From Emticicia sp. CRIBPO (GTDB taxonomy: Bacteria; Bacteroidota; Bacteroidia; Cytophagales; Spirosomataceae), in assembly GCF_009905725.1 (NCBI RefSeq), contig NZ_JAAAKV010000003.1, positions 400,808 through 464,807 of the forward strand: a stretch of DNA of 64,000 nt. The letters run 5' to 3'. The stretch's first letter is position 1. Every line of letters begins with the position of its first letter. Position numbers and translations under genes: made by a program. The notes below the pieces were generated by a model, which was given only the letters and a program-made list of their open reading frames with translations, did no database searches and was not told the origin of the DNA. Of this stretch, positions 1 through 64,000 are shown piece by piece.

Positions 1-25
1 CTTCAAAAAGGAGTATACTTATCAT
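1..25 (-). CDS. Response regulator, N-terminal fragment (cut by window edge)
   Basis: Only the first eight codons lie inside the window. They read M-I-S-I-L-L-F-E, which fits the first beta strand of a receiver domain, where hydrophobic residues run into the acidic pocket. The gene lies on the same strand as, and downstream of, the sensor kinase at 143-1201, the usual order for a kinase/LuxR-type regulator pair. A palindrome and a -7-like box (91-138) lie just upstream. The identification rests on eight residues plus context, so another start codon or another gene is possible. Confidence 0.4.
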
Positions 26-90
26 TATTGGTCTAATTTAACGGCTGTATGATTAATTAACATTCATTATGTTGTATTTTTATTATACGG

Positions 91-138
91 TAAAAGTAGT
101 ACCCAAACCGACGCCGGTAAATCCCCAATATTGGGGAT
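91..138 (-). promoter_or_regulatory. Palindrome plus -7-like box ahead of the left-edge regulator
   Basis: Positions 121-138 form a perfect 18-bp palindrome (ATCCCCAATATTGGGGAT). On the minus strand, TACTTTTA at 98-91 matches the Bacteroidota -7 box TAnnTTTG at seven of eight positions. It lies 31.5 bp from the palindrome centre, the same geometry as the dyad promoters at 36515, 40371 and 50115. I infer an operator for a LuxR-type regulator. There is no T-run, so a terminator is less likely. Confidence 0.4.
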
Positions 139-142
139 AAAG

Positions 143-1201
143 CTAAACATAAAGCGTTATATTCAGCTGAGTGCCGTCTCCGGGAGATGACTCCACATTT
201 ACCTTTAAATCCTCTTCCTGACTGCGGATTTTGAAGTTTTTAAGCCCGTTGCCTTCAAATGACTGCTTAAAATCAAAACCCTTACCATTATCACTGATGG
301 CTACTTTTACTTCATTTTCTGAATAAGTGATCATGCATTTTGCCCGGCTGGCCGACGAGTGCTTGGCGATGTTGTTGATGGCTTCTTTGTAAACAAGGTA
401 GAGATTCCGTCTTTGTTCCATAGAGAAAATGTCCTTCTTCAGGTCCTTCTCCGATTCAAACTCGAAAGCAATGCCTCTGGCGGATAAGATCTCTGCTCCG
501 AACGAGTGCATACGGTCTATGAGTTTCTCTGTAGAATCGTTCAGGGGATTAATAGCCCAGACGGTATCTTTCATCAAAGTCACTGTTTCTTCCGAGTTGC
601 TGGTTATTTTGTCCAGGATCGGCAACAATTCAGGGTTTTCTGCCATGACCTTTTTTCTTAAGAGTTCCACAAAAATAGCGATGGAGTTAAGGTTGGAACC
701 TACTTCGTCGTGCAAATCAGAAGCAATCTGGTTCCTGACATGGTGAAGCCTCAGTTTCTGGCGGATGTCATACATGAAAAACAGATAGATACCTATTCCG
801 AGAATCAGGATGACGTAAATGGCGATCAGAGGCCAGAACCACCATTTTTGCCAAAAAGCCTGCTTGGCGATGATCCGCACACTGGTTTCCGACGACATCA
901 GGCCGTCGCTTTCTGATTTGAAACGGAAAGTATATTCACCACCAGCCAGGTGCTGAAAATTGACTACAGGATACGAAGTTTTAAACCATCTGGACTGCAG
1001 CCCCTCAAGCCTGTAATGATAGAATACGGTATCGCCTTTTGAGGGTTCAAATTCAAATAAAAGCTGTTCATTGGAAGGTTCAAGATGAATAACCGGGGAC
1101 TTTTTAAGATCATAAGGCTGGTTGTTGACCAATACCCTACTGAGACCGGGTCCGGCCACAGCATGTAAGCTGAAAAGTATAAAAATGAGTATTTTATACA
1201 T
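143..1201 (-). CDS. Two-component sensor histidine kinase (Y_Y_Y, HisKA_3, HATPase_c)
   Basis: A membrane sensor kinase of 352 residues. A signal peptide (about 1-16) leads into a periplasmic Y_Y_Y domain (about 40-112; note the HYRLEG and GGEYTFRFKS strands). A single transmembrane helix follows (about 121-143), then a HisKA_3 dimerisation domain with the phospho-acceptor His164 in SDLHDEVGSN. A HATPase_c domain with an N-box (NNIAKHS) and a G1 box (DNGKGF) ends the protein. Most relatives carry a long N-terminal beta-propeller, as the kinase at 36575 does; this one has only the Y_Y_Y module, so it is a short form. It probably phosphorylates the regulator beginning at position 25. No Shine-Dalgarno sequence precedes the ATG. 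Confidence 0.9.
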   Translation of the reverse strand: MYKILIFILFSLHAVAGPGLSRVLVNNQPYDLKKSPVIHLEPSNEQLLFEFEPSKGDTVFYHYRLEGLQSRWFKTSYPVVNFQHLAGGEYTFRFKSESDGLMSSETSVRIIAKQAFWQKWWFWPLIAIYVILILGIGIYLFFMYDIRQKLRLHHVRNQIASDLHDEVGSNLNSIAIFVELLRKKVMAENPELLPILDKITSNSEETVTLMKDTVWAINPLNDSTEKLIDRMHSFGAEILSARGIAFEFESEKDLKKDIFSMEQRRNLYLVYKEAINNIAKHSSASRAKCMITYSENEVKVAISDNGKGFDFKQSFEGNGLKNFKIRSQEEDLKVNVESSPGDGTQLNITLYV

Positions 1202-1435
1202 ATTCTTTTTAAGGTTTGGGTCACGTCTTCCAACCTGGTAAAATGCCCCTGCTTGGAAAATCAGCTTAAGTTTAATAAGTTTTTGTCAGCTTATTCATTA
1301 ACCACCAGGATTTTTTATTCAATCAGGGGTTTTCAACATAAATTAAGCGGCTTATTCGCGTTCAAATCACGACTTGGCAGGGAAAATAAATCCTTTTTTA
1401 TGATCACCTGCTGCCGGATAGGTGTAATCAGACAC

Positions 1436-1541
1436 TGTCCGAAGCTGAACTCGGAGTGTTCGTTTTCGGACAGTTTCGAAAACAGGTATTATTTTAATGT
1501 ATTAATAATCAATATGTTGTGATTTTGGCATACCGTTTGAA
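1436..1541 (+). promoter_or_regulatory. Sigma-54 promoter with tandem activator sites, number 1
   Basis: The -24/-12 element at 1525-1541 reads TTGGCATACCGTTTGAA: GG at 1527-1528, ten bases, then GA. Upstream lie two 6-4-6 inverted repeats: a good one at 1457-1472 (TGTTCG-TTTT-CGGACA) and a degenerate one at 1436-1451 (TGTCCG-AAGC-TGAACT), centres 21 bp apart. The inner dyad centre is 63 bp from the -24 GG. The predicted transcript starts near 1551 and reads into 1634 and the permeases after it. This element occupies the otherwise gene-free stretch 1202-1633. The rest of that stretch is AT-rich upstream sequence for the kinase. Confidence 0.75.
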
Positions 1542-1582
1542 TAAAAAGAAATACAAATGAATGAAAAGCTATAATACTTATA

Positions 1583-1612
1583 AAGTGCAGGGAGTTTAAA
1601 ACCCCTGCACTT
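1583..1612 (+). other. Leader hairpin of the first sigma-54 transcript
   Basis: A ten-base perfect stem (AAGTGCAGGG pairing with CCCTGCACTT) around a ten-base loop lies between the predicted start site (about 1551) and the ATG at 1634. No T-run follows directly, so it is more likely an mRNA leader or stability structure than a terminator. Confidence 0.45.
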
Positions 1613-1633
1613 ATTTAAAAGACGACACGAATT

Positions 1634-2239
1634 ATGAAAAAGCTATTTATAAATAATTTAACATCAATGAAGACCGGACTTTTAATTATCACTTCCCTGA
1701 TCAGTTTTGCCGGCATGGCTCAAAGGAATGTTTCACTGAGCAAGTCTGTCAACGACAACGGCAAATCGCTTCATATACAGATAGACGGTACTGTAAACGG
1801 CAAGCCTGTCAATTACAATAAATCTTTTAATGTAGAGGGCTTAAGCAAAGCAGAAAAGGAAGAATTACAAGGTAAAGTCCTCAATGAATTAGGTATTTCA
1901 GGTGTTTCTGCACCTGAGCCTCCCGTAGCCCCGGAGGCTCCCAGGCATGCGGCCGCGTCGAAGCCACCTGTGGTGAAATCTTCTGTAAACAACGATTTTG
2001 ACCAGTCATTTGAGAGAACCAATGCCTCCGGAAATAGCAGGAATCAGGCTAAAATCAAGGGTTTCTCAAAAGAAGTGAGTTTTGACCCTAAGAGCGGTGT
2101 TTTATATATGAAATACAGTTTTTCTAAAGAAGGCGTCGAATATATTTCCGAAAAAACAGTAGATTCAGGAGCCGAAACCCCGCAAAAGAGGGCCAGGATA
2201 GTAGAAGAGTTTGAAAAAGAAATAGGATTGCCGCGTTAA
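1634..2239 (+). CDS. Small secreted protein of unknown function, first gene of a sigma-54 operon
   Basis: A 201-residue protein that I do not recognise. The N-terminus holds a signal peptide ending near FAGMAQ (about residue 30). Met12 (ATG at 1667) is an equally good start and gives a tidier signal peptide. The mature part has an N-terminal basic/polar segment, a Pro/Ala-rich linker (about 95-112) and a C-terminal stretch with alternating beta-type residues that ends in a charged helix. It lies 43 bp before the first permease and behind the sigma-54 promoter at 1525. It may be a periplasmic partner or a signal protein of the export system; that is inference from position only. Confidence 0.75.
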   Translation: MKKLFINNLTSMKTGLLIITSLISFAGMAQRNVSLSKSVNDNGKSLHIQIDGTVNGKPVNYNKSFNVEGLSKAEKEELQGKVLNELGISGVSAPEPPVAPEAPRHAAASKPPVVKSSVNNDFDQSFERTNASGNSRNQAKIKGFSKEVSFDPKSGVLYMKYSFSKEGVEYISEKTVDSGAETPQKRARIVEEFEKEIGLPR

Positions 2240-2282
2240 TCCGTACCGGGTAAAGTTAACCTACTTTAAAACCAACAGTGTC

Positions 2283-4736
2283 ATGGCCAGAAATTACTTT
2301 AAGATCATCATCAGGAATTTTTGGAAAAACAGGACGTATTCATTCATCAATGTTTTCGGACTTGCCATGGGTATTGCCTCAGCCTTGGTAATTGTCATGT
2401 ATGTCCGTGATGAGCTGGTTTACGACCGTTCTTTCAGCAAATCAGACCGCATTTACCAGGTAACGCTCGACGCCAAAATGGGGGAGACCGAAAGCCTGAC
2501 TTCCAACACCCCGCCACCGGTCGGAAGCACCATGTTACAGGAGTTTCCTGAGATCGAAGCCTTCACCCGGGTTTTCAGACCTTACGAGGTAGTGGTCAAC
2601 AACCCTGCTAAAAATACCCAGTTTATCGAAAAGGAAGTGCTGGCGGTTGACTCCAATTTCCTGCAGATATTTGATTATAAAATGCTGGCCGGTAACCCCC
2701 GGACCTGCTTTTCAGATCCGGATGCAGCCGTAATCACGGAAGATATGGCCAGGAAATATTTCGCCTCAGAGCCGGCCATCGGTAAAATCCTGCTTTTCAA
2801 CGGAAATCCCGTCAAAATAACCGGGGTACTGGCAGAATTGCCTGCTCAGACTTCCATTCAGTTTAAGATCTTGAAGCCCATGAAATCCCTGCGGGTGACC
2901 GAAGCCTTTTCATGGAGCTGGGTTTGGCTGCAGATGGATACCTATGTTCTGCTTAAAAAGAACATTACTCCTGAGCAGGTAGCATCGCTCAACACCAGGT
3001 TCCCGGGCATGGTCAGCCGGTATGCAGTGGAGGCTTTTGAAAGAATCGGTCAGCCCTTTGAAGCTTTCCTTAAAAAAGGCGGCAGATGGAATTTTTCCAT
3101 CAGACCTATGAAGGATGTTCATCTGTATTCGAGAGGTTATGAATCACGCATTGACAACCTTGGGGATATTCAGCAAGTGAGGATTTTTATGGTCATCGCC
3201 GTTTTTGTGATCATACTGGCCTGTATTAACTTTATGAACCTGACCACCGCCCGTTCGGTGAAAAGGGCCAAAGAAGTGGGTATCCAGAAAGCCCTCGGAG
3301 CTAACCGCTCCAGGATCATACTGCAGTTTTTTACGGAATCTTACCTTTATACCCTGCTTGCTACATTGGTGGCCTTGCTCTTCATTTCCTTGTTTATCCC
3401 TTATTTCAACCAGATTTCAGGGAAGAGCCTCGTTTTTGAAAATGTGTTTGAGCTGAATAACCTTTTGCTTTTAGCGGGTATCATTGTGTTTGTGGGCTTA
3501 CTTTCTGGTAGTTACCCGGCATTTTACCTTACTTCTTTTAATCCGGTCAATACCCTGAAGGCCAATTATATCAAAACCTCGTTCAGCAGCAGGCTGGTGA
3601 GAAACGGACTGGTGGTTTTCCAGTTTACGGTTTCCATTGCCCTCATCATTTGCTCAACGGTGGTTTTCAATCAGCTGCAGTTTACCCGCAACAAAGACAT
3701 GGGTTTTGTCAACGAAAATGTGCTGATTTTACCCAATATATTCGATATGCCGGGTAAAGAGACTTTCAGACAGGAAATCAGCAAAGAACCGGAGGTGGTC
3801 AATGCTTCTATCAGCACGGACATCCCTGCTGGCAGTGCTTTCGGAGATTTTTATGTACCCGAACCTGAAAATGACACAAGACCGGTAGCTAAAGACCTGA
3901 CTCTGTATTCATATATGGTGGATGAACACTTTATTCCGACCACACAGGTCAGGATCAGGCTGGGGAGAAACTTTTCTGATACCGGCACCAATGATTCAGC
4001 GAGTGTGATCCTGAATGAAACGGCCGTCAAAGCTATAGGCTGGCAAAATCCGCTGGGACAGTATCTCAGGTATCCGGGCGGAGACAATACCAGGTTTAAA
4101 GTAATTGGAGTGGTCAAGGATTTTGATGCACAGTCTGTCCGTGAGGCCATTACGCCGTTTGCATTGTTTCATAAGAGTTCTAAAATGAACGAAACCCCGA
4201 AGAACTATCTGCTGGTTAAATCAACCGCCGGTGGTGAAGCGAAACTGCTGGCAAAAGCAGAAGCTAAATGGAAGAAATTTATGCCTGAAGTGCCTTTTTC
4301 GTATTCTTTCCTGGATAAAAACTTTGAAGCTTTATACCGTTCTGAAGAAAAAACAGCTAAAGTACTCGGCATTTTTACCTTCCTGTCGATTGCGGTGGCG
4401 TGTTTAGGTTTGTTCGGGCTGATCGCCTTTTCTGTCGAGCAGCGTACCAAAGAAATCGGTATCCGTAAAGTGCTCGGAGCTTCAGTTTTCGGCATCACTT
4501 CCCTGATTTCAAGGGACTTTGTGAAGCTTGTTTTCATCGCTTTGCTGACAGCCAGCCCGATAGCCTGGTATTTTATGAACGAATGGCTGAATAATTTTAA
4601 ATATAAAATCACGATAGAATGGTGGATTTTTGTGATGGCAGGTACAGGAGCCATTGTCATTGCCCTGGTTACGATAGGCTACCAGGCCGTCAAAGCCGCC
4701 ATGATGAACCCGGTGGACTCGTTTAAGAGTGAGTGA
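2283..4736 (+). CDS. ABC transporter permease, MacB/FtsX family, two-module form
   Basis: An integral inner-membrane permease of 817 residues made of two MacB_PCD plus FtsX units. The first helix is at about 20-42, followed by a periplasmic domain and FtsX helices around 300-460 (motif EVGIQKALGANR after helix two). A second periplasmic domain comes next, and three C-terminal helices lie around 694-805 with KEIGIRKVLGAS between them. It ends in the family tail MNPVDSFKSE. Such permeases couple a cytoplasmic ATPase to periplasmic movement of lipids, peptides or lipoproteins. No ATPase gene is adjacent; the nearest are at 31734 and 53087. It is 43 bp after the small secreted gene and probably shares its sigma-54 promoter. 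Confidence 0.93.
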   Translation: MARNYFKIIIRNFWKNRTYSFINVFGLAMGIASALVIVMYVRDELVYDRSFSKSDRIYQVTLDAKMGETESLTSNTPPPVGSTMLQEFPEIEAFTRVFRPYEVVVNNPAKNTQFIEKEVLAVDSNFLQIFDYKMLAGNPRTCFSDPDAAVITEDMARKYFASEPAIGKILLFNGNPVKITGVLAELPAQTSIQFKILKPMKSLRVTEAFSWSWVWLQMDTYVLLKKNITPEQVASLNTRFPGMVSRYAVEAFERIGQPFEAFLKKGGRWNFSIRPMKDVHLYSRGYESRIDNLGDIQQVRIFMVIAVFVIILACINFMNLTTARSVKRAKEVGIQKALGANRSRIILQFFTESYLYTLLATLVALLFISLFIPYFNQISGKSLVFENVFELNNLLLLAGIIVFVGLLSGSYPAFYLTSFNPVNTLKANYIKTSFSSRLVRNGLVVFQFTVSIALIICSTVVFNQLQFTRNKDMGFVNENVLILPNIFDMPGKETFRQEISKEPEVVNASISTDIPAGSAFGDFYVPEPENDTRPVAKDLTLYSYMVDEHFIPTTQVRIRLGRNFSDTGTNDSASVILNETAVKAIGWQNPLGQYLRYPGGDNTRFKVIGVVKDFDAQSVREAITPFALFHKSSKMNETPKNYLLVKSTAGGEAKLLAKAEAKWKKFMPEVPFSYSFLDKNFEALYRSEEKTAKVLGIFTFLSIAVACLGLFGLIAFSVEQRTKEIGIRKVLGASVFGITSLISRDFVKLVFIALLTASPIAWYFMNEWLNNFKYKITIEWWIFVMAGTGAIVIALVTIGYQAVKAAMMNPVDSFKSE

Positions 4737-4770
4737 ATGAATTTTGAATGAATGAATTTTGAATGATAGA

Positions 4771-4855
4771 ATGCCTGCCCGACCTGGGCTTCGCCCCGGG
4801 CGGGATTGAATGATTGATTGGATTTTGGGTAGGGATGTTGTATGCAACGTCTGAG
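4771..4855. repeat. Composite REP-like element, copy 1
   Basis: An about 85-bp intergenic element. A GC-rich hairpin (CCTGCCCGACCTGGGC with CCCCGGGCGG) comes first, followed by a TGATTG-rich spacer and a second dyad around GTTGTATGCAAC at 4838-4849. It begins 35 bp after the stop of the upstream permease, behind GAATGA-type short repeats (4733-4770). Homologous copies are at 10052 and 24006, with partial ones at 20720 and 20773. Confidence 0.75.
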
Positions 4856-4939
4856 CTTATCGCCATATTTGAACGATAGAATTTTTAACAACTAGCAGAG
4901 ATACGAAAACTTTTTCCGGTCTCCTTTTTCCAGATAACA

Positions 4940-7348
4940 ATGATTCTAAACTATCTTAAAATCGCCTGGCGTAACCTGACCAAACGCAAATTTTACTCAG
5001 CGGTAACCATTCTCGGTTTATCGGTGGGAATGGCTTTTACCTTGCTGGTTACCCAGTATATCTGGTCAGAAGTCAGGGTCAATACGGCTCTGAAGCACCA
5101 GGATCACCAATACATGGTCCGCTCAGAATGGAAGAAAAAGGAAATGGGCCTTGAACAGACCTCCATTGCTCCCCTGGGCGAAGCTCTCAAAACTTCTTAT
5201 CCTGAACTGGTCAGCAATTATTACCGATTTGACGCGGTTACGACCGTGGTTTCAAAAGGCGATAACCACTTCAGGGAAGATATCCAGATCGGAGATTCCA
5301 CCATCCTGCGGATGTATGGATTTCCTTTGCTGCATGGTGATGCAAAAACAGCTTTTGATCAGCCCAATTCCGTCGTAATTTCCACAGAAACGGCCAATAA
5401 GTATTTCGGTAAAACCGATGTCGTGGGTCAGACCTTGTCCATAGATTCATTTTCCGGAGAGAAAAGGGATTTTATGATCACGGGTGTGCTGGATGAATTG
5501 CCCTTCAATTCGATTCTGAACATGTTTCATGAACATGATCCCATTCTGATGTCTGAATCGTCCATGGCGTTTTTTGACCGTGGTAATTTTGACGGCTGGG
5601 ACAATCTATATGTGGTTAATTACATCGAACTTAAGGAGGGAGTTAAGCCAGCCGATCTCGATCAGCCCATTAAACAACTGATGAATACCCATGCTTCAGA
5701 GCAGGTCCGTGATAACCTCAGCGTGAAACTGATGTCCCTTCAGGACCTTTACCTGGATGCAGACAACGGATTGATCAGAAAGACAGTGACCACACTCAGT
5801 ATTGTGGCCTTTTTCATCATGCTGATGGCCATCGTCAACTTTGTCAATATTTCAATCGGCAGTTCATCTTCGAGATTGAAAGAAATCGGTGTAAGAAAAG
5901 TTCTGGGGAGCTTAAAAGGCCAGGTCATCAGGCAATTTCTGACAGAATCTGTACTGATAGCCTTTTTTTCCTTACTGGTTTCCTTTGTGATTTATGAATC
6001 ATCCAGGAGCTTTTTCAGTGAAGTCCTGGGCAAGCCCATCGTCTCGCTGTTCACTGGTTCTCCTTATTTTATCGGGGTAGCGATGGTGCTGACCCTGATT
6101 ACCGGTGTGCTGGCGGGCATTTATCCTGCTTTTATATTATCTTCTTTACCTTCTATAGAATCCATGAAGGGAAAGTTCAGATCCGTCAAAGAAAACGTTT
6201 TGTTCAGAAGGATACTCGTGGTATCCCAGTTTACCATCGCTCTGTTTGTTTTCGGAAGTGCTGCTTTCATTTCGCGTCAGGTCAGTTTCTTCTTTAATAA
6301 AGACCTGGGCTATTCCAAAGAATCGGTTTTATCTGTGCCTGTGCCCCGCGACTGGACACCGGAAGGCACCCGTAAAATGGAGACCATCCGCCAGGAACTG
6401 GCTTCATTGCCTGAAGTGAGCGAGGCCAGTTTTTCATACGAAATCCCCAATGGCAGATCAGGCTTCAGTGCAGGGTTTTATCTGCCAGGCCAGGACTCGA
6501 CCCAGGCGGTTTTTGCCCCGGTTTTACAGACCGACGAGAAATTTGCCCCGACCTACCAGATAAAGACGGTAGCCGGAAAGTTCTTCGGCTATGCAAATGA
6601 TTCTCTAATCCGTGACAAAGTGGTGTTCAATGAAGCAGCCGTCAAAGCCCTTGGATTTAAAAATGCTGAAGCGGCCGTCGGCCAGACCATCAGGATGCAG
6701 ACTGCCGGCAGCCCGATGACGATTGATGGCGTGGTAAAAGATTTTCATTTCGAATCCATGCATCAGAACATCCGTCCTGTGGCGTTTCTTCATGTAATGG
6801 GTACCAACTATTACCGGTACATGTCGATCAGGCTGAGTTCAGGTGATCTGCCTGCGGCTTTGGCTTCTGTCGGTAAAAAATGGAATCAATTGATGCCCGG
6901 TGCACCGTTTGAATATAAATTTATAGATGACAGCCTTCAGCAGCTGTATGAGTCAGAACTCAGGCTTCGTAAGGCATCCCAGGTGGCTACCGTTCTTTCG
7001 ATAGTGATTGTTTTGCTGGGTGTTTTGGGAACCGTGTCGCTGAATATCGCAAGAAGGACCAAAGAACTCGGCATCAGGAAAGTGCTGGGGGCATCGGGGG
7101 GCAGTATCATCATGCTTTTCCTGAAAGAATTCATGATCGTACTGGGCATAGCCATAGTGGTTTCCTTTCCGATGGTTTATACTTTAATAGGGAAATGGCT
7201 TAAAAACTACGCTTACAGGGTAGACATCGACTGGGTTACCCTGTCGGTAGTGGGTGTGGCTTTCGGAGGGATAGTAGCCCTCCTGGTAGGGTTCCAGACC
7301 CTGAAAGCTGCCCTTGAAAACCCGGTGAAGTCTTTGAAGAGCGATTAG
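4940..7348 (+). CDS. ABC transporter permease, MacB/FtsX family, two-module form
   Basis: A paralogue of 802 residues with the same plan. The amphipathic N-terminus MILNYLKIAWRNL is followed by a first helix (about 20-42), a large periplasmic domain, FtsX helices from about 285 with LKEIGVRKVLGSLKG, a second periplasmic domain and three C-terminal helices with KELGIRKVLGAS. The C-terminal tail is LENPVKSLKSD. It diverges from its neighbours in the second periplasmic domain, which suggests a different cargo or partner. It lies 203 bp after the preceding permease, with a repeat element between them, so read-through could be partial. No ATPase is adjacent. Confidence 0.93.
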   Translation: MILNYLKIAWRNLTKRKFYSAVTILGLSVGMAFTLLVTQYIWSEVRVNTALKHQDHQYMVRSEWKKKEMGLEQTSIAPLGEALKTSYPELVSNYYRFDAVTTVVSKGDNHFREDIQIGDSTILRMYGFPLLHGDAKTAFDQPNSVVISTETANKYFGKTDVVGQTLSIDSFSGEKRDFMITGVLDELPFNSILNMFHEHDPILMSESSMAFFDRGNFDGWDNLYVVNYIELKEGVKPADLDQPIKQLMNTHASEQVRDNLSVKLMSLQDLYLDADNGLIRKTVTTLSIVAFFIMLMAIVNFVNISIGSSSSRLKEIGVRKVLGSLKGQVIRQFLTESVLIAFFSLLVSFVIYESSRSFFSEVLGKPIVSLFTGSPYFIGVAMVLTLITGVLAGIYPAFILSSLPSIESMKGKFRSVKENVLFRRILVVSQFTIALFVFGSAAFISRQVSFFFNKDLGYSKESVLSVPVPRDWTPEGTRKMETIRQELASLPEVSEASFSYEIPNGRSGFSAGFYLPGQDSTQAVFAPVLQTDEKFAPTYQIKTVAGKFFGYANDSLIRDKVVFNEAAVKALGFKNAEAAVGQTIRMQTAGSPMTIDGVVKDFHFESMHQNIRPVAFLHVMGTNYYRYMSIRLSSGDLPAALASVGKKWNQLMPGAPFEYKFIDDSLQQLYESELRLRKASQVATVLSIVIVLLGVLGTVSLNIARRTKELGIRKVLGASGGSIIMLFLKEFMIVLGIAIVVSFPMVYTLIGKWLKNYAYRVDIDWVTLSVVGVAFGGIVALLVGFQTLKAALENPVKSLKSD

Positions 7349-7589
7349 GAGCTGGAGACAAGGAGGACGGAGAAAGGAGAACGGTCTTACTGTTTTACGT
7401 CTGATTTTAATGCAACCATGGTGCACAGATTATTAAATTGATAAAAGAGGAGGTAATAGAAAAGGAATTGTTTTCCATTTCTCCGTTCTCCTTTTACCAA
7501 GGAGAGTAAATAAAGAATTTTAACATTAGGAAGAGTTTTTGAAAATGACATTTTCCGTTTTCCATTCCTCCTTTTTCCAAATAATAGAA

Positions 7590-10013
7590 ATGATTAAAAA
7601 CTATCTCAAAATCGCCTTCCGGAACCTGTGGAAAAACAGGTCCTATGCTTTTATTAATATTTTCGGGCTTTCTATTGCCTTCGGGTGTGCCATCCTGTTG
7701 TTTCTCACGGCACATTTTGAGTTTACCTTTGATGATTTCCAGGCCGGTAAGGACCGTATTTTTAAGGTTTATTTCAAGATCAATCACCCTGAAAAAGTCG
7801 AATACAGAGCCAACCTGCATACGCCCCTGACGCCTGCTTTAAAATCAGAATATGATGCTGAAATCAGGTACGCCACCCGTTTAATGGGAGGTGGAACACA
7901 GGTCGTGAAAGGCGAAAAGATCATCAACCAGGACCTGGAATATGTAGATAAGGATTATCTTAAAATGTTTTCTTTCAAAATGATAGAAGGCGATGCTGAC
8001 AAAGCACTGGACGGCGTGAATAATGTGGTGCTGAACCAGGAAACGGCCGAAAAAATCTTTGGAGAAGCCGAGGCTATGGGACAGACCATCAGCCTTAATT
8101 TTGGCGGTAAAATTGAGAATTATGTGGTGACGGGTATCATGGAAAAAGCCCCGCTAAACTCTACGATTGATAACAATATGCTGTTGAGATTTGAGAAAAA
8201 TCCGGAGTATCAGAATACCAAAGATCAGTGGGACTCAGACTACCATGATATTTATGTTCAGCTGGCAGACCATGTGAAACAGGATGTTTTTGAGAAAAGA
8301 CTGAGGACTTTCACCGCGAAATATTATAAAGAATCGATTCAGCAGCTTAAAAAAGACGGGGCACAGCCTGACGAAGCAGGGGAGGTAAAAAGCCTTAGAT
8401 TCCTGCCTTTGCCTGAGGTGCATTTCAATAAAAACGTAGGGGGCGGTGGAGCCATTGACGCGGCCTATCCTTACATTCTGCTGATCATCAGCGGTCTGGT
8501 TATTCTTATTGCCTGTATTAATTTCATCAATCTGTCGATAGCCCGTTCGTTGTCAAGAGCCAGGGAAGTAGGGATGAGAAAAGCCCTGGGGGCATTGAAA
8601 TCCCAGATCCTGGGTCAGTTCTGGGGCGAGGCGTTTATCATCTGCCTGATGGCTTTTGCTCTCGGAACCCTCATTGCTACCAGCCTGATGCCTGCCTACA
8701 ACGGCTTGTTCAAAAGCCATCTGAGTTTCGGAAGCCTGCTGGACCCTGTCGTCATAGGTCTGCTGGTGCTTGGGTTTCTGCTGATCACCTTTATTGCGGG
8801 TGGTTATCCGGCCATGTCGGTGACGAAGTTTAACACCGTGGAGGTGCTGAAAGGAAAAGTGAAAATCAGTGCACGTTCCGGAGGGATCAGAAGTTCACTG
8901 ATCATAGCCCAGTTCAGTATTGCCATATTGCTGATGACCTGTACGATGATCATCTGGAAACAAATCAATTATCTGCAGAATATGCCCCTGGGCTTTGACA
9001 AGGAGCATGTGGTGAGTATTCCCGTGGGCGTGGGCGTTCCCGGCGAAAAAATACTGGATTTTATGCGGAATGAGCTGGCAAATGATTCAAGAATCCTGGA
9101 TATCTCGGGAGCTGACATCAACATAGGCAGGGGCAAGGACGGCTCAGGCTACAAATCGGTTTTCGGGTTTGAAATGGGTGGAAAGAGCTATAAAACCAAC
9201 GGATTGAATATTGACTACGACTATACCAAAACCCTCGGCCTGAAGATTATCGCTGGCCGGGATTTTTCAAGGCAGTTTGCTGGAGATAAAGACAGGTCAA
9301 TTGTCATCAACGAAACCATGGCGAAGCAACTGGGTTTTAAAGACCCGATCGGACGAAACATTCCGCTGGGTGACAGCCTCGGTAAAAACATCGTGGGTGT
9401 GGTGAAAGATTATCATTTCGAATCACTTAAAGCGAAGATTGAGCCTATGACTTATTTCCTTCAGAGTGATTTCGGGATAGCCTATATATTTGTGAAAGTG
9501 GCACCGGAAAGCCCTGCTGAAACGATGAAAGTGCTTGAAAGGGCGTTTAAGCAGATAGCCCCGAAAGCTGAATTTATGCCTTCTTTCCTGGATGAAAACA
9601 CGAATAACCAGTATAAAAAAGAAGAAAGGATGTCCCAGATCGTCATGAGTGCTGCCATTCTGACTATTTTGTTATCCTGTCTTGGATTGTTTGCCATCAC
9701 GATCATGATCATCTCCCAGAGAACCAAGGAAATCGGGATCAGGAAAGTGCTGGGAGCCAGCATTCCGAACCTCGTCGGACTCCTGTCAAAAGACTTCCTT
9801 TCGATGGTGTTGATTGCCATAGTCATCGCTTCGCCGGTGGCCTGGTACCTGATGAACAAGTGGTTGCAGGATTATGAGTACAAAACGCAGTTGTCGTGGT
9901 GGGTTTTTGCCGTCATAGGAGTGGTGACCCTGATCATTGCTTTCTGTACCGTGAGCTTCCAGTCGGTCAAAGCCGCCCTGATGAACCCGGTGAAGTCGTT
10001 GAAGAGCGAATGA
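7590..10013 (+). CDS. ABC transporter permease, MacB/FtsX family, two-module form
   Basis: A permease of 807 residues from the ATG at 7590. An in-frame ATG at 7539 would add 17 residues, but 7590 restores the family start MIKNYLKIAFRNLW, so I prefer it. It has a first helix at about 20-42, FtsX helices from about 300 with REVGMRKALGALKS, C-terminal helices with KEIGIRKVLGAS, and the tail MNPVKSLKSE. The 241-bp gap before it holds AT-rich sequence and imperfect GGAGAAAGGAGAACGG-type stretches but no clear promoter. Its role is membrane export or lipoprotein handling with an unlinked ATPase. Confidence 0.92.
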   Translation: MIKNYLKIAFRNLWKNRSYAFINIFGLSIAFGCAILLFLTAHFEFTFDDFQAGKDRIFKVYFKINHPEKVEYRANLHTPLTPALKSEYDAEIRYATRLMGGGTQVVKGEKIINQDLEYVDKDYLKMFSFKMIEGDADKALDGVNNVVLNQETAEKIFGEAEAMGQTISLNFGGKIENYVVTGIMEKAPLNSTIDNNMLLRFEKNPEYQNTKDQWDSDYHDIYVQLADHVKQDVFEKRLRTFTAKYYKESIQQLKKDGAQPDEAGEVKSLRFLPLPEVHFNKNVGGGGAIDAAYPYILLIISGLVILIACINFINLSIARSLSRAREVGMRKALGALKSQILGQFWGEAFIICLMAFALGTLIATSLMPAYNGLFKSHLSFGSLLDPVVIGLLVLGFLLITFIAGGYPAMSVTKFNTVEVLKGKVKISARSGGIRSSLIIAQFSIAILLMTCTMIIWKQINYLQNMPLGFDKEHVVSIPVGVGVPGEKILDFMRNELANDSRILDISGADINIGRGKDGSGYKSVFGFEMGGKSYKTNGLNIDYDYTKTLGLKIIAGRDFSRQFAGDKDRSIVINETMAKQLGFKDPIGRNIPLGDSLGKNIVGVVKDYHFESLKAKIEPMTYFLQSDFGIAYIFVKVAPESPAETMKVLERAFKQIAPKAEFMPSFLDENTNNQYKKEERMSQIVMSAAILTILLSCLGLFAITIMIISQRTKEIGIRKVLGASIPNLVGLLSKDFLSMVLIAIVIASPVAWYLMNKWLQDYEYKTQLSWWVFAVIGVVTLIIAFCTVSFQSVKAALMNPVKSLKSE

Positions 10014-10051
10014 TTGAATGATAGAATGACAGAATGATTGAATAAATTTTG

Positions 10052-10122
10052 AATGCCCCGGCCTGGGCTTTGCCCGGGCGGGAGTGATGAAGGATTTGTG
10101 GTAAAGACGTGCTACGTCTGTT
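10052..10122. repeat. Composite REP-like element, copy 2
   Basis: The homologue of the element at 4771. It has the GC-rich hairpin (GGCCTGGGCTTTGCCCGGGC), a TGATGAAGGATTT spacer and the second dyad AGACGTGCTACGTCT at 10105-10119. It is again placed right after a permease stop and behind GAATGATAGAATGA short repeats (10011-10050). Confidence 0.75.
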
Positions 10123-10219
10123 TTCCACACGATCGACGCCCGATCATTCTTTGAAGCCGAAGTTAAGCCAAAAGCTGACGGCAGGCTAATTTCAGAATTA
10201 TACCTTGAAAGAAAACAAA

Positions 10220-10259
10220 GCTGACAGCTAACCGCTGACAGCTAACCGCTGAGAGCTTA
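10220..10259. repeat. Short tandem repeat, 14-bp unit, about 2.8 copies
   Basis: The unit GCTGACAGCTAACC occurs twice exactly and a third time in degraded form (GCTGAGAGCTTA). It lies 14 bp upstream of the next permease start. Similar AGCTT/AGCTG-rich strings occur at 12647-12680 and 56500-56540, so this is probably a dispersed simple-repeat family. Confidence 0.7.
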
Positions 10260-10273
10260 AAACCAAAACAAAC

Positions 10274-12646
10274 ATGATTAAAAATTATATCAAAATCGCC
10301 TTCAGAAGCCTGTTCAAGAACAAGGTTTACAGCTTTATCAATATTTTTGGTCTGGCTCTCGGTATGACCGTCTCGATGCTGATCCTCATGTTTGTGGTGC
10401 ACGAGTTCAGTTTTGATAAGTTTCATCAGAACCATAAGCAGATTTACCGCATAATGGCCCAGCTGGATATGGATGGCCGGAAAATGCAGTTCAACTCATT
10501 TACGCCCAGGCTCGGTCCGGCTATCAAGTCGTCGTCACCCGGCGTGAAAGATTTTGTCAGGATAAAAAATGCCTACAAAAAAGTGGTGATCAAGAATCCC
10601 GCTGCCGGTGCCGAATTGTTCTATGAACCTAATTTTATGTTCACCGACCCTTCATTTTTTAAGGTTTTCAGCTTTAAACTGAAGGAAGGTAATGTCAATG
10701 AAATACTGACCAGGCCTTTTACGATGGTCATTTCGGAAAGGATGGCCGAGAAATATTTCGGGGATAAAGACCCGATCGGCAAAGCCCTGCTTTACGAAGG
10801 CAAACACCTGATGGAGATTACCGGGGTGGCAGAAAACCCTCCTTCAAACTCGACCTTTAATTTCGATTTTTTGGCTTCCTCCATCACCATTCCCCAATTG
10901 AGCGAAAGTGATAAAATGTCGTGGGAAAAGGCCGGGATCTTCAATACTTATTTATTGCTCGATGATGAGAAGTCCGTTCCCAAAGTCACGAAAAATATCC
11001 TGGCTGCCGGAAAACAAACCGGGGCTTTTGATGAATCCGCCAATTACATACTGGAGCAGTTTGCGACCATTCACCTGGGCAATAACTTTTCAGACTCAGG
11101 CAATACGAGACTGATCTATATCTTTGCCGGTATCGCCGTCATGATCCTTTTCCTGGCTTTGTTTAATTACATGAGCTTAACAACAGCCAGGTCAACCCTC
11201 AGAGCCAAGGAAGTTGGAGTGAGAAAGGTTTCCGGAGCGGGCAGGGGAGGCCTGATCAGGCAGTTTTACGTAGAATCGGTACTGGTTTGCCTGATTGCCT
11301 TCGCTTTGAGTTTCCTGATGACCAAGTCTTTCCAGCGGCCGTTTTATGAATTACTCAACCTTAACATAGATACTTCATTCCTGATATCACCCCTTTTTAT
11401 CAGCATTATTTTCGGCCTGCTTTTGCTGAGTGCTTTTTTTGCGGGTTCTTACCCGGCACTGATTCTCTCCGGTTTTTCACCGATGGAAGTGCTGAAAGGC
11501 AGACTGTCGAGCCAGCAGAAAGGATCGGGTATCAGGAAAGGTTTTACGGTGTTTCAGTTTACCGTTTCGATAGCCCTGATCATTTCGACTTTTATTGTGA
11601 AAGATCAGCTGAATTTTATGCAGCAGACCAAACTGGGTTTTAACAAAGACCAGGTCATCAGCATCCCGCTGAGCGAAACAGCCGGGAAGAATTTTTTCGC
11701 TTTACGCAATGAGATCGCCAAAGAATCCGGGGTGGAAGATGTAACCGTAGCCAGCACTGAGATTTTCAAAGGCTATAACATGTATTTCACCAAGAATTTT
11801 ACGAATAACAAGGATGTAGGTCTCATGTCGATGAGTGTTGACCAGAATTTTGTCAAGACATTTCAACTGGAATGGAAAACCAAACCCCAGACGGACTCCT
11901 GGAAAAACGGGGGGGTGGTGCTGCTGAATGAGAAGGCCGTTCTTGACCTGGGTTTTAAAGGGAATCCTGTTGGACAGCAACTTTTAGGAGAGTCTGTCAG
12001 CGGAATCATTAAAGACGCTCACTTCAATTCACTTCAGTCGAAAATTGAACCCCTGGCGTTTTTTGTGGTCGGCGATACCACCAACTTGCTGGCCAGGGAA
12101 GGTTCTGCAGGGATACTTTATGCCAAAGTCGACCCTAAAGCAGACCTGAAAGCCAAAGTGGAAAAGATAGAGGCCATTTATAAAAAATATGAGGTGGAGA
12201 AACCTTTTGAGTACTATTTCCTTGATGATGCGTTTAACGAGACATTTAAAACGGAAATCAGGATGTCGAAAATGTTTACGGTGTTTACGGCTTTTGCCAT
12301 TTTTATTGCCTGCATGGGCTTGTTCGGACTTGTCACTTTCACGGCTGAGATCAAAACCAAGGAAATCGGCATCAGGAAGGTGCTGGGTGCCAGTGTGAGT
12401 AACCTGGTGGTATTGCTTTCCAAAGATTTCATCAAACTCGTGCTGATTGCCAACGGACTGGCCTTCCCGCTGGCCTGGTACATGATGGACAAATGGCTGC
12501 AGGATTTTACGTATAAAACGGATATTTCGTGGACCACTTTTACTGTTTCCGGGACACTGGCCATTGTGATTGCTTTGGTTACTGTAAGTTTCCAGGCCAT
12601 CAAAGCCGCCCTGATGGATCCGGTGGAATCGTTGAAAAGCGAATAG
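10274..12646 (+). CDS. ABC transporter permease, MacB/FtsX family, two-module form
   Basis: A permease of 790 residues starting MIKNYIKIAFRSLFKN, with a first helix at about 20-42. FtsX helices begin near residue 275, with KEVGVRKVSGAGRG between helices two and three. The C-terminal three-helix unit has KEIGIRKVLGAS and the tail MDPVESLKSE. It is the last of the first four permeases. A set of hairpins (12719-12799) follows it and may end or process the transcript. There is no adjacent ATPase or adaptor. Confidence 0.93.
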   Translation: MIKNYIKIAFRSLFKNKVYSFINIFGLALGMTVSMLILMFVVHEFSFDKFHQNHKQIYRIMAQLDMDGRKMQFNSFTPRLGPAIKSSSPGVKDFVRIKNAYKKVVIKNPAAGAELFYEPNFMFTDPSFFKVFSFKLKEGNVNEILTRPFTMVISERMAEKYFGDKDPIGKALLYEGKHLMEITGVAENPPSNSTFNFDFLASSITIPQLSESDKMSWEKAGIFNTYLLLDDEKSVPKVTKNILAAGKQTGAFDESANYILEQFATIHLGNNFSDSGNTRLIYIFAGIAVMILFLALFNYMSLTTARSTLRAKEVGVRKVSGAGRGGLIRQFYVESVLVCLIAFALSFLMTKSFQRPFYELLNLNIDTSFLISPLFISIIFGLLLLSAFFAGSYPALILSGFSPMEVLKGRLSSQQKGSGIRKGFTVFQFTVSIALIISTFIVKDQLNFMQQTKLGFNKDQVISIPLSETAGKNFFALRNEIAKESGVEDVTVASTEIFKGYNMYFTKNFTNNKDVGLMSMSVDQNFVKTFQLEWKTKPQTDSWKNGGVVLLNEKAVLDLGFKGNPVGQQLLGESVSGIIKDAHFNSLQSKIEPLAFFVVGDTTNLLAREGSAGILYAKVDPKADLKAKVEKIEAIYKKYEVEKPFEYYFLDDAFNETFKTEIRMSKMFTVFTAFAIFIACMGLFGLVTFTAEIKTKEIGIRKVLGASVSNLVVLLSKDFIKLVLIANGLAFPLAWYMMDKWLQDFTYKTDISWTTFTVSGTLAIVIALVTVSFQAIKAALMDPVESLKSE

Positions 12647-12718
12647 TTATAAGCTTCAGGCATTGAGCTTTAAGCTGTTGGCCTTTTGTCGAGACCGTGC
12701 ACGTAAACTCTGTTGTAA

Positions 12719-12799
12719 GCTCGTCCCGCAGATACGCACCGCCGTGTATATCTACGGGACGAGCTGGCGTTAGGCCCCGATTTATCGGGGCTTAACGCC
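12719..12799. repeat. Two adjacent REP-like hairpins after a permease gene
   Basis: The first (12719-12764) pairs GCTCGTCCCGCAGATA with its near complement TATCTACGGGACGAGC. The second (12766-12799) pairs GGCGTTAGGCCCCGAT with ATCGGGGCTTAACGCC around a TT loop. There is no long T-run, so these look like dispersed palindromes rather than a canonical terminator. They occupy part of the gene-free stretch 12647-13024. The rest is AT-rich and holds a possible promoter at 12864. Confidence 0.65.
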
Positions 12800-12863
12800 T
12801 AACGCCTGTTGCTCCGTTTTCCTTCCTTCGTTCTCCTTCAGAAAAAAAATAAATTTTCATTTC

Positions 12864-12891
12864 CATGCAACCTTTACGTAATTTGTGCATC
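12864..12891 (+). promoter_or_regulatory. Possible ECF-type promoter shared with the DUF4097 gene
   Basis: CATGCAACCTTT at 12864 is followed, 17 bases after the AAC, by ATC at 12889. The only other place I see this is 27822-27850, upstream of the DUF4097 gene (CATGCAACTTTT, 18 bases, ATC). A TGCAAC -35 with a -10 about 17 bases later resembles ECF-sigma promoters of Bacteroidota. This is a weak inference from two examples. Confidence 0.3.
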
Positions 12892-13024
12892 ATTAACAGA
12901 TTATTCCCGGTTGCTAATTATTGTTAATATTCCCGGTATTAACATATTTTAATGTGCAATAAGATCTGAAATGAAATAGATTTGGGCCTGAAGAACCCAA
13001 ATCACTTAAGCTATCACTTATAAA

Positions 13025-15517
13025 ATGAAAAAACTATTTCTCTTAAAACTCCTTGCGTTTTTAACGTACCAGACCTCTGTTGCTCAGATTATTCCCAAAT
13101 CAGTTTCAGCTCACCGGACCAACAAAAAGGTCGTTATTGACGGTAAACTCGATGAAGCTGCCTGGAAAGACGCCCCTTTGATTACAGATTATGTTGAATT
13201 TCGCCCTGTAGTGGGCCGTTTGGAAGAAAAAGGCAATCATACCGACTCATATCTGATGTATGACGATGAGGGTATTTACTTCGGTGGTACCTGTTTTGAA
13301 CGAAGTGCCGACAGTGTTTCCAAAGAACTGGCCGGCCGTGACGGTTTCGGGATGAACGATTACATCGGGATTATCTTCGATACGTATAATGACAAGTTAA
13401 ATGGTTTTGAATACTTTGTCACCCCTCTCGGTGAGCAGTGGGATGCCAAAATGACGACCAATTATAACAGCGACAACGGCGGGGAGGACTTCAGCTGGAA
13501 CGCCGTCTGGAAAAGTGCCGTGGTGATACATGAAAAAGGCTGGTCGTTTGAAATATTCCTGCCTTACTCAGCCATCAGGTTCAGCAAGGACAAAGTCCAG
13601 AACTGGGGGATGAACATCACCCGGAGAAGGCGGAAGACAGAACAGCAATATACCTGGAGTGCCATTGATCCCAATATAAACGGGTTTCTGACGCAGGAAG
13701 GTTTATGGACAGGCATTGCAGACATCAAACCCCCGGTGAGGCTGCAGCTCTCGCCTTATTTTTCTTTGTACGGCAATCATTTTCCTGTCAACACGCCGGG
13801 ACAGAAAAACTTTACCAGCCAGGTTTCGGGCGGACTGGACCTGAAACTGGGACTTAACCAGGCCTTTACGCTGGATGCTACCCTGATACCCGATTTCGGG
13901 CAGGTACAGTCAGACAACCAGGTGCTGAACCTGACGCCGTTTGAAGTGAAATTCAATGAATACCGCTCATTTTTTACCGAAGGAACAGAGCTTTTCAGCA
14001 AAGGTAATTTGTTTTATTCCAGGCGGATCGGGGGAACACCCATTCACCTCGGCAAGGCTTATGACGACCTGAAATCCAATGAAAGGGTACTTACCAATCC
14101 GAATGCTTCGAAACTGATCAATGCCTCGAAAATCTCCGGACGATCGAAAAACGGGCTGGGGATAGGCCTTCTGAATGCCATTACCCACTCGCAGGAAGCC
14201 GTGATCCAGAATACGGAAACCGGTGATACAAGGGTGGTTCAGACGGATCCCCTGACGAATTATAATATTTTTGTATTAGACCAGACTTTGAAGCATAACT
14301 CAAGTGTGAGTTTTATCAATACGAGTGTGATCAGGGGAAGCCAGGATTACAATGCCAATGTGAGTTCTGCCCTTTTCAATTTCTTTGACAAGAAAAATAC
14401 CTACAACTGGACAGGAAGCGTGGCCCTGAGCCGTCTGAATTATAAAGAACCGGACAGCAAGGACCGGATCGGTTACAACCACAGCTTCGGTTTCGGTAAA
14501 ACCAGCGGGAAGTTTGTTTACAACATCAGCCAGGAATTGACCGATACCCGTTTTAACAGCAATGACCTCGGTTATTTTACGAACAATAACTACATCAATC
14601 ATTATCTGTATGTAGGATACCGCTACATCGAGCCTAAAAAATGGTACAACAGGCTTTTCTATAACTTTAATGCCAATGTCAGTTCCCTGTTTTCTCCGAT
14701 AGGCGACATCAAAACCAAGTACCAGACGTCAAGATTGCAGGTGAATATCAACGCCCAGACCAAAAAACTGAACTGGGCCGGTATATTCTTCAACTATAAC
14801 CCGCCTCAGAATGATTTTTATGAACCAAGGGTGGAAGGCATGGTTTTCAGAAGAGCCGGAAGTGCGATGGCCGGTTTCTGGATAGAATCCAATGCGGCTA
14901 AGAAGTACTCATTCAATACCGAAATTGCTGAAAGGGTATTTATCAATTTTTACAGGGTCAACGGGATGGATGTATTCCTTCAGCAGAAATACAGGTTTAA
15001 CAGCAAGTTTTCGATCACTCACACCATTAATTATCAGCCGCGGCCAAGAGGTCTTGGTTTTACCGGAATCGAGTCGGATGGTGACATTGTTTTTGCCATC
15101 AGGAAAGTCAGTACCTATGACAACATCCTGAACCTGAAATATAACTTTACCAATAAAATGGGGCTGACTTTCAGGGCCAGGCACTATGCCAGTACAGTAA
15201 ACAACAAAGAGTACTTTACACTGAACAACACCGGGGGATTAAATCCGCTGGCCAAACCTGAAGAGGCTTACAACCGCAATGTCAATTATTTCAACATCGA
15301 CATGGTGTATACCTGGCAGTTTGCCCCGGGCAGTTTCCTTAACCTGGTGTGGAAAAACGCCACTTTCACAGATGCGGCTAAAATCAATAATACTTATTTT
15401 GAGAACCTTCAGAGTACGCTGCAGTCGGATCAGAACAACAATGTTTCAATGAAAGTCATTTATTTCCTTGATTATCTTCAGATTAAGAGTTTTGTGAAGA
15501 AAAAGGACAGATCATAA
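13025..15517 (+). CDS. DUF5916 protein with N-terminal CBM9-like domain and C-terminal beta-barrel
   Basis: An outer-membrane-type protein of 830 residues. The signal peptide ends at SVAQ (about residue 21). A CBM9-like domain (about 35-225) begins with VDGKLDEAAWKDAP and contains the conserved YDDEGIYFGG segment. A DUF5916 part follows, then a long region of alternating aromatic/polar strands (about 240-825) typical of a barrel. Family members are common in Bacteroidota, often near peptidases, and have no settled role; carbohydrate binding is suggested only by the CBM9-like fold. It interrupts the permease series, has its own possible promoter and ends in a clear terminator, so it is a separate transcription unit. 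Confidence 0.9.
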   Translation: MKKLFLLKLLAFLTYQTSVAQIIPKSVSAHRTNKKVVIDGKLDEAAWKDAPLITDYVEFRPVVGRLEEKGNHTDSYLMYDDEGIYFGGTCFERSADSVSKELAGRDGFGMNDYIGIIFDTYNDKLNGFEYFVTPLGEQWDAKMTTNYNSDNGGEDFSWNAVWKSAVVIHEKGWSFEIFLPYSAIRFSKDKVQNWGMNITRRRRKTEQQYTWSAIDPNINGFLTQEGLWTGIADIKPPVRLQLSPYFSLYGNHFPVNTPGQKNFTSQVSGGLDLKLGLNQAFTLDATLIPDFGQVQSDNQVLNLTPFEVKFNEYRSFFTEGTELFSKGNLFYSRRIGGTPIHLGKAYDDLKSNERVLTNPNASKLINASKISGRSKNGLGIGLLNAITHSQEAVIQNTETGDTRVVQTDPLTNYNIFVLDQTLKHNSSVSFINTSVIRGSQDYNANVSSALFNFFDKKNTYNWTGSVALSRLNYKEPDSKDRIGYNHSFGFGKTSGKFVYNISQELTDTRFNSNDLGYFTNNNYINHYLYVGYRYIEPKKWYNRLFYNFNANVSSLFSPIGDIKTKYQTSRLQVNINAQTKKLNWAGIFFNYNPPQNDFYEPRVEGMVFRRAGSAMAGFWIESNAAKKYSFNTEIAERVFINFYRVNGMDVFLQQKYRFNSKFSITHTINYQPRPRGLGFTGIESDGDIVFAIRKVSTYDNILNLKYNFTNKMGLTFRARHYASTVNNKEYFTLNNTGGLNPLAKPEEAYNRNVNYFNIDMVYTWQFAPGSFLNLVWKNATFTDAAKINNTYFENLQSTLQSDQNNNVSMKVIYFLDYLQIKSFVKKKDRS

Positions 15518-15535
15518 GGAGTCAGCAATGTTTTG

Positions 15536-15572
15536 AAAACGGGAGAGTGGTTTATCCATTTTCCCGTTTTTT
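15536..15572 (+). terminator. Rho-independent terminator after the DUF5916 gene
   Basis: A stem of AAAACGGGA with TTTCCCGTTTT closes a loop of about 16 bases and is followed by TTTTTTG. It starts 18 bp after the stop codon. Confidence 0.8.
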
Positions 15573-15635
15573 GTTTTGATACACCTGTTTTGCAGGATTA
15601 GGGATAATTCGCTGTTATTCAATTGATAATAACCT

Positions 15636-15742
15636 TGTCCGCTTTTGTACAGGCCCGTGTCCGATTTCGGACATTTAATAACTTTTGCTATTTTTAAAAT
15701 GCTTGTAAACAGCTGTTTATGAATTCAGGCATGTGGTTTGTT
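15636..15742 (+). promoter_or_regulatory. Sigma-54 promoter with tandem activator sites, number 2
   Basis: The -24/-12 element at 15726-15742 reads CAGGCATGTGGTTTGTT: GG at 15728-15729, ten bases, then GT. The inner dyad at 15658-15673 is perfect (TGTCCG-ATTT-CGGACA). The outer one at 15636-15651 is degenerate (TGTCCG-CTTT-TGTACA). Their centres are 22 bp apart, and the inner centre is 63 bp from the GG, exactly as at promoter 1. The predicted start is near 15752, 38 bp before the permease ATG. Confidence 0.78.
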
Positions 15743-15789
15743 AGTAATAAATCAACTATAGTCAGCTATTCACTTATTCTTATAAAATT

Positions 15790-18219
15790 ATGATCAGCAA
15801 TTACCTGAAAGTCGCCTGGAGAAATCTCCTGAAAAACAAGACCTTTTCCTTCATTAACATCGCCGGTCTGGCTATCGGCCTGAGCTGTTTTATGCTGATA
15901 GGGCTGTATGTGATTGACGAACTCAGCTTTGACCGCTATAACGAAAAAGCCTCGAGGATTTACAGGATACATTCCGACATCAAGTTCGGCGGAACCGAAC
16001 TCAAACTGGCAGTATCTTCAGATCCGATGGGGGCAACGCTGAAGAAGGATTACCCGCAGGTAGAACAATACGCCAGGATTTATGCTTCTGACGGTTCAAA
16101 ATTCATCAAAAAAGGCAGTGAATACATCAATGAACCTAAGGTCGCTTATGTGGACTCGACCTTTTTTGAGGTATTTACTTTCCCCTCCATTGCAGGAGAC
16201 ACTAAAACGGCCCTTGATAAACCTAATTCGGTTATTTTATCTGAGACAGCCGCCAAAAAGTATTTCGGAACGACAGACGCTATCGGTAAAAGCATAGAAG
16301 AAGGCATCGGTAAAAAAACCGTATACAACGTGATGGCCGTGATCAAAGACATGCCGGTCAACTCCCACTTTAATTTTGACTTCCTGTTTTCGATGGATAA
16401 TGTGAATTATACGATGGGTAATTTCCTGAGTCATAATTTCCATACTTATCTGCTACTGAAAGATCATGTTGACTATAAGGCATTTGAAAAGAATTTTGAG
16501 CCGTTTACGGAGAAGTACATTCTACCGCAAGCCAAACAGTTCATGCAGATCAACACCATGAAGGACTTTGAAAAAACCGGTAATAAGCTGTCATACAGCC
16601 TGATACCTTTGACGGATATTCACCTGAAGTCTGATAAATTTGCTGAACTTTCTCCAAATGGAAGCATGCAGTATGTCTACATCTTCTCTGCCGTGGCTAT
16701 TTTCATTCTTTTGATTGCCTGTATCAATTTCATGAACCTTTCGACCGCAAGGTCGGCGAACAGGTCAAAAGAAGTGGGTATCCGTAAAGTACTGGGCACC
16801 GAAAGAGGCACGCTGATCAGGCAGTTTATTGCAGAATCAAGCCTGATGAGTTACATCAGCTTTGCATTTGCCTTACTGATCACCGTTCTGGCTATTCCGT
16901 ATTTCAATGATATTTCCGCCAAGCAGTTTTCGATCACGAGCCTGCTTGATCCTAAGATTTTACCTGTTTTGTTGCTTTTGCCTTTGGTGGTTGGTTTTAT
17001 GGCGGGTTATTACCCTGCGTTTTTCCTTTCTTCTTTCAGGCCGATCGAAGTGCTGAAAAGCAAGATCACGACGGGCTTCAAAAAAAGTAACCTGAGGAAC
17101 CTGCTCGTCACTTTCCAGTTTGTGACTTCCATCATTCTTGTGATCGGCACGATCGTGATCTATCAGCAGCTCAGCTATATCCAGAACTCAAAAATAGGGT
17201 ATGAAAAAGACCAGATGCTGCTGGTCAGGGGTACTGATGCCCTTCAGGCCAATGACGAGGTCTTTAAAGAGGAAGTCAAGAAAATGGCCGGCGTAAAGAG
17301 CGGTTCTTTTGCAGGATATCTTCCGGTCAGCAATTCTTCAAGAAGCGACAACACCTTTTCGACTACCCCGGTGATGGACATGAAGAACGGGTTTAACATG
17401 CAGACCTGGAGAATTGATTACGACTACATTCCGAACCTGGGTATGGAAGTGATCAAAGGCAGGAACTTTTCGAAAGAATTCGGAGCCGATTCCAGCAAGA
17501 TGATCATCAATGAGTCGACTGCTAAAATCATGGGCCACAAAGACCCCATCGGGAAATTCATTTATACGATGGACGATAACAACCAGAGTGTGGCTTATGA
17601 GGTGATCGGGGTGGTTAAAAACTTCAATTACGAATCCCTGAAGAAAAACGTCGGGCCTTTGTGTTTCAGACTGGGGAATAACAACTGGGAAACTGCCTTC
17701 AGAGTGAGCACGGCTGATGTGCCGGGGCTGATTCAGAAAATAGAAGCGAAATGGAATACCCTGGCCCCGGAAATGCCTTTCAGTTACAGGTTCCTGGACG
17801 ATGCCTTTGACGAAATGTACAGGGCTGAGCAAAGGGTTGGTAAAGTAGCTCTGACATTTGCCTTTTTAACGATATTCATCGCCTGTCTCGGCTTATTCGG
17901 TTTGGTGACCTACATCGCAGAGCAACGAACCAAAGAAATAGGTATCCGGAAAGTATTGGGAGCCAGTATTTTCAGCATTACGGCTCTGTTGTCGAAAGAC
18001 TTCCTGAAACTGGTGCTGATTGCCATTTTCATCGCTTCGCCGATTGCTTATTTTGTGATGAATTACTGGCTGCAGGATTTTGCCTACAAAATCAGCATTT
18101 CGTTCTGGATGCTGATTGGGGTAGGAGTGTTTTCGATATTAATCGCCTTTTTAACGATAAGTTTTCAAAGCATTAAAGCGGCTTTAATGAATCCGGTCAA
18201 ATCCCTGAAGAGCGAGTAA
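15790..18219 (+). CDS. ABC transporter permease, MacB/FtsX family, two-module form
   Basis: A permease of 809 residues, first gene behind the second sigma-54 promoter. It begins MISNYLKVAWRNLLKN, with a first helix at about 20-42. FtsX helices start near 295, with KEVGIRKVLGTERG. The second periplasmic domain spans about 460-680. The C-terminal three-helix module carries KEIGIRKVLGAS and the tail MNPVKSLKSE. A perfect palindrome begins at the base after its stop codon, and the next permease follows 112 bp later, so the two are likely co-transcribed. No ATPase gene is linked. Confidence 0.93.
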   Translation: MISNYLKVAWRNLLKNKTFSFINIAGLAIGLSCFMLIGLYVIDELSFDRYNEKASRIYRIHSDIKFGGTELKLAVSSDPMGATLKKDYPQVEQYARIYASDGSKFIKKGSEYINEPKVAYVDSTFFEVFTFPSIAGDTKTALDKPNSVILSETAAKKYFGTTDAIGKSIEEGIGKKTVYNVMAVIKDMPVNSHFNFDFLFSMDNVNYTMGNFLSHNFHTYLLLKDHVDYKAFEKNFEPFTEKYILPQAKQFMQINTMKDFEKTGNKLSYSLIPLTDIHLKSDKFAELSPNGSMQYVYIFSAVAIFILLIACINFMNLSTARSANRSKEVGIRKVLGTERGTLIRQFIAESSLMSYISFAFALLITVLAIPYFNDISAKQFSITSLLDPKILPVLLLLPLVVGFMAGYYPAFFLSSFRPIEVLKSKITTGFKKSNLRNLLVTFQFVTSIILVIGTIVIYQQLSYIQNSKIGYEKDQMLLVRGTDALQANDEVFKEEVKKMAGVKSGSFAGYLPVSNSSRSDNTFSTTPVMDMKNGFNMQTWRIDYDYIPNLGMEVIKGRNFSKEFGADSSKMIINESTAKIMGHKDPIGKFIYTMDDNNQSVAYEVIGVVKNFNYESLKKNVGPLCFRLGNNNWETAFRVSTADVPGLIQKIEAKWNTLAPEMPFSYRFLDDAFDEMYRAEQRVGKVALTFAFLTIFIACLGLFGLVTYIAEQRTKEIGIRKVLGASIFSITALLSKDFLKLVLIAIFIASPIAYFVMNYWLQDFAYKISISFWMLIGVGVFSILIAFLTISFQSIKAALMNPVKSLKSE

Positions 18220-18289
18220 CTTCGTGCCTCGAGGCACGAAGCCGCATCTCGAGGCTGTACCTTCGTGCCTCGAGGCACGAAGGTACAGC
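18220..18289. repeat. Two perfect palindromes with core TTCGTGCCTCGAGGCACGAA
   Basis: Positions 18220-18241 form a 22-bp perfect palindrome that begins directly after the stop codon. Positions 18254-18289 form a 36-bp perfect palindrome with the same core and longer arms (GCTGTACC on the left). A related 38-bp copy is at 23387-23424. The shared core with different arms suggests a mobile palindromic element rather than ordinary terminators; no T-run follows. Confidence 0.8.
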
Positions 18290-18306
18290 GACCCGAACCC
18301 ATAATC

Positions 18307-18324
18307 CCACGCCCCGGGGCGTGG
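18307..18324 (+). repeat. GC-only-core 18-bp palindrome beside a start codon
   Basis: CCACGCCCCGGGGCGTGG is a perfect palindrome ending seven bases before the ATG at 18332. In mRNA it would form a very stable hairpin over the ribosome-binding region. In a genome with no strong Shine-Dalgarno use, this could lower translation of the downstream permease. Confidence 0.6.
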
Positions 18325-18331
18325 AGCAAAA

Positions 18332-20695
18332 ATGATAAAAAACTACATCAAAATCGCCTTCAGAGGCCTCTGGAACAACAAATTGTTCTCCTTCATCAAT
18401 ATCTTTGGTTTAGGGCTGGCCATGGCGTTCTCGCTGATTTCTCTGATTCAGATTCAGAATGTCTTTGAATTTGACAATTTTCACCCTTATCCCGAGCGGA
18501 CTTACAGGATCCTGACAGACCTGAAAACAGAAGGCGGAGATAAGATTTCTTATGCCGCTTCGCCTTTTTTGCTTTCTGATAAGTTGGGAAATGAATACGC
18601 CGGAATCGAAAGGACTACCCGTGTGATCCGGCATTTTGAAGGAGAATTGAACAACAGGCTTAAGTCTATCCGGGTCAACGGCATTTATGTTGACCCTCAG
18701 TTCTTTAAGATTTTCGGATTTCCGCTTCAGAAAGGTTCCTACCCGGTAGAGCCTCGGACGCTGGTGCTGACCCATGAAACGGCTGCGAAATTCTTCGGTA
18801 CGGCCAATCCTGTCGGAAAAACCATCTCTCACCCTGACCTCGGCATATTTACAATCTCCGGAGTTCTGAAGCCTTTTAAAAACAGGGGCACACACTTCCG
18901 GAGCGATGTGATGGTGTCTATGGCCACGTTTTTACAGACCCATAAAGAGAAGAATGAGCTTTCTGCCTGGAAGGATTACGATACTTTCACATTTGCGTTG
19001 CTGGACAAAAAAGCCGGGAAAGAAGTACTGGACCGTGCCTTAACTGAAATTGCTGCCAAAAGCCGCAAAGAAGTCAGTTTCGGGAAAAGCAGCCACCAGT
19101 TCAGACCACAGCGGCTCAGTGATATTTCGCCTGATTTTGAAGGACTTGAAAACAATCCTTATGTGGATTCGGTTTTAAGTCTGTTTTCCAATTTCTCTAT
19201 GGCGTTTATGCTGATGCTTTTGGCGGGCTTTAATTATGTCAACCTCACCCTGGCCAAATCGCTGAACAGGGCAAAGGAAGTGGGTGTAAGAAAAGTCACG
19301 GGAGCTGTTCGCTGGCAACTCGTCATGCAGTTTTTAACGGAAACGGTGGTGCTGGCTCTTTTTGCTTTGCTGATCGCTTTTCTGGCTTTCCAGCTCTTAA
19401 AAATGAATATCCATGTAGGATGGCTGGCCTGGGAAGTGGACAATAATCTTCTGATGTGGCTTATTTTCCTGGGATTTGCCGTGTTTACGGGGGCGGTAGC
19501 GGGAATTTTGCCGGCCAGGATACTGTCGGCTTTTCAGCCTGTGCAGGTGTTGAAAGGCGAACTCGGTCCCCGCACCTTCGGTAAGCTGAGTCTCCGGAAA
19601 AGCCTCATCGTCATCCAGTTTGTTGTGACGCTGGTTTTTATGTTCTTCATTACCACGATGTACAGCCAGTTTGATTATATGGCGACCGAAAATGAGAATT
19701 TCAACCGTAAAAATATCCTTAATCTGTCGCTTTCCGACAATAATTACCAGTTGCTGGCCAACGAAATCTCCCGTCAGAAAGGTGTGGAGCAGGTAGGTGC
19801 GGCTTCGGGGCCGTTTGGAGGTGGTGCTTCTAAATGTCGCATCAAGCCTGAGAAGGGGGATGAAAACCGCCAGGCTTATTATTTTGCGGTGAACAAGGGT
19901 TTTGTTGAAAACATGAATCTGAGTTTTGTGTCGGGCGAAAACCTCCCGGAGAGCACTTCAGATTCTGCAACGGGTTTTGTGGTACTCAACGAGAGAGCTG
20001 TCAAAGCTCTTCACCTGGGTAGTCCGCAGGAAGCCGTCGGTAAATCCGTTTTCCTGGACGAAACCTCTGAGGTGATTGTGCAGGGTGTTGTCAGGGATTT
20101 TTGTTTTTCCAACTATCATGAACTCGCACCCCTGGTAATGCAGTACAACCCGTCAAGGTTTCATATTTTATCAGTAAAAACGGGAGACGGAGTCTCCAAA
20201 ACGGCTTTCGAATCAGGGTTAACAAAGGTCTGGAAACATTTTTACCCCTATGAAGCGGCTGTGTTTGCCTGGTCTTCAGACGAACTGTACGAGCGTTATT
20301 TTCCGGGTGAAGACATGAAATTCCTGGGGATGATCACAGTGGTGGCCTTTGTCATTGCCGTAATGGGACTGCTGGGCATGGTCACCTACAGCACAGAGAA
20401 GAGAACCAAAGAAATCGGTATCCGCAAGGTGATGGGGGCTGACGTAAGCCAGATTGTAAAATTGCTTTCAGGAGGCTTTCTTAAGTTGCTGCTGATCGCC
20501 GCACTGATCGCCCTCCCGCTCGGATATGCGGCCGGATTTGCTTTTCTGAACGTGTTTACTTTTCACACAGGGCTTAATTCGGGTCTGCTTCTTTTCTGTT
20601 TTGTGGCCGTGTTTTTTATCGCTATCCTTACCGTGGGCCTTAAAACTTACCAGGCAGCACAGATGGACCCGGCAAAGAGCCTGAGGAGTGAGTGA
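18332..20695 (+). CDS. ABC transporter permease, MacB/FtsX family, two-module form
   Basis: A permease of 787 residues starting MIKNYIKIAFRGLWNN, with a first helix at about 20-42. FtsX helices begin near 285 with KEVGVRKVTGAVRW. The C-terminal unit has KEIGIRKVMGADVS. The tail MDPAKSLRSE is slightly off the family form, and the C-terminal helices are more divergent (FTFHTGLNS). It is the most divergent of the large permeases at its C-terminus. It probably depends on the promoter at 15726 and on read-through of the palindromes before it. Confidence 0.92.
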   Translation: MIKNYIKIAFRGLWNNKLFSFINIFGLGLAMAFSLISLIQIQNVFEFDNFHPYPERTYRILTDLKTEGGDKISYAASPFLLSDKLGNEYAGIERTTRVIRHFEGELNNRLKSIRVNGIYVDPQFFKIFGFPLQKGSYPVEPRTLVLTHETAAKFFGTANPVGKTISHPDLGIFTISGVLKPFKNRGTHFRSDVMVSMATFLQTHKEKNELSAWKDYDTFTFALLDKKAGKEVLDRALTEIAAKSRKEVSFGKSSHQFRPQRLSDISPDFEGLENNPYVDSVLSLFSNFSMAFMLMLLAGFNYVNLTLAKSLNRAKEVGVRKVTGAVRWQLVMQFLTETVVLALFALLIAFLAFQLLKMNIHVGWLAWEVDNNLLMWLIFLGFAVFTGAVAGILPARILSAFQPVQVLKGELGPRTFGKLSLRKSLIVIQFVVTLVFMFFITTMYSQFDYMATENENFNRKNILNLSLSDNNYQLLANEISRQKGVEQVGAASGPFGGGASKCRIKPEKGDENRQAYYFAVNKGFVENMNLSFVSGENLPESTSDSATGFVVLNERAVKALHLGSPQEAVGKSVFLDETSEVIVQGVVRDFCFSNYHELAPLVMQYNPSRFHILSVKTGDGVSKTAFESGLTKVWKHFYPYEAAVFAWSSDELYERYFPGEDMKFLGMITVVAFVIAVMGLLGMVTYSTEKRTKEIGIRKVMGADVSQIVKLLSGGFLKLLLIAALIALPLGYAAGFAFLNVFTFHTGLNSGLLLFCFVAVFFIAILTVGLKTYQAAQMDPAKSLRSE

Positions 20696-20719
20696 ATGAT
20701 AGAATGATAGAATGAATGA

Positions 20720-20845
20720 ATGGCCGACCTGGGCTTTGCCCGGGCGGGAGTGATTGAGCGATAGATTGATAGGATGCCTGCCCGGCCTGAGACTCTGTCT
20801 CGGAAGGGCCTGACCGACGTGAACTTTGTTCGGGCGGGAGTGAAT
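20720..20845. repeat. Two partial composite REP-like elements
   Basis: The first (20720-20760) holds the hairpin GACCTGGGC with GCCCGGGC. The second (20773-20845) has CCTGCCCGGCCTGAGAC, an inner GAGACTCTGTCTC dyad and the closing CGGGCGGGAGTG. Both follow GAATGATAGAATG repeats after the permease stop, as at 4771 and 10052, but lack the second GCATGC-type dyad. Confidence 0.65.
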
Positions 20846-20930
20846 GTGGAATGAAAGGTAATAAAAAGCTATAAAGTAATTTTTTAATAAAAGCCGGACG
20901 CTGAATGCTGAGGGCCAAACAGCCAAGAAA

Positions 20931-23369
20931 ATGATCAAGAACTACTTAAAAATCGGACTGCGTAGCCTGAGCAGAAACAGGAGTTATACTTTCCTGAACA
21001 TCCTGGGGCTTTCAATAGGGGTAGCTGCGTGCATCCTGTTGTATGTCGTCATTTCTTATGAAAGAAGTTTCGATAATTTCCATGCGAAAAAAGACCGGAT
21101 ATACCGTGTCGTCAGGAATGTTAAAGGTAAAGACGGTAACTCTAATTTTTCGCCGGGTAATCCTCTTCCGGCTATTGCGGCACTGGAAGTGGATGTGCCT
21201 CAGTTTGAGAAGATCGTGCCTGTTTTTGGTACCATCGACCCCCAGATCACCGTATTAGGTAAGGACGCTAACAATCTATCCAACGAAAAGAAATTCCTGG
21301 AAACCAACACCGGTATGGTGGTTGGGCCTGAGTTTTTTGATCTGTTTGACTTTAAGTGGCTACAGGGCAATGCCAAAGTATTGGCCGAACCCAACATCAT
21401 TGTATTAAGCAGAAAGAAGGCTGAGAACTATTTTGGTAAGTGGGAAGATGCCGTAGGACAATACCTTAAGATCAATAATAAAGCAGTGGTCAAGGTAGCG
21501 GGTGTGCTTGATGATATACCTTTGAATACTGATTTTCCCCTTGATATCGTGGTGTCTTATGAAACCAAACGCAAGAATCCCGACCTCCTGATGTTCGGAT
21601 TCGGGCGGTTTGACAGCTGGGGAACGGTGAGTTCAAACGATCAGATATTTGTCTTACTCCCTGAAAATGCCTCGGAGAAGCAGTTTAACGGGTATTTACA
21701 GCAATTTGCGGATAAACATCAGGACGGCGAAGCCAGGGGCACCAAGGTTTTTAACTTTCTGAGCCCCCTGGCAGATCAGCACCATGACGAAAGATTTGAA
21801 AATTATTCAGAGCACAGGGTGAACAAAAGTGTATTGGTGACCCTGTCGCTTATAGCTGCACTGATTATTTTGATGGCCTGTATAAATTTCATCAACCTGG
21901 CCACGGCACAATCCGTCAGCCGTTCGAAGGAAGTAGGCGTCAGGAAAGCACTGGGCAGCCTTCGCTGGCAGCTGGTGGGCCAGTTTATGACCGAAACGGT
22001 TCTTATAGTATTTTCAGCCGTGGTTTTAGGCGTTCTTATCGCCCTGCTGAGTTTGCCTTTATTGAGCAGGATATCCCAGGTGCCCGCCGATCTGCCTATT
22101 TTACTGAATCCCCAGATATGGTTGTTCATTTCCGTACTCCTGGTCTTTGTAAGTTTTATGGCGGGTTTTTACCCTTCGATGGTTGTTTCAGGTTTTCAGC
22201 CCATTGAGGCTCTTAAAAATAAAATATCAGGTAAAACGATCGGGGGGATTTCACTCAGGAAAGCCCTCATAGTAACCCAGTTTGCCATCTCCCAGGTTCT
22301 GATCATCGGAACCATCGTCACGGTCTCTCAAATGAATTTTATTCAGAAACTTGATCTTGGCTTTATAAAAGAAGGCGTTTATATCGTTCCGCTGGATTCT
22401 GAATATTCAGGCCGTTTTGAATCATTTAAGCATGAGCTGATGAAGAACCCGGCGATCCGTTCAGTCAGTTTTTCTTCCGACCAACCTTCGTCCGACAATA
22501 ACTGGTCGAGTAATTTTGCCTTTGATAACAGGGCTGAGGATGCGGATTTCAGTGTTTCTTTAAAAATGGCCGACCCTGATTATTTCAAAACTTATGGCCT
22601 GGAATTTCTGGCCGGAGAAGCCGACAAACCATCAGATACCACCCGAGGGTATGTCGTGAACGAGACCTTGCTTCACAGTTTTGGTCTGAAAGATCCTCAA
22701 AAAGCCATTGGAAAGAACATAAAACTTGGAGGCGGACAATGGAAACCCATTGTTGGTGTTGTGAAAGATTTTAAAGCGAATTCGGCCAGAGAAGCGGCAA
22801 AGCCCATCATCATCATGCAGAAGAAGGATTATTACTGGCAACTGGCTATTAAACTGGGGTCATCAAACCTGACGCAATCTGTCGAAGATATCCGTAAACA
22901 ATACGATGCCTCCTTTCCTGAAGTGGTTTTCACCGGTAGCTTTTTTGATGAGAACATCGAGAATTTTTACCAGCAGGAGCAGCAGATGACGCTCCTTTAC
23001 CAGATTTTTGCAGGTCTCACGATCTTTATTGCCTGCCTTGGACTGTTTGGCCTGGCCACTTTTACCGCCCGCCAGAGAACGAAGGAAATAGGCATCAGGA
23101 AAGTACTGGGAGCTTCGGTCCTGAACCTTTCGGCTTTGCTGTCTGCAGATTTTGTGAAACTTGTGTTGGCGGCCATCCTGATTGCCGGCCCGGTGGCCTA
23201 TTATCTGATGGGTAAATGGCTCCAGGATTTTGAAAACAAGATCTCCATTTCCTGGTGGATGTTTGTCCTTGCAGGATTGATATCAGTGGCGATTGCTCTC
23301 ATCACCGTGAGTTTCCAGTCCGTCAAAGCCGCATTGATGAATCCCGTCAAATCATTGAAGAGCGAATAA
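20931..23369 (+). CDS. ABC transporter permease, MacB/FtsX family, two-module form
   Basis: A permease of 812 residues starting MIKNYLKIGLRSLSRN, with a first helix at about 20-42. FtsX helices start near 300 with KEVGVRKALGSLRW. The second periplasmic domain is followed by the C-terminal helices with KEIGIRKVLGAS and the tail MNPVKSLKSE. It is the last of a three-permease run. A 38-bp palindrome then separates it from a convergent gene. An ATPase must be supplied from elsewhere. Confidence 0.93.
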   Translation: MIKNYLKIGLRSLSRNRSYTFLNILGLSIGVAACILLYVVISYERSFDNFHAKKDRIYRVVRNVKGKDGNSNFSPGNPLPAIAALEVDVPQFEKIVPVFGTIDPQITVLGKDANNLSNEKKFLETNTGMVVGPEFFDLFDFKWLQGNAKVLAEPNIIVLSRKKAENYFGKWEDAVGQYLKINNKAVVKVAGVLDDIPLNTDFPLDIVVSYETKRKNPDLLMFGFGRFDSWGTVSSNDQIFVLLPENASEKQFNGYLQQFADKHQDGEARGTKVFNFLSPLADQHHDERFENYSEHRVNKSVLVTLSLIAALIILMACINFINLATAQSVSRSKEVGVRKALGSLRWQLVGQFMTETVLIVFSAVVLGVLIALLSLPLLSRISQVPADLPILLNPQIWLFISVLLVFVSFMAGFYPSMVVSGFQPIEALKNKISGKTIGGISLRKALIVTQFAISQVLIIGTIVTVSQMNFIQKLDLGFIKEGVYIVPLDSEYSGRFESFKHELMKNPAIRSVSFSSDQPSSDNNWSSNFAFDNRAEDADFSVSLKMADPDYFKTYGLEFLAGEADKPSDTTRGYVVNETLLHSFGLKDPQKAIGKNIKLGGGQWKPIVGVVKDFKANSAREAAKPIIIMQKKDYYWQLAIKLGSSNLTQSVEDIRKQYDASFPEVVFTGSFFDENIENFYQQEQQMTLLYQIFAGLTIFIACLGLFGLATFTARQRTKEIGIRKVLGASVLNLSALLSADFVKLVLAAILIAGPVAYYLMGKWLQDFENKISISWWMFVLAGLISVAIALITVSFQSVKAALMNPVKSLKSE

Positions 23370-23386
23370 TGGTGGGTTCGTGCCTC

Positions 23387-23424
23387 GATGGTAGGTTCGT
23401 GCCTCGAGGCACGAACCTACCATC
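23387..23424. repeat. 38-bp perfect palindrome with core TTCGTGCCTCGAGGCACGAA
   Basis: A perfect palindrome with arms GATGGTAGGTTCGTGCCTC. A partial direct copy of its left arm (GGTGGGTTCGTGCCTCGA) precedes it at 23371. It sits between convergent genes and is followed by a T-rich stretch, so it could also act as a two-way terminator. It shares its 20-bp core with 18220-18289. Confidence 0.8.
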
Positions 23425-23426
23425 CC

Positions 23427-23900
23427 TCATTTTTTAAAAGTCAGCACCTCTTTCTCTCCGCAGTGAATCTTCACTTCCTTGTCGCCTATCAGGATTTTCC
23501 TGGCTTCTTTGAGATTCTTAAAGAACTCAGCCTCAGCAGAAATAACCGTGGAATCTGTTGAAGCAAGCTGGGTGGAAATAAATTCCACATTTTTAACCAT
23601 ATTTCCATCACCGTCAATGATATAGGTGGCGTCATATTGGTTAACATGCCCCATGCCTGTCAGGCGAAGGTAGCTTTCATCCCCTTTTTGCTTTTGCCAG
23701 CTGAGGGTCACATTTTCCGGAACGGGCGTCTTACTGATCTCATATTTGGTGAAAAAGTAGACTTTCTTAGCCGTTGTATCAATTTGCAGGGTATCCGTAT
23801 TGATAAACACCGTGTCTTTGACCTGTTTGTCTCCCTGACCACCGGATTTACAATACGCAACGAGGAACACAAGAATGTAAGCAATGAAGATGTTTCGCAT
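23427..23900 (-). CDS. Predicted lipoprotein of unknown function
   Basis: A 157-residue protein with a short lipoprotein signal: a hydrophobic stretch up to LVAY followed by Cys18, a plausible lipobox, then a Gly/Lys-rich linker. The mature part has beta-type strands and no motif I recognise. It should be a lipid-anchored periplasmic protein. It is convergent with the permease before it and divergent from nothing close. It does not look like a part of the export system beyond its position. Confidence 0.7.
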   Translation of the reverse strand: MRNIFIAYILVFLVAYCKSGGQGDKQVKDTVFINTDTLQIDTTAKKVYFFTKYEISKTPVPENVTLSWQKQKGDESYLRLTGMGHVNQYDATYIIDGDGNMVKNVEFISTQLASTDSTVISAEAEFFKNLKEARKILIGDKEVKIHCGEKEVLTFKK

Positions 23901-24005
23901 AGTTTTATGGTTTATTTACAGATACTAACGAAAAAAGTGTTCCGTCAGATCATCATTTTTATTTAGCGGTCATTTGGGGATTTTTACGAGTGATTTAGTG
24001 ATAGA

Positions 24006-24090
24006 ATGCCTGCCCGACCTGGGCTTTGCCCGGGCGGGATTGGATGATTGTTGGAGGATTTGGAGAGACCTTGCATGCAACGTCCGACGA
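24006..24090. repeat. Composite REP-like element, copy 3
   Basis: The homologue of 4771-4855 over its full length: the hairpin CCTGCCCGACCTGGGC/GCCCGGGCGG, a GGATGATTGTTGGAGGATTT spacer and the second dyad GACCTTGCATGCAACGTC at 24067-24084. This copy lies between two minus-strand genes, not after a permease. Confidence 0.75.
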
Positions 24091-24140
24091 TCAGAATGCC
24101 TGCCGTAAATGATTATAGTAAATGTGCTGACTTTTATCCC

Positions 24141-24168
24141 GCAGATACGCATAGCCATGCGTATCTGC
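24141..24168. repeat. Perfect hairpin, 12-bp stem
   Basis: GCAGATACGCAT pairs with ATGCGTATCTGC around an AGCC loop, just downstream of the PIG-L gene (minus strand). A degenerate relative (CCCGCAGATACGCA) is in the hairpin at 12719. It belongs to the dispersed palindromes of this genome. It may also stop the deacetylase transcript, though no T-run is present. Confidence 0.6.
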
Positions 24169-24178
24169 GAAGTCATAA

Positions 24179-24970
24179 TTATTTGAAGAGGTTGTCCGAG
24201 AAGGTCAGGGTATTGACAAACGGTCTCAGGTAGGTTTTGTTTTTAGCCAGCCCTACGATCTTGAAAATCTCGTCGATGGTGTCGGGAAGGTACTGTGATT
24301 GATGGCAGGCGTATGATTCCCTTGCGGCCTTGAAATCGTTTTCAGAAAAAGGGATCTGGTAAGTCAGGTATTTCTCCTGCACAAAATGGAAGGACTTCAT
24401 CAGCCAGATGGCCCCGGGGGTTTTAAGCGGCAGCTCTTTTTTGGATTCTACCGGAAATCCCGCGTAGAACAATTTAGCGGGACAGTTTTCGCAACCTTCC
24501 TGGAAAACCTCTGTGACCATGTTGCTTACCATACGATGGTCAGGATGGCCGTAGCCTCCCTCTGCACCCCAGGTCAGTACCACGTCGGGTTTCAGTGATT
24601 TGAAGGTCTCCTGTATTTTCTGCTTCAGTAAAGGATGATTTTTGGCGTCGTAAAGTGAGCCGTCTACCAGGTTGAAGAAAATGGGTGTATGTATTTTCAG
24701 CTTTTCTGCAGCACAAATGGCCTCTTCTTTTCTTTTTCTGGCCAGCGAATCCCCCGCAGGAATTTTGGCAAAGGGTGTTACACCATTTTGTCCGTCAGTA
24801 GCGATGGCCAGGTAAACTTCCGAGCCTTCCCTGGCCAGTTTAGCCAATAGGGGTGAAACCGTTATTTCATCGTCCGGATGAGCAAATATGGCCAGGACAA
24901 CCTTCTTATTCTGAGCAAAAGCAGGGATCAGGGACAGGAGCGTGAGTAAGGTTAATGCGAGCTTCTTCAT
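24179..24970 (-). CDS. Secreted PIG-L/LmbE family deacetylase
   Basis: A 263-residue exported enzyme of the PIG-L family, which removes acetyl groups from N-acetylglucosamine-containing substrates with a divalent metal. The signal peptide ends at AFAQ (residue 20). The metal-binding motif AHPDDE is at residues 30-35 and the second motif HPDH near 144. The exact substrate is not visible. Homologues act on glycolipids or sugar-linked thiols, but Bacteroidota members are mostly uncharacterised. It is a single gene with a hairpin downstream. Its length is typical. Confidence 0.88.
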   Translation of the reverse strand: MKKLALTLLTLLSLIPAFAQNKKVVLAIFAHPDDEITVSPLLAKLAREGSEVYLAIATDGQNGVTPFAKIPAGDSLARKRKEEAICAAEKLKIHTPIFFNLVDGSLYDAKNHPLLKQKIQETFKSLKPDVVLTWGAEGGYGHPDHRMVSNMVTEVFQEGCENCPAKLFYAGFPVESKKELPLKTPGAIWLMKSFHFVQEKYLTYQIPFSENDFKAARESYACHQSQYLPDTIDEIFKIVGLAKNKTYLRPFVNTLTFSDNLFK

Positions 24971-25096
24971 AGGGTATTGATGTTTTTAATGAATTAAGTA
25001 CCACAAATTAAAGGAAAGTATTGACATCAGATCAAGTAAAAACAGACCGGGTGCAGATTTTAAGCTGTTCAAGGTGTAAAATACAAACGGTACCGC

Positions 25097-25204
25097 TGTT
25101 CGCTTCTGTACGGTATTTGTTCGAAAGCGGACATTATTATCTGGTAAAAGATGGTTTAGTTGGTTGATTATTAGTGTATTATTGTTTCTGGCACAGAATT
25201 GGAC
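25097..25204 (+). promoter_or_regulatory. Sigma-54 promoter with tandem activator sites, number 3
   Basis: The -24/-12 element at 25188-25204 reads CTGGCACAGAATTGGAC: GG at 25190-25191, ten bases, then GA. The inner dyad at 25118-25133 is TGTTCG-AAAG-CGGACA. The outer at 25097-25112 is TGTTCG-CTTC-TGTACG. Centres are 21 bp apart, and the inner centre is 65 bp from the GG. The predicted start is near 25214, 128 bp before the ATG. The rest of the gene-free stretch 24971-25341 is AT-rich leader with a small CCGG-flanked hairpin near 25250. Confidence 0.77.
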
Positions 25205-25341
25205 TATGCATTGAAAGGAAATATTGTTTAGGGTTAATTCGAGACGAAAGGAATGGCCGGACAGCCGGATTTTATGATATATTATTCATCTGTTCCCTTT
25301 CCTTTCTTTCTTTATTACGGGACATTAAATAATCACAAGTC

Positions 25342-27717
25342 ATGTTACAAAGCTACTTAAAAATTGCCTTCAGAAACCTGCTCCGCAATCGCGTTGTTTC
25401 GGTGATTAACATCGCCGGACTATCCCTGGGTCTGACCTGCTGCCTACTGCTTTTTCTCTATACCAAAGATGAACTCAGTTTTGACCGGTTTCATGAGAAA
25501 AAAGACAGGATTTACCGTGTAACGGCTACGATCACCAATGACAAGGAAACAACCAAAAGAGAGACGACCAACAGCCCCGTCGGACCCGCGTTTCAGGAAG
25601 ATATTCCCGAAATTGAGTCTTTTGTCAGGGTTCAGGACGATTTTTCAGTCATTAAAAAAGACGGTGAAAACTATAACCAGAATATTGTGCATGTGGATTC
25701 CAACTTCTTTTCTGTTTTCAGCTTCCCGCTTCTGGCCGGAAATCCAGAAACGGCACTTACTGAGCCGGGAGGGATTGTATTGACGGAAGAAACTGCCGTT
25801 AAGTATTTCGGCACCGCAGATGCGATGGGCAAGATACTTCAGATGAAAAGGGGAGAAGTGTTTGAAAACAAGGTTGTTACGGGTGTCGCTGCCAACCCGC
25901 CCCTCAATTCTTCCATCCAGTTTCAGGCCCTGATGCCTTTTGATAATTTCAGCGATGAGTGGATCGGGTTTTATCTGAACACTTTTGTTGTCCTGAGTCC
26001 GAAGGCGGATTTAGCTGCAGTGCAGCCTAAACTTGACCAGGTATTTCATAAAAGAGCTGCCGCCGAGTTGTCAAGAATGAAAAAGGAATATGGCAGTAAG
26101 GAAGTTTATCATTTTGATCTGCAGTCGTTTACCGATATTCACCTCAAATCGGAATCTGAACTTTACGGTGGTCTTACCAGTGCCAGCAAGCCTATCTATT
26201 CTTATATATTATCAGCGATCGCCATCTTTATCCTGCTGATTGCCTGTATTAATTTTATCAACCTTACCGTGGCCCATTCGTTGCGGAGAGGAAAAGAGAT
26301 CGGCCTCAGAAAGGCGATTGGCGGTGAAAGAAAACAACTCATATTCCAGTTTTTGGGAGAATCCTCCCTTGTTTGCCTGATCTCCTTTGTTTTGGCCCTT
26401 CTGTTTGCCCAGCTGCTGCTCCCTTTATTTAATGACCTCGCGGATAAAAGACTGAGCCTGTCTTATCTGATGGATGCTCAGCTGATAGGCGGATATGTGC
26501 TGATATTCCTGGTTACCACCTGTCTGGCCGGGTTTTATCCCGCCCTGGTTCTTTCCGGATTCAGCCCTGTGCAGACCCTGTATGACCGTTTCAGATTTAC
26601 GGGGCGTAATTTCCTGACCAAAGGCCTGGTGGTTTTCCAGTTTGCCCTGGCCGGATTTTTCATGGTGGCTACAGTCATCATCTACAGGCAGTTTGATTTT
26701 CTGACCCACAAAGACCTGGGTTATGATGATAAAAACATGGTGGTGATGCACCTCGCGAGAGGTGGTATAAAACAATCGACCATAGACCTCTTTAAAAATG
26801 AATTAAGCAAAGTGCCTTCAGTAGTGAGTGTGGCAGCAAAAAACTCCGGAAACAGGAACGCCACAGTAGGGCAGGTCGACGGAAAAGAAATAGAGTTCGG
26901 TTATTTCAAAACTGACGCTGATTACCTTAAAACACTGCAGATTGGGCTGGTGGCCGGAAGGAGTTTCTCTCCTGATTTTCCTGCCGATTCAACCGAGTCG
27001 GTGATGGTTAACGAGGCCCTGGTTAAAGCCGCAGGCTGGAAAAATCCCGTCGGCAAACAAATAGATTTTACGTGGAAAAATAAAAAACAAACCGTAGTCG
27101 GTGTGGTTAAGGACTACCACTACGGCTCCCTGAAAGACAAGATCAAACCCCTGGTCTTTACGGCTGACCCTCATTACGGATACGGAGAATTATGGATTAA
27201 AATCAAGCCGGAAAATCTTCCTGAAACCATGAGCAAACTCGCCGCCATTCAAAAGAAAATTATGCCTCTGAGTCCGTATGATTACTCTTTTGCGGATGCT
27301 GACAACGTCAATAATTATGAACAGGAGCTCAGATGGAGACAGATCATCACGTGGGCCGCGATCATCACCGTATTCATTTCCTGCATCGGGTTGTTTGGCC
27401 TGACAGCCATGACCATCCAGAAAAGAACGAAGGAAATTGGCATCAGGAAAGTATTGGGGGCCTCGGTCCTTAGCATTTCTACCTTATTGTCCGTTGATTT
27501 TGTCAAGCTGGTACTGATTGCCCTGATCATAGCTTCACCGTTGGCCTGGCTGGCCGGCAATTACTGGCTGGAGGACTATGCCTACAGAATTGAGGTAACC
27601 TGGTGGTTCTTTGCCGTGTCGGCCGGCGGAGCTATCCTGATTTCCATCCTGACGGTCAGCTTTCAGGCCATTAAAGCCGCGATGATGAATCCTGTAAAAT
27701 CACTTAGAACCGATTAA
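25342..27717 (+). CDS. ABC transporter permease, MacB/FtsX family, two-module form
   Basis: A permease of 791 residues starting MLQSYLKIAFRNLLRN, with a first helix at about 20-42. FtsX helices begin near 285 with KEIGLRKAIGGERK. The C-terminal unit has KEIGIRKVLGAS and the tail MNPVKSLRTD. It is a single-gene transcription unit between a sigma-54 promoter and a terminator, so its expression alone must be useful to the cell. It therefore probably borrows an ATPase and works as a self-contained permease. The family role is export or lipid/lipoprotein handling. Confidence 0.93.
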   Translation: MLQSYLKIAFRNLLRNRVVSVINIAGLSLGLTCCLLLFLYTKDELSFDRFHEKKDRIYRVTATITNDKETTKRETTNSPVGPAFQEDIPEIESFVRVQDDFSVIKKDGENYNQNIVHVDSNFFSVFSFPLLAGNPETALTEPGGIVLTEETAVKYFGTADAMGKILQMKRGEVFENKVVTGVAANPPLNSSIQFQALMPFDNFSDEWIGFYLNTFVVLSPKADLAAVQPKLDQVFHKRAAAELSRMKKEYGSKEVYHFDLQSFTDIHLKSESELYGGLTSASKPIYSYILSAIAIFILLIACINFINLTVAHSLRRGKEIGLRKAIGGERKQLIFQFLGESSLVCLISFVLALLFAQLLLPLFNDLADKRLSLSYLMDAQLIGGYVLIFLVTTCLAGFYPALVLSGFSPVQTLYDRFRFTGRNFLTKGLVVFQFALAGFFMVATVIIYRQFDFLTHKDLGYDDKNMVVMHLARGGIKQSTIDLFKNELSKVPSVVSVAAKNSGNRNATVGQVDGKEIEFGYFKTDADYLKTLQIGLVAGRSFSPDFPADSTESVMVNEALVKAAGWKNPVGKQIDFTWKNKKQTVVGVVKDYHYGSLKDKIKPLVFTADPHYGYGELWIKIKPENLPETMSKLAAIQKKIMPLSPYDYSFADADNVNNYEQELRWRQIITWAAIITVFISCIGLFGLTAMTIQKRTKEIGIRKVLGASVLSISTLLSVDFVKLVLIALIIASPLAWLAGNYWLEDYAYRIEVTWWFFAVSAGGAILISILTVSFQAIKAAMMNPVKSLRTD

Positions 27718-27744
27718 CCAGAGAATATATAGAGTCACAAAGTG

Positions 27745-27771
27745 CCCGGACCTGTTGTCCGGGTCCTTTAT
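27745..27771 (+). terminator. Probable terminator after the permease gene
   Basis: A seven-base stem (CCCGGAC with GTCCGGG, loop CTGTT) is followed by TCCTTTATTTT. It starts 28 bp after the stop codon. Confidence 0.6.
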
Positions 27772-27821
27772 TTTCAGGACCTGGTACGTTTACAGAAGAA
27801 ATAATAAAAAATATAAATAGT

Positions 27822-27850
27822 CATGCAACTTTTTAACAAGCTTTAACATC
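27822..27850 (+). promoter_or_regulatory. Possible ECF-type promoter of the DUF4097 operon
   Basis: CATGCAACTTTT at 27822 with ATC at 27848, 18 bases after the AAC. It resembles the site at 12864. DUF4097 genes are often associated with ECF sigma/anti-sigma systems in related genomes, which fits. Two examples only. Confidence 0.3.
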
Positions 27851-27880
27851 TTTGTTTTAAATCTTTAAAAATCTTAAATT

Positions 27881-28915
27881 ATGAAAAAGTTATTATTTAC
27901 GTTTGTCGTTACCTTATTGTATTTAAACGCATCTGCTGCAGACGAAAAACCATTCCTGGTTAAAACCTTCACCTCATCTTCAGTAAAAGATGTTAATATA
28001 GTTACCTCAGGTGGCGGAATCTCAGTAAGCGGCACAGCCGGCAGCGAGTCCCGCGTTGAAGTTTACATCAGACCTTCCAACTCCTCTAACGGAAGAACCA
28101 TTTCTAACGAAGAAATCAACGAACGTCTTGAAAAATACGTTTTATCCGTAAAACAGGAAGGCTCAACCATCGTATGTGTGGCTAAGGCAAAAGAGAATAA
28201 AATGAACTGGAAAGAAGGCCTGAGCATTACATTCAAGGTTTTTGTTCCTAAAAATACTTCTACCGACCTGAATACCTCAGGTGGCGGCATCAACCTGTCC
28301 GGTCTGAAAGGAAATCTGAAGTTCCGTACCAGCGGTGGCGGTTTGCAACTGACTGACCTTGACGGAAACATCACCGGAAGCACTTCGGGCGGAGGTATCA
28401 AGCTGATCAACTGTGACAACAAAGTAGATGTACAGACCAGCGGCGGCGGTATCCGTGCAGAAGGCTGTGACGGCGACATCAAACTGGTCACTTCAGGCGG
28501 CGGTATTAAATTGAAACAACTGACCGGTAAGATCGATGCCACCACCAGCGGGGGAGGTATAGAGGTGGACGGTATCAAAGGTAACGTAGTGGTTTCTACT
28601 TCAGGCGGATCAATCAATCTTGAAGGCGTAAGCGGCAACATGAAGGCCTCAACCAGCGGCGGTGGTATCAACGCAGAAATTGTGAAACTGGATGAAAACT
28701 TATCTTTAAACACTTCTGCCGGATCAGTAAACCTTAAACTGCCTTCTAACAAAGACGGTCTGAATGTAGACATCAGAGGCAACAAGGTTGACTTTGAAAA
28801 CCTTTCTAATTTTGAAGGCCGCAAGGACAGGAACACACTTCAGGGTACTATCAACGGTGGTGGCAAGAATGTGAAGATCTCCGCTTCTTCAGGACATGTA
28901 AACATAAGCAGATAA
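27881..28915 (+). CDS. Secreted DUF4097-type beta-repeat protein
   Basis: A 344-residue protein with a signal peptide ending at NASAA (about residue 20). From about residue 45 it carries a series of TSGGGI-type units spaced roughly 17-19 residues apart, each followed by a short strand, as in DUF4097 right-handed beta-solenoids. No enzyme motif is seen. Such proteins are exported, probably lie at the cell surface or in the periplasm, and are thought to be structural or adhesive. It is followed 21 bp later by a pentapeptide-repeat protein, another solenoid, so the two form an operon of exported beta-solenoids. The near-identical units could allow repeat-number change. Confidence 0.87.
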   Translation: MKKLLFTFVVTLLYLNASAADEKPFLVKTFTSSSVKDVNIVTSGGGISVSGTAGSESRVEVYIRPSNSSNGRTISNEEINERLEKYVLSVKQEGSTIVCVAKAKENKMNWKEGLSITFKVFVPKNTSTDLNTSGGGINLSGLKGNLKFRTSGGGLQLTDLDGNITGSTSGGGIKLINCDNKVDVQTSGGGIRAEGCDGDIKLVTSGGGIKLKQLTGKIDATTSGGGIEVDGIKGNVVVSTSGGSINLEGVSGNMKASTSGGGINAEIVKLDENLSLNTSAGSVNLKLPSNKDGLNVDIRGNKVDFENLSNFEGRKDRNTLQGTINGGGKNVKISASSGHVNISR

Positions 28916-28936
28916 TATAAAACTATAACTCAACGT

Positions 28937-29710
28937 ATGAAAAAACTAACTCTTGCTATCGTTCTGATGAGTTTCTCGGTGGTGTATGGCCAGGAACAAA
29001 TCACAGCCAAAAAAATTTATCAGCTGATCGACCAGAAAAACCAGGTGGTGATCCATGATGCGGTCATTGTCGGAGAACTGGACCTGACCGAACTTTCGAA
29101 CAAAAAAGATGTAACCAGAGGCGGTGGAAATAAAAGTTTCAAAAGCACTGTCGAAGTACCTGTTTCGTTTGTCAACTGTACTTTTAAAGACGATGTAATA
29201 GCGTATAAGAGCATCGAAGAAGGCGAAAAATCAAGAAAATCAGGTGGCCTTTCAGTGAGCTGGGGTGGAAACAATACTTTGTATACGACTGATTTCGAAA
29301 AACCGGTAGCTTTCAAAAACTGCAACTTTGAAGGAGAAATGCAGTTCAAGTATTCTGATTTTGACGGTACGGTGACTTTCGAAGGATCGAACTTCAGGGA
29401 TGTGGCTAATTTCAAATACGCCAGCTTTGAAGAAAAAGTAGACTTCAGAGAATGCAAGTTCGCAAAAGAGGCCAATTTCAAATATGCCAAATACGATCAG
29501 GACGCTTCTTACAGCAAAAACCGTTTTGAAGGCTATGCAGACTTTAAGTATGCGAAATTTGGTGACAGGGTAAGCTTTAAAAGTGCAGAGTTTAACAACT
29601 ACGCAGATTTCAAGTACACCAAAATCACCAACGAAGCCATCTTCGTAAACGCAAGTTTTAAAAACGCTGCCGATTTCAAATACACCCAGGGCAAGCGTTA
29701 TATGGATTAA
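28937..29710 (+). CDS. Secreted pentapeptide-repeat protein
   Basis: A 257-residue protein with a signal peptide ending at VVYGQ (residue 19). From about residue 130 to the end it has phenylalanine-centred repeats (units such as ADFKYAKF and ANFKYAKY), one Phe about every five residues. This is the mark of a quadrilateral pentapeptide beta-helix. The N-terminal part contains a Lys/Asn-rich stretch. Most pentapeptide proteins are cytosolic; an exported one fits a surface or envelope role. It is the second gene of the DUF4097 operon and ends in a strong terminator. Confidence 0.85.
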   Translation: MKKLTLAIVLMSFSVVYGQEQITAKKIYQLIDQKNQVVIHDAVIVGELDLTELSNKKDVTRGGGNKSFKSTVEVPVSFVNCTFKDDVIAYKSIEEGEKSRKSGGLSVSWGGNNTLYTTDFEKPVAFKNCNFEGEMQFKYSDFDGTVTFEGSNFRDVANFKYASFEEKVDFRECKFAKEANFKYAKYDQDASYSKNRFEGYADFKYAKFGDRVSFKSAEFNNYADFKYTKITNEAIFVNASFKNAADFKYTQGKRYMD

Positions 29711-29733
29711 GAATTGTGAAAAAATGATATTGC

Positions 29734-29770
29734 AAAGAGGGCAGAGCCATTGGCTTTGCCCTCTTTTTTT
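29734..29770 (+). terminator. Strong Rho-independent terminator
   Basis: The stem AAAGAGGGCAGAGCC pairs with GGCTTTGCCCTCTTT (one G-T pair) and runs into TTTTTTTG. It starts 24 bp after the pentapeptide-repeat gene. Confidence 0.9.
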
Positions 29771-29799
29771 GTTTCAGCGATCCCATCATCATCGTCGAA

Positions 29800-30880
29800 C
29801 ATGCGACCCCACTGGGGTCGGAAAATGTAGATTTTGATAATTTTCTATAAACATTTGACCCCCGCCCGACGTGGCCGCCGGGTCGGGCGGGCTTTCCGGG
29901 TCATTGTACTGTCCAATGTTTGGGACGCAAGGACGGAAACGCCTGGTCGGCGTCACCCTGTCTTTGACCGTCGTATTTCTCTGTAAATATCTGATAATCT
30001 ATTCATGATAAAGGTAAATGAAATCCCGGCAATGCAACCGAAGGATTCACATGTCTATTGACGCATGGCCATAAAACATCGAAGATCTGATAACCGGTAA
30101 TGAACCCAAGGGGTTCACTTGTTTATAGCAAACAATTGGCCCCACATGTACACTACCCTGACAGGGTCGCACTACTCCGCGAAGATTGATTTGTGCGGCT
30201 GCAAGTAAGATTTGTCTGTTGGCAATGCTGTCCAGGGTCTTCAGACCGCCGGACGGCGTCGCCCGGTCTCTGACCGGTATGGCGAAAATGTAAGTTCACA
30301 TGCTGGGAAAATCGTGTCTTGTTTTTTGAGAGCGGTCTGATAACCGGTAATGAACCCGACGGGTTCACATGTTTATAGCAAACAATTGGCCCACATGTAC
30401 ACGACCCTGGCAGGGTCGCACTACTCCGCGAAGATTGATTTGTGCGGCTGCAAAAGCGATTTCCTTTACCCACGATTTAAATCGTGGGTTGGTAATTATG
30501 ATTTCTCTGTTGGCAATGCTGTCCAGGGTCTTCAGACCCGCCGGACGGCGTCGCCCGGTCTCTGACCGGTATGGCGAAAATGTAAGTTCACATGCTGGGA
30601 AAATCATGTCTTGTTTTTTGAGAGCGGTCAGAGACCGCGTTACGCCGTCCGGTGCGTCAGAGACGCGGGACAGCGTCTCGCTGCAACTATGATTTGCCTC
30701 ATTGCAAGTAAGATTTCTCTGTTGGCAATGCTGTCCAGGGGCCGGACGGCGTCGCCCGGTCTCTGACCGGTATGGGGAAAATGTAAGTTCACATGCTGGG
30801 AAAATCATGTCTTGTTTTTTGAGAGCGGTCAGAGACCGCGTTACGCCGTCCGGTGCGTCAGAGACGCGGGACAGCGTCTC
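29800..30880. repeat. Island of nested intergenic repeats (families A, B, C and several palindromes)
   Basis: This gene-free stretch is built from repeats. Family A (about 115 bp, CTGTTGGCAATGCTGTCC to GAGAGCGGTC) occurs at about 30216, 30507 and 30718. Family B (about 115 bp, GATAACCGGTAATGAACCC to TTGTGCGGCTGCAA) occurs at 30090 and 30338, with a degenerate third copy near 30030. Family C (about 80 bp) holds three hairpins in a row (GCGGTC/GACCGC, GCGTC/GACGC, GAGACGC/GCGTCTC) and occurs at 30620 and 30822. Other palindromes are CGACCCCACTGGGGTCG at 29802 and CCCACGATTTAAATCGTGGG at 30470, the latter repeated at 31301. No protein is supported. Confidence 0.85.
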
Positions 30881-30885
30881 GCAGC

Positions 30886-31320
30886 AACTATGATTTGCCT
30901 CATTGCAAGTATGATTTGTCTCGTTGCAAGTATGATTTGCCTCATTGCAAGTATGATTTGTCTCGTTGCAAGTATGATTTGTCTCGTTGCAACTATGATT
31001 TGCCTCGTTGCAAGTATGATTTGCCTCGTTGCAAGTATGATTCGTGTCGTTGCAAGTATGATTTGCCTCGTTGCAAGTATGATTTGCCTCATTGCAAGTA
31101 TGATTTGTCTCGTTGCAAGTATGATTTGTGTGTTGGCAAGTATGATTTGTGTGTTGGCGAGTATGATTTGTGTGTTGGCAAGTATGATTTGTGTGTTGGC
31201 AAGTATGATTTGTGTGTTGGCGAGTATGATTTGTGTGTTGGCGAGTATGATTTGTGTGTTGGCAAGTATGATTTGCCTGATGGCAAGTATGATTCACCTC
31301 GCCCACGATTTAAATCGTGG
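30886..31320. repeat. 21-bp tandem array, 20 units in perfect register, closed by a palindrome
   Basis: The heptamer TATGATT begins at 30889 and recurs every 21 bp without any slip to 31288, giving 20 copies. Two unit types occur: GTTGCAAGTATGATTTGCCTC-like in the first 12 and TTGGCAAGTATGATTTGTGTG-like in most of the last eight. The array ends at the palindrome CCCACGATTTAAATCGTGGG (31301-31320). Inside each unit CAAGTATGATTTG is an imperfect dyad. Because 21 is a multiple of three, several frames stay open through it. These open frames are not evidence of genes. Confidence 0.9.
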
Positions 31321-31453
31321 GTTCGCAAAGGTGGATTTGAATGGCTATAAGATAGCTTCGGCCGGGTTATGATCCGGACTGTGACGGAATATCCTGTCAA
31401 TCCCGGAATCCTGTCAAAACTGAAACGGAGGAGTTTGTGAAACAGGGCAGGCC

Positions 31454-31560
31454 TGTCCGCCGATGAACAAACCCTGTCCGATTTCGGACATAAAATATTT
31501 CATTTAAACAGGTAATGTGTTGATAGTAAATAAATTATGATTATTGGCATAGGGTTTGAT
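31454..31560 (+). promoter_or_regulatory. Sigma-54 promoter with tandem activator sites, number 4
   Basis: The -24/-12 element at 31544-31560 reads TTGGCATAGGGTTTGAT: GG at 31546-31547, ten bases, then GA. The inner dyad at 31475-31490 is TGTCCG-ATTT-CGGACA. The outer at 31454-31469 is TGTCCG-CCGA-TGAACA. Centres are 21 bp apart, and the inner centre is 64 bp from the GG. The predicted start is near 31570, leaving a 164-base leader before the ABC ATPase. The 21-bp array ends about 165 bp upstream of the outer dyad. Confidence 0.78.
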
Positions 31561-31733
31561 TCTTACTGTACAACGGAAGCACAGAAAACAGAAACACCTG
31601 ATGTGTGAAATTACTTCCGGAAGTTCTCGGGACAGGTATTAAATAAAAGAGCATCAAAAGGGCAGCGGACTTGAAAAAACAGAATAATATGTTTTATTTC
31701 ACCACGTCTTTTCATTCTCAAAAACACTAAAAA

Positions 31734-32396
31734 ATGATTCAGTTAAATTCAGTATCAAAACATTATCCTGCGGGATTCGGCAAAACATACGTACTCAGAA
31801 ACATCAACCTGGATATCAACGAAGGCGAGTTTGTTTCTATCATGGGGCCTTCAGGCTCGGGTAAATCAACTTTACTGCACATCCTTGGCTTGCTGGAAGA
31901 GCCTTCTGAAGGCGAATACCTGTTTCTTGACCATCCGGTGCAGAAGCTCTCTGAAAAAAGACGTACTGAGCTGCACAGGACCCAGATCGGTTTTGTGTTC
32001 CAGGCCTATCACCTCATCGACGAACTGACCGTTTATGAAAACATCGAAACACCTCTCTTGTATAAAGGCCTTTCTTCCTCAGAGAGAAAAAGTAAGGTGG
32101 CGGATATCCTTGACAGGTTCAATATTGTAGGTAAAAAAGACCTTTTTCCAAACCAGTTATCAGGAGGTCAGCAGCAACTCGTGGGTATTGCCCGTGCCAT
32201 CATCACAGAACCAAGGGTGATTTTTGCCGATGAGCCTACCGGAAACCTGCATTCAGAACATGCCAAAAAAATCATGGAGGTGTTTAAGGAACTGAACGAG
32301 AATGACAACGTCACGATCGTGCAGGTAACCCACTCCGAAGTAAACGCCGAATACGGCAACAGGGTCATCAATCTGAAGGACGGCTGGATTGATTAA
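31734..32396 (+). CDS. ABC transporter ATP-binding protein (MacB/LolD type)
   Basis: A free-standing ATPase of 220 residues for a MacB/LolD-type exporter. Walker A GPSGSGKST is at 38-46, the Q-loop follows (VFQAYHL), the signature is LSGGQQQLVGIARA and the Walker B VIFADEPTGN, with the H-loop THSE. The signature has Leu where most members have Arg (GGQQQR). It is 28 bp before a TolC gene, but no permease or adaptor is in this operon. Together with the eight ATPase-less permeases in the window, this suggests a shared motor. It is transcribed from a sigma-54 promoter like three of the permease units. Confidence 0.93.
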   Translation: MIQLNSVSKHYPAGFGKTYVLRNINLDINEGEFVSIMGPSGSGKSTLLHILGLLEEPSEGEYLFLDHPVQKLSEKRRTELHRTQIGFVFQAYHLIDELTVYENIETPLLYKGLSSSERKSKVADILDRFNIVGKKDLFPNQLSGGQQQLVGIARAIITEPRVIFADEPTGNLHSEHAKKIMEVFKELNENDNVTIVQVTHSEVNAEYGNRVINLKDGWID

Positions 32397-32424
32397 TGAA
32401 GTATTAAGTCTATAAAAACAAAAA

Positions 32425-33723
32425 ATGAAAAAGCTATTTTTTTTCCTGTCATTTCTGCCGGTTTCATTCTGTAACGCCCAAACCATCAGCTTGCAGGAAT
32501 GTGTGGAAACCGGAATAAAAAACCATCCTGATATTCAGAACAGGATACTGACCCTTGAGTCTTCCCAGGCGGATGTAGAGCAGGCCAAAAGCCTTCGTTA
32601 TCCGCAGATGAGTGCCTCTATTAACCAGGGAACCAACATCGGACGTAGTATTGACAGGTTTACCAACACCTATATCAATCAGCTCTATAATTCGACCTAT
32701 GCCGGGGTAAGTCTGAATATGCCGGTATTCCAGTTTTTCAGGATAAAAAACCAGATCAACCAGGCGGAATCCATGAAAGAATCGCAGATTCTGAATGTTG
32801 AAATAGCTAAAAACGACCTGACCGCCAGGATCGTGAAAGCGTATCTTGAAGTGCTGGCAGGGAAAGAGCTGCTCGATATCGCAGAAAGACAGGTGGCCAC
32901 CTCGACCGCCCAGATGGAAAGGATATCGAAACAGGTGGATGCCGGAACAGTCGGTAAGCCGCAGTTGCTTCAGATCAGGTCGCAGCTGGGTAATGATCAG
33001 CTGGCTTTCATCGACAGCAAAAATGCATACAAAGCACTAAGACTGGCCTTGTTCCAGGTACTGAATGCCAAACCTGATGACAATGTCGTTTTTGAAGCTA
33101 TCAACTCCAATATTGAAGACAGAAAGGCTTTACAGGGTGTTTATGAGAATGCACTGAATAGCCTGCCTCAGTTAAAAGCTGCTAATTTTGAGATCAACAG
33201 TTTCGATTACCGCGTTAAGGCCATCAAGGCACAAAACCTTCCCCGCTTAGGCTTCGGTGCAGACTACGGTACTTTTTATGCCTCGTCTAACCCCGAGGGT
33301 ACTTTCTTTGAGCAACTGAACTCCACCAGGAGCGGGTCGTTTTCACTGGGCGTCAATATCCCGATTTTCGGAAGACTGCAAACCAAACCGGCGATCCATA
33401 CAGCCACCGTAGGCAAAAAACTGGCACAGAACCGCCTGGAAACCACGAAGCTTTTGATGAGACAGGATGTGGAGCTGGCCGTGCAGGCATTTCAGGCAGC
33501 AAAAGACAGGTACGAAGTGGCTCAGCAGCAGGTAGCCATCAACAAAGAAAACCTTGAGGCGGTAGAGTTACAGATCAATGCAGGAACCCTCAATACGATA
33601 GAATACATACTGGCCAAAACCAATTACGACAGGGCCAATTCAACGATCGTTCAGGCCAAATATCAATACCTCCTTCAAAAGAAACTGCTTGATTTCTTTG
33701 ATTCAGGAAACTGGTCATTGTAA
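32425..33723 (+). CDS. TolC-family outer-membrane efflux protein
   Basis: A 432-residue outer-membrane channel with a signal peptide ending at FCNAQ (residue 19). It has two related halves rich in long heptad-type helices and short beta strands, the normal TolC plan, including the LxxAxxxxL-like helix pattern near the N-terminus. It pairs with the ATPase upstream and would carry export across the outer membrane. The operon lacks an adaptor, whereas the other set at 50362 has one. It ends in a strong terminator facing a convergent gene. Confidence 0.9.
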   Translation: MKKLFFFLSFLPVSFCNAQTISLQECVETGIKNHPDIQNRILTLESSQADVEQAKSLRYPQMSASINQGTNIGRSIDRFTNTYINQLYNSTYAGVSLNMPVFQFFRIKNQINQAESMKESQILNVEIAKNDLTARIVKAYLEVLAGKELLDIAERQVATSTAQMERISKQVDAGTVGKPQLLQIRSQLGNDQLAFIDSKNAYKALRLALFQVLNAKPDDNVVFEAINSNIEDRKALQGVYENALNSLPQLKAANFEINSFDYRVKAIKAQNLPRLGFGADYGTFYASSNPEGTFFEQLNSTRSGSFSLGVNIPIFGRLQTKPAIHTATVGKKLAQNRLETTKLLMRQDVELAVQAFQAAKDRYEVAQQQVAINKENLEAVELQINAGTLNTIEYILAKTNYDRANSTIVQAKYQYLLQKKLLDFFDSGNWSL

Positions 33724-33742
33724 GAGAGATCACAGCCATTAT

Positions 33743-33776
33743 AAAAGCAGCCCGGAAAGACCGGGCTGCTTTTTTT
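33743..33776. terminator. Bidirectional Rho-independent terminator
   Basis: The stem AAAAGCAGCCCGG pairs with CCGGGCTGCTTTT around AAAGA, with T-run TTTTTTT on the plus strand and an A-run giving U-residues on the other strand. It serves the TolC gene and the convergent dehydrogenase. Confidence 0.9.
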
Positions 33777-33777
33777 A

Positions 33778-34968
33778 TCAGTTTTTGGCCAGTGTATAAA
33801 TCTCCCCATCCGAATGATTACAGATATAAAACTCATTATTGAGGTCCTCGCCGAATGCCGAGATAGCGGGAGTGCCGCTGATGGTTACCGCACTTGGAGT
33901 AGCTTTTCCGTCCTGATAATCCAGTACAAATATTTTACCGCTGACGTAATCCCCGAAAATGTATTTCCCTTTCAGTTCCGGCCATTTTTTTCCCCTGTAA
34001 ACATACCCTCCGGTCACTGACCTGCCATCGCTGCCCTGTTTGTAGAACCAGACAGGAGGTAACAGACCTGGCGTATTGCAATCAGGTTTACTGTCGCGGC
34101 CGTGGTAACATTCATTGGCTTCCATGATTTTCCAGCCGTAGTTGCCACCTTTGACGATGATGTCGATTTCTTCCACACTGTTTTGTCCCACATCTCCGGT
34201 CCAAAGGGTGTTGGTGGTCCGGTCAAAACTGAATCTCCAGGGATTTCTGAGGCCATAGGCATAGATTTCTTCTACAAAACCCTCCTTGTTGCCTGCATAA
34301 GGATTATCTGCAGGAATGCCGTAATTCCCTTTGTCGCGGGCATTCACGTCTATTCTCAGCATTTTGCCGAGATAGGCCTTTTTGTTCTGTGAGTTATTGT
34401 GAGGGTCGGCCCAGCTGCCGCCATCACCGGTAGAAATGTAAAGCAAACCGTCGTTCCCGAAAGCCAGCTGCCCGCCGTTATGATTGGAGTAAGGATCATC
34501 AAAAGTAAACAGGATTGTTTCGCTTTCAGGATCAGCAACTGTTTTGTCGGCAGACACTTTGAAGCGGGAAACCACCGTTTTGCGGTTATCGCCCCTGCCT
34601 CCGATATAGTTTACAAAGAAGTACCCGTTTTTTTCATAATCAGGATGAAACGCCAGGCCCAGAAGTCCCATTTCACCACCATACTGTACTTTCTTTTTAA
34701 TATCCAGGAAAATGGCAGCCGTTGAAACATCCGGTTTATTCCTGAAAACCTTGATGACTCCTTCCTGTTCTACGACAAAAAGCCGGTCTGATCCGTCAAA
34801 GGCATGGGTAAAATCGACAGGATTGTCAAATTTAAGCTGAGGAAAAGCCTTAACTGCTTTATAACCGGGGGCCACGCTGCTCTCTGTTTGATGAAATTTA
34901 TTTTTGTAAACGAAGGCAGACAGGAATGAAAGAGCCAGGACGCTCATTGCCAGGTTGAATTTTTTCAT
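33778..34968 (-). CDS. PQQ-dependent sugar (glucose/sorbosone) dehydrogenase family protein
   Basis: A 396-residue exported protein of the GSDH beta-propeller family. A hydrophobic N-terminal signal (about residues 5-20) is followed by a six-bladed propeller with the family motifs GGEMGLLGLAFHPDY, YGIPADNPY, YGLRNPWRFSFD and GDVGQNSVEEID. Members oxidise aldoses or other sugars in the periplasm when PQQ is bound. Whether this host makes PQQ is not visible here. The next gene is a clear paralogue, suggesting tandem duplication. The stop codon overlaps the edge of the shared terminator. Confidence 0.9.
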   Translation of the reverse strand: MKKFNLAMSVLALSFLSAFVYKNKFHQTESSVAPGYKAVKAFPQLKFDNPVDFTHAFDGSDRLFVVEQEGVIKVFRNKPDVSTAAIFLDIKKKVQYGGEMGLLGLAFHPDYEKNGYFFVNYIGGRGDNRKTVVSRFKVSADKTVADPESETILFTFDDPYSNHNGGQLAFGNDGLLYISTGDGGSWADPHNNSQNKKAYLGKMLRIDVNARDKGNYGIPADNPYAGNKEGFVEEIYAYGLRNPWRFSFDRTTNTLWTGDVGQNSVEEIDIIVKGGNYGWKIMEANECYHGRDSKPDCNTPGLLPPVWFYKQGSDGRSVTGGYVYRGKKWPELKGKYIFGDYVSGKIFVLDYQDGKATPSAVTISGTPAISAFGEDLNNEFYICNHSDGEIYTLAKN

Positions 34969-35062
34969 GAACTATCATTTAAGATTTATTACGGTAAGTT
35001 CCGCAATAATCTTCTAATTATCAAGCCCGTATTTTGTCTCCTGTTTTTGAAACGGGACAAAA

Positions 35063-35109
35063 GAATAGCCCCCTGAAAGTCTTCATTGTTCGCTTTTAGA
35101 GGGCTATTC
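35063..35109 (-). terminator. Probable terminator of the second dehydrogenase gene
   Basis: Imperfect 17-base arms (GAATAGCCC...CTTTTAG with GGGCTATTC) flank a loop of about 15 bases and lie downstream of the minus-strand gene. The following T-run is weak. Confidence 0.5.
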
Positions 35110-35157
35110 GCTTATAATACAAATGATTATCCTGTATTCTGATTCAACTCCCGCAGA

Positions 35158-36339
35158 TTATTTTTTTACCAGTGTATAAATTTTCCCACCGGAATAATCG
35201 ATCAGGAAAAGCTCATGATCGGCGTCTTCTCCGAATGCCGCAATGGTGCTCACATTGTCGATGGTCACGTCACTTTTGGTGGCAATCTGTTTGCCGTCAT
35301 AATTCAATGCCCAGATTTTACCGCTCACATAGTCTCCGAATACATATTTTCCGACCAGTTCAGGTATTTTCTTGCCCCTGTAAACGGCTCCGCCTGTAAC
35401 CGAGCGACCATCACTGCCTTGTTTATAACTGAAAACCGGCGAGATCAGGCTGGACATGATACAGTTGGCGTTGTTCTGATAACACTCATTACCTTCCTTG
35501 ATCTTCCATCCGAAATTAGCCCCTTTTACAATGATGTCAATTTCTTCCACTTCGTTCTGACCCACATCTCCGGCCCAAAGGTTTTTGGTTTCAGGATCGA
35601 AGCTGAATTTCCATGGATTACGAAGACCATACGCAAAAATCTCTTCCCTGTTGCCAGCTGTGTTGTTTATAAAAGGATTGTCAGCCGGGATGCCATAGTT
35701 GCCTTTGGTGGTGGCGTTTACGTCTACCCTCAGCATTTTACCCAGAAGGTTTTTGAGGTTCTGGGCATTGTTTTGCGGATCGCCGCCGCTTCCGCCGTCG
35801 CCGGTTGCTATATAGAGATAGCCATCCGGTCCAAAAGCAATTTTACCTCCTTTATGGTTGGTATAGGGCTGATCATACGTAAAAAGAATGGTTTCAGAGC
35901 CGGCATTGGCCACACCGCCGGTGGCTTTGTATCTGGCAATTACCGTTTGCCTGGTAGGCTCGCTGCGGTTATAGTTGACATAGAAATAACCGTTGTTTTT
36001 ATAATCAGGATGAAAAGCTAGGCCCAGCAAACCCATCTCTCCGCCCGAAGTGACTTTGCTCCGGATATCCAGGAAAATGCTGGCTTGATCGGCTGTTTCT
36101 TTGTTGTCAAATGCTTTGATGATCCCTTTTTGCTCTACCACATATACTTTGGACGTACCGTCGCCTGCGTGGGTAAATTCTATCGGCATGTCAAAAGTAA
36201 GTTTTGGAAAAGCATCAGCCGGTTTTAAACCTTTAAAGGTGGTTCCCGGTGTTTCGGGATCTGTTTCCGGGTCGGTGGATTTGTCTTTGCAACTGCTGAG
36301 CGGCAGGCTTAATAAGAATAATAGTGTCAGTTTTTTCAT
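35158..36339 (-). CDS. PQQ-dependent sugar dehydrogenase family lipoprotein (paralogue)
   Basis: 393 residues from the ATG at 36339. A longer frame to 36405 exists, but it hides the lipoprotein signal MKKLTLLFLLSLPLSSC. Cys is the lipidation site and a Thr/Pro/Glu-rich linker follows. The propeller carries the same motifs as the neighbour: GGEMGLLGLAFHPDY, YGIPADNPF, YGLRNPWKFSFD and GDVGQNEVEEID. The two proteins are collinear, so this is a tandem duplication with one copy lipid-anchored and the other not. Substrate unknown; the PQQ-type reaction is inferred from the family. Confidence 0.9.
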   Translation of the reverse strand: MKKLTLLFLLSLPLSSCKDKSTDPETDPETPGTTFKGLKPADAFPKLTFDMPIEFTHAGDGTSKVYVVEQKGIIKAFDNKETADQASIFLDIRSKVTSGGEMGLLGLAFHPDYKNNGYFYVNYNRSEPTRQTVIARYKATGGVANAGSETILFTYDQPYTNHKGGKIAFGPDGYLYIATGDGGSGGDPQNNAQNLKNLLGKMLRVDVNATTKGNYGIPADNPFINNTAGNREEIFAYGLRNPWKFSFDPETKNLWAGDVGQNEVEEIDIIVKGANFGWKIKEGNECYQNNANCIMSSLISPVFSYKQGSDGRSVTGGAVYRGKKIPELVGKYVFGDYVSGKIWALNYDGKQIATKSDVTIDNVSTIAAFGEDADHELFLIDYSGGKIYTLVKK

Positions 36340-36514
36340 GGTCAGAACGTTTTGGTCATATTTATCTAAACGGCAAACAGCTTCGTATGTTTTCATAAAG
36401 ACCAATAAATGTCGCTTATTCAGTCAATCCGGGCCGGGCAGGCTGTCATCCTTTTTTCCCGTCCGGCATACTGCCTGGCCGGCTCCCCTCATCCTTTCTC
36501 CTTTCAATCCAATA

Positions 36515-36562
36515 TCACCCACTTTGGGTGAGTAGCAAAAGTTAAAAAAAGTATTATTTTTG
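36515..36562 (+). promoter_or_regulatory. Dyad operator plus -7 box of the propeller sensor kinase
   Basis: The dyad TCACCCA-CTT-TGGGTGA (36515-36531) is centred at 36523. A -7 box TATTTTTG (36555-36562) starts 32 bp later, which is the spacing found at 40371 and within 1 bp of that at 50115. The transcript would start near 36569. A TTG at 36560 lies inside the -7 box, so translation probably begins at the next TTG (36575). Confidence 0.65.
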
Positions 36563-36574
36563 ACGAAAAAAGCT

Positions 36575-39500
36575 TTGAAAAAACTCCTTTATGTCCTCTT
36601 GTTGCTGTGTGTCCGGCAGTACTGTTATGCAGTGGTTCCGGATAACATCAGGCAATGGTCTATCGGAGACGGGCTGAGCCAGAGTGAGGTCCGGACCATT
36701 AACCGCGACAGTCACGGCATGATGTGGTTTGGCACCCTGGACGGGCTCAACAGATTTGACGGCTATGAGTTTAAAAAGTTTGTCAGAAACCCTTTTGACG
36801 AATCAAGCCTCTCGAACGATATCATCAATACTACTTTTGAAGACAGCAACCGGGACATCTGGGTAGGTACCAACAGAGGATTGAACCGCTTTTCGTTTAA
36901 AAAAGGAAATGTGGAGAGAATTAAACTCACAGGAGCACGGGCCGATTATGTGTTTACGATCGCAGAATCTCGGAACGGGAATTTATTGATAGGAACGCAC
37001 AACGACCTCATCAGGGTCACTAAAAAAGGGGATCAATACCTTTCAGCTTCACTTTTGCCTAAAGAACCGCCATCTGATCCTAAATCAAGGGTAAACTATA
37101 TCGGTAAAAGTTCGTCGGGAGGGTATTGGGTTTGTAAAGCCTCCGGTCTTCACAAGATGAATTTTAACAAAAATGATGAAATTACGGGCAACAGGAAATA
37201 CGAGTTTGAAGACATAAAGTTCAAAGAAAACAGGATCAGGAAGTGCCAGGAAGATGCCAGGCAGAACCTTTGGATCGTTTCGGGCTTTCAGCTTTTTATC
37301 CTTAAAAAAGGGGCGTCTGTGATCACCAAAGTGAACTTGCCGGCCGGTTCATTTCCGGAAAGGATCACGACCCTTCTGATTGACAAATACGGGTTATTGT
37401 GGCTTGGGTCTACGAATGAAGGCGTATTCAGGTATAAAATCAATAAAGACGGCACACCGGAAAAACTCGACAGGATTGGAGCGGGAAGTGACAGGCCTAA
37501 TCTGTCAGCGAAAACGATTCTGACCCTGTATGAAAGCAAAGAAATAAATGATGACGATGTTTGGGTAGGAACCAGCGAAGCCGGGGTCTTCCAGTTCAGC
37601 CGTTCCAAAAATAACTACAAACACTGGCATGAACTGCTTAAAAATGAACCGGCTTATTCCAAGTCTATCTTCTCCCTTTGTGCAGCCCGGAACGGGGAAG
37701 TATGGGCCGGTACGCTGGAAGGTTTGCTCCGCTTTAATAAAGATGCCGATGGTTACAAAAAGTTTATAGCAGACCCGAAAAGACCGGAGAGAAATGCCTT
37801 CCAGTCCATTCTCGAAGACCGCAAAGGACGATTGTGGCTGGGAAGCAATGAGGGTTTGTACCAGTTTGACAGGGCCAGGGAAGCCTTTAAACCTTTTGCT
37901 ATCCCAACCGCCAACGGGCATATGCCGATGGTCATGAAGGTCTTTGAAGACAAGGCCGGGGTTATTTGGGTCGGCACGTCCGATTATCTTCTGAAGATCA
38001 ATACCGATGACTCGTTTGACATTATCCAGAATGTGGTTTTTGAAGGGAAAATGTTTAAGATCGGTACGGTGGGGGATATTGAACAGGAATCTGAAAATGC
38101 CTATTGGCTCGGAACAAGCCATGGACTATACTTATTTGACGGCAAAAAGATCATCCGTGCATTTGTGTACAAACCTGATAATCCTAAAGGCCTGATGGAA
38201 AATATCATCCTGGATGTATTTCTGAGTCCGAAAAAAGAGGTCTGGGTGGCCACTACCAAGGGACTGAGCAAAGCAGAGAAAGTAAACGGAAAAATAGAGT
38301 TTAAGCACTACACCGAAAGGAACGGTTTACCCAATTCATTTGTGTACGGGATTCTGACCGACGCCGGAAATAACCTATGGTTCAGCACCAACAAAGGCCT
38401 GGCCGTGCTGAACCCGGCCACGGGAATCATTAAAAACTACCAGGAAAATGACGGCCTGGGAGGCAATGAGTTTAATTCGGGGGCTTTTGCCAAAAGCAGT
38501 ACAGGCGAAATGTTTTTCGGGGGATTAAACGCCCTGGTCAGTTTTAACCCGGATAAATTCATAGAGAATAATCATATTCCGAAACTCTCGGTTTCGTCCC
38601 TGCAACTGGCTGAAAAAGAAGTGAATATAGACAGCCTTGTTTACAACCGGCTGGCTTTGAAAATCCCTTATGATGAGAATAATGTCAGGCTCAGGTTGTC
38701 GTCTCTCGACTTTACCAACCCAGAAAAAAATGAGTATGCCTACAGGATCAGGGGTATTCACGATCAATGGGTAAGCAATGGTAAGCAACGTCAGCTTTCG
38801 TTTTTTGATTTGCCTTACGGCGAATACATCCTGGAGCTTAAGTCATCTAATAACAATAACGTCTGGAATGACCATGACATCCTGACGATTCCGCTTCATA
38901 TTGTGCCGCCGTTTTGGAGAACGTATCTTTTTTATGCCCTGATGTTCCTCCTGGTTTCGGTTCTCATCTATCTTTTTTACCGGAACAGGCTGCAGTCCAA
39001 GCTCAGGTTTTTAGTGGCCATGGAGACCGTCAGGCTGGAAGAGAACGAAAGGGTCCGGAAAATCGCTTCACAGGACATGCATGATGAGTTCGGGAATTCA
39101 CTGACCAGGATTTCGATATTGACGGAATTGATAAAAGCCAAAATCAATCAGAAAAAAGATGACGACGCCCTGAGCTTGCTGACGAAGATCGCAGATAATT
39201 CAAACAGGCTGTACCAGGGCACGAAAGATTTTATATGGTCGATCAATGCCGAAAACGATAATTTGTTTGAAGTGGCGATCCGGATCAAGGATTTTTGTGA
39301 AGAAGTGCTTGATAATTCCGGGAAAACGTTTGATTGCGAAGGCATTTCTGAAAAAATGCGTGAAATCAACCTGAATCCCGGAGCCAGCCGGCATGTCGTC
39401 ATGATCTTTAAGGAAGCCGTGATGAACACCCTGAAACACTCGGAAGCCACCTGTGTGAAGCTGAGTTTTGAAATAGAAACGGACTCGGTACTGATCTGCT

Positions 39501-39658
39501 GGGAAGATAACGGCAAGGGATTTGCCGGATGTGAAAATAAAGGGCTGGGGCTCACCAATATGAAGAACCGTGCAGACAGGATAAAGTCCGTGCTTTCGCT
39601 GGATTCGGACAAAGGGACGAAAGTGATGCTCAGGGCCCCATTTAAACAAAACAAATGA
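36575..39658 (+). CDS. Beta-propeller sensor histidine kinase (Reg_prop, Y_Y_Y, HisKA_3, HATPase_c)
   Basis: A sensor kinase of about 1027 residues from the TTG at 36575. A frame start at the TTG at 36560 adds five residues but lies in the -7 box. The signal peptide is KKLLYVLLLLC... A periplasmic two-propeller region follows with Reg_prop units such as MMWFGTLDGLNRFDG, DIWVGTNRGLNRF and RLWLGSNEGLYQFD. After it come a Y_Y_Y domain, one transmembrane helix, a HisKA_3 domain with the phospho-acceptor in SQDMHDEFGNSL, and a HATPase_c domain. It is followed 42 bp later by its LuxR-type regulator. This is a common Bacteroidota sensor type for polysaccharide or envelope signals. No in-frame ATG lies near the start. 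Confidence 0.9.
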   Translation: MKKLLYVLLLLCVRQYCYAVVPDNIRQWSIGDGLSQSEVRTINRDSHGMMWFGTLDGLNRFDGYEFKKFVRNPFDESSLSNDIINTTFEDSNRDIWVGTNRGLNRFSFKKGNVERIKLTGARADYVFTIAESRNGNLLIGTHNDLIRVTKKGDQYLSASLLPKEPPSDPKSRVNYIGKSSSGGYWVCKASGLHKMNFNKNDEITGNRKYEFEDIKFKENRIRKCQEDARQNLWIVSGFQLFILKKGASVITKVNLPAGSFPERITTLLIDKYGLLWLGSTNEGVFRYKINKDGTPEKLDRIGAGSDRPNLSAKTILTLYESKEINDDDVWVGTSEAGVFQFSRSKNNYKHWHELLKNEPAYSKSIFSLCAARNGEVWAGTLEGLLRFNKDADGYKKFIADPKRPERNAFQSILEDRKGRLWLGSNEGLYQFDRAREAFKPFAIPTANGHMPMVMKVFEDKAGVIWVGTSDYLLKINTDDSFDIIQNVVFEGKMFKIGTVGDIEQESENAYWLGTSHGLYLFDGKKIIRAFVYKPDNPKGLMENIILDVFLSPKKEVWVATTKGLSKAEKVNGKIEFKHYTERNGLPNSFVYGILTDAGNNLWFSTNKGLAVLNPATGIIKNYQENDGLGGNEFNSGAFAKSSTGEMFFGGLNALVSFNPDKFIENNHIPKLSVSSLQLAEKEVNIDSLVYNRLALKIPYDENNVRLRLSSLDFTNPEKNEYAYRIRGIHDQWVSNGKQRQLSFFDLPYGEYILELKSSNNNNVWNDHDILTIPLHIVPPFWRTYLFYALMFLLVSVLIYLFYRNRLQSKLRFLVAMETVRLEENERVRKIASQDMHDEFGNSLTRISILTELIKAKINQKKDDDALSLLTKIADNSNRLYQGTKDFIWSINAENDNLFEVAIRIKDFCEEVLDNSGKTFDCEGISEKMREINLNPGASRHVVMIFKEAVMNTLKHSEATCVKLSFEIETDSVLICWEDNGKGFAGCENKGLGLTNMKNRADRIKSVLSLDSDKGTKVMLRAPFKQNK

Positions 39659-39700
39659 AATGAAGACCACTATCTTTATTTCTTTAAAAAAATTAAACAG

Positions 39701-40348
39701 ATGAAAGACTCAGATTTTCTTATAAATCCTATCAGGATCAGCCTTGTTGAAGACGATGAAATCATCAGGGAAGGATTCTCCGTGCTGCTGAACCAGACCC
39801 CTAAATTCAATGTGGTCAGTACGTATGGCAATTGCGAGGATTTCCTTAAAAATATCAACAATGACAAGCCACAGGTGGTGCTGATGGACATCGAATTACC
39901 GGGCATGAACGGCATCGAAGGCATAGAAAAAGCCAAGAAGATCAACCCGAAAATACAGGTGATTGTGGTGACGGTTTATGAAAACGACGACCTGGTATTC
40001 AAGGCCTTATGTGCCGGAGCAGGCGGATATCTGACCAAAAACGTGCCTTCACAGTACCTGAGTGATGCCATTTTTGAGATCATCAACGGCGGGGCACCGA
40101 TGAGCACGAACATTGCCCGGAAAGTAGTGGCATCCTTTCAGAAAAATCACCATTCGCCTTTGTCGGCCAGGGAAACCGAGGTACTGGAGTTGCTGGCGAA
40201 GGGCAAGAGCTATTCCAACATAGCGGAAGAACTGTTTGTCGAAAAAGAAACCGTCAGGACACACATTAAAAACATCTACTGGAAACTCGAAGTCCACTCC
40301 AAAGCCGAAGCCCTCGAAAAAGCCAAAAAGGAAAAATACATTTCCTGA
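39701..40348 (+). CDS. NarL/LuxR-family response regulator
   Basis: 215 residues. A receiver domain (about 12-130) with acidic pocket VEDDE and phospho-acceptor Asp63 in LMDIELPG comes first. A C-terminal LuxR-type helix-turn-helix (about 150-212) follows with LSARETEVLELLAKG and VEKETVRTHIKNIYWKL. It lies 42 bp after the kinase at 36575 and is its expected partner. The TCACCCA-N3-TGGGTGA dyads at 36515, 40371 and 50145 are candidate binding sites, which would make the pair autoregulatory and put the outer-membrane barrels and the M61 peptidase under its control. Confidence 0.92.
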   Translation: MKDSDFLINPIRISLVEDDEIIREGFSVLLNQTPKFNVVSTYGNCEDFLKNINNDKPQVVLMDIELPGMNGIEGIEKAKKINPKIQVIVVTVYENDDLVFKALCAGAGGYLTKNVPSQYLSDAIFEIINGGAPMSTNIARKVVASFQKNHHSPLSARETEVLELLAKGKSYSNIAEELFVEKETVRTHIKNIYWKLEVHSKAEALEKAKKEKYIS

Positions 40349-40370
40349 TCCGTTCTGCCGTTCATCCAAA

Positions 40371-40418
40371 TCACCCATTTTGGGTTAATAGTTTATGAGG
40401 TAAGGGTAAATACCTTTG
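40371..40418 (+). promoter_or_regulatory. Dyad operator plus -7 box of the barrel operon
   Basis: The dyad TCACCCA-TTT-TGGGTTA (40371-40387), centre 40379, is followed 32 bp later by the -7 box TACCTTTG (40411-40418), a perfect match to TAnnTTTG. The transcript would start near 40425, 17 bp before the ATG at 40442. Confidence 0.7.
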
Positions 40419-40441
40419 CTTCAATAAATTATGAAACAGCT

Positions 40442-42877
40442 ATGATTAAAAAATTACCCTTATGGGTCTTACTCTTTTCGTGGATAAGTACAACCGCCCA
40501 GACTACATTTGAAGGCACCGTCAAAGGAACTGTGCTGGGTTCAGACCAGAAAATGGTGGAGTTTGCCAATGTCATCTTACATCGCTCGGCAGACTCCGTT
40601 TTTGTGAAGGCCACACTCACTGATGCACAGGGAAGATTTGAATTGGACAAGGTGGCGGAAGGGCATTATTTTGTGGTCATTTCCCAGATCGGGTATCAGA
40701 AAACCTATTCCCCGGCCTTTTTTGTCAATACAAACAACAGCACGGTCAATCTCAGCGACCTGCTGATGAAAACAGAAGACAAAAACCTCAAAGAAGTAAC
40801 CGTGAGGGCCACCAAGCCCTTTATTGAGAGAGAACTGGGCAAGGTGATCATCAACGTCGAAAACAGCCTGGTGAGTGCCGGAGCTACGGCCATTGAGGTG
40901 CTGGAGCGATCTCCCGGTTTGTTTGTCGATTCCGACGGACGCATTACTTTCAAGGGGCGTTCAGGCGTCATTGTGATGATTGACGGCAAGCCTTCTCCGC
41001 TTTCTGCTGCCGACCTCGCTACGTATCTGCGAAGCCTGCCTTCCAATGTGATCGAAAAGGTGGAACTGATTGCCAATCCTTCGGCCAAATACGACGCTTC
41101 AGGCAACTCGGGCATTATCAACATCAAGCTGAGAAAAGAGAAAAACCTGGGCACGAACGGCAGCATCAACCTCTCAGCCGGACACGGCAGGTACCATAAA
41201 CTGAACGGCGGAATAACGCTGAATCACCGGACTAAAAAGCTGAATATCTTCGGTAACCTGAATACCGTAGCCAACAAAGGATTTAATAACCTGGTGCTTG
41301 ACCGTAATTTCTCTGAGAACGGCAAAGTGACTGGTGTGTTTTTGCAGAATAATGACATTTCTTTTCCGGTCAAAAGCCTCATTCCGAGGGTAGGGCTGGA
41401 TTATTATGCTACTAAGAAAACTACCCTGGGTGTGGTGGTAAGCGGCCTGGTCAATGAGTTTTCGCCGGGTGGGAACAATAAAACAGATGTGCTGGACGGC
41501 TCAAGGGTCAAAACCGGGAGCTTTGCCACGGTTAATAACACGCAGTCTTCCTGGTATAATTTTGCCGCCAATGCCAACCTGAAACACACGTTTGACTCTA
41601 CCGGCAAGGAGCTCACAGTGGACTTTGATTATGCCAGGTATTTCAATACTTCCGACCAGAATTTCACGACGGACTATTTCAATGCCAAAGATGAATTGCT
41701 CCGGAGAGCCATCCTGATCGGGGATGTGAAAGGCGGTCTCAATCTGTTGTCATTCAAGGCGGATTATGTGATGCCCGTGTCTAAAAAACATAAGATCGAG
41801 ACGGGTCTGAAAACGAGTTTTGTAAAGAATGATAACGATATTAAGTTTTTTGACCGGGTAGGAGAGAATGACCAGTATAACAAAAACCTGAGCAATCACT
41901 TCATATATGATGAAAACATCAATGCGGCCTATCTGAATTTTATCTCACAGGCTGAAAAGGTCAACTGGCAGCTTGGATTAAGGGCTGAACACACCCTGGC
42001 GAATGGCAACCAGATCAATACAGACTCGGCCTTCCATCGCAATTACCTGCAGTTTTTTCCTAGCTTATCGGTCAATTATGACTATTCAAAAAAGCACAGC
42101 CTCAGCCTGACGCTCAGCCGGAGGATTGACAGACCCAACTACCGTCAGCTGAACCCGTTTAAGTTTTTCCTGGATCCGACTACCTACCAGGAGGGCAACC
42201 CGTTCCTGCTGCCCCAGATGACTTATGCGGCGGAAGTTTCTCATACGTTTAATAAGGCTTATACCTTGTCGGTGTCTTATAACCGCACCACCGATTACAT
42301 CGGTTCGGTATTGTTACAAAATGACGCTGACCGTGTGACGATCCAGACAGATAAGAACATCGCTACTTCCAACAATTACGGCCTTGAATTCTCCGCTTCA
42401 AAAAAGATCGGCAAATGGTGGAATTCAAACACTACTCTGAATGCCTTTTATAATGATTTCAAAGGTGTGATAGCCAATGCAAGCCTGAACCAGGGAAGTC
42501 CGTCGTTCAGCATCAACTCGTCCAATTCGTTTGTTTTGCCTGCAAAATCGACCCTGGAAGCCAATATAGTTTATCTGCATAAGCAAACTTATACCATCTC
42601 GTATCTGCAGCCCTTCTTTAATTTTTCAGTGGGATATCAGAAACAGATCCTGAAATCGCAGGGTACCGTCCGGTTGAATGTATCGGATATTTTCTGGAAG
42701 AATTATCCCCGCGGCGGGACAAAGTTTGCGAACATCAACGAGACTTTCGTCAGCAAGCGTGACAGCCGCGTAGCCACGGTGACGCTGACTTACCGTTTCG
42801 GGAAAAATACGGTTGCTCCCGTAAGAAGACGCAGCAGCGGAGCTGAAGAAGAAAAAAGAAGGGTTCAGGTAGGATGA
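40442..42877 (+). CDS. Outer-membrane beta-barrel protein (TonB-receptor-like, OMP_b-brl_3)
   Basis: An 811-residue outer-membrane protein. The signal peptide ends at STTAQ (residue 20). A CarboxypepD_reg-like beta-sandwich (about 25-110), a plug-like domain (about 120-220, with IEVLERSPGLFVDSDG and NPSAKYDASGN) and a long C-terminal barrel of aromatic-ended strands follow. The last residues are an unusual charged tail (RRRSSGAEEEKRR). No TonB box was found. This family usually acts as an outer-membrane exchange barrel without a known ligand. It is the first gene behind the dyad promoter at 40371, and its stop overlaps the first ATG of the next gene. Confidence 0.9.
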   Translation: MIKKLPLWVLLFSWISTTAQTTFEGTVKGTVLGSDQKMVEFANVILHRSADSVFVKATLTDAQGRFELDKVAEGHYFVVISQIGYQKTYSPAFFVNTNNSTVNLSDLLMKTEDKNLKEVTVRATKPFIERELGKVIINVENSLVSAGATAIEVLERSPGLFVDSDGRITFKGRSGVIVMIDGKPSPLSAADLATYLRSLPSNVIEKVELIANPSAKYDASGNSGIINIKLRKEKNLGTNGSINLSAGHGRYHKLNGGITLNHRTKKLNIFGNLNTVANKGFNNLVLDRNFSENGKVTGVFLQNNDISFPVKSLIPRVGLDYYATKKTTLGVVVSGLVNEFSPGGNNKTDVLDGSRVKTGSFATVNNTQSSWYNFAANANLKHTFDSTGKELTVDFDYARYFNTSDQNFTTDYFNAKDELLRRAILIGDVKGGLNLLSFKADYVMPVSKKHKIETGLKTSFVKNDNDIKFFDRVGENDQYNKNLSNHFIYDENINAAYLNFISQAEKVNWQLGLRAEHTLANGNQINTDSAFHRNYLQFFPSLSVNYDYSKKHSLSLTLSRRIDRPNYRQLNPFKFFLDPTTYQEGNPFLLPQMTYAAEVSHTFNKAYTLSVSYNRTTDYIGSVLLQNDADRVTIQTDKNIATSNNYGLEFSASKKIGKWWNSNTTLNAFYNDFKGVIANASLNQGSPSFSINSSNSFVLPAKSTLEANIVYLHKQTYTISYLQPFFNFSVGYQKQILKSQGTVRLNVSDIFWKNYPRGGTKFANINETFVSKRDSRVATVTLTYRFGKNTVAPVRRRSSGAEEEKRRVQVG

Positions 42878-42891
42878 TAAACACGAAAAAT

Positions 42892-45336
42892 ATGAAAAAG
42901 CTATTCAATGTAACATTTCTGATGCTGCTTGCTGCCGTGGCTTTTGCCCAGCAGGAGGGCACACTCTCGGGCCAGGTGACTGAAAAAGACGGTAAACCCC
43001 TGGAATTTACTTCCATTACGGTACATCATACCAAAGACTCAGCTTTGGTCAAAAACGGATTTTCGGATGAATCCGGGAAGTTTCTGTTGTCTAAAATTCC
43101 TTTCGGTTCCTATTTTCTAAAAGCAGGAATGGTTGGTTTTGAGACTTTCAGATCCCCTGCCTTTTTGCTTTCAGCAGAAAACCCGGTGATAGATCTGAAA
43201 AATATCACGCTCGCCAGGTCGGTCAACCAGCTGAATGAAGTCACGGTCATCCATAAAAAACCGTTTATTGAGCGGCAAATCGACAAACTGGTGGTGAATG
43301 TGGAGAGCAATATTTCAATGGCAGGAAACAATGCCCTGGAGATACTGGATAAAATTCCGGGCGTCAGGACTGACGCCGACGGCAATGTTTCGGTGTATGG
43401 AAAACAAGGCGTCCAGATTTTTATGGATGGAAAACCGAGTAATCTTTCTGCCACAGATCTCGCCAATATCCTGAAGGGAGTGCTGGCCAGCCAGATCGAG
43501 AAAATAGAGATTATTACCAATCCTTCCGCCAAATATGATGCCGCCGGAAACATGGGGATCATCAACCTGGTGATGAAAAAAGACAAGAGATTCGGTACCA
43601 ACGGCTCTTTCAACACAAGCCTCGCTTTAGGTTTACACCTGAGACAGAATGCCGGGTTCAATCTTAACTACAGGAAGAATAAACTCAGCCTGGGAGCCAA
43701 CCTGACGGAAGGCTGGGGCAAAAGAGAAAACCGGGCCGCCATTACCCGTAATTTCGGACAGGAGGTCAGCACAAGGCAGTTTTTTGATCAGAAAGCCACC
43801 ACTGTCAGTACTTTTTTTACAAAAAACGCAAAACTGACCGGGGATTATTATTTCAATAAAAAGGTAGTGGCCGGGGTGTCAATAGGCTTGATCAATAATC
43901 ATTTTAACACCAATACCTGGTCTTTATCCGACCTAAAGAATGCCTCAGATGAAATTCAGCTGAAAAACCGTTCGGATGTGAGCAACAGGGACAAATGGAA
44001 CAATTATACCGTTAACGCCAACCTGAAATATACCATTGACAGCCTGGGCAAAGAGCTGACATTTGATGTGGACTGGCTGGCTTATCTTCAGAATCTGAAC
44101 CAGCATTCCGAAAACAGTACGCCCTACACCCGATCAGGAGAAATGATACCGCCTTATAACCTCAGGGGAGACCTCCCTTCTGTCATTCACATCAGGTCAT
44201 TCAAGGCCGATTATGTTCATCCGCTGACGCCGAAAACGAAGTTTGAAGCGGGATTGAAAACCAGTTTTGTTGACAATGACGGTGACGCCCGATATTACCT
44301 GGAAACAGACCAGGGTGAAATAGCGGACCAAAGCCGGACCAATCATTTTCTGTATGAGGAAAACATCAATGCCGCCTATCTGAATTTCAATACTGAACTG
44401 AACAAAACCACGGTTCAGCTGGGCTTAAGAGGTGAATATACACACCTTAAGGGTAACCTGCTGACTTATGATACCGTTTTTACGAGAGATTATCTGAAGC
44501 TGTTTCCGACCATCTACCTGAGCAGGACTTTTGCGAAAAAGCATTCAGTTACCCTCAATACAGGCAGAAGAATCCAGCGGCCTAATTACCAGGATCTTAA
44601 TCCGTTTAAGTTTTTCCTTGACCTTTATACTTACCGCGAAGGCAACCCGAATCTGCAGCCGCAATTTTCCTACAATACAGAGCTGACGTACGGCTATAGT
44701 CAGAAAATATTTGTGAATTTTTACCTGAACCGTGAAACCAAGTCGATATCAACCGTACTTTCTCAGAATGACGTAACAAAAGTCGCCGCACAGACGCAAC
44801 TGAATCTCAATGACGGCCGTACTATGGGATATAATATCTCGGCCCCGGTTGATTTTATAAAGAATAAATGGACAGCCAATCTGTTCTTCAATCACTGGAA
44901 TGACAGGCTTTGGGGAAAAGTGCAGTCGGAGTCGTTTGACAGAAGCCAGAGTTCATTTTTTATACAGGCCAGCAATAACCTGATCCTTAAAAAAGACTGG
45001 ACGGCTGAGTTCGGGGGATATTATATCAGCAAACAACTGTACGGCACTTTTGTATTCAACTCACAACTCCAGGTGAATGCCGGCATTCAGAAGAAAATTT
45101 TCAACAAGAAAGGTACTTTAAGACTTAACGCCAACGATATTTTCCTGACCCAGAAACAACGCATGACAGTTCAGTATGCCAACGTGGATATGAAACTCAG
45201 AAGAAGGCTTGACAGCCGGTTCGTGACAGTGGCATTCAGTTATAATTTCGGAAGCTCGACCGTTCAGGGTATAAGAAGACGTAATGGAGGTGCGGATGAG
45301 GAGAAAAATAGAATTCAGGCAGGGACTTCTGCCTGA
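42892..45336 (+). CDS. Outer-membrane beta-barrel protein (OMP_b-brl_3), paralogue
   Basis: 814 residues from the ATG at 42892, which starts a good signal peptide (MKKLFNVTFLM to FAQ). An earlier in-frame ATG at 42874 overlaps the upstream stop by four bases and adds six residues. Domain order is the same as in the neighbour: CarboxypepD_reg-like, plug (ALEILDKIPGVRTDADG, NPSAKYDAAGN) and barrel, with a similar charged tail (RRRNGGADEEKNR). The pair looks like a tandem duplication that has diverged; two such barrels may form a hetero-pair or differ in substrate. Confidence 0.9.
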   Translation: MKKLFNVTFLMLLAAVAFAQQEGTLSGQVTEKDGKPLEFTSITVHHTKDSALVKNGFSDESGKFLLSKIPFGSYFLKAGMVGFETFRSPAFLLSAENPVIDLKNITLARSVNQLNEVTVIHKKPFIERQIDKLVVNVESNISMAGNNALEILDKIPGVRTDADGNVSVYGKQGVQIFMDGKPSNLSATDLANILKGVLASQIEKIEIITNPSAKYDAAGNMGIINLVMKKDKRFGTNGSFNTSLALGLHLRQNAGFNLNYRKNKLSLGANLTEGWGKRENRAAITRNFGQEVSTRQFFDQKATTVSTFFTKNAKLTGDYYFNKKVVAGVSIGLINNHFNTNTWSLSDLKNASDEIQLKNRSDVSNRDKWNNYTVNANLKYTIDSLGKELTFDVDWLAYLQNLNQHSENSTPYTRSGEMIPPYNLRGDLPSVIHIRSFKADYVHPLTPKTKFEAGLKTSFVDNDGDARYYLETDQGEIADQSRTNHFLYEENINAAYLNFNTELNKTTVQLGLRGEYTHLKGNLLTYDTVFTRDYLKLFPTIYLSRTFAKKHSVTLNTGRRIQRPNYQDLNPFKFFLDLYTYREGNPNLQPQFSYNTELTYGYSQKIFVNFYLNRETKSISTVLSQNDVTKVAAQTQLNLNDGRTMGYNISAPVDFIKNKWTANLFFNHWNDRLWGKVQSESFDRSQSSFFIQASNNLILKKDWTAEFGGYYISKQLYGTFVFNSQLQVNAGIQKKIFNKKGTLRLNANDIFLTQKQRMTVQYANVDMKLRRRLDSRFVTVAFSYNFGSSTVQGIRRRNGGADEEKNRIQAGTSA

Positions 45337-45404
45337 TTCTATTTATTTTTATCAGACGATTAACGCTGAGAACACTGAATTTTAACCTGAAACCCATTAT
45401 ACCT

Positions 45405-46727
45405 ATGAAACCCGGAAAAGTAATTTTACTGTTCCTTTTGTCCGTCGCCTCCCTATTAAACGCACAAACCCCGAAAAGACTCGCCTGGATCGGCATAACC
45501 GGTAAACCAGCGGACAACGGCTTCGTGATAGATTCTGTCGCTCCTAAATCCACCTTTTCTGTTTTGCGGATAAAAAAGGGCGACATTCTGCAATCTCTTA
45601 ACGGTCAGGCAATAAGCACCCAGGAAAGCCTGGGTAAAGCTGCTGCAAAAATCAGGGAGAAAGACGGAATCAGGATAAAATACCTCAGGAACAATACGGA
45701 AGAAACAGCTCAAACCCAAGCCATTCCGAAGCCTTTTGAAACTTCGGCCATCGCCGATATTGATTATGATTGGGTGGCTTTTAAAAACGGGCATCTGAGG
45801 ACCATCACCCGTAAACCCAAAGGAAAAACCAATGTTCCTGCGATTTTGCTGATACCGGGATATGGATGCGGGTCCATTGAAGGTTATTCCCAAAGCTATA
45901 ACGGTAAACTGATGAACGCCTGGCTGGAAGCCGGGTTTGCGGTAGTCACCATCGAAAAATCAGGGATGGGCGACAGCGAAGGCTGTGCCCCGTGTACAGA
46001 AGTGGACCTGGCCACAGATATCGAAAGTTTTGATGCCGGGTACAAATACATGGAAAACCTGCCTTACGTAGACAAATCCCGCTTGTACATCTGGGGCCAT
46101 TCTATGGGAGGTACTATCGCTCCGGAAGTGGCAAAGCTGCACAATCCCAAGGGTGTGATGGTTTTTGCCTGCGTGTTCAGACCCTGGAGCGAGTTTCTGC
46201 CTGAAATGCACCGGGTTCAGAAACCCTTGATGGAAGGGCTCACTTATCAGCAGACGGAGACGTTTATGAAAGGCATTCAGAAGATTTATTATGAATTCTT
46301 CGTGCTGAAAAAATCACCTGCCCAGATGCACGAAAATCCTGAATATAAAGCCCTGGTGGAGAGCGAACTGAACTATCGGGAAAACAGCAATAACATGTGG
46401 GGGAGGCACTGGAGATTCTGGCAACAGCTGGATTCGGTTAACCTCGCTAAAAGCTGGCAGGAGATTAAGTGCCCTGTGCTGGTGCTGCACGGCGGAGCAG
46501 ATTATGAGCAATGCTCACCTCTGGAGCCCCTGATGATCAGGGAAACTGTCAATGAAGCACACCCCGGACACGCAGAACAGGTGACAATTCCGGACCTGGA
46601 TCATTTTATGATGAAAAGCAAAGACTGGAAGGAAGCCTATCAGCATTTCAAAGACCGGGAATATCTGAAAGGTAATTTTAATGAAAAGATAGCTTTAGAA
46701 ACGGTTAAGTGGCTTAAATCAAGATGA
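45405..46727 (+). CDS. Exported alpha/beta hydrolase with N-terminal PDZ domain
   Basis: 440 residues. The signal peptide ends at LLNAQ (residue 21). A PDZ-like domain (about 25-105) carries the substrate-groove motif IKKGDILQSLNGQ. An alpha/beta hydrolase domain (about 125-440) has the nucleophile elbow GHSMGG (Ser233), an acidic residue near HGGADYE (about 365) and the catalytic His in DLDHFM (about 400). The fold and triad fit an esterase or peptidase-like hydrolase; the substrate is unknown. It is 68 bp after the second barrel gene on the same strand and may be in the same transcript. PDZ plus hydrolase is not a common pairing. Confidence 0.85.
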   Translation: MKPGKVILLFLLSVASLLNAQTPKRLAWIGITGKPADNGFVIDSVAPKSTFSVLRIKKGDILQSLNGQAISTQESLGKAAAKIREKDGIRIKYLRNNTEETAQTQAIPKPFETSAIADIDYDWVAFKNGHLRTITRKPKGKTNVPAILLIPGYGCGSIEGYSQSYNGKLMNAWLEAGFAVVTIEKSGMGDSEGCAPCTEVDLATDIESFDAGYKYMENLPYVDKSRLYIWGHSMGGTIAPEVAKLHNPKGVMVFACVFRPWSEFLPEMHRVQKPLMEGLTYQQTETFMKGIQKIYYEFFVLKKSPAQMHENPEYKALVESELNYRENSNNMWGRHWRFWQQLDSVNLAKSWQEIKCPVLVLHGGADYEQCSPLEPLMIRETVNEAHPGHAEQVTIPDLDHFMMKSKDWKEAYQHFKDREYLKGNFNEKIALETVKWLKSR

Positions 46728-46729
46728 TC

Positions 46730-47176
46730 TTAAGATCGACCGAGGATTCTCAGGTATTTCTTTTTTACTACTTTCGAGTTGAGAAGGCATTGAATAATTC
46801 CTTCAAAAACAACATCGTTTAGCGTGCCGAAAACTTCATAATCGATATCTTTCCGCGGGTATTTTTCCAGGAGTTCTGACTGGCAAAAGTCATCGAGTAA
46901 ATGGCCGTAAATAAAGGTGTCTTTTGTAAAACACTTCCTGTTGGTGGTGATTTCTAATCCTTTCTCTATCCGGTAACAGTTAAAGCCGCATTCCGGTAGT
47001 TCAATACAGCCTGAGGCATGATCGCAGAATTGAGGAACATAATCTTTGCTGCTCGGAAGTGCAGCTAATAAGTTAATATCTCCATCCAGTTTAAGTACCA
47101 GGAAGAATTTAGGTTTGTAAGTTCCGTTTTTGAAATAGAAAGGTTTAAAAAGGATAATGTTTCCCTCAAGCAGCAT
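46730..47176 (-). CDS. Putative MazF/PemK-like toxin of a Panacea-type TA pair
   Basis: 148 residues. The start resembles MazF/PemK toxins (SH3-like barrel): GNIILFKPFYFKNGTYKPKF then LVLKL parallels the family's G-x-I-h-h...-PxhV pattern. The remaining two thirds are unfamiliar and Cys-rich (FCDHASGCIELPECGFNC), so the assignment rests mainly on the N-terminus and on context. It follows the Panacea-domain gene with a one-base gap on the same strand, so the two are translationally coupled. Alternative: an unrelated SH3-like protein. If it is a toxin it would act as an mRNA endonuclease. Confidence 0.5.
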   Translation of the reverse strand: MLLEGNIILFKPFYFKNGTYKPKFFLVLKLDGDINLLAALPSSKDYVPQFCDHASGCIELPECGFNCYRIEKGLEITTNRKCFTKDTFIYGHLLDDFCQSELLEKYPRKDIDYEVFGTLNDVVFEGIIQCLLNSKVVKKKYLRILGRS

Positions 47177-47177
47177 T

Positions 47178-47768
47178 TTAGTTGTGTTCTAAGAACTCCT
47201 CATAGATTCCCTTTTTCTTCTTATCGTGAAGAAGGAGTTCTGAAAAATCTATTTTGAAGTCGGTGGTGTTTATTTTTTCGTTTTGGAGCAGGTCCAGCAC
47301 ATCGTGTTTTTTCGCAGCGGTATGCCACAATGAACCTTCTTTATGGGTGTATTCAACAAGATATTTGGATGTTTTGTTACCAAATTCTGCTATTACACTG
47401 TCCAGAAGATCCAAATCATTCTGAGAGAATTCATCGTCACAAAATTCTTTTTCCGGAATGATATTTCCTTCAATGGTAGTTTCGTCCCTGGTAAAATAAC
47501 CTTTAAGGAAAGTGGGCTTGTCTGACAATTCGACAAAAATATCCTGCGAAACCGGCCCGAATTTCCAGACTTTATATTCAAGATTCAGAAAAGGTAATCC
47601 ACTCTTTTCGATGGATTTTTCGTCGAGGATATACAGCAGTTTCAGAATCGTAGTTTTGGCCGGGGATTTGATTTTCCGGGCAAGATAAATAATGGTATTC
47701 CCGATTTTAGATACCTGGTCCTTAGAATAAGTATGATATTGTCCGGCTTCAGAATTCATAGTCGCCAA
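47178..47768 (-). CDS. Panacea (SocA/DUF4065-like) antitoxin
   Basis: 196 residues with the Panacea fold signature: an N-terminal helix region with KTTILKLLYILDEKSIE, the aromatic-rich VWKFGPVSQDIFVEL segment, and a C-terminal helix pair ending in a Lys-rich tail. Panacea domains neutralise many unrelated toxins, and the gene usually lies next to its toxin. Here the partner is 46730-47176 on the same strand. It could also be a GepA/SocA-like regulator, but the two-gene layout supports a toxin-antitoxin pair. Confidence 0.72.
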   Translation of the reverse strand: MATMNSEAGQYHTYSKDQVSKIGNTIIYLARKIKSPAKTTILKLLYILDEKSIEKSGLPFLNLEYKVWKFGPVSQDIFVELSDKPTFLKGYFTRDETTIEGNIIPEKEFCDDEFSQNDLDLLDSVIAEFGNKTSKYLVEYTHKEGSLWHTAAKKHDVLDLLQNEKINTTDFKIDFSELLLHDKKKKGIYEEFLEHN

Positions 47769-47880
47769 GGTTAAAAATATGGAGTGCTAAAAGTTTATGT
47801 GATCTTAATTTACAACAAATGTATTAATTTTTTTCAGGATTGGAAATTCAATCAAAAAATTTAACAAAATACCCGCCCCA

Positions 47881-48126
47881 TCAGAACCTGAACTTCTTCT
47901 GCCAGTGAAAAGCCTCCTTTTCTTTTTTGATCGAGCCGTTGTCGAGGGCAGCTTTGAGCCTGGGATTCATTTCTCCCTGAGAGGTGAGATGCCAGCCGCC
48001 GCAGTCATCACAAAGGTAAACGGCTTTGGAAGTATTGTGGTCAAAACGGATGCGGGCTTCAATCAGGGCATCGGTGGCGATACTCTCTGAAGCATAAACC
48101 CGCTTATTTGTGCTGCATTTTGACAT
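47881..48126 (-). CDS. Small Cys-containing protein of unknown function
   Basis: 81 residues. Cys4 and a C-D-D-C pair (residues 39 and 42) with a following G-G-W-H could bind a metal ion. The remaining residues are charged, with an aromatic Lys-rich tail. I do not recognise the family. A -7 box TATTTTTG (48138-48131) ends only four bases before the ATG, so the mRNA is probably leaderless or nearly so. It is a single gene between terminators. Confidence 0.6.
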   Translation of the reverse strand: MSKCSTNKRVYASESIATDALIEARIRFDHNTSKAVYLCDDCGGWHLTSQGEMNPRLKAALDNGSIKKEKEAFHWQKKFRF

Positions 48127-48189
48127 GCCGCAAAAATACGGAAATAACCTTAAAATGTAAGGCTAAACATAGCCTGTGCGGTATAAAAT

Positions 48190-48216
48190 AAAAAAATCCA
48201 CCCAAAATGGGTGGAG
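48190..48216 (-). terminator. Terminator of the M61 peptidase gene, shaped like the dyad operator
   Basis: The stem TCCACCCA pairs with TGGGTGGA around AAA, followed on the minus strand by a T-run (TTTTTTTATTTT). It lies 38 bp after the stop of the peptidase gene. Its inner sequence equals the dyad operator motif, which may be coincidence or a second binding site. Confidence 0.85.
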
Positions 48217-48253
48217 ATTTTTCATTAAAAACCTAAACTATAATTAGTTGTCT

Positions 48254-50098
48254 TTATTGATTCAGCCAGGCTTTTCTCAGGTTGACCTGAGCTTCTGTAG
48301 CCTCTGGATCTTCTGCAATGACGTTTGTTCTCATGGCTTTGAATGACTGCACTTTCGCTTTAAGCAGTACGGTTTCTTCGTTGCCGTTCTCATTTTTTCT
48401 CAGCACACCGACAGTCAGATCATCCCCGTCTTTGACGGTTTCGAGCCATTTGGTTCTGAATTCGGCATAGCTTTGAATCGTTATTTCTTCTCCGTTGACG
48501 CTCTGAAGGATGTCGCCTACCTGGTATCCCAGTTCTTTTCCTTCCGCATTCATCTGGTCTGTATTGATGACTTTGAACTTCCCGTTGGCAGGAGCCATGC
48601 TCATGTTGCCGAGGTTGTAAGTCGTAATGATTTTTTCTTCTTCGTATTCCAGCCCCACTTTTTTTAATATCTCTTTCAAAGGCAGCTTTTCGCTACCCTC
48701 CACGTATTTCACCAGGAAGTTCTTAATGGCCGGTGAGCTCAGTGCCTGGATCTCATCAAACAACTGATCATCCTGGAAATGCTGGTCTTTGCCGAATTTC
48801 TTCGAAAGGTCAAGTACCAGGTCGATGATACCTTTTTTGCCACCTGATTCTTCTCTGAGCAGGATATCGAGGCATAAAGAGATCAAGGCTCCTTTCTGGT
48901 ATACATTACCAAACTGACTCTGGTGTTTTTTCAGGACCCCTTTACTCATTTCAGTAAAAGAAAGCCTGTCATCAAACTGCTTCTGAGAGCTGTTGATCTT
49001 TTCAGTCAGCACTTTATAAAGCTCTTCCGGTGATTTCAGTCCGTACCTGGTCTGGGCAATATGAGCATGGTATTCCGTGGAGCCTTCATATAGCCAAAGG
49101 TGCTTCGACATCTCCGGGTAATTGAAATTGAAGTCATGAATCTGCTCCGAATGAATGTTCAGAGGTGTCAGGATATGAAAAAACTCGTGAGCGGCAATAT
49201 CGGTAAAATACGGTCCGAAAACTTCCTGCGGGTATTCCTGGAAATAATAAACGGATGAATATGAATGTTCCAGGGCCCCTTCAGAACCTGACAAACCCGG
49301 CTTGTTGTCAAAATAAACCAGGAAAGCGTATTTATCAACCGGCAGAGTGCCTCCAAGGTATTTCCCCTGGGCCTGAAGTAAAGGATCGACCTGCTCGGCC
49401 AGGAATTTGGAAGTAACCTTGCCGGAAGGTGAATAAACAGAAATCAGGACATCGGTATTGCCTACTTTGACCGTCGTGGTGTCCGGTTTACAATACAATA
49501 TAGGACTGTCTACCAGTAAATTATAGGAATCTGTCAGGAAAACATCCTGCGTGTTCGAATGGTCGCTGTCTGTGAGTGCAGTGCTTCCGTAAAAATCAGG
49601 AGTGTGTTTGATCGTCACTTCGTACGCCGATTTTTCGTACCCCGAAAAATATCCGAACAATCCGTGGTTATTGATCAGGTAAACTGTGTCTTTCTCAATG
49701 GAAGTGCCGGAGGGCTCAAAAATGGTATTGTCGGCTTTATCATAAGCATCAAAAGTATCATTGACCCTGTAAGTGATTTTGACAAGTTTGTCCGAACGTT
49801 CGATCAGCCAGCCGTTTTTATCCAGTTTTTTGGTTTTGAGAATGTTGCCTTTTTTGTCCAGTGCCTTGAAATCTTCAATAAAACGACCATAATCGTCTTC
49901 TGAATAAGTACCCGGAACAGTTTTGGGAATAAAGAACTTCAGGTCCTTTTTTTTGAAAGAGGGACAAGTCAGTTCAACACTCAACTGATCATTGGAAGAT
50001 TGTGTCAAATCAACCGAGTACCGGAGTACCGGTTGATTTTCCTGTGCACCGGCTGAAAACAGCGTGCCCGCAAAAATTATAAGTAATAGCTTTTTCAT
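48254..50098 (-). CDS. M61-family metallopeptidase with PDZ domain
   Basis: 614 residues. The signal peptide ends at FSAGAQ (residue 19). The zinc-binding HEFFH is at 304-308 within AAHEFFHILTPLNI, and the third ligand Glu is in the downstream YEGSTEYHAHI segment. A C-terminal PDZ domain (about 490-580) has the GYQVGDILQSVNGEE groove. M61 enzymes are periplasmic aminopeptidases with a preference for glycine or acidic N-termini. Its own promoter has the dyad operator (50115-50161), so the NarL-type regulator at 39701 may control it. The terminator beyond its stop carries the same dyad. Confidence 0.9.
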   Translation of the reverse strand: MKKLLLIIFAGTLFSAGAQENQPVLRYSVDLTQSSNDQLSVELTCPSFKKKDLKFFIPKTVPGTYSEDDYGRFIEDFKALDKKGNILKTKKLDKNGWLIERSDKLVKITYRVNDTFDAYDKADNTIFEPSGTSIEKDTVYLINNHGLFGYFSGYEKSAYEVTIKHTPDFYGSTALTDSDHSNTQDVFLTDSYNLLVDSPILYCKPDTTTVKVGNTDVLISVYSPSGKVTSKFLAEQVDPLLQAQGKYLGGTLPVDKYAFLVYFDNKPGLSGSEGALEHSYSSVYYFQEYPQEVFGPYFTDIAAHEFFHILTPLNIHSEQIHDFNFNYPEMSKHLWLYEGSTEYHAHIAQTRYGLKSPEELYKVLTEKINSSQKQFDDRLSFTEMSKGVLKKHQSQFGNVYQKGALISLCLDILLREESGGKKGIIDLVLDLSKKFGKDQHFQDDQLFDEIQALSSPAIKNFLVKYVEGSEKLPLKEILKKVGLEYEEEKIITTYNLGNMSMAPANGKFKVINTDQMNAEGKELGYQVGDILQSVNGEEITIQSYAEFRTKWLETVKDGDDLTVGVLRKNENGNEETVLLKAKVQSFKAMRTNVIAEDPEATEAQVNLRKAWLNQ

Positions 50099-50114
50099 AA
50101 AAACATTGATGCTA

Positions 50115-50161
50115 CAAAATTAAATGATGAATATAAATTTTAACTCACCCATTTTGGGGTA
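50115..50161 (-). promoter_or_regulatory. Dyad operator plus -7 box of the M61 peptidase gene
   Basis: On the minus strand the dyad TACCCCA-AAA-TGGGTGA (50161-50145), centre 50153, is followed 31 bp later by the -7 box TAATTTTG (50122-50115). The transcript would start near 50108 and leave a ten-base leader before the ATG at 50098. Confidence 0.65.
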
Positions 50162-50181
50162 ATTATCAGATTTTTTTAAAC

Positions 50182-50285
50182 TGTTCTATATCAAACAAGG
50201 CGTGCGAAACCGCACGTTTTTGGTGTTAAGTAGTTTATGTATCTTGTTGATTTTGAGTAGATTGTGTGTTGGCACGACCTTTGGA
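50182..50285 (+). promoter_or_regulatory. Sigma-54 promoter with tandem activator sites, number 5
   Basis: The -24/-12 element at 50269-50285 (TTGGCACGACCTTTGGA) is the closest of the five to the textbook sigma-54 consensus: GG at 50271-50272, ten bases, then GG. The dyads are at 50201-50216 (CGTGCG-AAAC-CGCACG) and 50182-50197 (TGTTCT-ATAT-CAAACA), centres 19 bp apart. The inner centre is 63 bp from the GG. The inner dyad keeps the 6-4-6 frame but has CGTGCG arms in place of TGTCCG. The predicted start is near 50295, 67 bp before the ATG. Confidence 0.75.
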
Positions 50286-50361
50286 AACAACTTATTGACG
50301 AACAGGTCCGGAACCACCGGAACAATCCCTTCGCAAATGATGAAAAAACTATTTTGATACC

Positions 50362-51612
50362 ATGGACAGAGAATTGTCGCAATATACCATTAACAGGAAG
50401 AAAATAAAAAACATAGCGGTTGGTTTAGCCGGCGTGGCCCTGCTGGCAGGAGGAATTTACTACTTTCGCAATTCACTTCAGAGTTCTGTTGAGTCTTCAA
50501 AAATCAGGGTGGCTGTAGTCGAAACCGGCAACGTTGAAAACACGCTGACGGCCACAGGTGAGGTCATCCCGGCTTTTGAGCAAGTCATCACCAGCCCGAT
50601 CCGGGCCAGCATCAAACAGGTGTTTTTTACGCCGGGCTCACAGGTGAAAACGGGGCAGCCTATTGTTTCTCTTGACAAGTCGCTTACTTTAATCGAACTG
50701 GAAAAACTCAAAGACCAGCTGGCCTTAAAACTCAACAGCGTTGATAAACTGAAGATGGATCTCGACAAAAAGATTTATGACGCCGATATAAATGACAGGA
50801 TCAAGTCGCTGACTATCAATCGCCTTAAAGCTGAGCTGGAAGATATCAAAAGACTTCAGAAAGTAGGAGGCAGAACACAGGAAGATGTGACCAAAGCCGA
50901 GAACAACCTGAAAATAGCCGAGTATGAAAAAGCCCAGCTTGAAAACGAACTGGCTTATAACCGTAAATCGGTAGGGGCGAATGTGAGGGAGTCACAACTG
51001 AACGCCCAGATCGAAAGCAAGAACCTGAAAGAAATGGAGCATAAACTCAAAATGGCAGACATCGTCGCAGACCGCTCCGGGGTGCTGACCTGGGTTAACG
51101 ACAAAATCGGGACCGCCGTCAATGAGGGAGAAATGCTGGCCAGGCTGGCCGATCTGGGCAGTTTTCGCATCGAAGGCTCATGCTCGGATGTTTATGCAGA
51201 CCAGCTGAAAGTCGGCTTACCGGTGATCGTCAGAATCAATGAAACCGATCTGAGGGGCATGGTTACCCAGATCAAGCCTTCGGTGGAGAACGGGATCATG
51301 CAGTTCTCTGTCCAGCTGGATGACAACAGGAATGCGGCTTTAAGGCCCAATATGAAGGTAGAAGTGTTTATTGTTACGAAGAGGGTTGAAAAAGCCGTCA
51401 GGGTGATGAACGGGCCTGCATTCAATGGTAAAAGGAAGACCTATGTATTTGTGTTGGAAAACGGTGTCGGCAAACGCAGGGAGGTGGAAACCGGACTTTC
51501 AAGCTTTGATTTTGTAGAGATCAAAAGTGGTTTACAACCCGGCGAGAAAGTGATCGTATCGGATCTGAGTCAGTTTGAGCATCTTAACGAGATCAGGATA
51601 AACCAGAAATAA
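50362..51612 (+). CDS. MacA/HlyD-type periplasmic adaptor (membrane fusion protein)
   Basis: 416 residues. A short cytoplasmic start is followed by one membrane helix (about 17-35), a lipoyl-like domain, a long coiled coil (about 95-230) and a beta-barrel/membrane-proximal region. It is the MFP of a tripartite exporter: it links the inner-membrane ABC complex to TolC. It opens the most complete export operon in the window, followed by TolC (51623), ATPase (53087) and two one-module permeases (53840, 55147), and is read from a sigma-54 promoter. Confidence 0.92.
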   Translation: MDRELSQYTINRKKIKNIAVGLAGVALLAGGIYYFRNSLQSSVESSKIRVAVVETGNVENTLTATGEVIPAFEQVITSPIRASIKQVFFTPGSQVKTGQPIVSLDKSLTLIELEKLKDQLALKLNSVDKLKMDLDKKIYDADINDRIKSLTINRLKAELEDIKRLQKVGGRTQEDVTKAENNLKIAEYEKAQLENELAYNRKSVGANVRESQLNAQIESKNLKEMEHKLKMADIVADRSGVLTWVNDKIGTAVNEGEMLARLADLGSFRIEGSCSDVYADQLKVGLPVIVRINETDLRGMVTQIKPSVENGIMQFSVQLDDNRNAALRPNMKVEVFIVTKRVEKAVRVMNGPAFNGKRKTYVFVLENGVGKRREVETGLSSFDFVEIKSGLQPGEKVIVSDLSQFEHLNEIRINQK

Positions 51613-51622
51613 CCTACACCTT

Positions 51623-53071
51623 ATGAAAAAGCTATATCTCCTTTTTAACCTGGTCCTGCTGATTTCTTTCGCTCAGGCACAAAAGAATGAACTTACCCTG
51701 GAACAAGCCGTTTTGATGGCCAGGGACAAGTCGATTGCCTCCAAACAGGCTTCGACTCAAAAACAAACCGATTACTGGCGGTGGCGGACTTTCGCGTCGG
51801 ATTTTAAGCCGCAACTGAGCCTGAACGGCTCTTTACCGAGCTTTACCAGGTCATTTATTGAAGTAAGACAACCGGACGGAACCGTGGCTTTTCAGTCGGT
51901 CTCCAACAACAACTCTTCTCTGAATCTGTCGCTGAGCCAGAGTATTTCCAAAACCGGCGGAACCGTCTTTGTGCAAAAGCAGATCCAGAGGTTTGATGAT
52001 TTTGATCGCAAAACGACCCTTTACAACGGCGTTCCTCTCGCTTTCGGGCTTTCTCAACCCCTTTTCAGGTTTAACCAGATGAGATGGGACAAGAAGATAG
52101 AGCCGCTGAAATATAATGAAAGCCTTCAGAACTACCTGGAATCAATGGAACAGGTGGCCATGAATGTAAGCAGCTATTATTTTGACCTGCTGGTGGCCCA
52201 GGTCAACCACCAGATTGCAGAAAAGAACCTCAAAAACAACGATACACTTTACAAAATAGCCCAGGAAAGACTGGTTTTGGGTAAAATATCGCAGAATGAC
52301 CTTCTCCAGCTCAGGCTGACCGTGCTGAACGCTCAGAAAGACCTTGCCTCAGCCCGGCAGGAGGTGGAGGTGTCTATGCTGCAGCTGAAGTCTTTTATCG
52401 GTTACAGGGACGAGACAAGGCTGGACCTCGCTATCCCGTTTCAGATCAGGGAGTTCAATGTAGATGTCAGAAAAGCCATTAATGAAGCCTTTAAAAACCG
52501 GGCAGACGCCATCGCATTCCGCAGGAAGATGCTGGAATCAGAAAGAGACCTGAACAAGGCCAAGGCAGAAAACGGGCTCAACGCTTCATTGAACATGGCT
52601 TTCGGCTTATCGAACAGAGGCAACAGACCGCTGGATGTTTACCGTAACCCACAAGACAGGGAGTTTGTGGAGATACAGTTCAATTTACCGATCATGGACT
52701 GGGGCAGGTCAAAATCAAGGACCGAAACGGCCAAAGCCAACCTGGAACTGACCAGGCAGACGGTGGAGCAGGAAAAACTGACTTTTGAGCAGGAAATTTA
52801 TACCCAGGTGGCTTTGTTTGACATGTTGCAGAGCCAGGTGAAACTGACCGCCGAAACCGATCAGATAGCTGCCACGAGGTACCAGATTGCCCAGGACAGG
52901 TTTATCCTGAGCGACCTCAGCATTACGGACCTGGGTATTGCCCTGCAGGAAAAAGACAGGGCCAAAAGAGATTATATTGTGGCTTTGAGAGATTACTGGC
53001 GGGCCTATTATACCTTAAGATATTTAACACTTTACGATTTTGAAACAAATCAGACTCTGGATAAAAATTAA
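51623..53071 (+). CDS. TolC-family outer-membrane efflux protein
   Basis: 482 residues, starting ten bases after the adaptor stop. The signal peptide ends at FAQAQ (residue 20). The remainder has the long heptad helices of TolC proteins in two repeated halves. It is the outer-membrane channel of this operon and about 50 residues longer than the one at 32425. There is no evidence of the periplasmic extra domains of some TolC forms. Confidence 0.9.
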   Translation: MKKLYLLFNLVLLISFAQAQKNELTLEQAVLMARDKSIASKQASTQKQTDYWRWRTFASDFKPQLSLNGSLPSFTRSFIEVRQPDGTVAFQSVSNNNSSLNLSLSQSISKTGGTVFVQKQIQRFDDFDRKTTLYNGVPLAFGLSQPLFRFNQMRWDKKIEPLKYNESLQNYLESMEQVAMNVSSYYFDLLVAQVNHQIAEKNLKNNDTLYKIAQERLVLGKISQNDLLQLRLTVLNAQKDLASARQEVEVSMLQLKSFIGYRDETRLDLAIPFQIREFNVDVRKAINEAFKNRADAIAFRRKMLESERDLNKAKAENGLNASLNMAFGLSNRGNRPLDVYRNPQDREFVEIQFNLPIMDWGRSKSRTETAKANLELTRQTVEQEKLTFEQEIYTQVALFDMLQSQVKLTAETDQIAATRYQIAQDRFILSDLSITDLGIALQEKDRAKRDYIVALRDYWRAYYTLRYLTLYDFETNQTLDKN

Positions 53072-53086
53072 AACAATAAACAAATT

Positions 53087-53749
53087 ATGATAAAGCTAAC
53101 AAACATTGAGAAGGTTTACCGGACAAGTACGATTGAGACGCTGGCTCTCAACAACATCAACATCGACATCAAAAAAGGAGACTTTGTGTCTATCATGGGG
53201 CCGTCTGGATGCGGAAAAAGTACGCTGCTGAATGTCATGGGGCTTTTGGATGAGCCCTCTTCCGGCTCCGTTGAAATCGGCGGACAGCAAGTCGGGAAAT
53301 ACAGGGACAAGGAGCTGGCTCATCTGAGAAACCAGAAGATCGGTTTCATTTTTCAGAGTTTTCACCTGATCAACGACCTGAGTGTGATCGACAACGTTGA
53401 AATACCTTTGCTTTACAGGCCTTCAACCAACAAAAGCCGCAGGGACGCTGCCCGCGAAGCCCTTGAAAAAGTAGGTCTGAGCAACAGGATGAAGCATTTT
53501 CCGACCCAGCTTTCGGGGGGGCAAAAACAAAGGGTGGCGATTGCAAGAGCCATAGTAGGCAATCCGGAAATTATCCTGGCAGATGAGCCGACAGGTAACC
53601 TGGACAGTGCCATGGGAAATGAAATCCTGAACATCCTGCTTCAGTTGAACGCCGAAGGCAGCACCATCATCATGGTTACCCACGATGAAAGCATGGCCAA
53701 AAAGACCCATCGCCTCATCCGCCTCTTTGACGGCTCACAGGTGTCCTGA
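53087..53749 (+). CDS. ABC transporter ATP-binding protein (MacB/LolD type)
   Basis: 220 residues, 15 bp after TolC. Walker [10 protein letters not shown] is at 38-46, the Q-loop is IFQSFHL, the signature [14 protein letters not shown] is canonical, Walker B is [10 protein letters not shown] and the H-loop is THDE. It drives the two adjacent permeases and could serve others. The other ATPase (31734) has a Leu in the signature and may work differently. Both ATPases share length and layout, so they are paralogues. Confidence 0.95.
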
Positions 53750-53839
53750 TTACAATAAAATTTCAACCGGATTGAAAAAGAAATGAAAGGATCCTGATAT
53801 TCCGTCATTGAGTCATTCAATCATTCAAAATTAACTATT

Positions 53840-55084
53840 ATGATACTCAATTATATAAAAATCGCCTGGAAAGTCCTCCTGAGGCACCCGTTCTATACCT
53901 TTATCACCCTGTTCGGGATTACCATGACTCTGACCGTGCTGATGGTGCTTACTTCATTCCTGGACCACCTCGTCGGGAATCATTATCCTGAAGAAAACAG
54001 AGGAAGATCGCTTTATATCTGGAACATGACCCAGCAGGATTCGTCCGGGACCTCGATGCAAAGCGGGCCCATGTCCTACAAATTTCTGACACAGTTTGTT
54101 AAAACGCTCAAAACCCCGGAAAGAGTAGGCATCTGTTCGATGAGCACTGCAGCCAACACCTATGTTAACGGGAAGAGGATCAAAGTCAGCACCAAATATT
54201 GTGACCCCGATTTCTGGAAAGTGGCCACATTCGAGTTCCTGGAAGGGAAGCCCTTTAACGAACAGAATATTGCCAACGGCGACAAAGTAGCGGTTATCAC
54301 CGACCTCGTCAAGAGAGAGTACTTTGAAAACGAAAACGAACCCGCTGTAGGCAAGGTCATTGAAATTGAAAATGAGAAGTACAAGGTGATCGGCGTGGTG
54401 AAATCAAGCCCTGTAACGCGTTTTATGACCTATTCTGAAGTGTTTTTTCCTTACAATATGCCCAAAAGTAATTTTCAGAGCAAATGGTTCAGAGGGAACT
54501 TCTATGCTATTGTGCTGGCAAAGAACACATCTGATATGCCGAAAATACAGGAGGAATTTAATGATGTAATTGCCAGGTTTCCATTGCCCGCTAATGAAGA
54601 CGGCTTTAAATACTCCGTACTCGAAGTAACCGCAGAAAAATACGTCGACAACATGGTGAAACCCCTGCTCCGTACGACGGTCGGTAACACATTTTACATC
54701 ATTGTAGCATTGGTGATGCTGATGCTTATGGGGTTGCCGGCTATCAACCTGATCAACCTGAACGTCAGCCGGATTATGGAAAGGGCCTCGGAGATCGGCA
54801 TAAGAAAGGCATTTGGTGCCCCGGTGAAGACTCTCGCCTGGCAGTTTATCGTAGAGAACATCTTCATTACCCTCATAGGCGGGTTCCTGGCCCTGATCCT
54901 TACTTTCATTTTCATCATGATTTTCAATGGAAGCGGTCTCATACTGCATGCCGACCTGACGATTAACTTCTATGTATTCGGAGTCAGTCTGGTGGTCTGT
55001 TTCGTTTTTGGTTTGCTGTCAGGAGTGGTGCCGGCTTTCAGGATGTCAAAAATGAAGGTGATTGATGCCCTCAAAAGTGCATAA
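53840..55084 (+). CDS. ABC transporter permease, MacB/FtsX family (single module)
   Basis: 414 residues with one MacB_PCD plus FtsX unit: the first helix (about 20-42), a periplasmic domain (about 50-270), and three C-terminal helices around 283-405 with SEIGIRKAFGAPVK between helices two and three. It is half the length of the large permeases elsewhere in the window, which supports the idea that those arose by fusion of two such units. It pairs with 55147-56313 as a hetero-dimer. The start MILNYIKIAWKVLL is close to the large permeases. Confidence 0.92.
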   Translation: MILNYIKIAWKVLLRHPFYTFITLFGITMTLTVLMVLTSFLDHLVGNHYPEENRGRSLYIWNMTQQDSSGTSMQSGPMSYKFLTQFVKTLKTPERVGICSMSTAANTYVNGKRIKVSTKYCDPDFWKVATFEFLEGKPFNEQNIANGDKVAVITDLVKREYFENENEPAVGKVIEIENEKYKVIGVVKSSPVTRFMTYSEVFFPYNMPKSNFQSKWFRGNFYAIVLAKNTSDMPKIQEEFNDVIARFPLPANEDGFKYSVLEVTAEKYVDNMVKPLLRTTVGNTFYIIVALVMLMLMGLPAINLINLNVSRIMERASEIGIRKAFGAPVKTLAWQFIVENIFITLIGGFLALILTFIFIMIFNGSGLILHADLTINFYVFGVSLVVCFVFGLLSGVVPAFRMSKMKVIDALKSA

Positions 55085-55146
55085 GAAATTTTAAATAAAA
55101 AATTAACTGTTGGCGGTGAGTAACCGCTAATTAAAAATAAAGAATC

Positions 55147-56313
55147 ATGATACGACACCTGATTAAACTGATATGGAATAAAAAAAGGAGCCATACGCTG
55201 CTGATCGTCGAGATACTGGCTTCATTTCTGGTGCTGTTCGGGGTGATGAGCCTCGTTACCTATAATATGGGGAATTATCTCAAACCCATTGGTTTTGAGT
55301 ATGAAAAGATCTGGACGATAAACTTCAGCAGCAACCAGGACACTACTGATGTGGCGGGGAAAATGAACCTGCTGTATCGCAAAGTGGCCGGTTACAACGA
55401 GGTGGAATCGGCCACCAGGATGTCCGGGAATTCCCCTTTCTCGTTCAGCAACAGCAACACGGGCATCTCATACAAGAAAACTCATACCATGTCTGATATT
55501 TATAACACGGATGAGCATTTTGCCAAGACACTGGGTCTGAACCTGATCCAGGGCAAATGGTATGGCAGAGAAGACAGGGTAGCAAAAAATACGCCGGTGG
55601 TGATCAACCGGGCCACGAGAGACGCCTTATTTGGAACGGAAAACCCGGTAGGAAAGGTATTTGACAGCGAGAATGAAGACAAGTGGAGGATTGTGGGTGT
55701 GGTAGACTATTTTAAAGGTAAAGGAGAGTATACTGCTGATAAACCCGCTATTTTTGTGCTGATGGATGGCAAGAGTGGTTGGGAAAAGACCATTCTGGCC
55801 AAAGTAAAGCCGGGTACAGATGCCAATTTTGAGGCAAAAATGATCAGGGAGCTGGGGGCGATGGCGAAAGACTGGACCGTTGAAGTCACTTACATGTCGG
55901 ATCAGAGGGTAAATCAGCACAATTTTTCTCTCGTGCCGATGATCATTTTCCTGATCATCTCAGTATTTTTGCTGATCAATGTAGCCATGGGACTGTTTGG
56001 TATCCTCAATCTCAACATCGCCAGACGCAGGGAAGAGATAGGGGTAAGGAGGGCACTCGGAGCTACCGAAGGTAGTATTAAAAGCCAATTTGTCGGTGAA
56101 ATGTGGGTAATCGCAGCTTTTGGTATTTTTATCGGTCTGTTGTTTGCCGTTCAGTTTCCGATTATGAGTATTTTTGACCTCGATCCGGTGATATACATCA
56201 TCGCCATCTTGCTTTCGGTCTTTATTATTTTCCTGATCGTAACGCTTTGTTCCTATTATCCGAGCCGGCAGGCCGCGAAGATACAACCGGCCATGGCATT
56301 GCATGAGGAGTGA
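55147..56313 (+). CDS. ABC transporter permease, MacB/FtsX family (single module)
   Basis: 388 residues with the same one-module plan: helix one (about 19-39), a shorter periplasmic domain (about 45-255), and C-terminal helices (about 265-380) with EEIGVRRALGATEG. The C-terminal tail (IQPAMALHEE) differs from the large permeases. It follows the other permease after 62 bp, and a short hairpin (GCGGT/ACCGC) lies in the gap. It would be the second half of a MacB-like heterodimer. Confidence 0.92.
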   Translation: MIRHLIKLIWNKKRSHTLLIVEILASFLVLFGVMSLVTYNMGNYLKPIGFEYEKIWTINFSSNQDTTDVAGKMNLLYRKVAGYNEVESATRMSGNSPFSFSNSNTGISYKKTHTMSDIYNTDEHFAKTLGLNLIQGKWYGREDRVAKNTPVVINRATRDALFGTENPVGKVFDSENEDKWRIVGVVDYFKGKGEYTADKPAIFVLMDGKSGWEKTILAKVKPGTDANFEAKMIRELGAMAKDWTVEVTYMSDQRVNQHNFSLVPMIIFLIISVFLLINVAMGLFGILNLNIARRREEIGVRRALGATEGSIKSQFVGEMWVIAAFGIFIGLLFAVQFPIMSIFDLDPVIYIIAILLSVFIIFLIVTLCSYYPSRQAAKIQPAMALHEE

Positions 56314-56418
56314 TTATTGGCTTAAAAGCGGTAAGGTATAAGCGATAAGATCTTTTCCTTAGTTGTGATAGTTGAGGAAGGATGATTGAATAATAGGGCT
56401 GATCAAATAAGAAAAATC

Positions 56419-56470
56419 CTGGCCTTCAGGCCAGAAAACCCTGATCCCTTTGCCCCGGCCTTCGGGCCGG
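56419..56470. repeat. Two tetraloop-type hairpins before the sigma-54 activator gene
   Basis: The first (56419-56434) is CTGGCC-TTCA-GGCCAG. The second (56455-56470) is CCGGCC-TTCG-GGCCGG with a UUCG-type loop. They lie between the permease operon and the activator gene. Neither is followed by a T-run, so they are more likely dispersed palindromes than terminators. Read-through into the regulator is possible. Confidence 0.6.
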
Positions 56471-56542
56471 AAATAAAATAGTTGAATATTAATTGATAAA
56501 AAAAGCTTACAGCTTAAGGCTTATGGCTTGAAGCTAAAAAAC

Positions 56543-57919
56543 ATGTCCAGAATACTGATCATAGATGACGATGTAGCCGTGCAGGCTTCGCTTACCCTGT
56601 TGCTGAAACAGGATGGCTTCCAGGTGAAGACCACTTCTTCGCCGGTGCTGGCTATGGATATCATTCAGGATTACAAACCTGAACTCATTATTCTGGACCT
56701 GAATTTTTCGATAGAGACCTCGGGTGATGAGGGGATGAAAACCCTGAAAATCATTCGTAAGGCTCATCCAAATGTTCAGGTTATTTTGCTGACCGGGTGG
56801 GGTACCATCGACCTGGCCGTAGAAGGGATGAAAATCGGGGCAAAAGATTTCATTACCAAGCCATGGCAAAATGATTATCTGTTGCAATCTATCAAAACGA
56901 CGCTTAATTTGTCTCAGCAGACACCGCAGTCTGCCGACAGGCAAAAGCTGGATGAGAAATATGATTTTAACCATATCGTAGGGCAGGACCCTCAGTTGCT
57001 GTCTATCCTGGAGACGATCGGGAGGGTGGCGGTGACCGAGGCTCCGGTATTGATTACGGGAGAAAGCGGTACAGGAAAGGAATTGATTGCAGAGGCCATT
57101 CATCAGAACAGCAAACGTAAAAACAAGCCGTTTGTGAAAGTCAACCTCGGAGGGGTATCATCCACTTTATTTGAAAGCGAACTTTTCGGTCACACCCGCG
57201 GAGCATTTACCGATGCCAAGTCGGACAGGATTGGCCGGTTTGAGCTGGCGAATAAAGGCACTATTTTCCTGGACGAAATCGGCGATTTGGATTTGTCAAG
57301 CCAGGTTAAGTTGCTGAGGGTGTTGCAGGACCGTACTTTTGAGCCTCTTGGAAGCAGCAAAAGCAAGACGGTAGACGTGAGGATCATCTGTGCTACGAAC
57401 AGGAACCTGGAAGAAATGGTCAGCAAAAACACTTTCAGAGAGGATTTGCTATACAGGATCAACCTGATTACCGTTAAACTTCCGCCTCTGAGAGAGCGGC
57501 CTGAAGATATTTCTGCTCTGGCGGTTTCGTTTGTAAACAATCTTAAAACAATTTACGAAAGGCCGCAACTGCGGATCAGCTCCAAGGCCATTCACTGGCT
57601 CAGGAGTTTGTCATTGCCGGGCAACATCCGTCAGCTGAAAAACCTGGTGGAGAAAACGGTTTTACTGACACCCGATGATGAACTGCAGATCCATGATTTT
57701 GAAAAGAACATCACGGGAGGCACCAGTGCGGCTGCATTGAGAGCCTTGCCGGAAGTGGGCACCATGACGCTGGAAGAAATGGAATTCCAGATGATCAAAA
57801 GAGCGATGGAGTTTCACCAGTACAAAGTCTCGAAGGTAGCCCGTTCACTCGGCATTACCCGTTTCGCTCTGTACAGGCGACTCGAAAAGTTCGAAATACC
57901 CTATCATCCTGAAAATTAA
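56543..57919 (+). CDS. Sigma-54-dependent response regulator (NtrC/AtoC type)
   Basis: 458 residues from the ATG at 56543 (a TTG at 56528 is a weaker alternative). The receiver (1-120) has acidic pocket DDD and phospho-acceptor Asp52 in LDLNFS. The AAA+ domain (about 145-380) has Walker A GESGTGKE (173-180), a GAFTDA loop (220-225) and Walker B IFLDEI. The C-terminal Fis-type helix-turn-helix (about 428-453) has SKVARSLGITRFALYRRLEKF. The loop is GAFTDA rather than GAFTGA, a form I recall from Bacteroidota members. The tandem dyads upstream of the five sigma-54 promoters in this window are its likely targets. Confidence 0.95.
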   Translation: MSRILIIDDDVAVQASLTLLLKQDGFQVKTTSSPVLAMDIIQDYKPELIILDLNFSIETSGDEGMKTLKIIRKAHPNVQVILLTGWGTIDLAVEGMKIGAKDFITKPWQNDYLLQSIKTTLNLSQQTPQSADRQKLDEKYDFNHIVGQDPQLLSILETIGRVAVTEAPVLITGESGTGKELIAEAIHQNSKRKNKPFVKVNLGGVSSTLFESELFGHTRGAFTDAKSDRIGRFELANKGTIFLDEIGDLDLSSQVKLLRVLQDRTFEPLGSSKSKTVDVRIICATNRNLEEMVSKNTFREDLLYRINLITVKLPPLRERPEDISALAVSFVNNLKTIYERPQLRISSKAIHWLRSLSLPGNIRQLKNLVEKTVLLTPDDELQIHDFEKNITGGTSAAALRALPEVGTMTLEEMEFQMIKRAMEFHQYKVSKVARSLGITRFALYRRLEKFEIPYHPEN

Positions 57920-57923
57920 TCTC

Positions 57924-59198
57924 TTGTCACTCAGAACCAAATACATCACTTTTGTAGTCATCGTTCATGCGGTGATCATCTTTCTCATCTTCTGGCTTCT
58001 GAAGGAAGAAAAACTCTATTTTATCCTGTCGGAAGTGCTGGTGCTGATTTCACTGCTCATTGCGATTCAGCTCTATCATGACTTTATTCAGCCGCTTAAG
58101 TTCCTGATGACCGGCATTGAAGCCATCCGTGACCGCGATTTTACGGTTAAGTTCAGGAAAGTAGGCAAACTCGAAATGGACCAGCTAATTGATGTCTACA
58201 ATGCCATGATCGAGCAATTGAGAGCCGAAAGAACGCAGGTGCTGGAGCAACATTATTTCCTGGACAAACTGATACAGGCGTCGCCCATTGCAGTGATTAT
58301 CCTGGATTTCGACAATAACATCACCAACCTGAATCCGAAGGCCAGGGAGCTTTTCCATTTCAAAGACAATGCTTTTCTGAACAGACCACTTGTAAACGTG
58401 GAGCATCCGATTGTCTCGCACCTGATAAGTGTTGAAAACGGAGAATCAAAAACGGTACAGATCAACGGGGTTGAAACTTATAAAATCCAGCGGTCGTTTT
58501 TCCTGGACAGGGGTTTTTCAAGACCTTTCCTGATGGTGGAGGAGCTGACGGCCGAAATTATGGAAACTGAGAAGAAAGCCTACGGAAAGGTGATCCGGAT
58601 GATGGCCCATGAGATCAATAACTCGATCGGGGCCGTGAATTCTATCCTGAATGTGACCAGGAGCCACGTCAAAGATCCAGATCTGTCGGAAGCCCTGACG
58701 ATTGCTACTGAAAGGAATGACAAGCTGAATCATTTTATGCGTCGATTTGCAGACATTGTCAGGCTGCCGTTGCCTAACAAAGAGGCCGGAGATGTCATTA
58801 TACTTACCGACAATATCGTGCAGCTTATGTCCGTCCAGGCCCGGGCGAAAGGGTTGAACCTGACGTTAATTAAGAATGCTAAGCACGTGAACAGGCAGAT
58901 CGATACGGAACAAATGGAGCAGGTTTTGGTCAATATCATCAAAAATGCCATTGAAGCCTGTGTTCCCGGCCGGGAAATCATCGTGGAAGCAGATACGACA
59001 AGCCTATTGATCCGGAACAACGGAGCCCCTATTCCTGAAGAAGTGGAACAGCGGCTGTTTACTCCGTTTTTCAGCAGTAAACCCGAAGGCCAGGGGATCG
59101 GCCTCACACTTATCCGCGACATCCTGATGAACCACGGATTCACTTTCTCTCTCAAAACAGAAGAAGGCGGCTGGACAGTGTTCAGGATTAACTGGTAG
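57924..59198 (+). CDS. Sensor histidine kinase partner of the sigma-54 activator
   Basis: 424 residues from a TTG start (57924), five bases after the regulator stop; no closer ATG exists. Two adjacent membrane helices (about 8-27 and 33-50) leave almost no periplasmic loop, so it may sense changes in or at the membrane. A HAMP-like linker (about 52-105), a PAS domain (about 113-200), a HisKA domain with His229 in MMAHEINNSIG and a HATPase_c domain follow. In this architecture the kinase would phosphorylate Asp52 of the regulator. Confidence 0.92.
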   Translation: MSLRTKYITFVVIVHAVIIFLIFWLLKEEKLYFILSEVLVLISLLIAIQLYHDFIQPLKFLMTGIEAIRDRDFTVKFRKVGKLEMDQLIDVYNAMIEQLRAERTQVLEQHYFLDKLIQASPIAVIILDFDNNITNLNPKARELFHFKDNAFLNRPLVNVEHPIVSHLISVENGESKTVQINGVETYKIQRSFFLDRGFSRPFLMVEELTAEIMETEKKAYGKVIRMMAHEINNSIGAVNSILNVTRSHVKDPDLSEALTIATERNDKLNHFMRRFADIVRLPLPNKEAGDVIILTDNIVQLMSVQARAKGLNLTLIKNAKHVNRQIDTEQMEQVLVNIIKNAIEACVPGREIIVEADTTSLLIRNNGAPIPEEVEQRLFTPFFSSKPEGQGIGLTLIRDILMNHGFTFSLKTEEGGWTVFRINW

Positions 59199-59221
59199 CT
59201 GGAGGAATGGTCAGTATAGTC

Positions 59222-59426
59222 TCAGGGAAAGTTTTTATAAATATCCTTCCGATGGTCAAATGTTACAAAATATAATGTTTGATCATCTTCCTCCCATTTA
59301 AGCCCAATGCGGTAGTTCCCTGTTCGTATCCTGTAATAATGTGTAGCCTTTTAACTTTTTTAGATTAGGCAGATTATCAAAATTGTTGGATTGTTCAGAG
59401 AAACTATTTTTAAAAGCAATTTTCAT
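59222..59426 (-). pseudogene. Degenerate RelE/ParE-type toxin (frameshifted, internally shortened)
   Basis: The start overlaps the antitoxin stop as ATGA. The first 28 codons give MKIAFKNSFSEQSNNF and then NLPNLKKLKGY, a RelE-like start joined to the downstream LPNLKKLKGY block, as if the middle helix region were deleted. At about 59340-59347 the frame shifts by one base. In the shifted frame the sequence reads HYYRIRTGNYRIGL, then FVTFDHRKDIYKNFP and a stop at 59222, which is a RelE/ParE C-terminus. The span is 205 bases, not a multiple of three. A sequencing error could explain the frameshift but not the missing helix. Confidence 0.7.
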
Positions 59427-59629
59427 TTTTTTCCTAATGCTTTTAAAACATCTTCTTTTTTAACAGTTTGCGTTTTCATCCCCTTTTCTATCTCTGTGGC
59501 AAGAATATGATCTTCCCATTGTGCATCAGTTATTTTATGTGCTTTTATCCCTAGCTTTTCGGCAAGAGCGATAATAAGCTTAATATTTTGTGATGAATTA
59601 CCTTCTAAAACAATTGCACTCATATACAT
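59423..59629 (-). CDS. Antitoxin-like small protein next to a decayed RelE-type toxin
   Basis: 68 residues. An early strand-helix segment (NIKLIIALAEKLGIKAHKI) is followed by a Glu/Lys-rich helical C-terminus (EDVLKALGKK), as in small antitoxins of Bacteroidota RelE/ParE pairs. Met3 (59623) is an alternative start. It overlaps the toxin start by four bases (ATGA), the usual coupling of such pairs. With the toxin broken it may be kept as a solitary regulator or be drifting. Confidence 0.65.
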   Translation of the reverse strand: MYMSAIVLEGNSSQNIKLIIALAEKLGIKAHKITDAQWEDHILATEIEKGMKTQTVKKEDVLKALGKK

Positions 59630-59696
59630 TTATTTTTTTACAAAAAAACAAAAAAGTAATAAATACAAGGATACTTTCGAAACTTTAATGATTAAT

Positions 59697-60089
59697 TCAG
59701 TTCACCGCCATCCTCCAGCAAAGCAAAGCCGAAATGAACGTTACCGGGGTGAAAATCAGCGTTTCCAGTATGTTTTCAGCAAACAGATTGCCTATGGTGT
59801 TCAGGAAAAACAGGGCTACAAACAGCCAGAGTAAGCCGGTAGTGATTTTTCGTAGTGTACTGTCTTTGGTAGTTTTCGGGTGAGTAAACACAAGTCCAAG
59901 CAGAAGAAGATTAATGAGTATGGAAACTACCTCAAACCGCTTAAGCTCCTCCGGGTTCTGAAATTTTCCGCCCCAGACGATGTCAGAGGGCACCAACCCC
60001 GCCAGCACAAAAGCGTGAAAGATAACCACCAATATAAAAATAACCATCAGGGCTTTTCTCGCCGTTTCGAAGGGGATTTTTTTAATCAT
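59697..60089 (-). CDS. Small membrane protein, four helices, unknown function
   Basis: 130 residues from the ATG at 60089, four bases after the stop of the upstream gene (a longer frame starting at 60122 would overlap it). Four hydrophobic segments are visible: about 14-34 (VIFILVVIFHAFVLAGLV), 55-72, 85-105 and 110-127. No motif is recognised. It follows another four-helix protein, and the two probably form an operon with the AlkD-like gene. Confidence 0.7.
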   Translation of the reverse strand: MIKKIPFETARKALMVIFILVVIFHAFVLAGLVPSDIVWGGKFQNPEELKRFEVVSILINLLLLGLVFTHPKTTKDSTLRKITTGLLWLFVALFFLNTIGNLFAENILETLIFTPVTFISALLCWRMAVN

Positions 60090-60093
60090 AAAA

Positions 60094-60546
60094 TTAATTT
60101 TTGAAGTAATAAGCCTGAACATTGGGCAAAATCGTGAAAATCTGAATCACCAAACCCCAGAAAATATAAACCACATGAATCACCCCGGCTTCCCTCACAA
60201 AATAAAGTTGCACGGCGATCCAGATAATGGTTGCAAAACCCGCATAGAGAGAATAGGTCCAGGCCCAGTGCCTGTCTTTAAAAACATTCAGTTTTTCGGC
60301 TGGCGTAAATTTCTGACGGGTGATCAGGGCCCAGGCAATACCCAGCGGCATAAAACCCAGGAAAGTCAGCAATATGATGCCGGGGATCAGGAAATTATGG
60401 AAGGGCGAGTGTTGAAGCAGACTTACCGGCATGCCGATCATGTTTCCCGATGGGTCAAAGGTCAGCAAGCCACCACCATAAATGGCACCAAGACCAAGCA
60501 AAAGTTGTAGGGCAATCAGGCATTTAACACTCAGCGGCATTTTCAT
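60094..60546 (-). CDS. Small membrane protein, four helices, unknown function
   Basis: 150 residues with four hydrophobic segments (about 8-26, 50-72, 98-118 and 122-142). The N-terminus has a Gly-rich loop (LGAIYGGGLL). I do not recognise the family. Its start overlaps the stop of the AlkD-like gene by four bases (60543-60546), so they are translationally coupled. Confidence 0.72.
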   Translation of the reverse strand: MKMPLSVKCLIALQLLLGLGAIYGGGLLTFDPSGNMIGMPVSLLQHSPFHNFLIPGIILLTFLGFMPLGIAWALITRQKFTPAEKLNVFKDRHWAWTYSLYAGFATIIWIAVQLYFVREAGVIHVVYIFWGLVIQIFTILPNVQAYYFKN

Positions 60547-61259
60547 GACTTTGACATGGCTTTGGTTTTCAGTTCAGCCGGCATTTTTTCAATCGCATAC
60601 CTCAGAGCGGTTCTGGGCATGACCGTCTTTTTGCTCATGACGTAATCAAAAATTTCCTGTTCATGAGCCTGGCTGGCGGCTTTCAGCATCCAGCCGTAAC
60701 CTTTCTGCACCAGGTCGTCGGGGTCCTGCAGTAAAATATCAGCTATTTCGATGATGTCGCTCAGGAACTTGCCATTACGGCCCGGAATGATCAGTGATAC
60801 GGCGGCGGCTCGTTTTGTCCAGCGGTTTTCTGATCTCGCCCAGGTTTTCAGTTCTGACAAAAACTCAGGATACATGTCAAGGAACGTACCGACGGTATGA
60901 TTACACAAGGTGTCGCACGACGCCCAGTTGTTGACATCCTCGTTAACCCAGCGTTCAAAAACCTTGAAATCTCCCGGTTTAAAGTCTTTTTTCAGGCTGT
61001 AGGACCAATTGCAGGCAATGATGGATTCTTCGAGATAATCGGAGGCCCATAAATCATCGCATAAGCTGAAGATAAAGGCCTTGGGCTGTTTTTTGACAGT
61101 CTTGAAATGCTCCTTGGATATTTTAACCACAATACCGGTTTTGATGCCGTAGAGTTTTATTTTTTCCTTGAAAAAGCCTTTGCCGCTTTCCTGTATTTTT
61201 AAATCAATCTGGCTTTCGAGGTCTTTTCTGAGCTGATTGAGAATGATTTCTTTGTCCAT
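60543..61259 (-). CDS. DNA alkylation repair protein (AlkD-like HEAT-repeat glycosylase)
   Basis: 238 residues made of HEAT-like helical repeats. The motif NWASCDTLCNHTVG places the catalytic-type Asp after a Trp, as in AlkD/AlkC enzymes. TKRAAAVSLIIP and PRTALRYAIEKM are further family blocks. AlkD-type enzymes remove N3- and N7-alkylated bases from DNA without base flipping. The next two genes on this strand overlap or follow closely, which is unusual company. The fold is supported by motifs, the activity by family. Confidence 0.82.
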   Translation of the reverse strand: MDKEIILNQLRKDLESQIDLKIQESGKGFFKEKIKLYGIKTGIVVKISKEHFKTVKKQPKAFIFSLCDDLWASDYLEESIIACNWSYSLKKDFKPGDFKVFERWVNEDVNNWASCDTLCNHTVGTFLDMYPEFLSELKTWARSENRWTKRAAAVSLIIPGRNGKFLSDIIEIADILLQDPDDLVQKGYGWMLKAASQAHEQEIFDYVMSKKTVMPRTALRYAIEKMPAELKTKAMSKS

Positions 61260-61341
61260 TTGAAGATCTTTTTAATCAATGGTTAAAGATACGCTCCTGT
61301 TGACGTACGTGATATGACATCGGGCAGAAAATCTCAGAATT

Positions 61342-62376
61342 TCATTTACTTCGACCGAATTTCATGAAAAACTTTTCAAAATATTCATAAACCAGGTAGC
61401 TGACGAGCAATGTGACCGCCATGGCCCCGATCTGCCAGTATTGGGTCGGGAATTTCGGGTAAAATCCTTTCACGTAAATCAGGAAATCTCCGCAGAGCCT
61501 GTAAACAATCGGGTGGAGTAAATAGATAGAGAAACTGGTATCTCCCAGAAATATGAGCGGATGATGCAGCACACCGGGCAGTGTGTAGTCTAACTTATAA
61601 AAACCGATGCAAATCAGCAGACAACTGAGGGTGAAAGCCAGCCGGGCGGGGCCGGTAACCAAAGAAACAACATTGCCTGAAGCAGGATAGAAAATAAAAA
61701 TCACCAGACCAATTAAAATCAGGGCAAGGCTTATCGTATTGCCTATTTCCCTGTCTTTCAGGAATACACCTGTTAAAAAACCGGCCATGAAAATGAAAAC
61801 CTGGTTGAGCGGATTGGTATAGATTCTCCATTGGTTGCTTAATTCAACCTGGCTGTCTAAGGCATAAAAAGCGTAATACAGATATAGAGAAAACAAAACG
61901 ACCGACAATAAAATCAATAAAGCCCTGTAGTTTTTTGCGAAAATCATGAAGAATGGGAAAAAGGCATAAAAAACGAATTCATTGCCTATAGACCAGGCCC
62001 CGGTCGCGAAATAGACGTCCCATCTGACAAAGCCAAAAAGCCCGCTGAGGTTGAGGAAAAGATCAGGAACCTCAAATTCTTTTTTATAGAGCACCAGCGA
62101 AATCAGGGTGACCAGGCCAAGCAGGGGGAGAAGTCTGAGGAATCTTTTCTTTAAAAAATTTCCGAGGGCTCTGAAGCTGATTTCTGTTTTGTCGTAATAA
62201 ACAAAATGGAGGGTCAGGCCGCTCAAAAGATAGAAAATGCCCACACCGTAAATGCCCAGCCTGCCCATGAAGGTATCGGCGGTAAATACGCCGTTGGTCC
62301 AGACAGCATAGTGATATGACATAATTCCGAGGGCGATGGCCCCCCTGAGATAATCCAACGTGTGAAGTCTCTTCAT
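61342..62376 (-). CDS. Acyltransferase family 3 membrane protein (OafA/YrhL type)
   Basis: 344 residues with about ten membrane helices. The start MKRLHTLDYLRGAIALGIMSYHY is the family signature (LDxLRG, H in helix one). Family members O-acetylate or O-acylate cell-surface sugars. No C-terminal SGNH domain is present. It is a single gene; about 80 bp separate it from the AlkD-like gene, and no terminator is seen between them. Confidence 0.9.
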   Translation of the reverse strand: MKRLHTLDYLRGAIALGIMSYHYAVWTNGVFTADTFMGRLGIYGVGIFYLLSGLTLHFVYYDKTEISFRALGNFLKKRFLRLLPLLGLVTLISLVLYKKEFEVPDLFLNLSGLFGFVRWDVYFATGAWSIGNEFVFYAFFPFFMIFAKNYRALLILLSVVLFSLYLYYAFYALDSQVELSNQWRIYTNPLNQVFIFMAGFLTGVFLKDREIGNTISLALILIGLVIFIFYPASGNVVSLVTGPARLAFTLSCLLICIGFYKLDYTLPGVLHHPLIFLGDTSFSIYLLHPIVYRLCGDFLIYVKGFYPKFPTQYWQIGAMAVTLLVSYLVYEYFEKFFMKFGRSK

Positions 62377-62395
62377 GCTTTGTTACAGGTCAGAA

Positions 62396-62430
62396 ATAAA
62401 AAAACGTACCGGATTATCTCTGGTACGTCT
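62396..62430 (-). terminator. Rho-independent terminator after the Hsp20 gene
   Basis: The stem ACGTACC pairs with GGTACGT around an 11-base loop, followed on the minus strand by a T-run (TTTTTTT). It lies about 75 bases downstream of the Hsp20 stop and ends this cluster. Confidence 0.75.
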
Positions 62431-62506
62431 TAGTTACCTCACAGATTTAATCTGATGCAAATAAAGCACATCAGCGTGAAGGTTTTTCATCCGGCGGAAA
62501 ATTGTT

Positions 62507-62926
62507 TTAATTGACCGTAATGGTCTGTTCCTTTTTCAAGCCTTTTTCGTTCTTCGGAAGTGTGACGACGAGTATCCCGTTTTCACTTTTGGCAGAAATC
62601 TCCTCTACCTTCACTTTTCCGTTGAGGCTCAGTGTTCTTTCAAAGTTTTTGACTGGAAACTCCTGCCAGCTGAACTCGGGTTTGCCCTCAATTTCCTTGC
62701 TGCCGCTGATGTAAAGTACATCTTCAGTGACAGCTATTTTGATATCTTCTTTAGCAAATCCAACGGCATAAACCTGCACAACGAACTCAGTTTCCTGGTC
62801 GGTGATATTAAGCGGAACATTGTATTTGGGCCTTTTTATGACTGAAAAGTGATGAAACGGATGGTGACCTCTGAAAGATCTTCTGTATGCCGGACCACAG
62901 CCGGCTGTATTTTGCTGATTAAACAT
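62507..62926 (-). CDS. Small heat-shock protein (Hsp20/alpha-crystallin family)
   Basis: 139 residues. An N-terminal region rich in Phe/His/Arg is followed by the alpha-crystallin domain (about 35-130) with YAVGFAKEDIKIAV, the loop strand and ENGILVVTLPK. It is a cytoplasmic ATP-independent holdase. It is the last gene of a small minus-strand cluster (63404 to 62507) that follows an ECF sigma factor; the cluster probably responds to envelope or heat stress. The gap to the preceding small gene is 35 bp. Confidence 0.9.
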   Translation of the reverse strand: MFNQQNTAGCGPAYRRSFRGHHPFHHFSVIKRPKYNVPLNITDQETEFVVQVYAVGFAKEDIKIAVTEDVLYISGSKEIEGKPEFSWQEFPVKNFERTLSLNGKVKVEEISAKSENGILVVTLPKNEKGLKKEQTITVN

Positions 62927-62961
62927 GTTATCTGATGATTATTGGTTAATAAATAATGAGC

Positions 62962-63141
62962 TTACAACTGCTCTTTTGCTGGCTTTTCGGCTTGCTTATG
63001 GTCGGTATTTTCACAATGACCGGAGCGGAAATGATGTCCGAGATGGTGATTGAACCTGGCAGGTCCTAAAGTGGCCACCAGCGTACCGAAAGTAAGGGCA
63101 GCTACGCCCAATACGATGAAAAATCTGGGTCTTCTTTTCAT
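62962..63141 (-). CDS. Short membrane-associated protein, 59 residues
   Basis: Found by translation of the gap between its neighbours. It starts MKRRPRFFIVLGVAALTFGT with one hydrophobic segment (about 7-26) and ends in a His/Lys-rich tail (FNHHLGHHFRSGHCEN then KQAEKPAKEQL). The ATG is two bases after the stop of the upstream gene (63144), so it is likely translated with it. The His/Cys-rich tail could bind a metal. I know no family for it. Confidence 0.6.
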   Translation of the reverse strand: MKRRPRFFIVLGVAALTFGTLVATLGPARFNHHLGHHFRSGHCENTDHKQAEKPAKEQL

Positions 63142-63143
63142 GA

Positions 63144-63404
63144 TTACAGATGGATGGTTATGGGTTGATGATGATTACTTCTTCCTCCGTGATTCCTGAA
63201 ATGATGGAATTCCTCGTCAGACATAGAACGGACCCTGTCTGCAAACTGGTAGGCTCCCCAGTACCTTCTTCTCATGCTTCTGAAGAAAAGGAGCCTGGCG
63301 ATGGTCGCGAAAATGAAAATGCCCAGGATAAATACGGGCAGGAAAAACAGGGCGGCTCCGAGGAGCAACCCGAACAGAACGGATTTGAAAATTGAATTTG
63401 TCAT
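63144..63404 (-). CDS. Short membrane protein, unknown function
   Basis: 86 residues with one or two helices (about 8-35, LFGLLLGAALFFLPVFILGIFIFATIARLLFF) and a basic, His-rich C-terminus (HHFRNHGGRSNHH). It is the first gene of the small-protein/Hsp20 group. A GGGACA-ATA-TGTCCC inverted repeat is 24 bp before its ATG. It may be a membrane protein of an envelope-stress response. Confidence 0.65.
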   Translation of the reverse strand: MTNSIFKSVLFGLLLGAALFFLPVFILGIFIFATIARLLFFRSMRRRYWGAYQFADRVRSMSDEEFHHFRNHGGRSNHHQPITIHL

Positions 63405-63428
63405 TGAGCTTTTTCTTTTAAATTAATC

Positions 63429-63443
63429 GGGACAATATGTCCC
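63429..63443. promoter_or_regulatory. Inverted repeat ahead of the small-protein/Hsp20 genes
   Basis: GGGACA-ATA-TGTCCC, a perfect 15-bp dyad with a three-base centre, lies 24 bp upstream of the ATG at 63404. It could be an operator or an mRNA leader hairpin. A CGTC at about 63455 on the minus strand is reminiscent of an ECF -10, but no clear -35 was found. Confidence 0.4.
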
Positions 63444-63508
63444 TGTAATGGATGACGTGTGAGCCGGAATTTTACTTTAAATTATTTTCAATATTTTGGA
63501 TGAGGGCA

Positions 63509-63541
63509 TAAAAAAAGCCATCAATCGGGTGACTGATGGCT
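63509..63541 (-). terminator. Rho-independent terminator between the ECF operon and the small-protein genes
   Basis: The stem AGCCATCA pairs with TGATGGCT around a ten-base loop, followed on the minus strand by a run of T. It lies 12 bases after the stop of 63553-63882, so the small-protein/Hsp20 group must have its own promoter. Confidence 0.85.
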
Positions 63542-63552
63542 CTGATTGATAA

Positions 63553-63882
63553 TTATCTTCTGCAACGCTCTTTCCATTTTTCTTTGAAAGCCGCTCTTTC
63601 CTCATGGCTCATGTCCATAAATTTCTGTCTGAATTCAGGGTTGGCGAACGGCGGTCTTCTGCCCCGCGGAGGCCCGAAACGGAATCCCCCGAAAAGAATC
63701 CGGCTCAGCACCAGTATACCCAGGGCCTGCCAGTAATTGATTTTTGTTACATGCAGCACATCCGGTAATATGGCATTCCACAGCCACATGACAGCCGCTG
63801 AACTGACAGCCACAGCGGCTAAGATGAAGAAGGCAAAAAAGCCTCTTCTTTTCCTGCGGTGATAAAAATAATTTCTTTCCAT
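63553..63882 (-). CDS. Single-pass membrane protein downstream of an ECF sigma factor
   Basis: 109 residues. A basic N-terminus (RRKRRG) is followed by one or two helices (about 15-35 and 45-62), a Pro/Arg/Phe-rich linker (FRFGPPRGRRPPF) and a C-terminal helix full of Glu/Lys/Arg (SHEERAAFKEKWKERCRR). It starts four bases after the sigma factor stop, so both are from one operon. Its place and topology fit a small membrane-bound regulator of the sigma factor, though no known anti-sigma motif is seen. Confidence 0.65.
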   Translation of the reverse strand: MERNYFYHRRKRRGFFAFFILAAVAVSSAAVMWLWNAILPDVLHVTKINYWQALGILVLSRILFGGFRFGPPRGRRPPFANPEFRQKFMDMSHEERAAFKEKWKERCRR

Positions 63883-63886
63883 GATT

Positions 63887-64000
63887 TTAAAAATTTAGCT
63901 CGTCGTAAAGGTAGTTCAACCGGTTTCTTAAATGTTTGGTGGCGTAGCCTTTACGGCTGATGATCGTTTTCAGGTTTTCACCGGTTTGATCGGCAATTTC
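63887..64000 (-). CDS. ECF-type RNA polymerase sigma factor, C-terminal fragment
   Basis: Only the last 37 codons lie in the window. They read EIADQTGENLKTIISRK, then a helix with KHLRNRLNYLYDEL and stop. This fits the region-4 helix-turn-helix of ECF sigma factors (the EIA-x-x-TGE-x-x-x-T motif followed by the recognition helix). The rest of the gene lies beyond the right edge. It leads into the small membrane protein at 63553. Confidence 0.7.
   Translation of the reverse strand, partial: EIADQTGENLKTIISRKGYATKHLRNRLNYLYDELNF

Follow-up and report, generated by a model that had tools for sequence, protein, structure and literature searches.

Two paralogous NtrC-type systems with separate dyad codes probably drive sigma-54 promoters of MacB/FtsX exporters in Emticicia

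Introduction

Sigma-54 activators of the NtrC/ZraR type classically work from paired upstream sites in combination with IHF. The promoters described here share with them a receiver-AAA+-Fis-type HTH regulator, tandem dyads, a -24/-12 element and an IHF-like site in between; they differ in their MacB/FtsX exporter targets, in a short, fixed dyad distance and in the presence of two paralogous codes that lie one base pair apart.

The link between sigma-54 and such permeases in Bacteroidia is already known from a 2025 survey, in which predicted sigma-54 promoters were enriched before COG0577 ABC antimicrobial-peptide permeases (PMC12316311, PLoS One 2025). Its main text contains none of the terms UAS, upstream activat-, inverted repeat or palindrom-, and neither an activator nor a dyad code nor a split between paralogues appears in its available passages. 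The Lia/PSP envelope-stress systems, as described in the available part of PMC11237479, combine a two-component system, transport of the FtsX type and a toastrack (DUF4097) protein; the same three elements occur here, but with a regulator of the NtrC type. Literature searches on orphan permeases and on Dyadobacter returned no papers. The present analysis would give a common switch and a probable switch protein to the duplicated MacB/FtsX permeases of the family Spirosomataceae, whose large numbers are so far unexplained, predicts which genes act together as a split exporter, and may offer a natural system, spread across dozens of genomes, for the insulation of two paralogous activators by one residue and one base pair.

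Results and Discussion

Promoter layout in the window

The window is the whole 64,000-nucleotide stretch of Emticicia sp. CRIBPO DNA that was analyzed (Table 1). On direct reading, -24/-12 elements of the form GG-N10-G were seen at 1525, 15726, 25188, 31544 and 50269, with dyads close to the distances given in the original prediction. The elements conform to the sigma-54 pattern GG-N10-G(C/A), as TGGCA at four of the five sites and AGGCA at 15726. The dyad centre lies 62.5, 62.5, 64.5, 63.5 and ~62 bp upstream of the GG at sites 1 to 5, and a second, weaker dyad, also predicted, was seen 21, 22, 21, 21 and 19 bp above the first at all five. Every site stands ahead of export genes, as had been claimed, with a small secreted-type protein preceding the permeases at 1525. 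The proposed consensus, TGTYCG-N4-CGGACA, holds in tandem at sites 1525, 15726, 25188 and 31544 (code A) but fails at 50269, which has the same layout with a CGTGCG-N4-CGCACG dyad (spacer AAAC) below TGTTCT-ATAT-CAAACA. An IHF-like element within one mismatch of YAANNNNTTGATW, the IHF consensus, lies between dyads and promoter at 4/5 sites; a good element was not found at site 2, where the best had three mismatches at -33 to -31. Sigma-70-like sites in positions 1-16000 are at chance level (26 versus 25.1).

Table 1. Coordinates of promoter elements and genes in the window.
Feature	Position	Strand
Site 1 distal dyad TGTCCG-AAGC-TGAACT, code A	1436..1451	+
Site 1 proximal dyad TGTTCG-TTTT-CGGACA, code A	1457..1472	+
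Site 1 IHF-like element TAATGTATTAATA, 1 mismatch to YAANNNNTTGATW	1495..1507	+
Site 1 sigma-54 -24/-12 element TGGCATACCGTTTGA	1526..1540	+
201 aa protein (small201), N-terminal hydrophobic signal-peptide-like stretch	1634..2239	+
Duplicated MacB/FtsX permease	2283..4736	+
Duplicated MacB/FtsX permease	4940..7348	+
Duplicated MacB/FtsX permease	7539..10013	+
Duplicated MacB/FtsX permease	10274..12646	+
Site 2 distal dyad TGTCCG-CTTT-TGTACA, code A	15636..15651	+
Site 2 proximal dyad TGTCCG-ATTT-CGGACA, code A	15658..15673	+
Site 2 sigma-54 element AGGCATGTGGTTTGT	15727..15741	+
Duplicated MacB/FtsX permease	15790..18219	+
Duplicated MacB/FtsX permease	18332..20695	+
Duplicated MacB/FtsX permease	20931..23369	+
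Site 3 distal dyad TGTTCG-CTTC-TGTACG, code A	25097..25112	+
Site 3 proximal dyad TGTTCG-AAAG-CGGACA, code A	25118..25133	+
Site 3 IHF-like element TAGTTGGTTGATT, 1 mismatch	25157..25169	+
Site 3 sigma-54 element TGGCACAGAATTGGA	25189..25203	+
Duplicated MacB/FtsX permease	25342..27717	+
DUF4097 (toastrack) protein, next gene after site 3 permease	27881..28915	+
Pentapeptide-repeat protein	28937..29710	+
Site 4 distal dyad TGTCCG-CCGA-TGAACA, code A	31454..31469	+
Site 4 proximal dyad TGTCCG-ATTT-CGGACA, code A	31475..31490	+
Site 4 IHF-like element TAATGTGTTGATA, 0 mismatches	31513..31525	+
Site 4 sigma-54 element TGGCATAGGGTTTGA	31545..31559	+
ABC ATPase, nearest NCBIfam model DarD (below cut-off)	31734..32396	+
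TolC-type outer membrane efflux protein (OEP)	32425..33723	+
Site 5 distal weak dyad TGTTCT-ATAT-CAAACA	50182..50197	+
Site 5 proximal dyad CGTGCG-AAAC-CGCACG, code B	50201..50216	+
Site 5 IHF-like element TATCTTGTTGATT, 1 mismatch	50240..50252	+
Site 5 sigma-54 element TGGCACGACCTTTGG	50270..50284	+
HlyD-type adaptor	50362..51612	+
TolC-type OEP	51623..53071	+
ABC ATPase	53087..53749	+
Single MacB/FtsX permease	53840..55084	+
Single MacB/FtsX permease	55147..56313	+
NtrC-type response regulator B: receiver, sigma-54 AAA+, HTH_8 (Pfam); helix TRFALYRR	56528..57919	+
Histidine kinase, two N-terminal hydrophobic helices, very short loop between	57924..59198	+

The claim that this layout exceeds chance is borne out by the genome and the relatives, whereas the window-only shuffle test gives a modest signal. 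Against 40 dinucleotide shuffles of the window, GGCA-N8-G with any perfect 6-4-6 repeat 60-66 bp upstream was found 3 times (shuffle mean 0.25, maximum 2); the looser, motif-free GG-N10-G search gave an unremarkable 6 (mean 3.8, maximum 8), and the motif-based count of 4 versus 0.025 is partly circular. The layout is taken as real because all three TGTCCG-N4-CGGACA dyads in 6.06 Mb lie at these promoters (control, 0) and because a six-site profile found the layout in 44/58 relatives at E <= 0.05. The pattern CGGACA-N48-60-GGCA is a weak signal, with 12 matches versus 4 in the control, six of the 12 being code sites. The proposed check for random dyad positions genome-wide favours a real code, and the predicted sigma-54 promoters with an NtrC-type paired-dyad layout before MacB/FtsX exporters recur in both genome and relatives.

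Genes behind the window sites

The genes behind the sites include the parts of a MacB/FtsX (type VII) exporter, namely MacB_PCD and FtsX domains, a separate ATPase, an adaptor and TolC, which may form a single, putative pump. An ORF within the permease run (13025-15517) was rejected as a permease and is a DUF5916 protein, so the window holds eight duplicated permeases; since the gaps in the window are 43-260 bp, operon membership of the permease runs is only putative. Searches of Pfam and NCBIfam gave no match for the 201 aa protein, relatives of which are the first gene behind two A sites elsewhere.

Several described families were matched below their thresholds. The DarB, DarC and DarD models of the darobactin exporter match a permease, the adaptor (contig C23, 358 kb) and an ATPase with 128.8, 196.4 and 244.6 bits, short of the NCBIfam cut-offs of 700, 450 and 375. 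The ADOP model (TIGR03434) matches duplicated permeases over its full length at 323.3 and 273.2 bits, under its cut-off of 622.3, and the DUF4097 protein scores 57 bits against the LiaG model (cut-off 285). Permease prefix domain 2 is present on the C39 permease (97.2 bits, cut-off 35).

Code A in the genome and its relatives

Nine promoters in the genome carry code A: sites 1-4 of the window and one each at C23 (358 kb), C39, C36, C1 and C12. The profile, built from six sites at 62-65 bp spacing and hence favouring that spacing class, recovered its six training sites and two more at E <= 6.5e-6; the ninth, upstream of the C12 permease, was found by inspection. Behind these sites, in same-strand runs that also hold the adaptor, ATPases and TolC, lie 29/32 duplicated MacB/FtsX permeases; the other 3 have no code site. 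Among the relatives, the first gene within 450 bp is an exporter gene, DUF4097, PadR or a small201 relative at 70/75 A sites (permease 44, HlyD 10, ABC 8, DUF4097 4, PadR 2, small201 2, other 5), and a permease count made with a profile free of the DUF5916 protein gives 49/83. Perfect dyads number 60 over all genomes versus 22 in the reversed control, and are missing in 38/59 genomes, including all nine of the same genus.

Because the permeases are paralogues arranged in tandem, the promoters could be leftover copies of gene duplication with no joint control today. However, when the six sites are aligned, conservation falls on the dyad, the -24/-12 element and a few spacer positions while the spacers differ, and the layout also heads unrelated genes (adaptor, ATPase, PadR, DUF4097), which makes this origin extremely unlikely.

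Spacing and the IHF-like element

Spacing falls mainly into two classes one helical turn apart. A dyad-to-promoter distance of 61-64 bp is seen at 71/83 sites and one of 73-76 bp at 5/83. Further spacing checks carry some bias, as the sigma-54 element was picked there jointly with a dyad at 58-67 or 72-77 bp; when the dyad was then left free, 39/44 still lay at 61-64 or 73-74 bp, and 27/30 motif-free perfect repeats lay at 61-64 or 74 bp. The two dyads are 20-23 bp apart in 80/83 sites. These values bear on the idea that the dyads are operators of another factor, such as a repressor, that lie near sigma-54 promoters by chance. Their palindromes are of the usual operator size and PadR genes stand behind some sites; yet dyads 61-64 or 73-76 bp before the -24/-12 element are in phase and far from a simple-repressor position, and they covary with NtrC-type regulators, leaving this idea a slim chance.

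In scans that left out sites with a weak sigma-54 element (75/83 kept in one scan), an IHF-like element with at most one mismatch was found at 47/69 A relatives versus 7.4 in shuffles and at 23/43 B promoters versus 4.1, nearly all at -31 to -33. A single PF00216 match was found in the genome, so an IHF protein pair is not evident.

Two NtrC-type regulators

A second regulator, regulator A, is encoded at 356.4-357.8 kb of contig C23, 43 kb before the window and divergent from an A site. Typed by PF00158, alignment and NtrC-type NCBIfam models, it has the receiver, sigma-54 AAA+ and HTH_8 domains of this class, and it is the likely activator of the A sites on sequence grounds. Across 58 relatives, its orthologues and A sites occur together in 33, the regulator alone in 5, sites alone in 3 and neither in 17 (Fisher p 1e-7, although the sequences are related and the counts not independent). 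One of the 8/58 discordant relatives, G023 (98% complete), has A sites and no regulator match at E <= 1e-80. The divergent site is kept in 13/30 relatives' loci and 10/52 loci of named genomes; in many relatives, among them same-genus loci and Spirosoma, regulator A lies away from any site. The genome has two copies of rpoN.

The original prediction had placed all five promoters in one regulon and had suggested testing the regulator at 56543 (ORF 56528) on the dyads. This ORF is the sole sigma-54 activator in the window, TGTnCG arms are common to both codes, and site 5 matches the A profile weakly (E 0.0086). Against such control, the GTGCG-N4-CGCAC dyad occurs once in 6.06 Mb, at site 5 before the operon of 56528 itself; sites 1-4 match promoters elsewhere, one of them divergent from regulator A; and in relatives the dyad type tracks the helix residue of the linked regulator. 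The single regulon of five, and with it 56528 as activator of sites 1-4, was rejected, and control of all five by this regulator is very improbable. Regulator 56528 fits code B, and the HlyD-TolC-ABC-permease-permease-regulator order recurs in relatives.

With a probability of about 80%, two paralogous NtrC-type two-component systems with separate codes A and B drive the sigma-54 promoters of these MacB/FtsX exporters. The sites, spacing, gene content, co-occurrence and covariation, all read from the DNA, suggest that regulators A and B bind and activate them. System A, regulator A and its kinase outside the window, would bind tandem TGTYCG-N4-CGGACA dyads centred ~63 and ~84 bp before the GG and turn on sites 1-4 and five further promoters. 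Its product would be a split export machine with a single adaptor, a single TolC, two ATPases, a toastrack protein and ~29 duplicated permeases, in which the permeases presumably share ATPase, adaptor and TolC. System B (56528/57924) would bind dyads of the TGTGCG-N4-CGCACA type and control its own complete operon through site 5. Through DNA bending, the IHF-like element probably brings the activator into contact with the sigma-54 polymerase; such a bend would require a fixed helical phase. We infer that the signal is envelope stress or antimicrobials.

Recognition-helix residue and dyad base 4

The two systems are probably separated by dyad base 4. Its likely reader is the recognition-helix residue that follows the conserved Arg: Phe where the base is G, and small or polar residues where it is C, T or A. 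This prediction was fixed before 40 of the genomes were fetched, of which 30 were scorable. Phe occurs with G4 in 23/23 cases and non-Phe without G4 in 22/22, counts that, like those of the sites, are not independent because the sequences are related; Phe and G4 each changed twice on the tree, and a sign test cannot reach significance. A clear dyad is lacking at 2/56 B loci, which have Ser, and at eight Asn loci (family f18).

With only two independent changes, and with other helix positions varying too (I/M/L before Ser/Thr-Arg), the Phe-G4 link may be an inherited coincidence in which other residues choose between the codes. Phe is, however, the helix residue common to both G4 groups (TRF, SRF), and regulator A relatives have Ile without G4; we consider coincidence possible but unlikely. 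Bce-type pairs of Bacillota are a model for FtsX-type permeases that feed kinases. On that pattern, a speculative and doubtful extension is that, with the activators insulated by one helix residue and one symmetrical base pair, ATPase-less permeases serve partly as sensors feeding the short-looped kinases, and that the cell thereby tunes a modular exporter battery around a shared ATPase, adaptor and TolC.

For the covariation, loci L172, L220 and L223 were left out (no HlyD in the stretch) and L198, L227 and L218-L225 were unscored for want of a clear dyad. L187 and L200 were scored on the upper dyad because the lower was poor, the left halves at L168 and L171 match poorly (6/10 positions), and the promoters of L170 and L177, missed by simple scans, were seen at a lower sigma-54 threshold. 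In an alignment made here, the recognition-helix residue aligns with S423 of LuxO, for which the available part of one report describes loss on an alanine change (PMC11407668).

A tandem-dyad code before the permease genes

In a direct reading of the window (C23:400808-464807), good sigma-54 elements (-24/-12) were found at all five promoters. At four of them the dyad is TGTYCG-N4-CGGACA and another dyad lies 21-22 bp higher (here code A); the fifth, at 50269, carries CGTGCG-AAAC-CGCACG with a weak second dyad 19 bp higher. The original prediction of one dyad code at five promoters thus holds for the tandem layout and the sigma-54 elements at all five, but for the TGTYCG-N4-CGGACA sequence at four only.

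A profile, R1, was built from the four window sites and two sites from a pattern search of the genome (6.06 Mb in 39 contigs). All six training sites come back at E ≤ 2.3e-16, and two more genome sites score 3.0e-8 and 6.5e-6; the fifth window promoter scores 0.0086 and the next independent genome match ∼0.1. The dyad plus sigma-54 layout recurs outside the window, heading permease-bearing gene rows. With duplicated permeases defined as frames of about 790-910 aa in the genome listing, 29 of the 32 counted lie behind code A sites; site searches found none for the other three (two on contig C34, one at C1:209 kb). The perfect dyad TGTCCG-N4-CGGACA has three copies in the genome, each at a code A promoter.

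Code A sites and repeated elements of the window
Feature	Position	Strand	Origin	Context	Duplicated permeases
Code A, window	1525, 15726, 25188, 31544		training		8
Code A	C23:358 kb		training	heads HlyD adaptor, ABC ATPase, ten permeases	10
Code A	C39:176 kb		training	heads PadR-like gene plus seven permeases, interspersed with one 410 aa gene	7
Code A	C36		new by R1	heads PadR and two permeases	2
Code A	C1:828 kb		new by R1	heads one permease	1
Code A, ninth	C12		seen on inspection	precedes C12 permease	1
TCACCCAYTTTGGGTKA-like palindrome	window 36515-36531			before propeller histidine kinase (36560)	
TCACCCAYTTTGGGTKA-like palindrome	window 40371-40387			before TonB-type outer membrane protein (40442)	
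TCACCCAYTTTGGGTKA-like palindrome	window 50145-50161			before M61 peptidase 48254-50098(-)	
TCACCCAYTTTGGGTKA-like, weaker fourth copy	window 48198-48214	-		two mismatches; just past M61 peptidase 3' end	
REP-like palindrome CCTGGGCTTYGCCC..GGGCGGG	window 4783, 10062, 20728, 24018				

Regulator A as candidate reader of code A

Strong sigma-54 activator domains occur in six regulators of the genome, with four further weak matches below 35 bits. The genome has two rpoN genes (C6:93164-93643 and C37:217700-218176); the C37 copy adjoins another sigma-54 response regulator. The C23:358 kb site sits between the adaptor gene and a divergent NtrC-type gene, regulator A, followed by a histidine kinase. 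Across 58 relatives, regulator A orthologues and code A sites were both present in 33 and both absent in 17, with the regulator only in 5 and sites only in 3 (Fisher p 1e-7), at limits of 400 bits and R1 E ≤ 1e-4 that were set after the lists had been viewed. The divergent site recurs with both elements clear in 13 of 30 relatives' regulator loci. Named genomes show it at 10 of 52 loci, including those of Emticicia, Larkinella, Rhabdobacter, Persicitalea, Arundinibacter and a MAG with the label Zixiibacteriota. Other genomes, for example Spirosoma and the same-genus ones, lack it next to regulator A.

A regulator helix residue tracks a dyad base

Regulator B, the NtrC-type protein at window 56528-57919, lies within an operon-like row, HlyD-TolC-ABC-permease-permease-regulator-kinase. 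As far as the regulator, this row is kept in 13 of the 14 loci fetched for its orthologues, the fourteenth stretch holding the regulator alone. GTGCG-N4-CGCAC (code B) occurs once in its own genome, at the fifth promoter (control, 0). In a first set of loci, a recognition helix with Phe (TRFALYRR or SRFALYRR) accompanies G at the fourth base of the dyad half in 12/12 scorable loci, and one with Ser or Gly accompanies C in 3/3. This Phe-G4 rule was written down before 40 more genomes were fetched, 30 of them scorable and 10 not; Phe occurred with G4 in 11/11 and non-Phe without G4 in 19/19. In a phylogeny from which the helix was excluded, Phe and G4 each change twice and the changes coincide, too few for significance. 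None of the 30 regulator A orthologues compared has Phe at that position. In our own alignment, made via a shared Tyr-Arg, the residue matches LuxO Ser423, whose change to alanine is described in PMC11407668 as abolishing activity.

Among family f12 B promoters (L201-L217), helix Ala accompanies T4 in 2/2, and across 15 loci, of which one is mixed T/C, Gly goes mostly with C4; this hints that residue and base may correspond in finer detail. For the regulator B relatives of family f18 (L218-L225), whose helix carries Asn, no dyad was found near the adaptor.

Promoter geometry and gene content in relatives

The proximal dyad lies 61-64 bp from the GG of the sigma-54 element in 71 of 83 A sites and 73-76 bp in five, and the two dyads are 20-23 bp apart in 80 of 83. 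With the dyad position left free over 30-110 bp, 67 of 75 A sites fall at 61-64 and five at 73-76. Perfect 6-4-6 repeats sought without a motif in the B set number 19 at 61-64, 8 at 74 and 3 elsewhere; this check carries some bias, the sigma-54 element having been picked jointly with a dyad at 58-67 or 72-77 bp. Because the two spacing classes differ by one helical turn, the geometry suggests that helix face matters.

Conservation ahead of the GG spans columns -32 to -16, of which -32 to -20 fit YAANNNNTTGATW, a sequence complementary to the IHF consensus WATCAANNNNTTR. At ≤1 mismatch this IHF-like element occurs in 47/69 A promoters of relatives (7.4 in shuffles), 23/43 B promoters (4.1) and 4/6 training sites (0.9). 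With two mismatches allowed, the count for these six sites does not rise above chance (5 vs 4.0 in shuffles). Four of the five window sites carry it, the one at 15726 being without. A single PF00216 protein was found in the genome.

Among 75 A sites of relatives (R1 about 28 bits or more, gene ≤450 bp away), the first gene is for a permease (44 sites), adaptor (10), ATPase (8), DUF4097 protein (4), PadR (2), a relative of the 201 aa protein with a signal-peptide-like stretch at window 1634-2239 (2) or something else (5, including one site at a contig end). After three A sites (L136, L125, L073) the first gene encodes a small secreted-type protein of 92-127 aa with a common stretch like FDASAYVT/FEASAFMT, a possible cargo or helper.

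Possible function and relation to published work

The exporter parts resemble the DarB, DarC, DarD, ADOP and LiaG models, every match being below cut-off. The kinases paired with regulators A and B both have two N-terminal hydrophobic helices joined by a loop of a few residues, resembling intramembrane-sensing kinases, which respond to cell-envelope antibiotics. Because of these resemblances, we propose that the signal may be envelope damage or antimicrobial compounds and that code A would install a set of alternative permeases that have ATPase, adaptor and TolC in common.

Predicted sigma-54 promoters are enriched before COG0577 permeases in Bacteroidia according to a 2025 report that terms this first evidence (PMC12316311), and a word search of its main text returned none of the terms sought for upstream sites. 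The sigma-54 link to permeases therefore counts as already published. A library of open-licence papers yielded no description of this activator code, and no mention was found of its activator, its dyads, the split between paralogues or the helix-base link.

Other features of the window

At ≤1 mismatch, the TCACCCAYTTTGGGTKA-like palindrome has three copies genome-wide, all inside the window; the LuxR-type regulator encoded at 39701-40348 probably recognises it. Three of the four REP-like copies lie between permease genes or before one. The permease run behind the promoter at 1525 ends with a DUF5916 protein (window 13025-15517, 655 bits).
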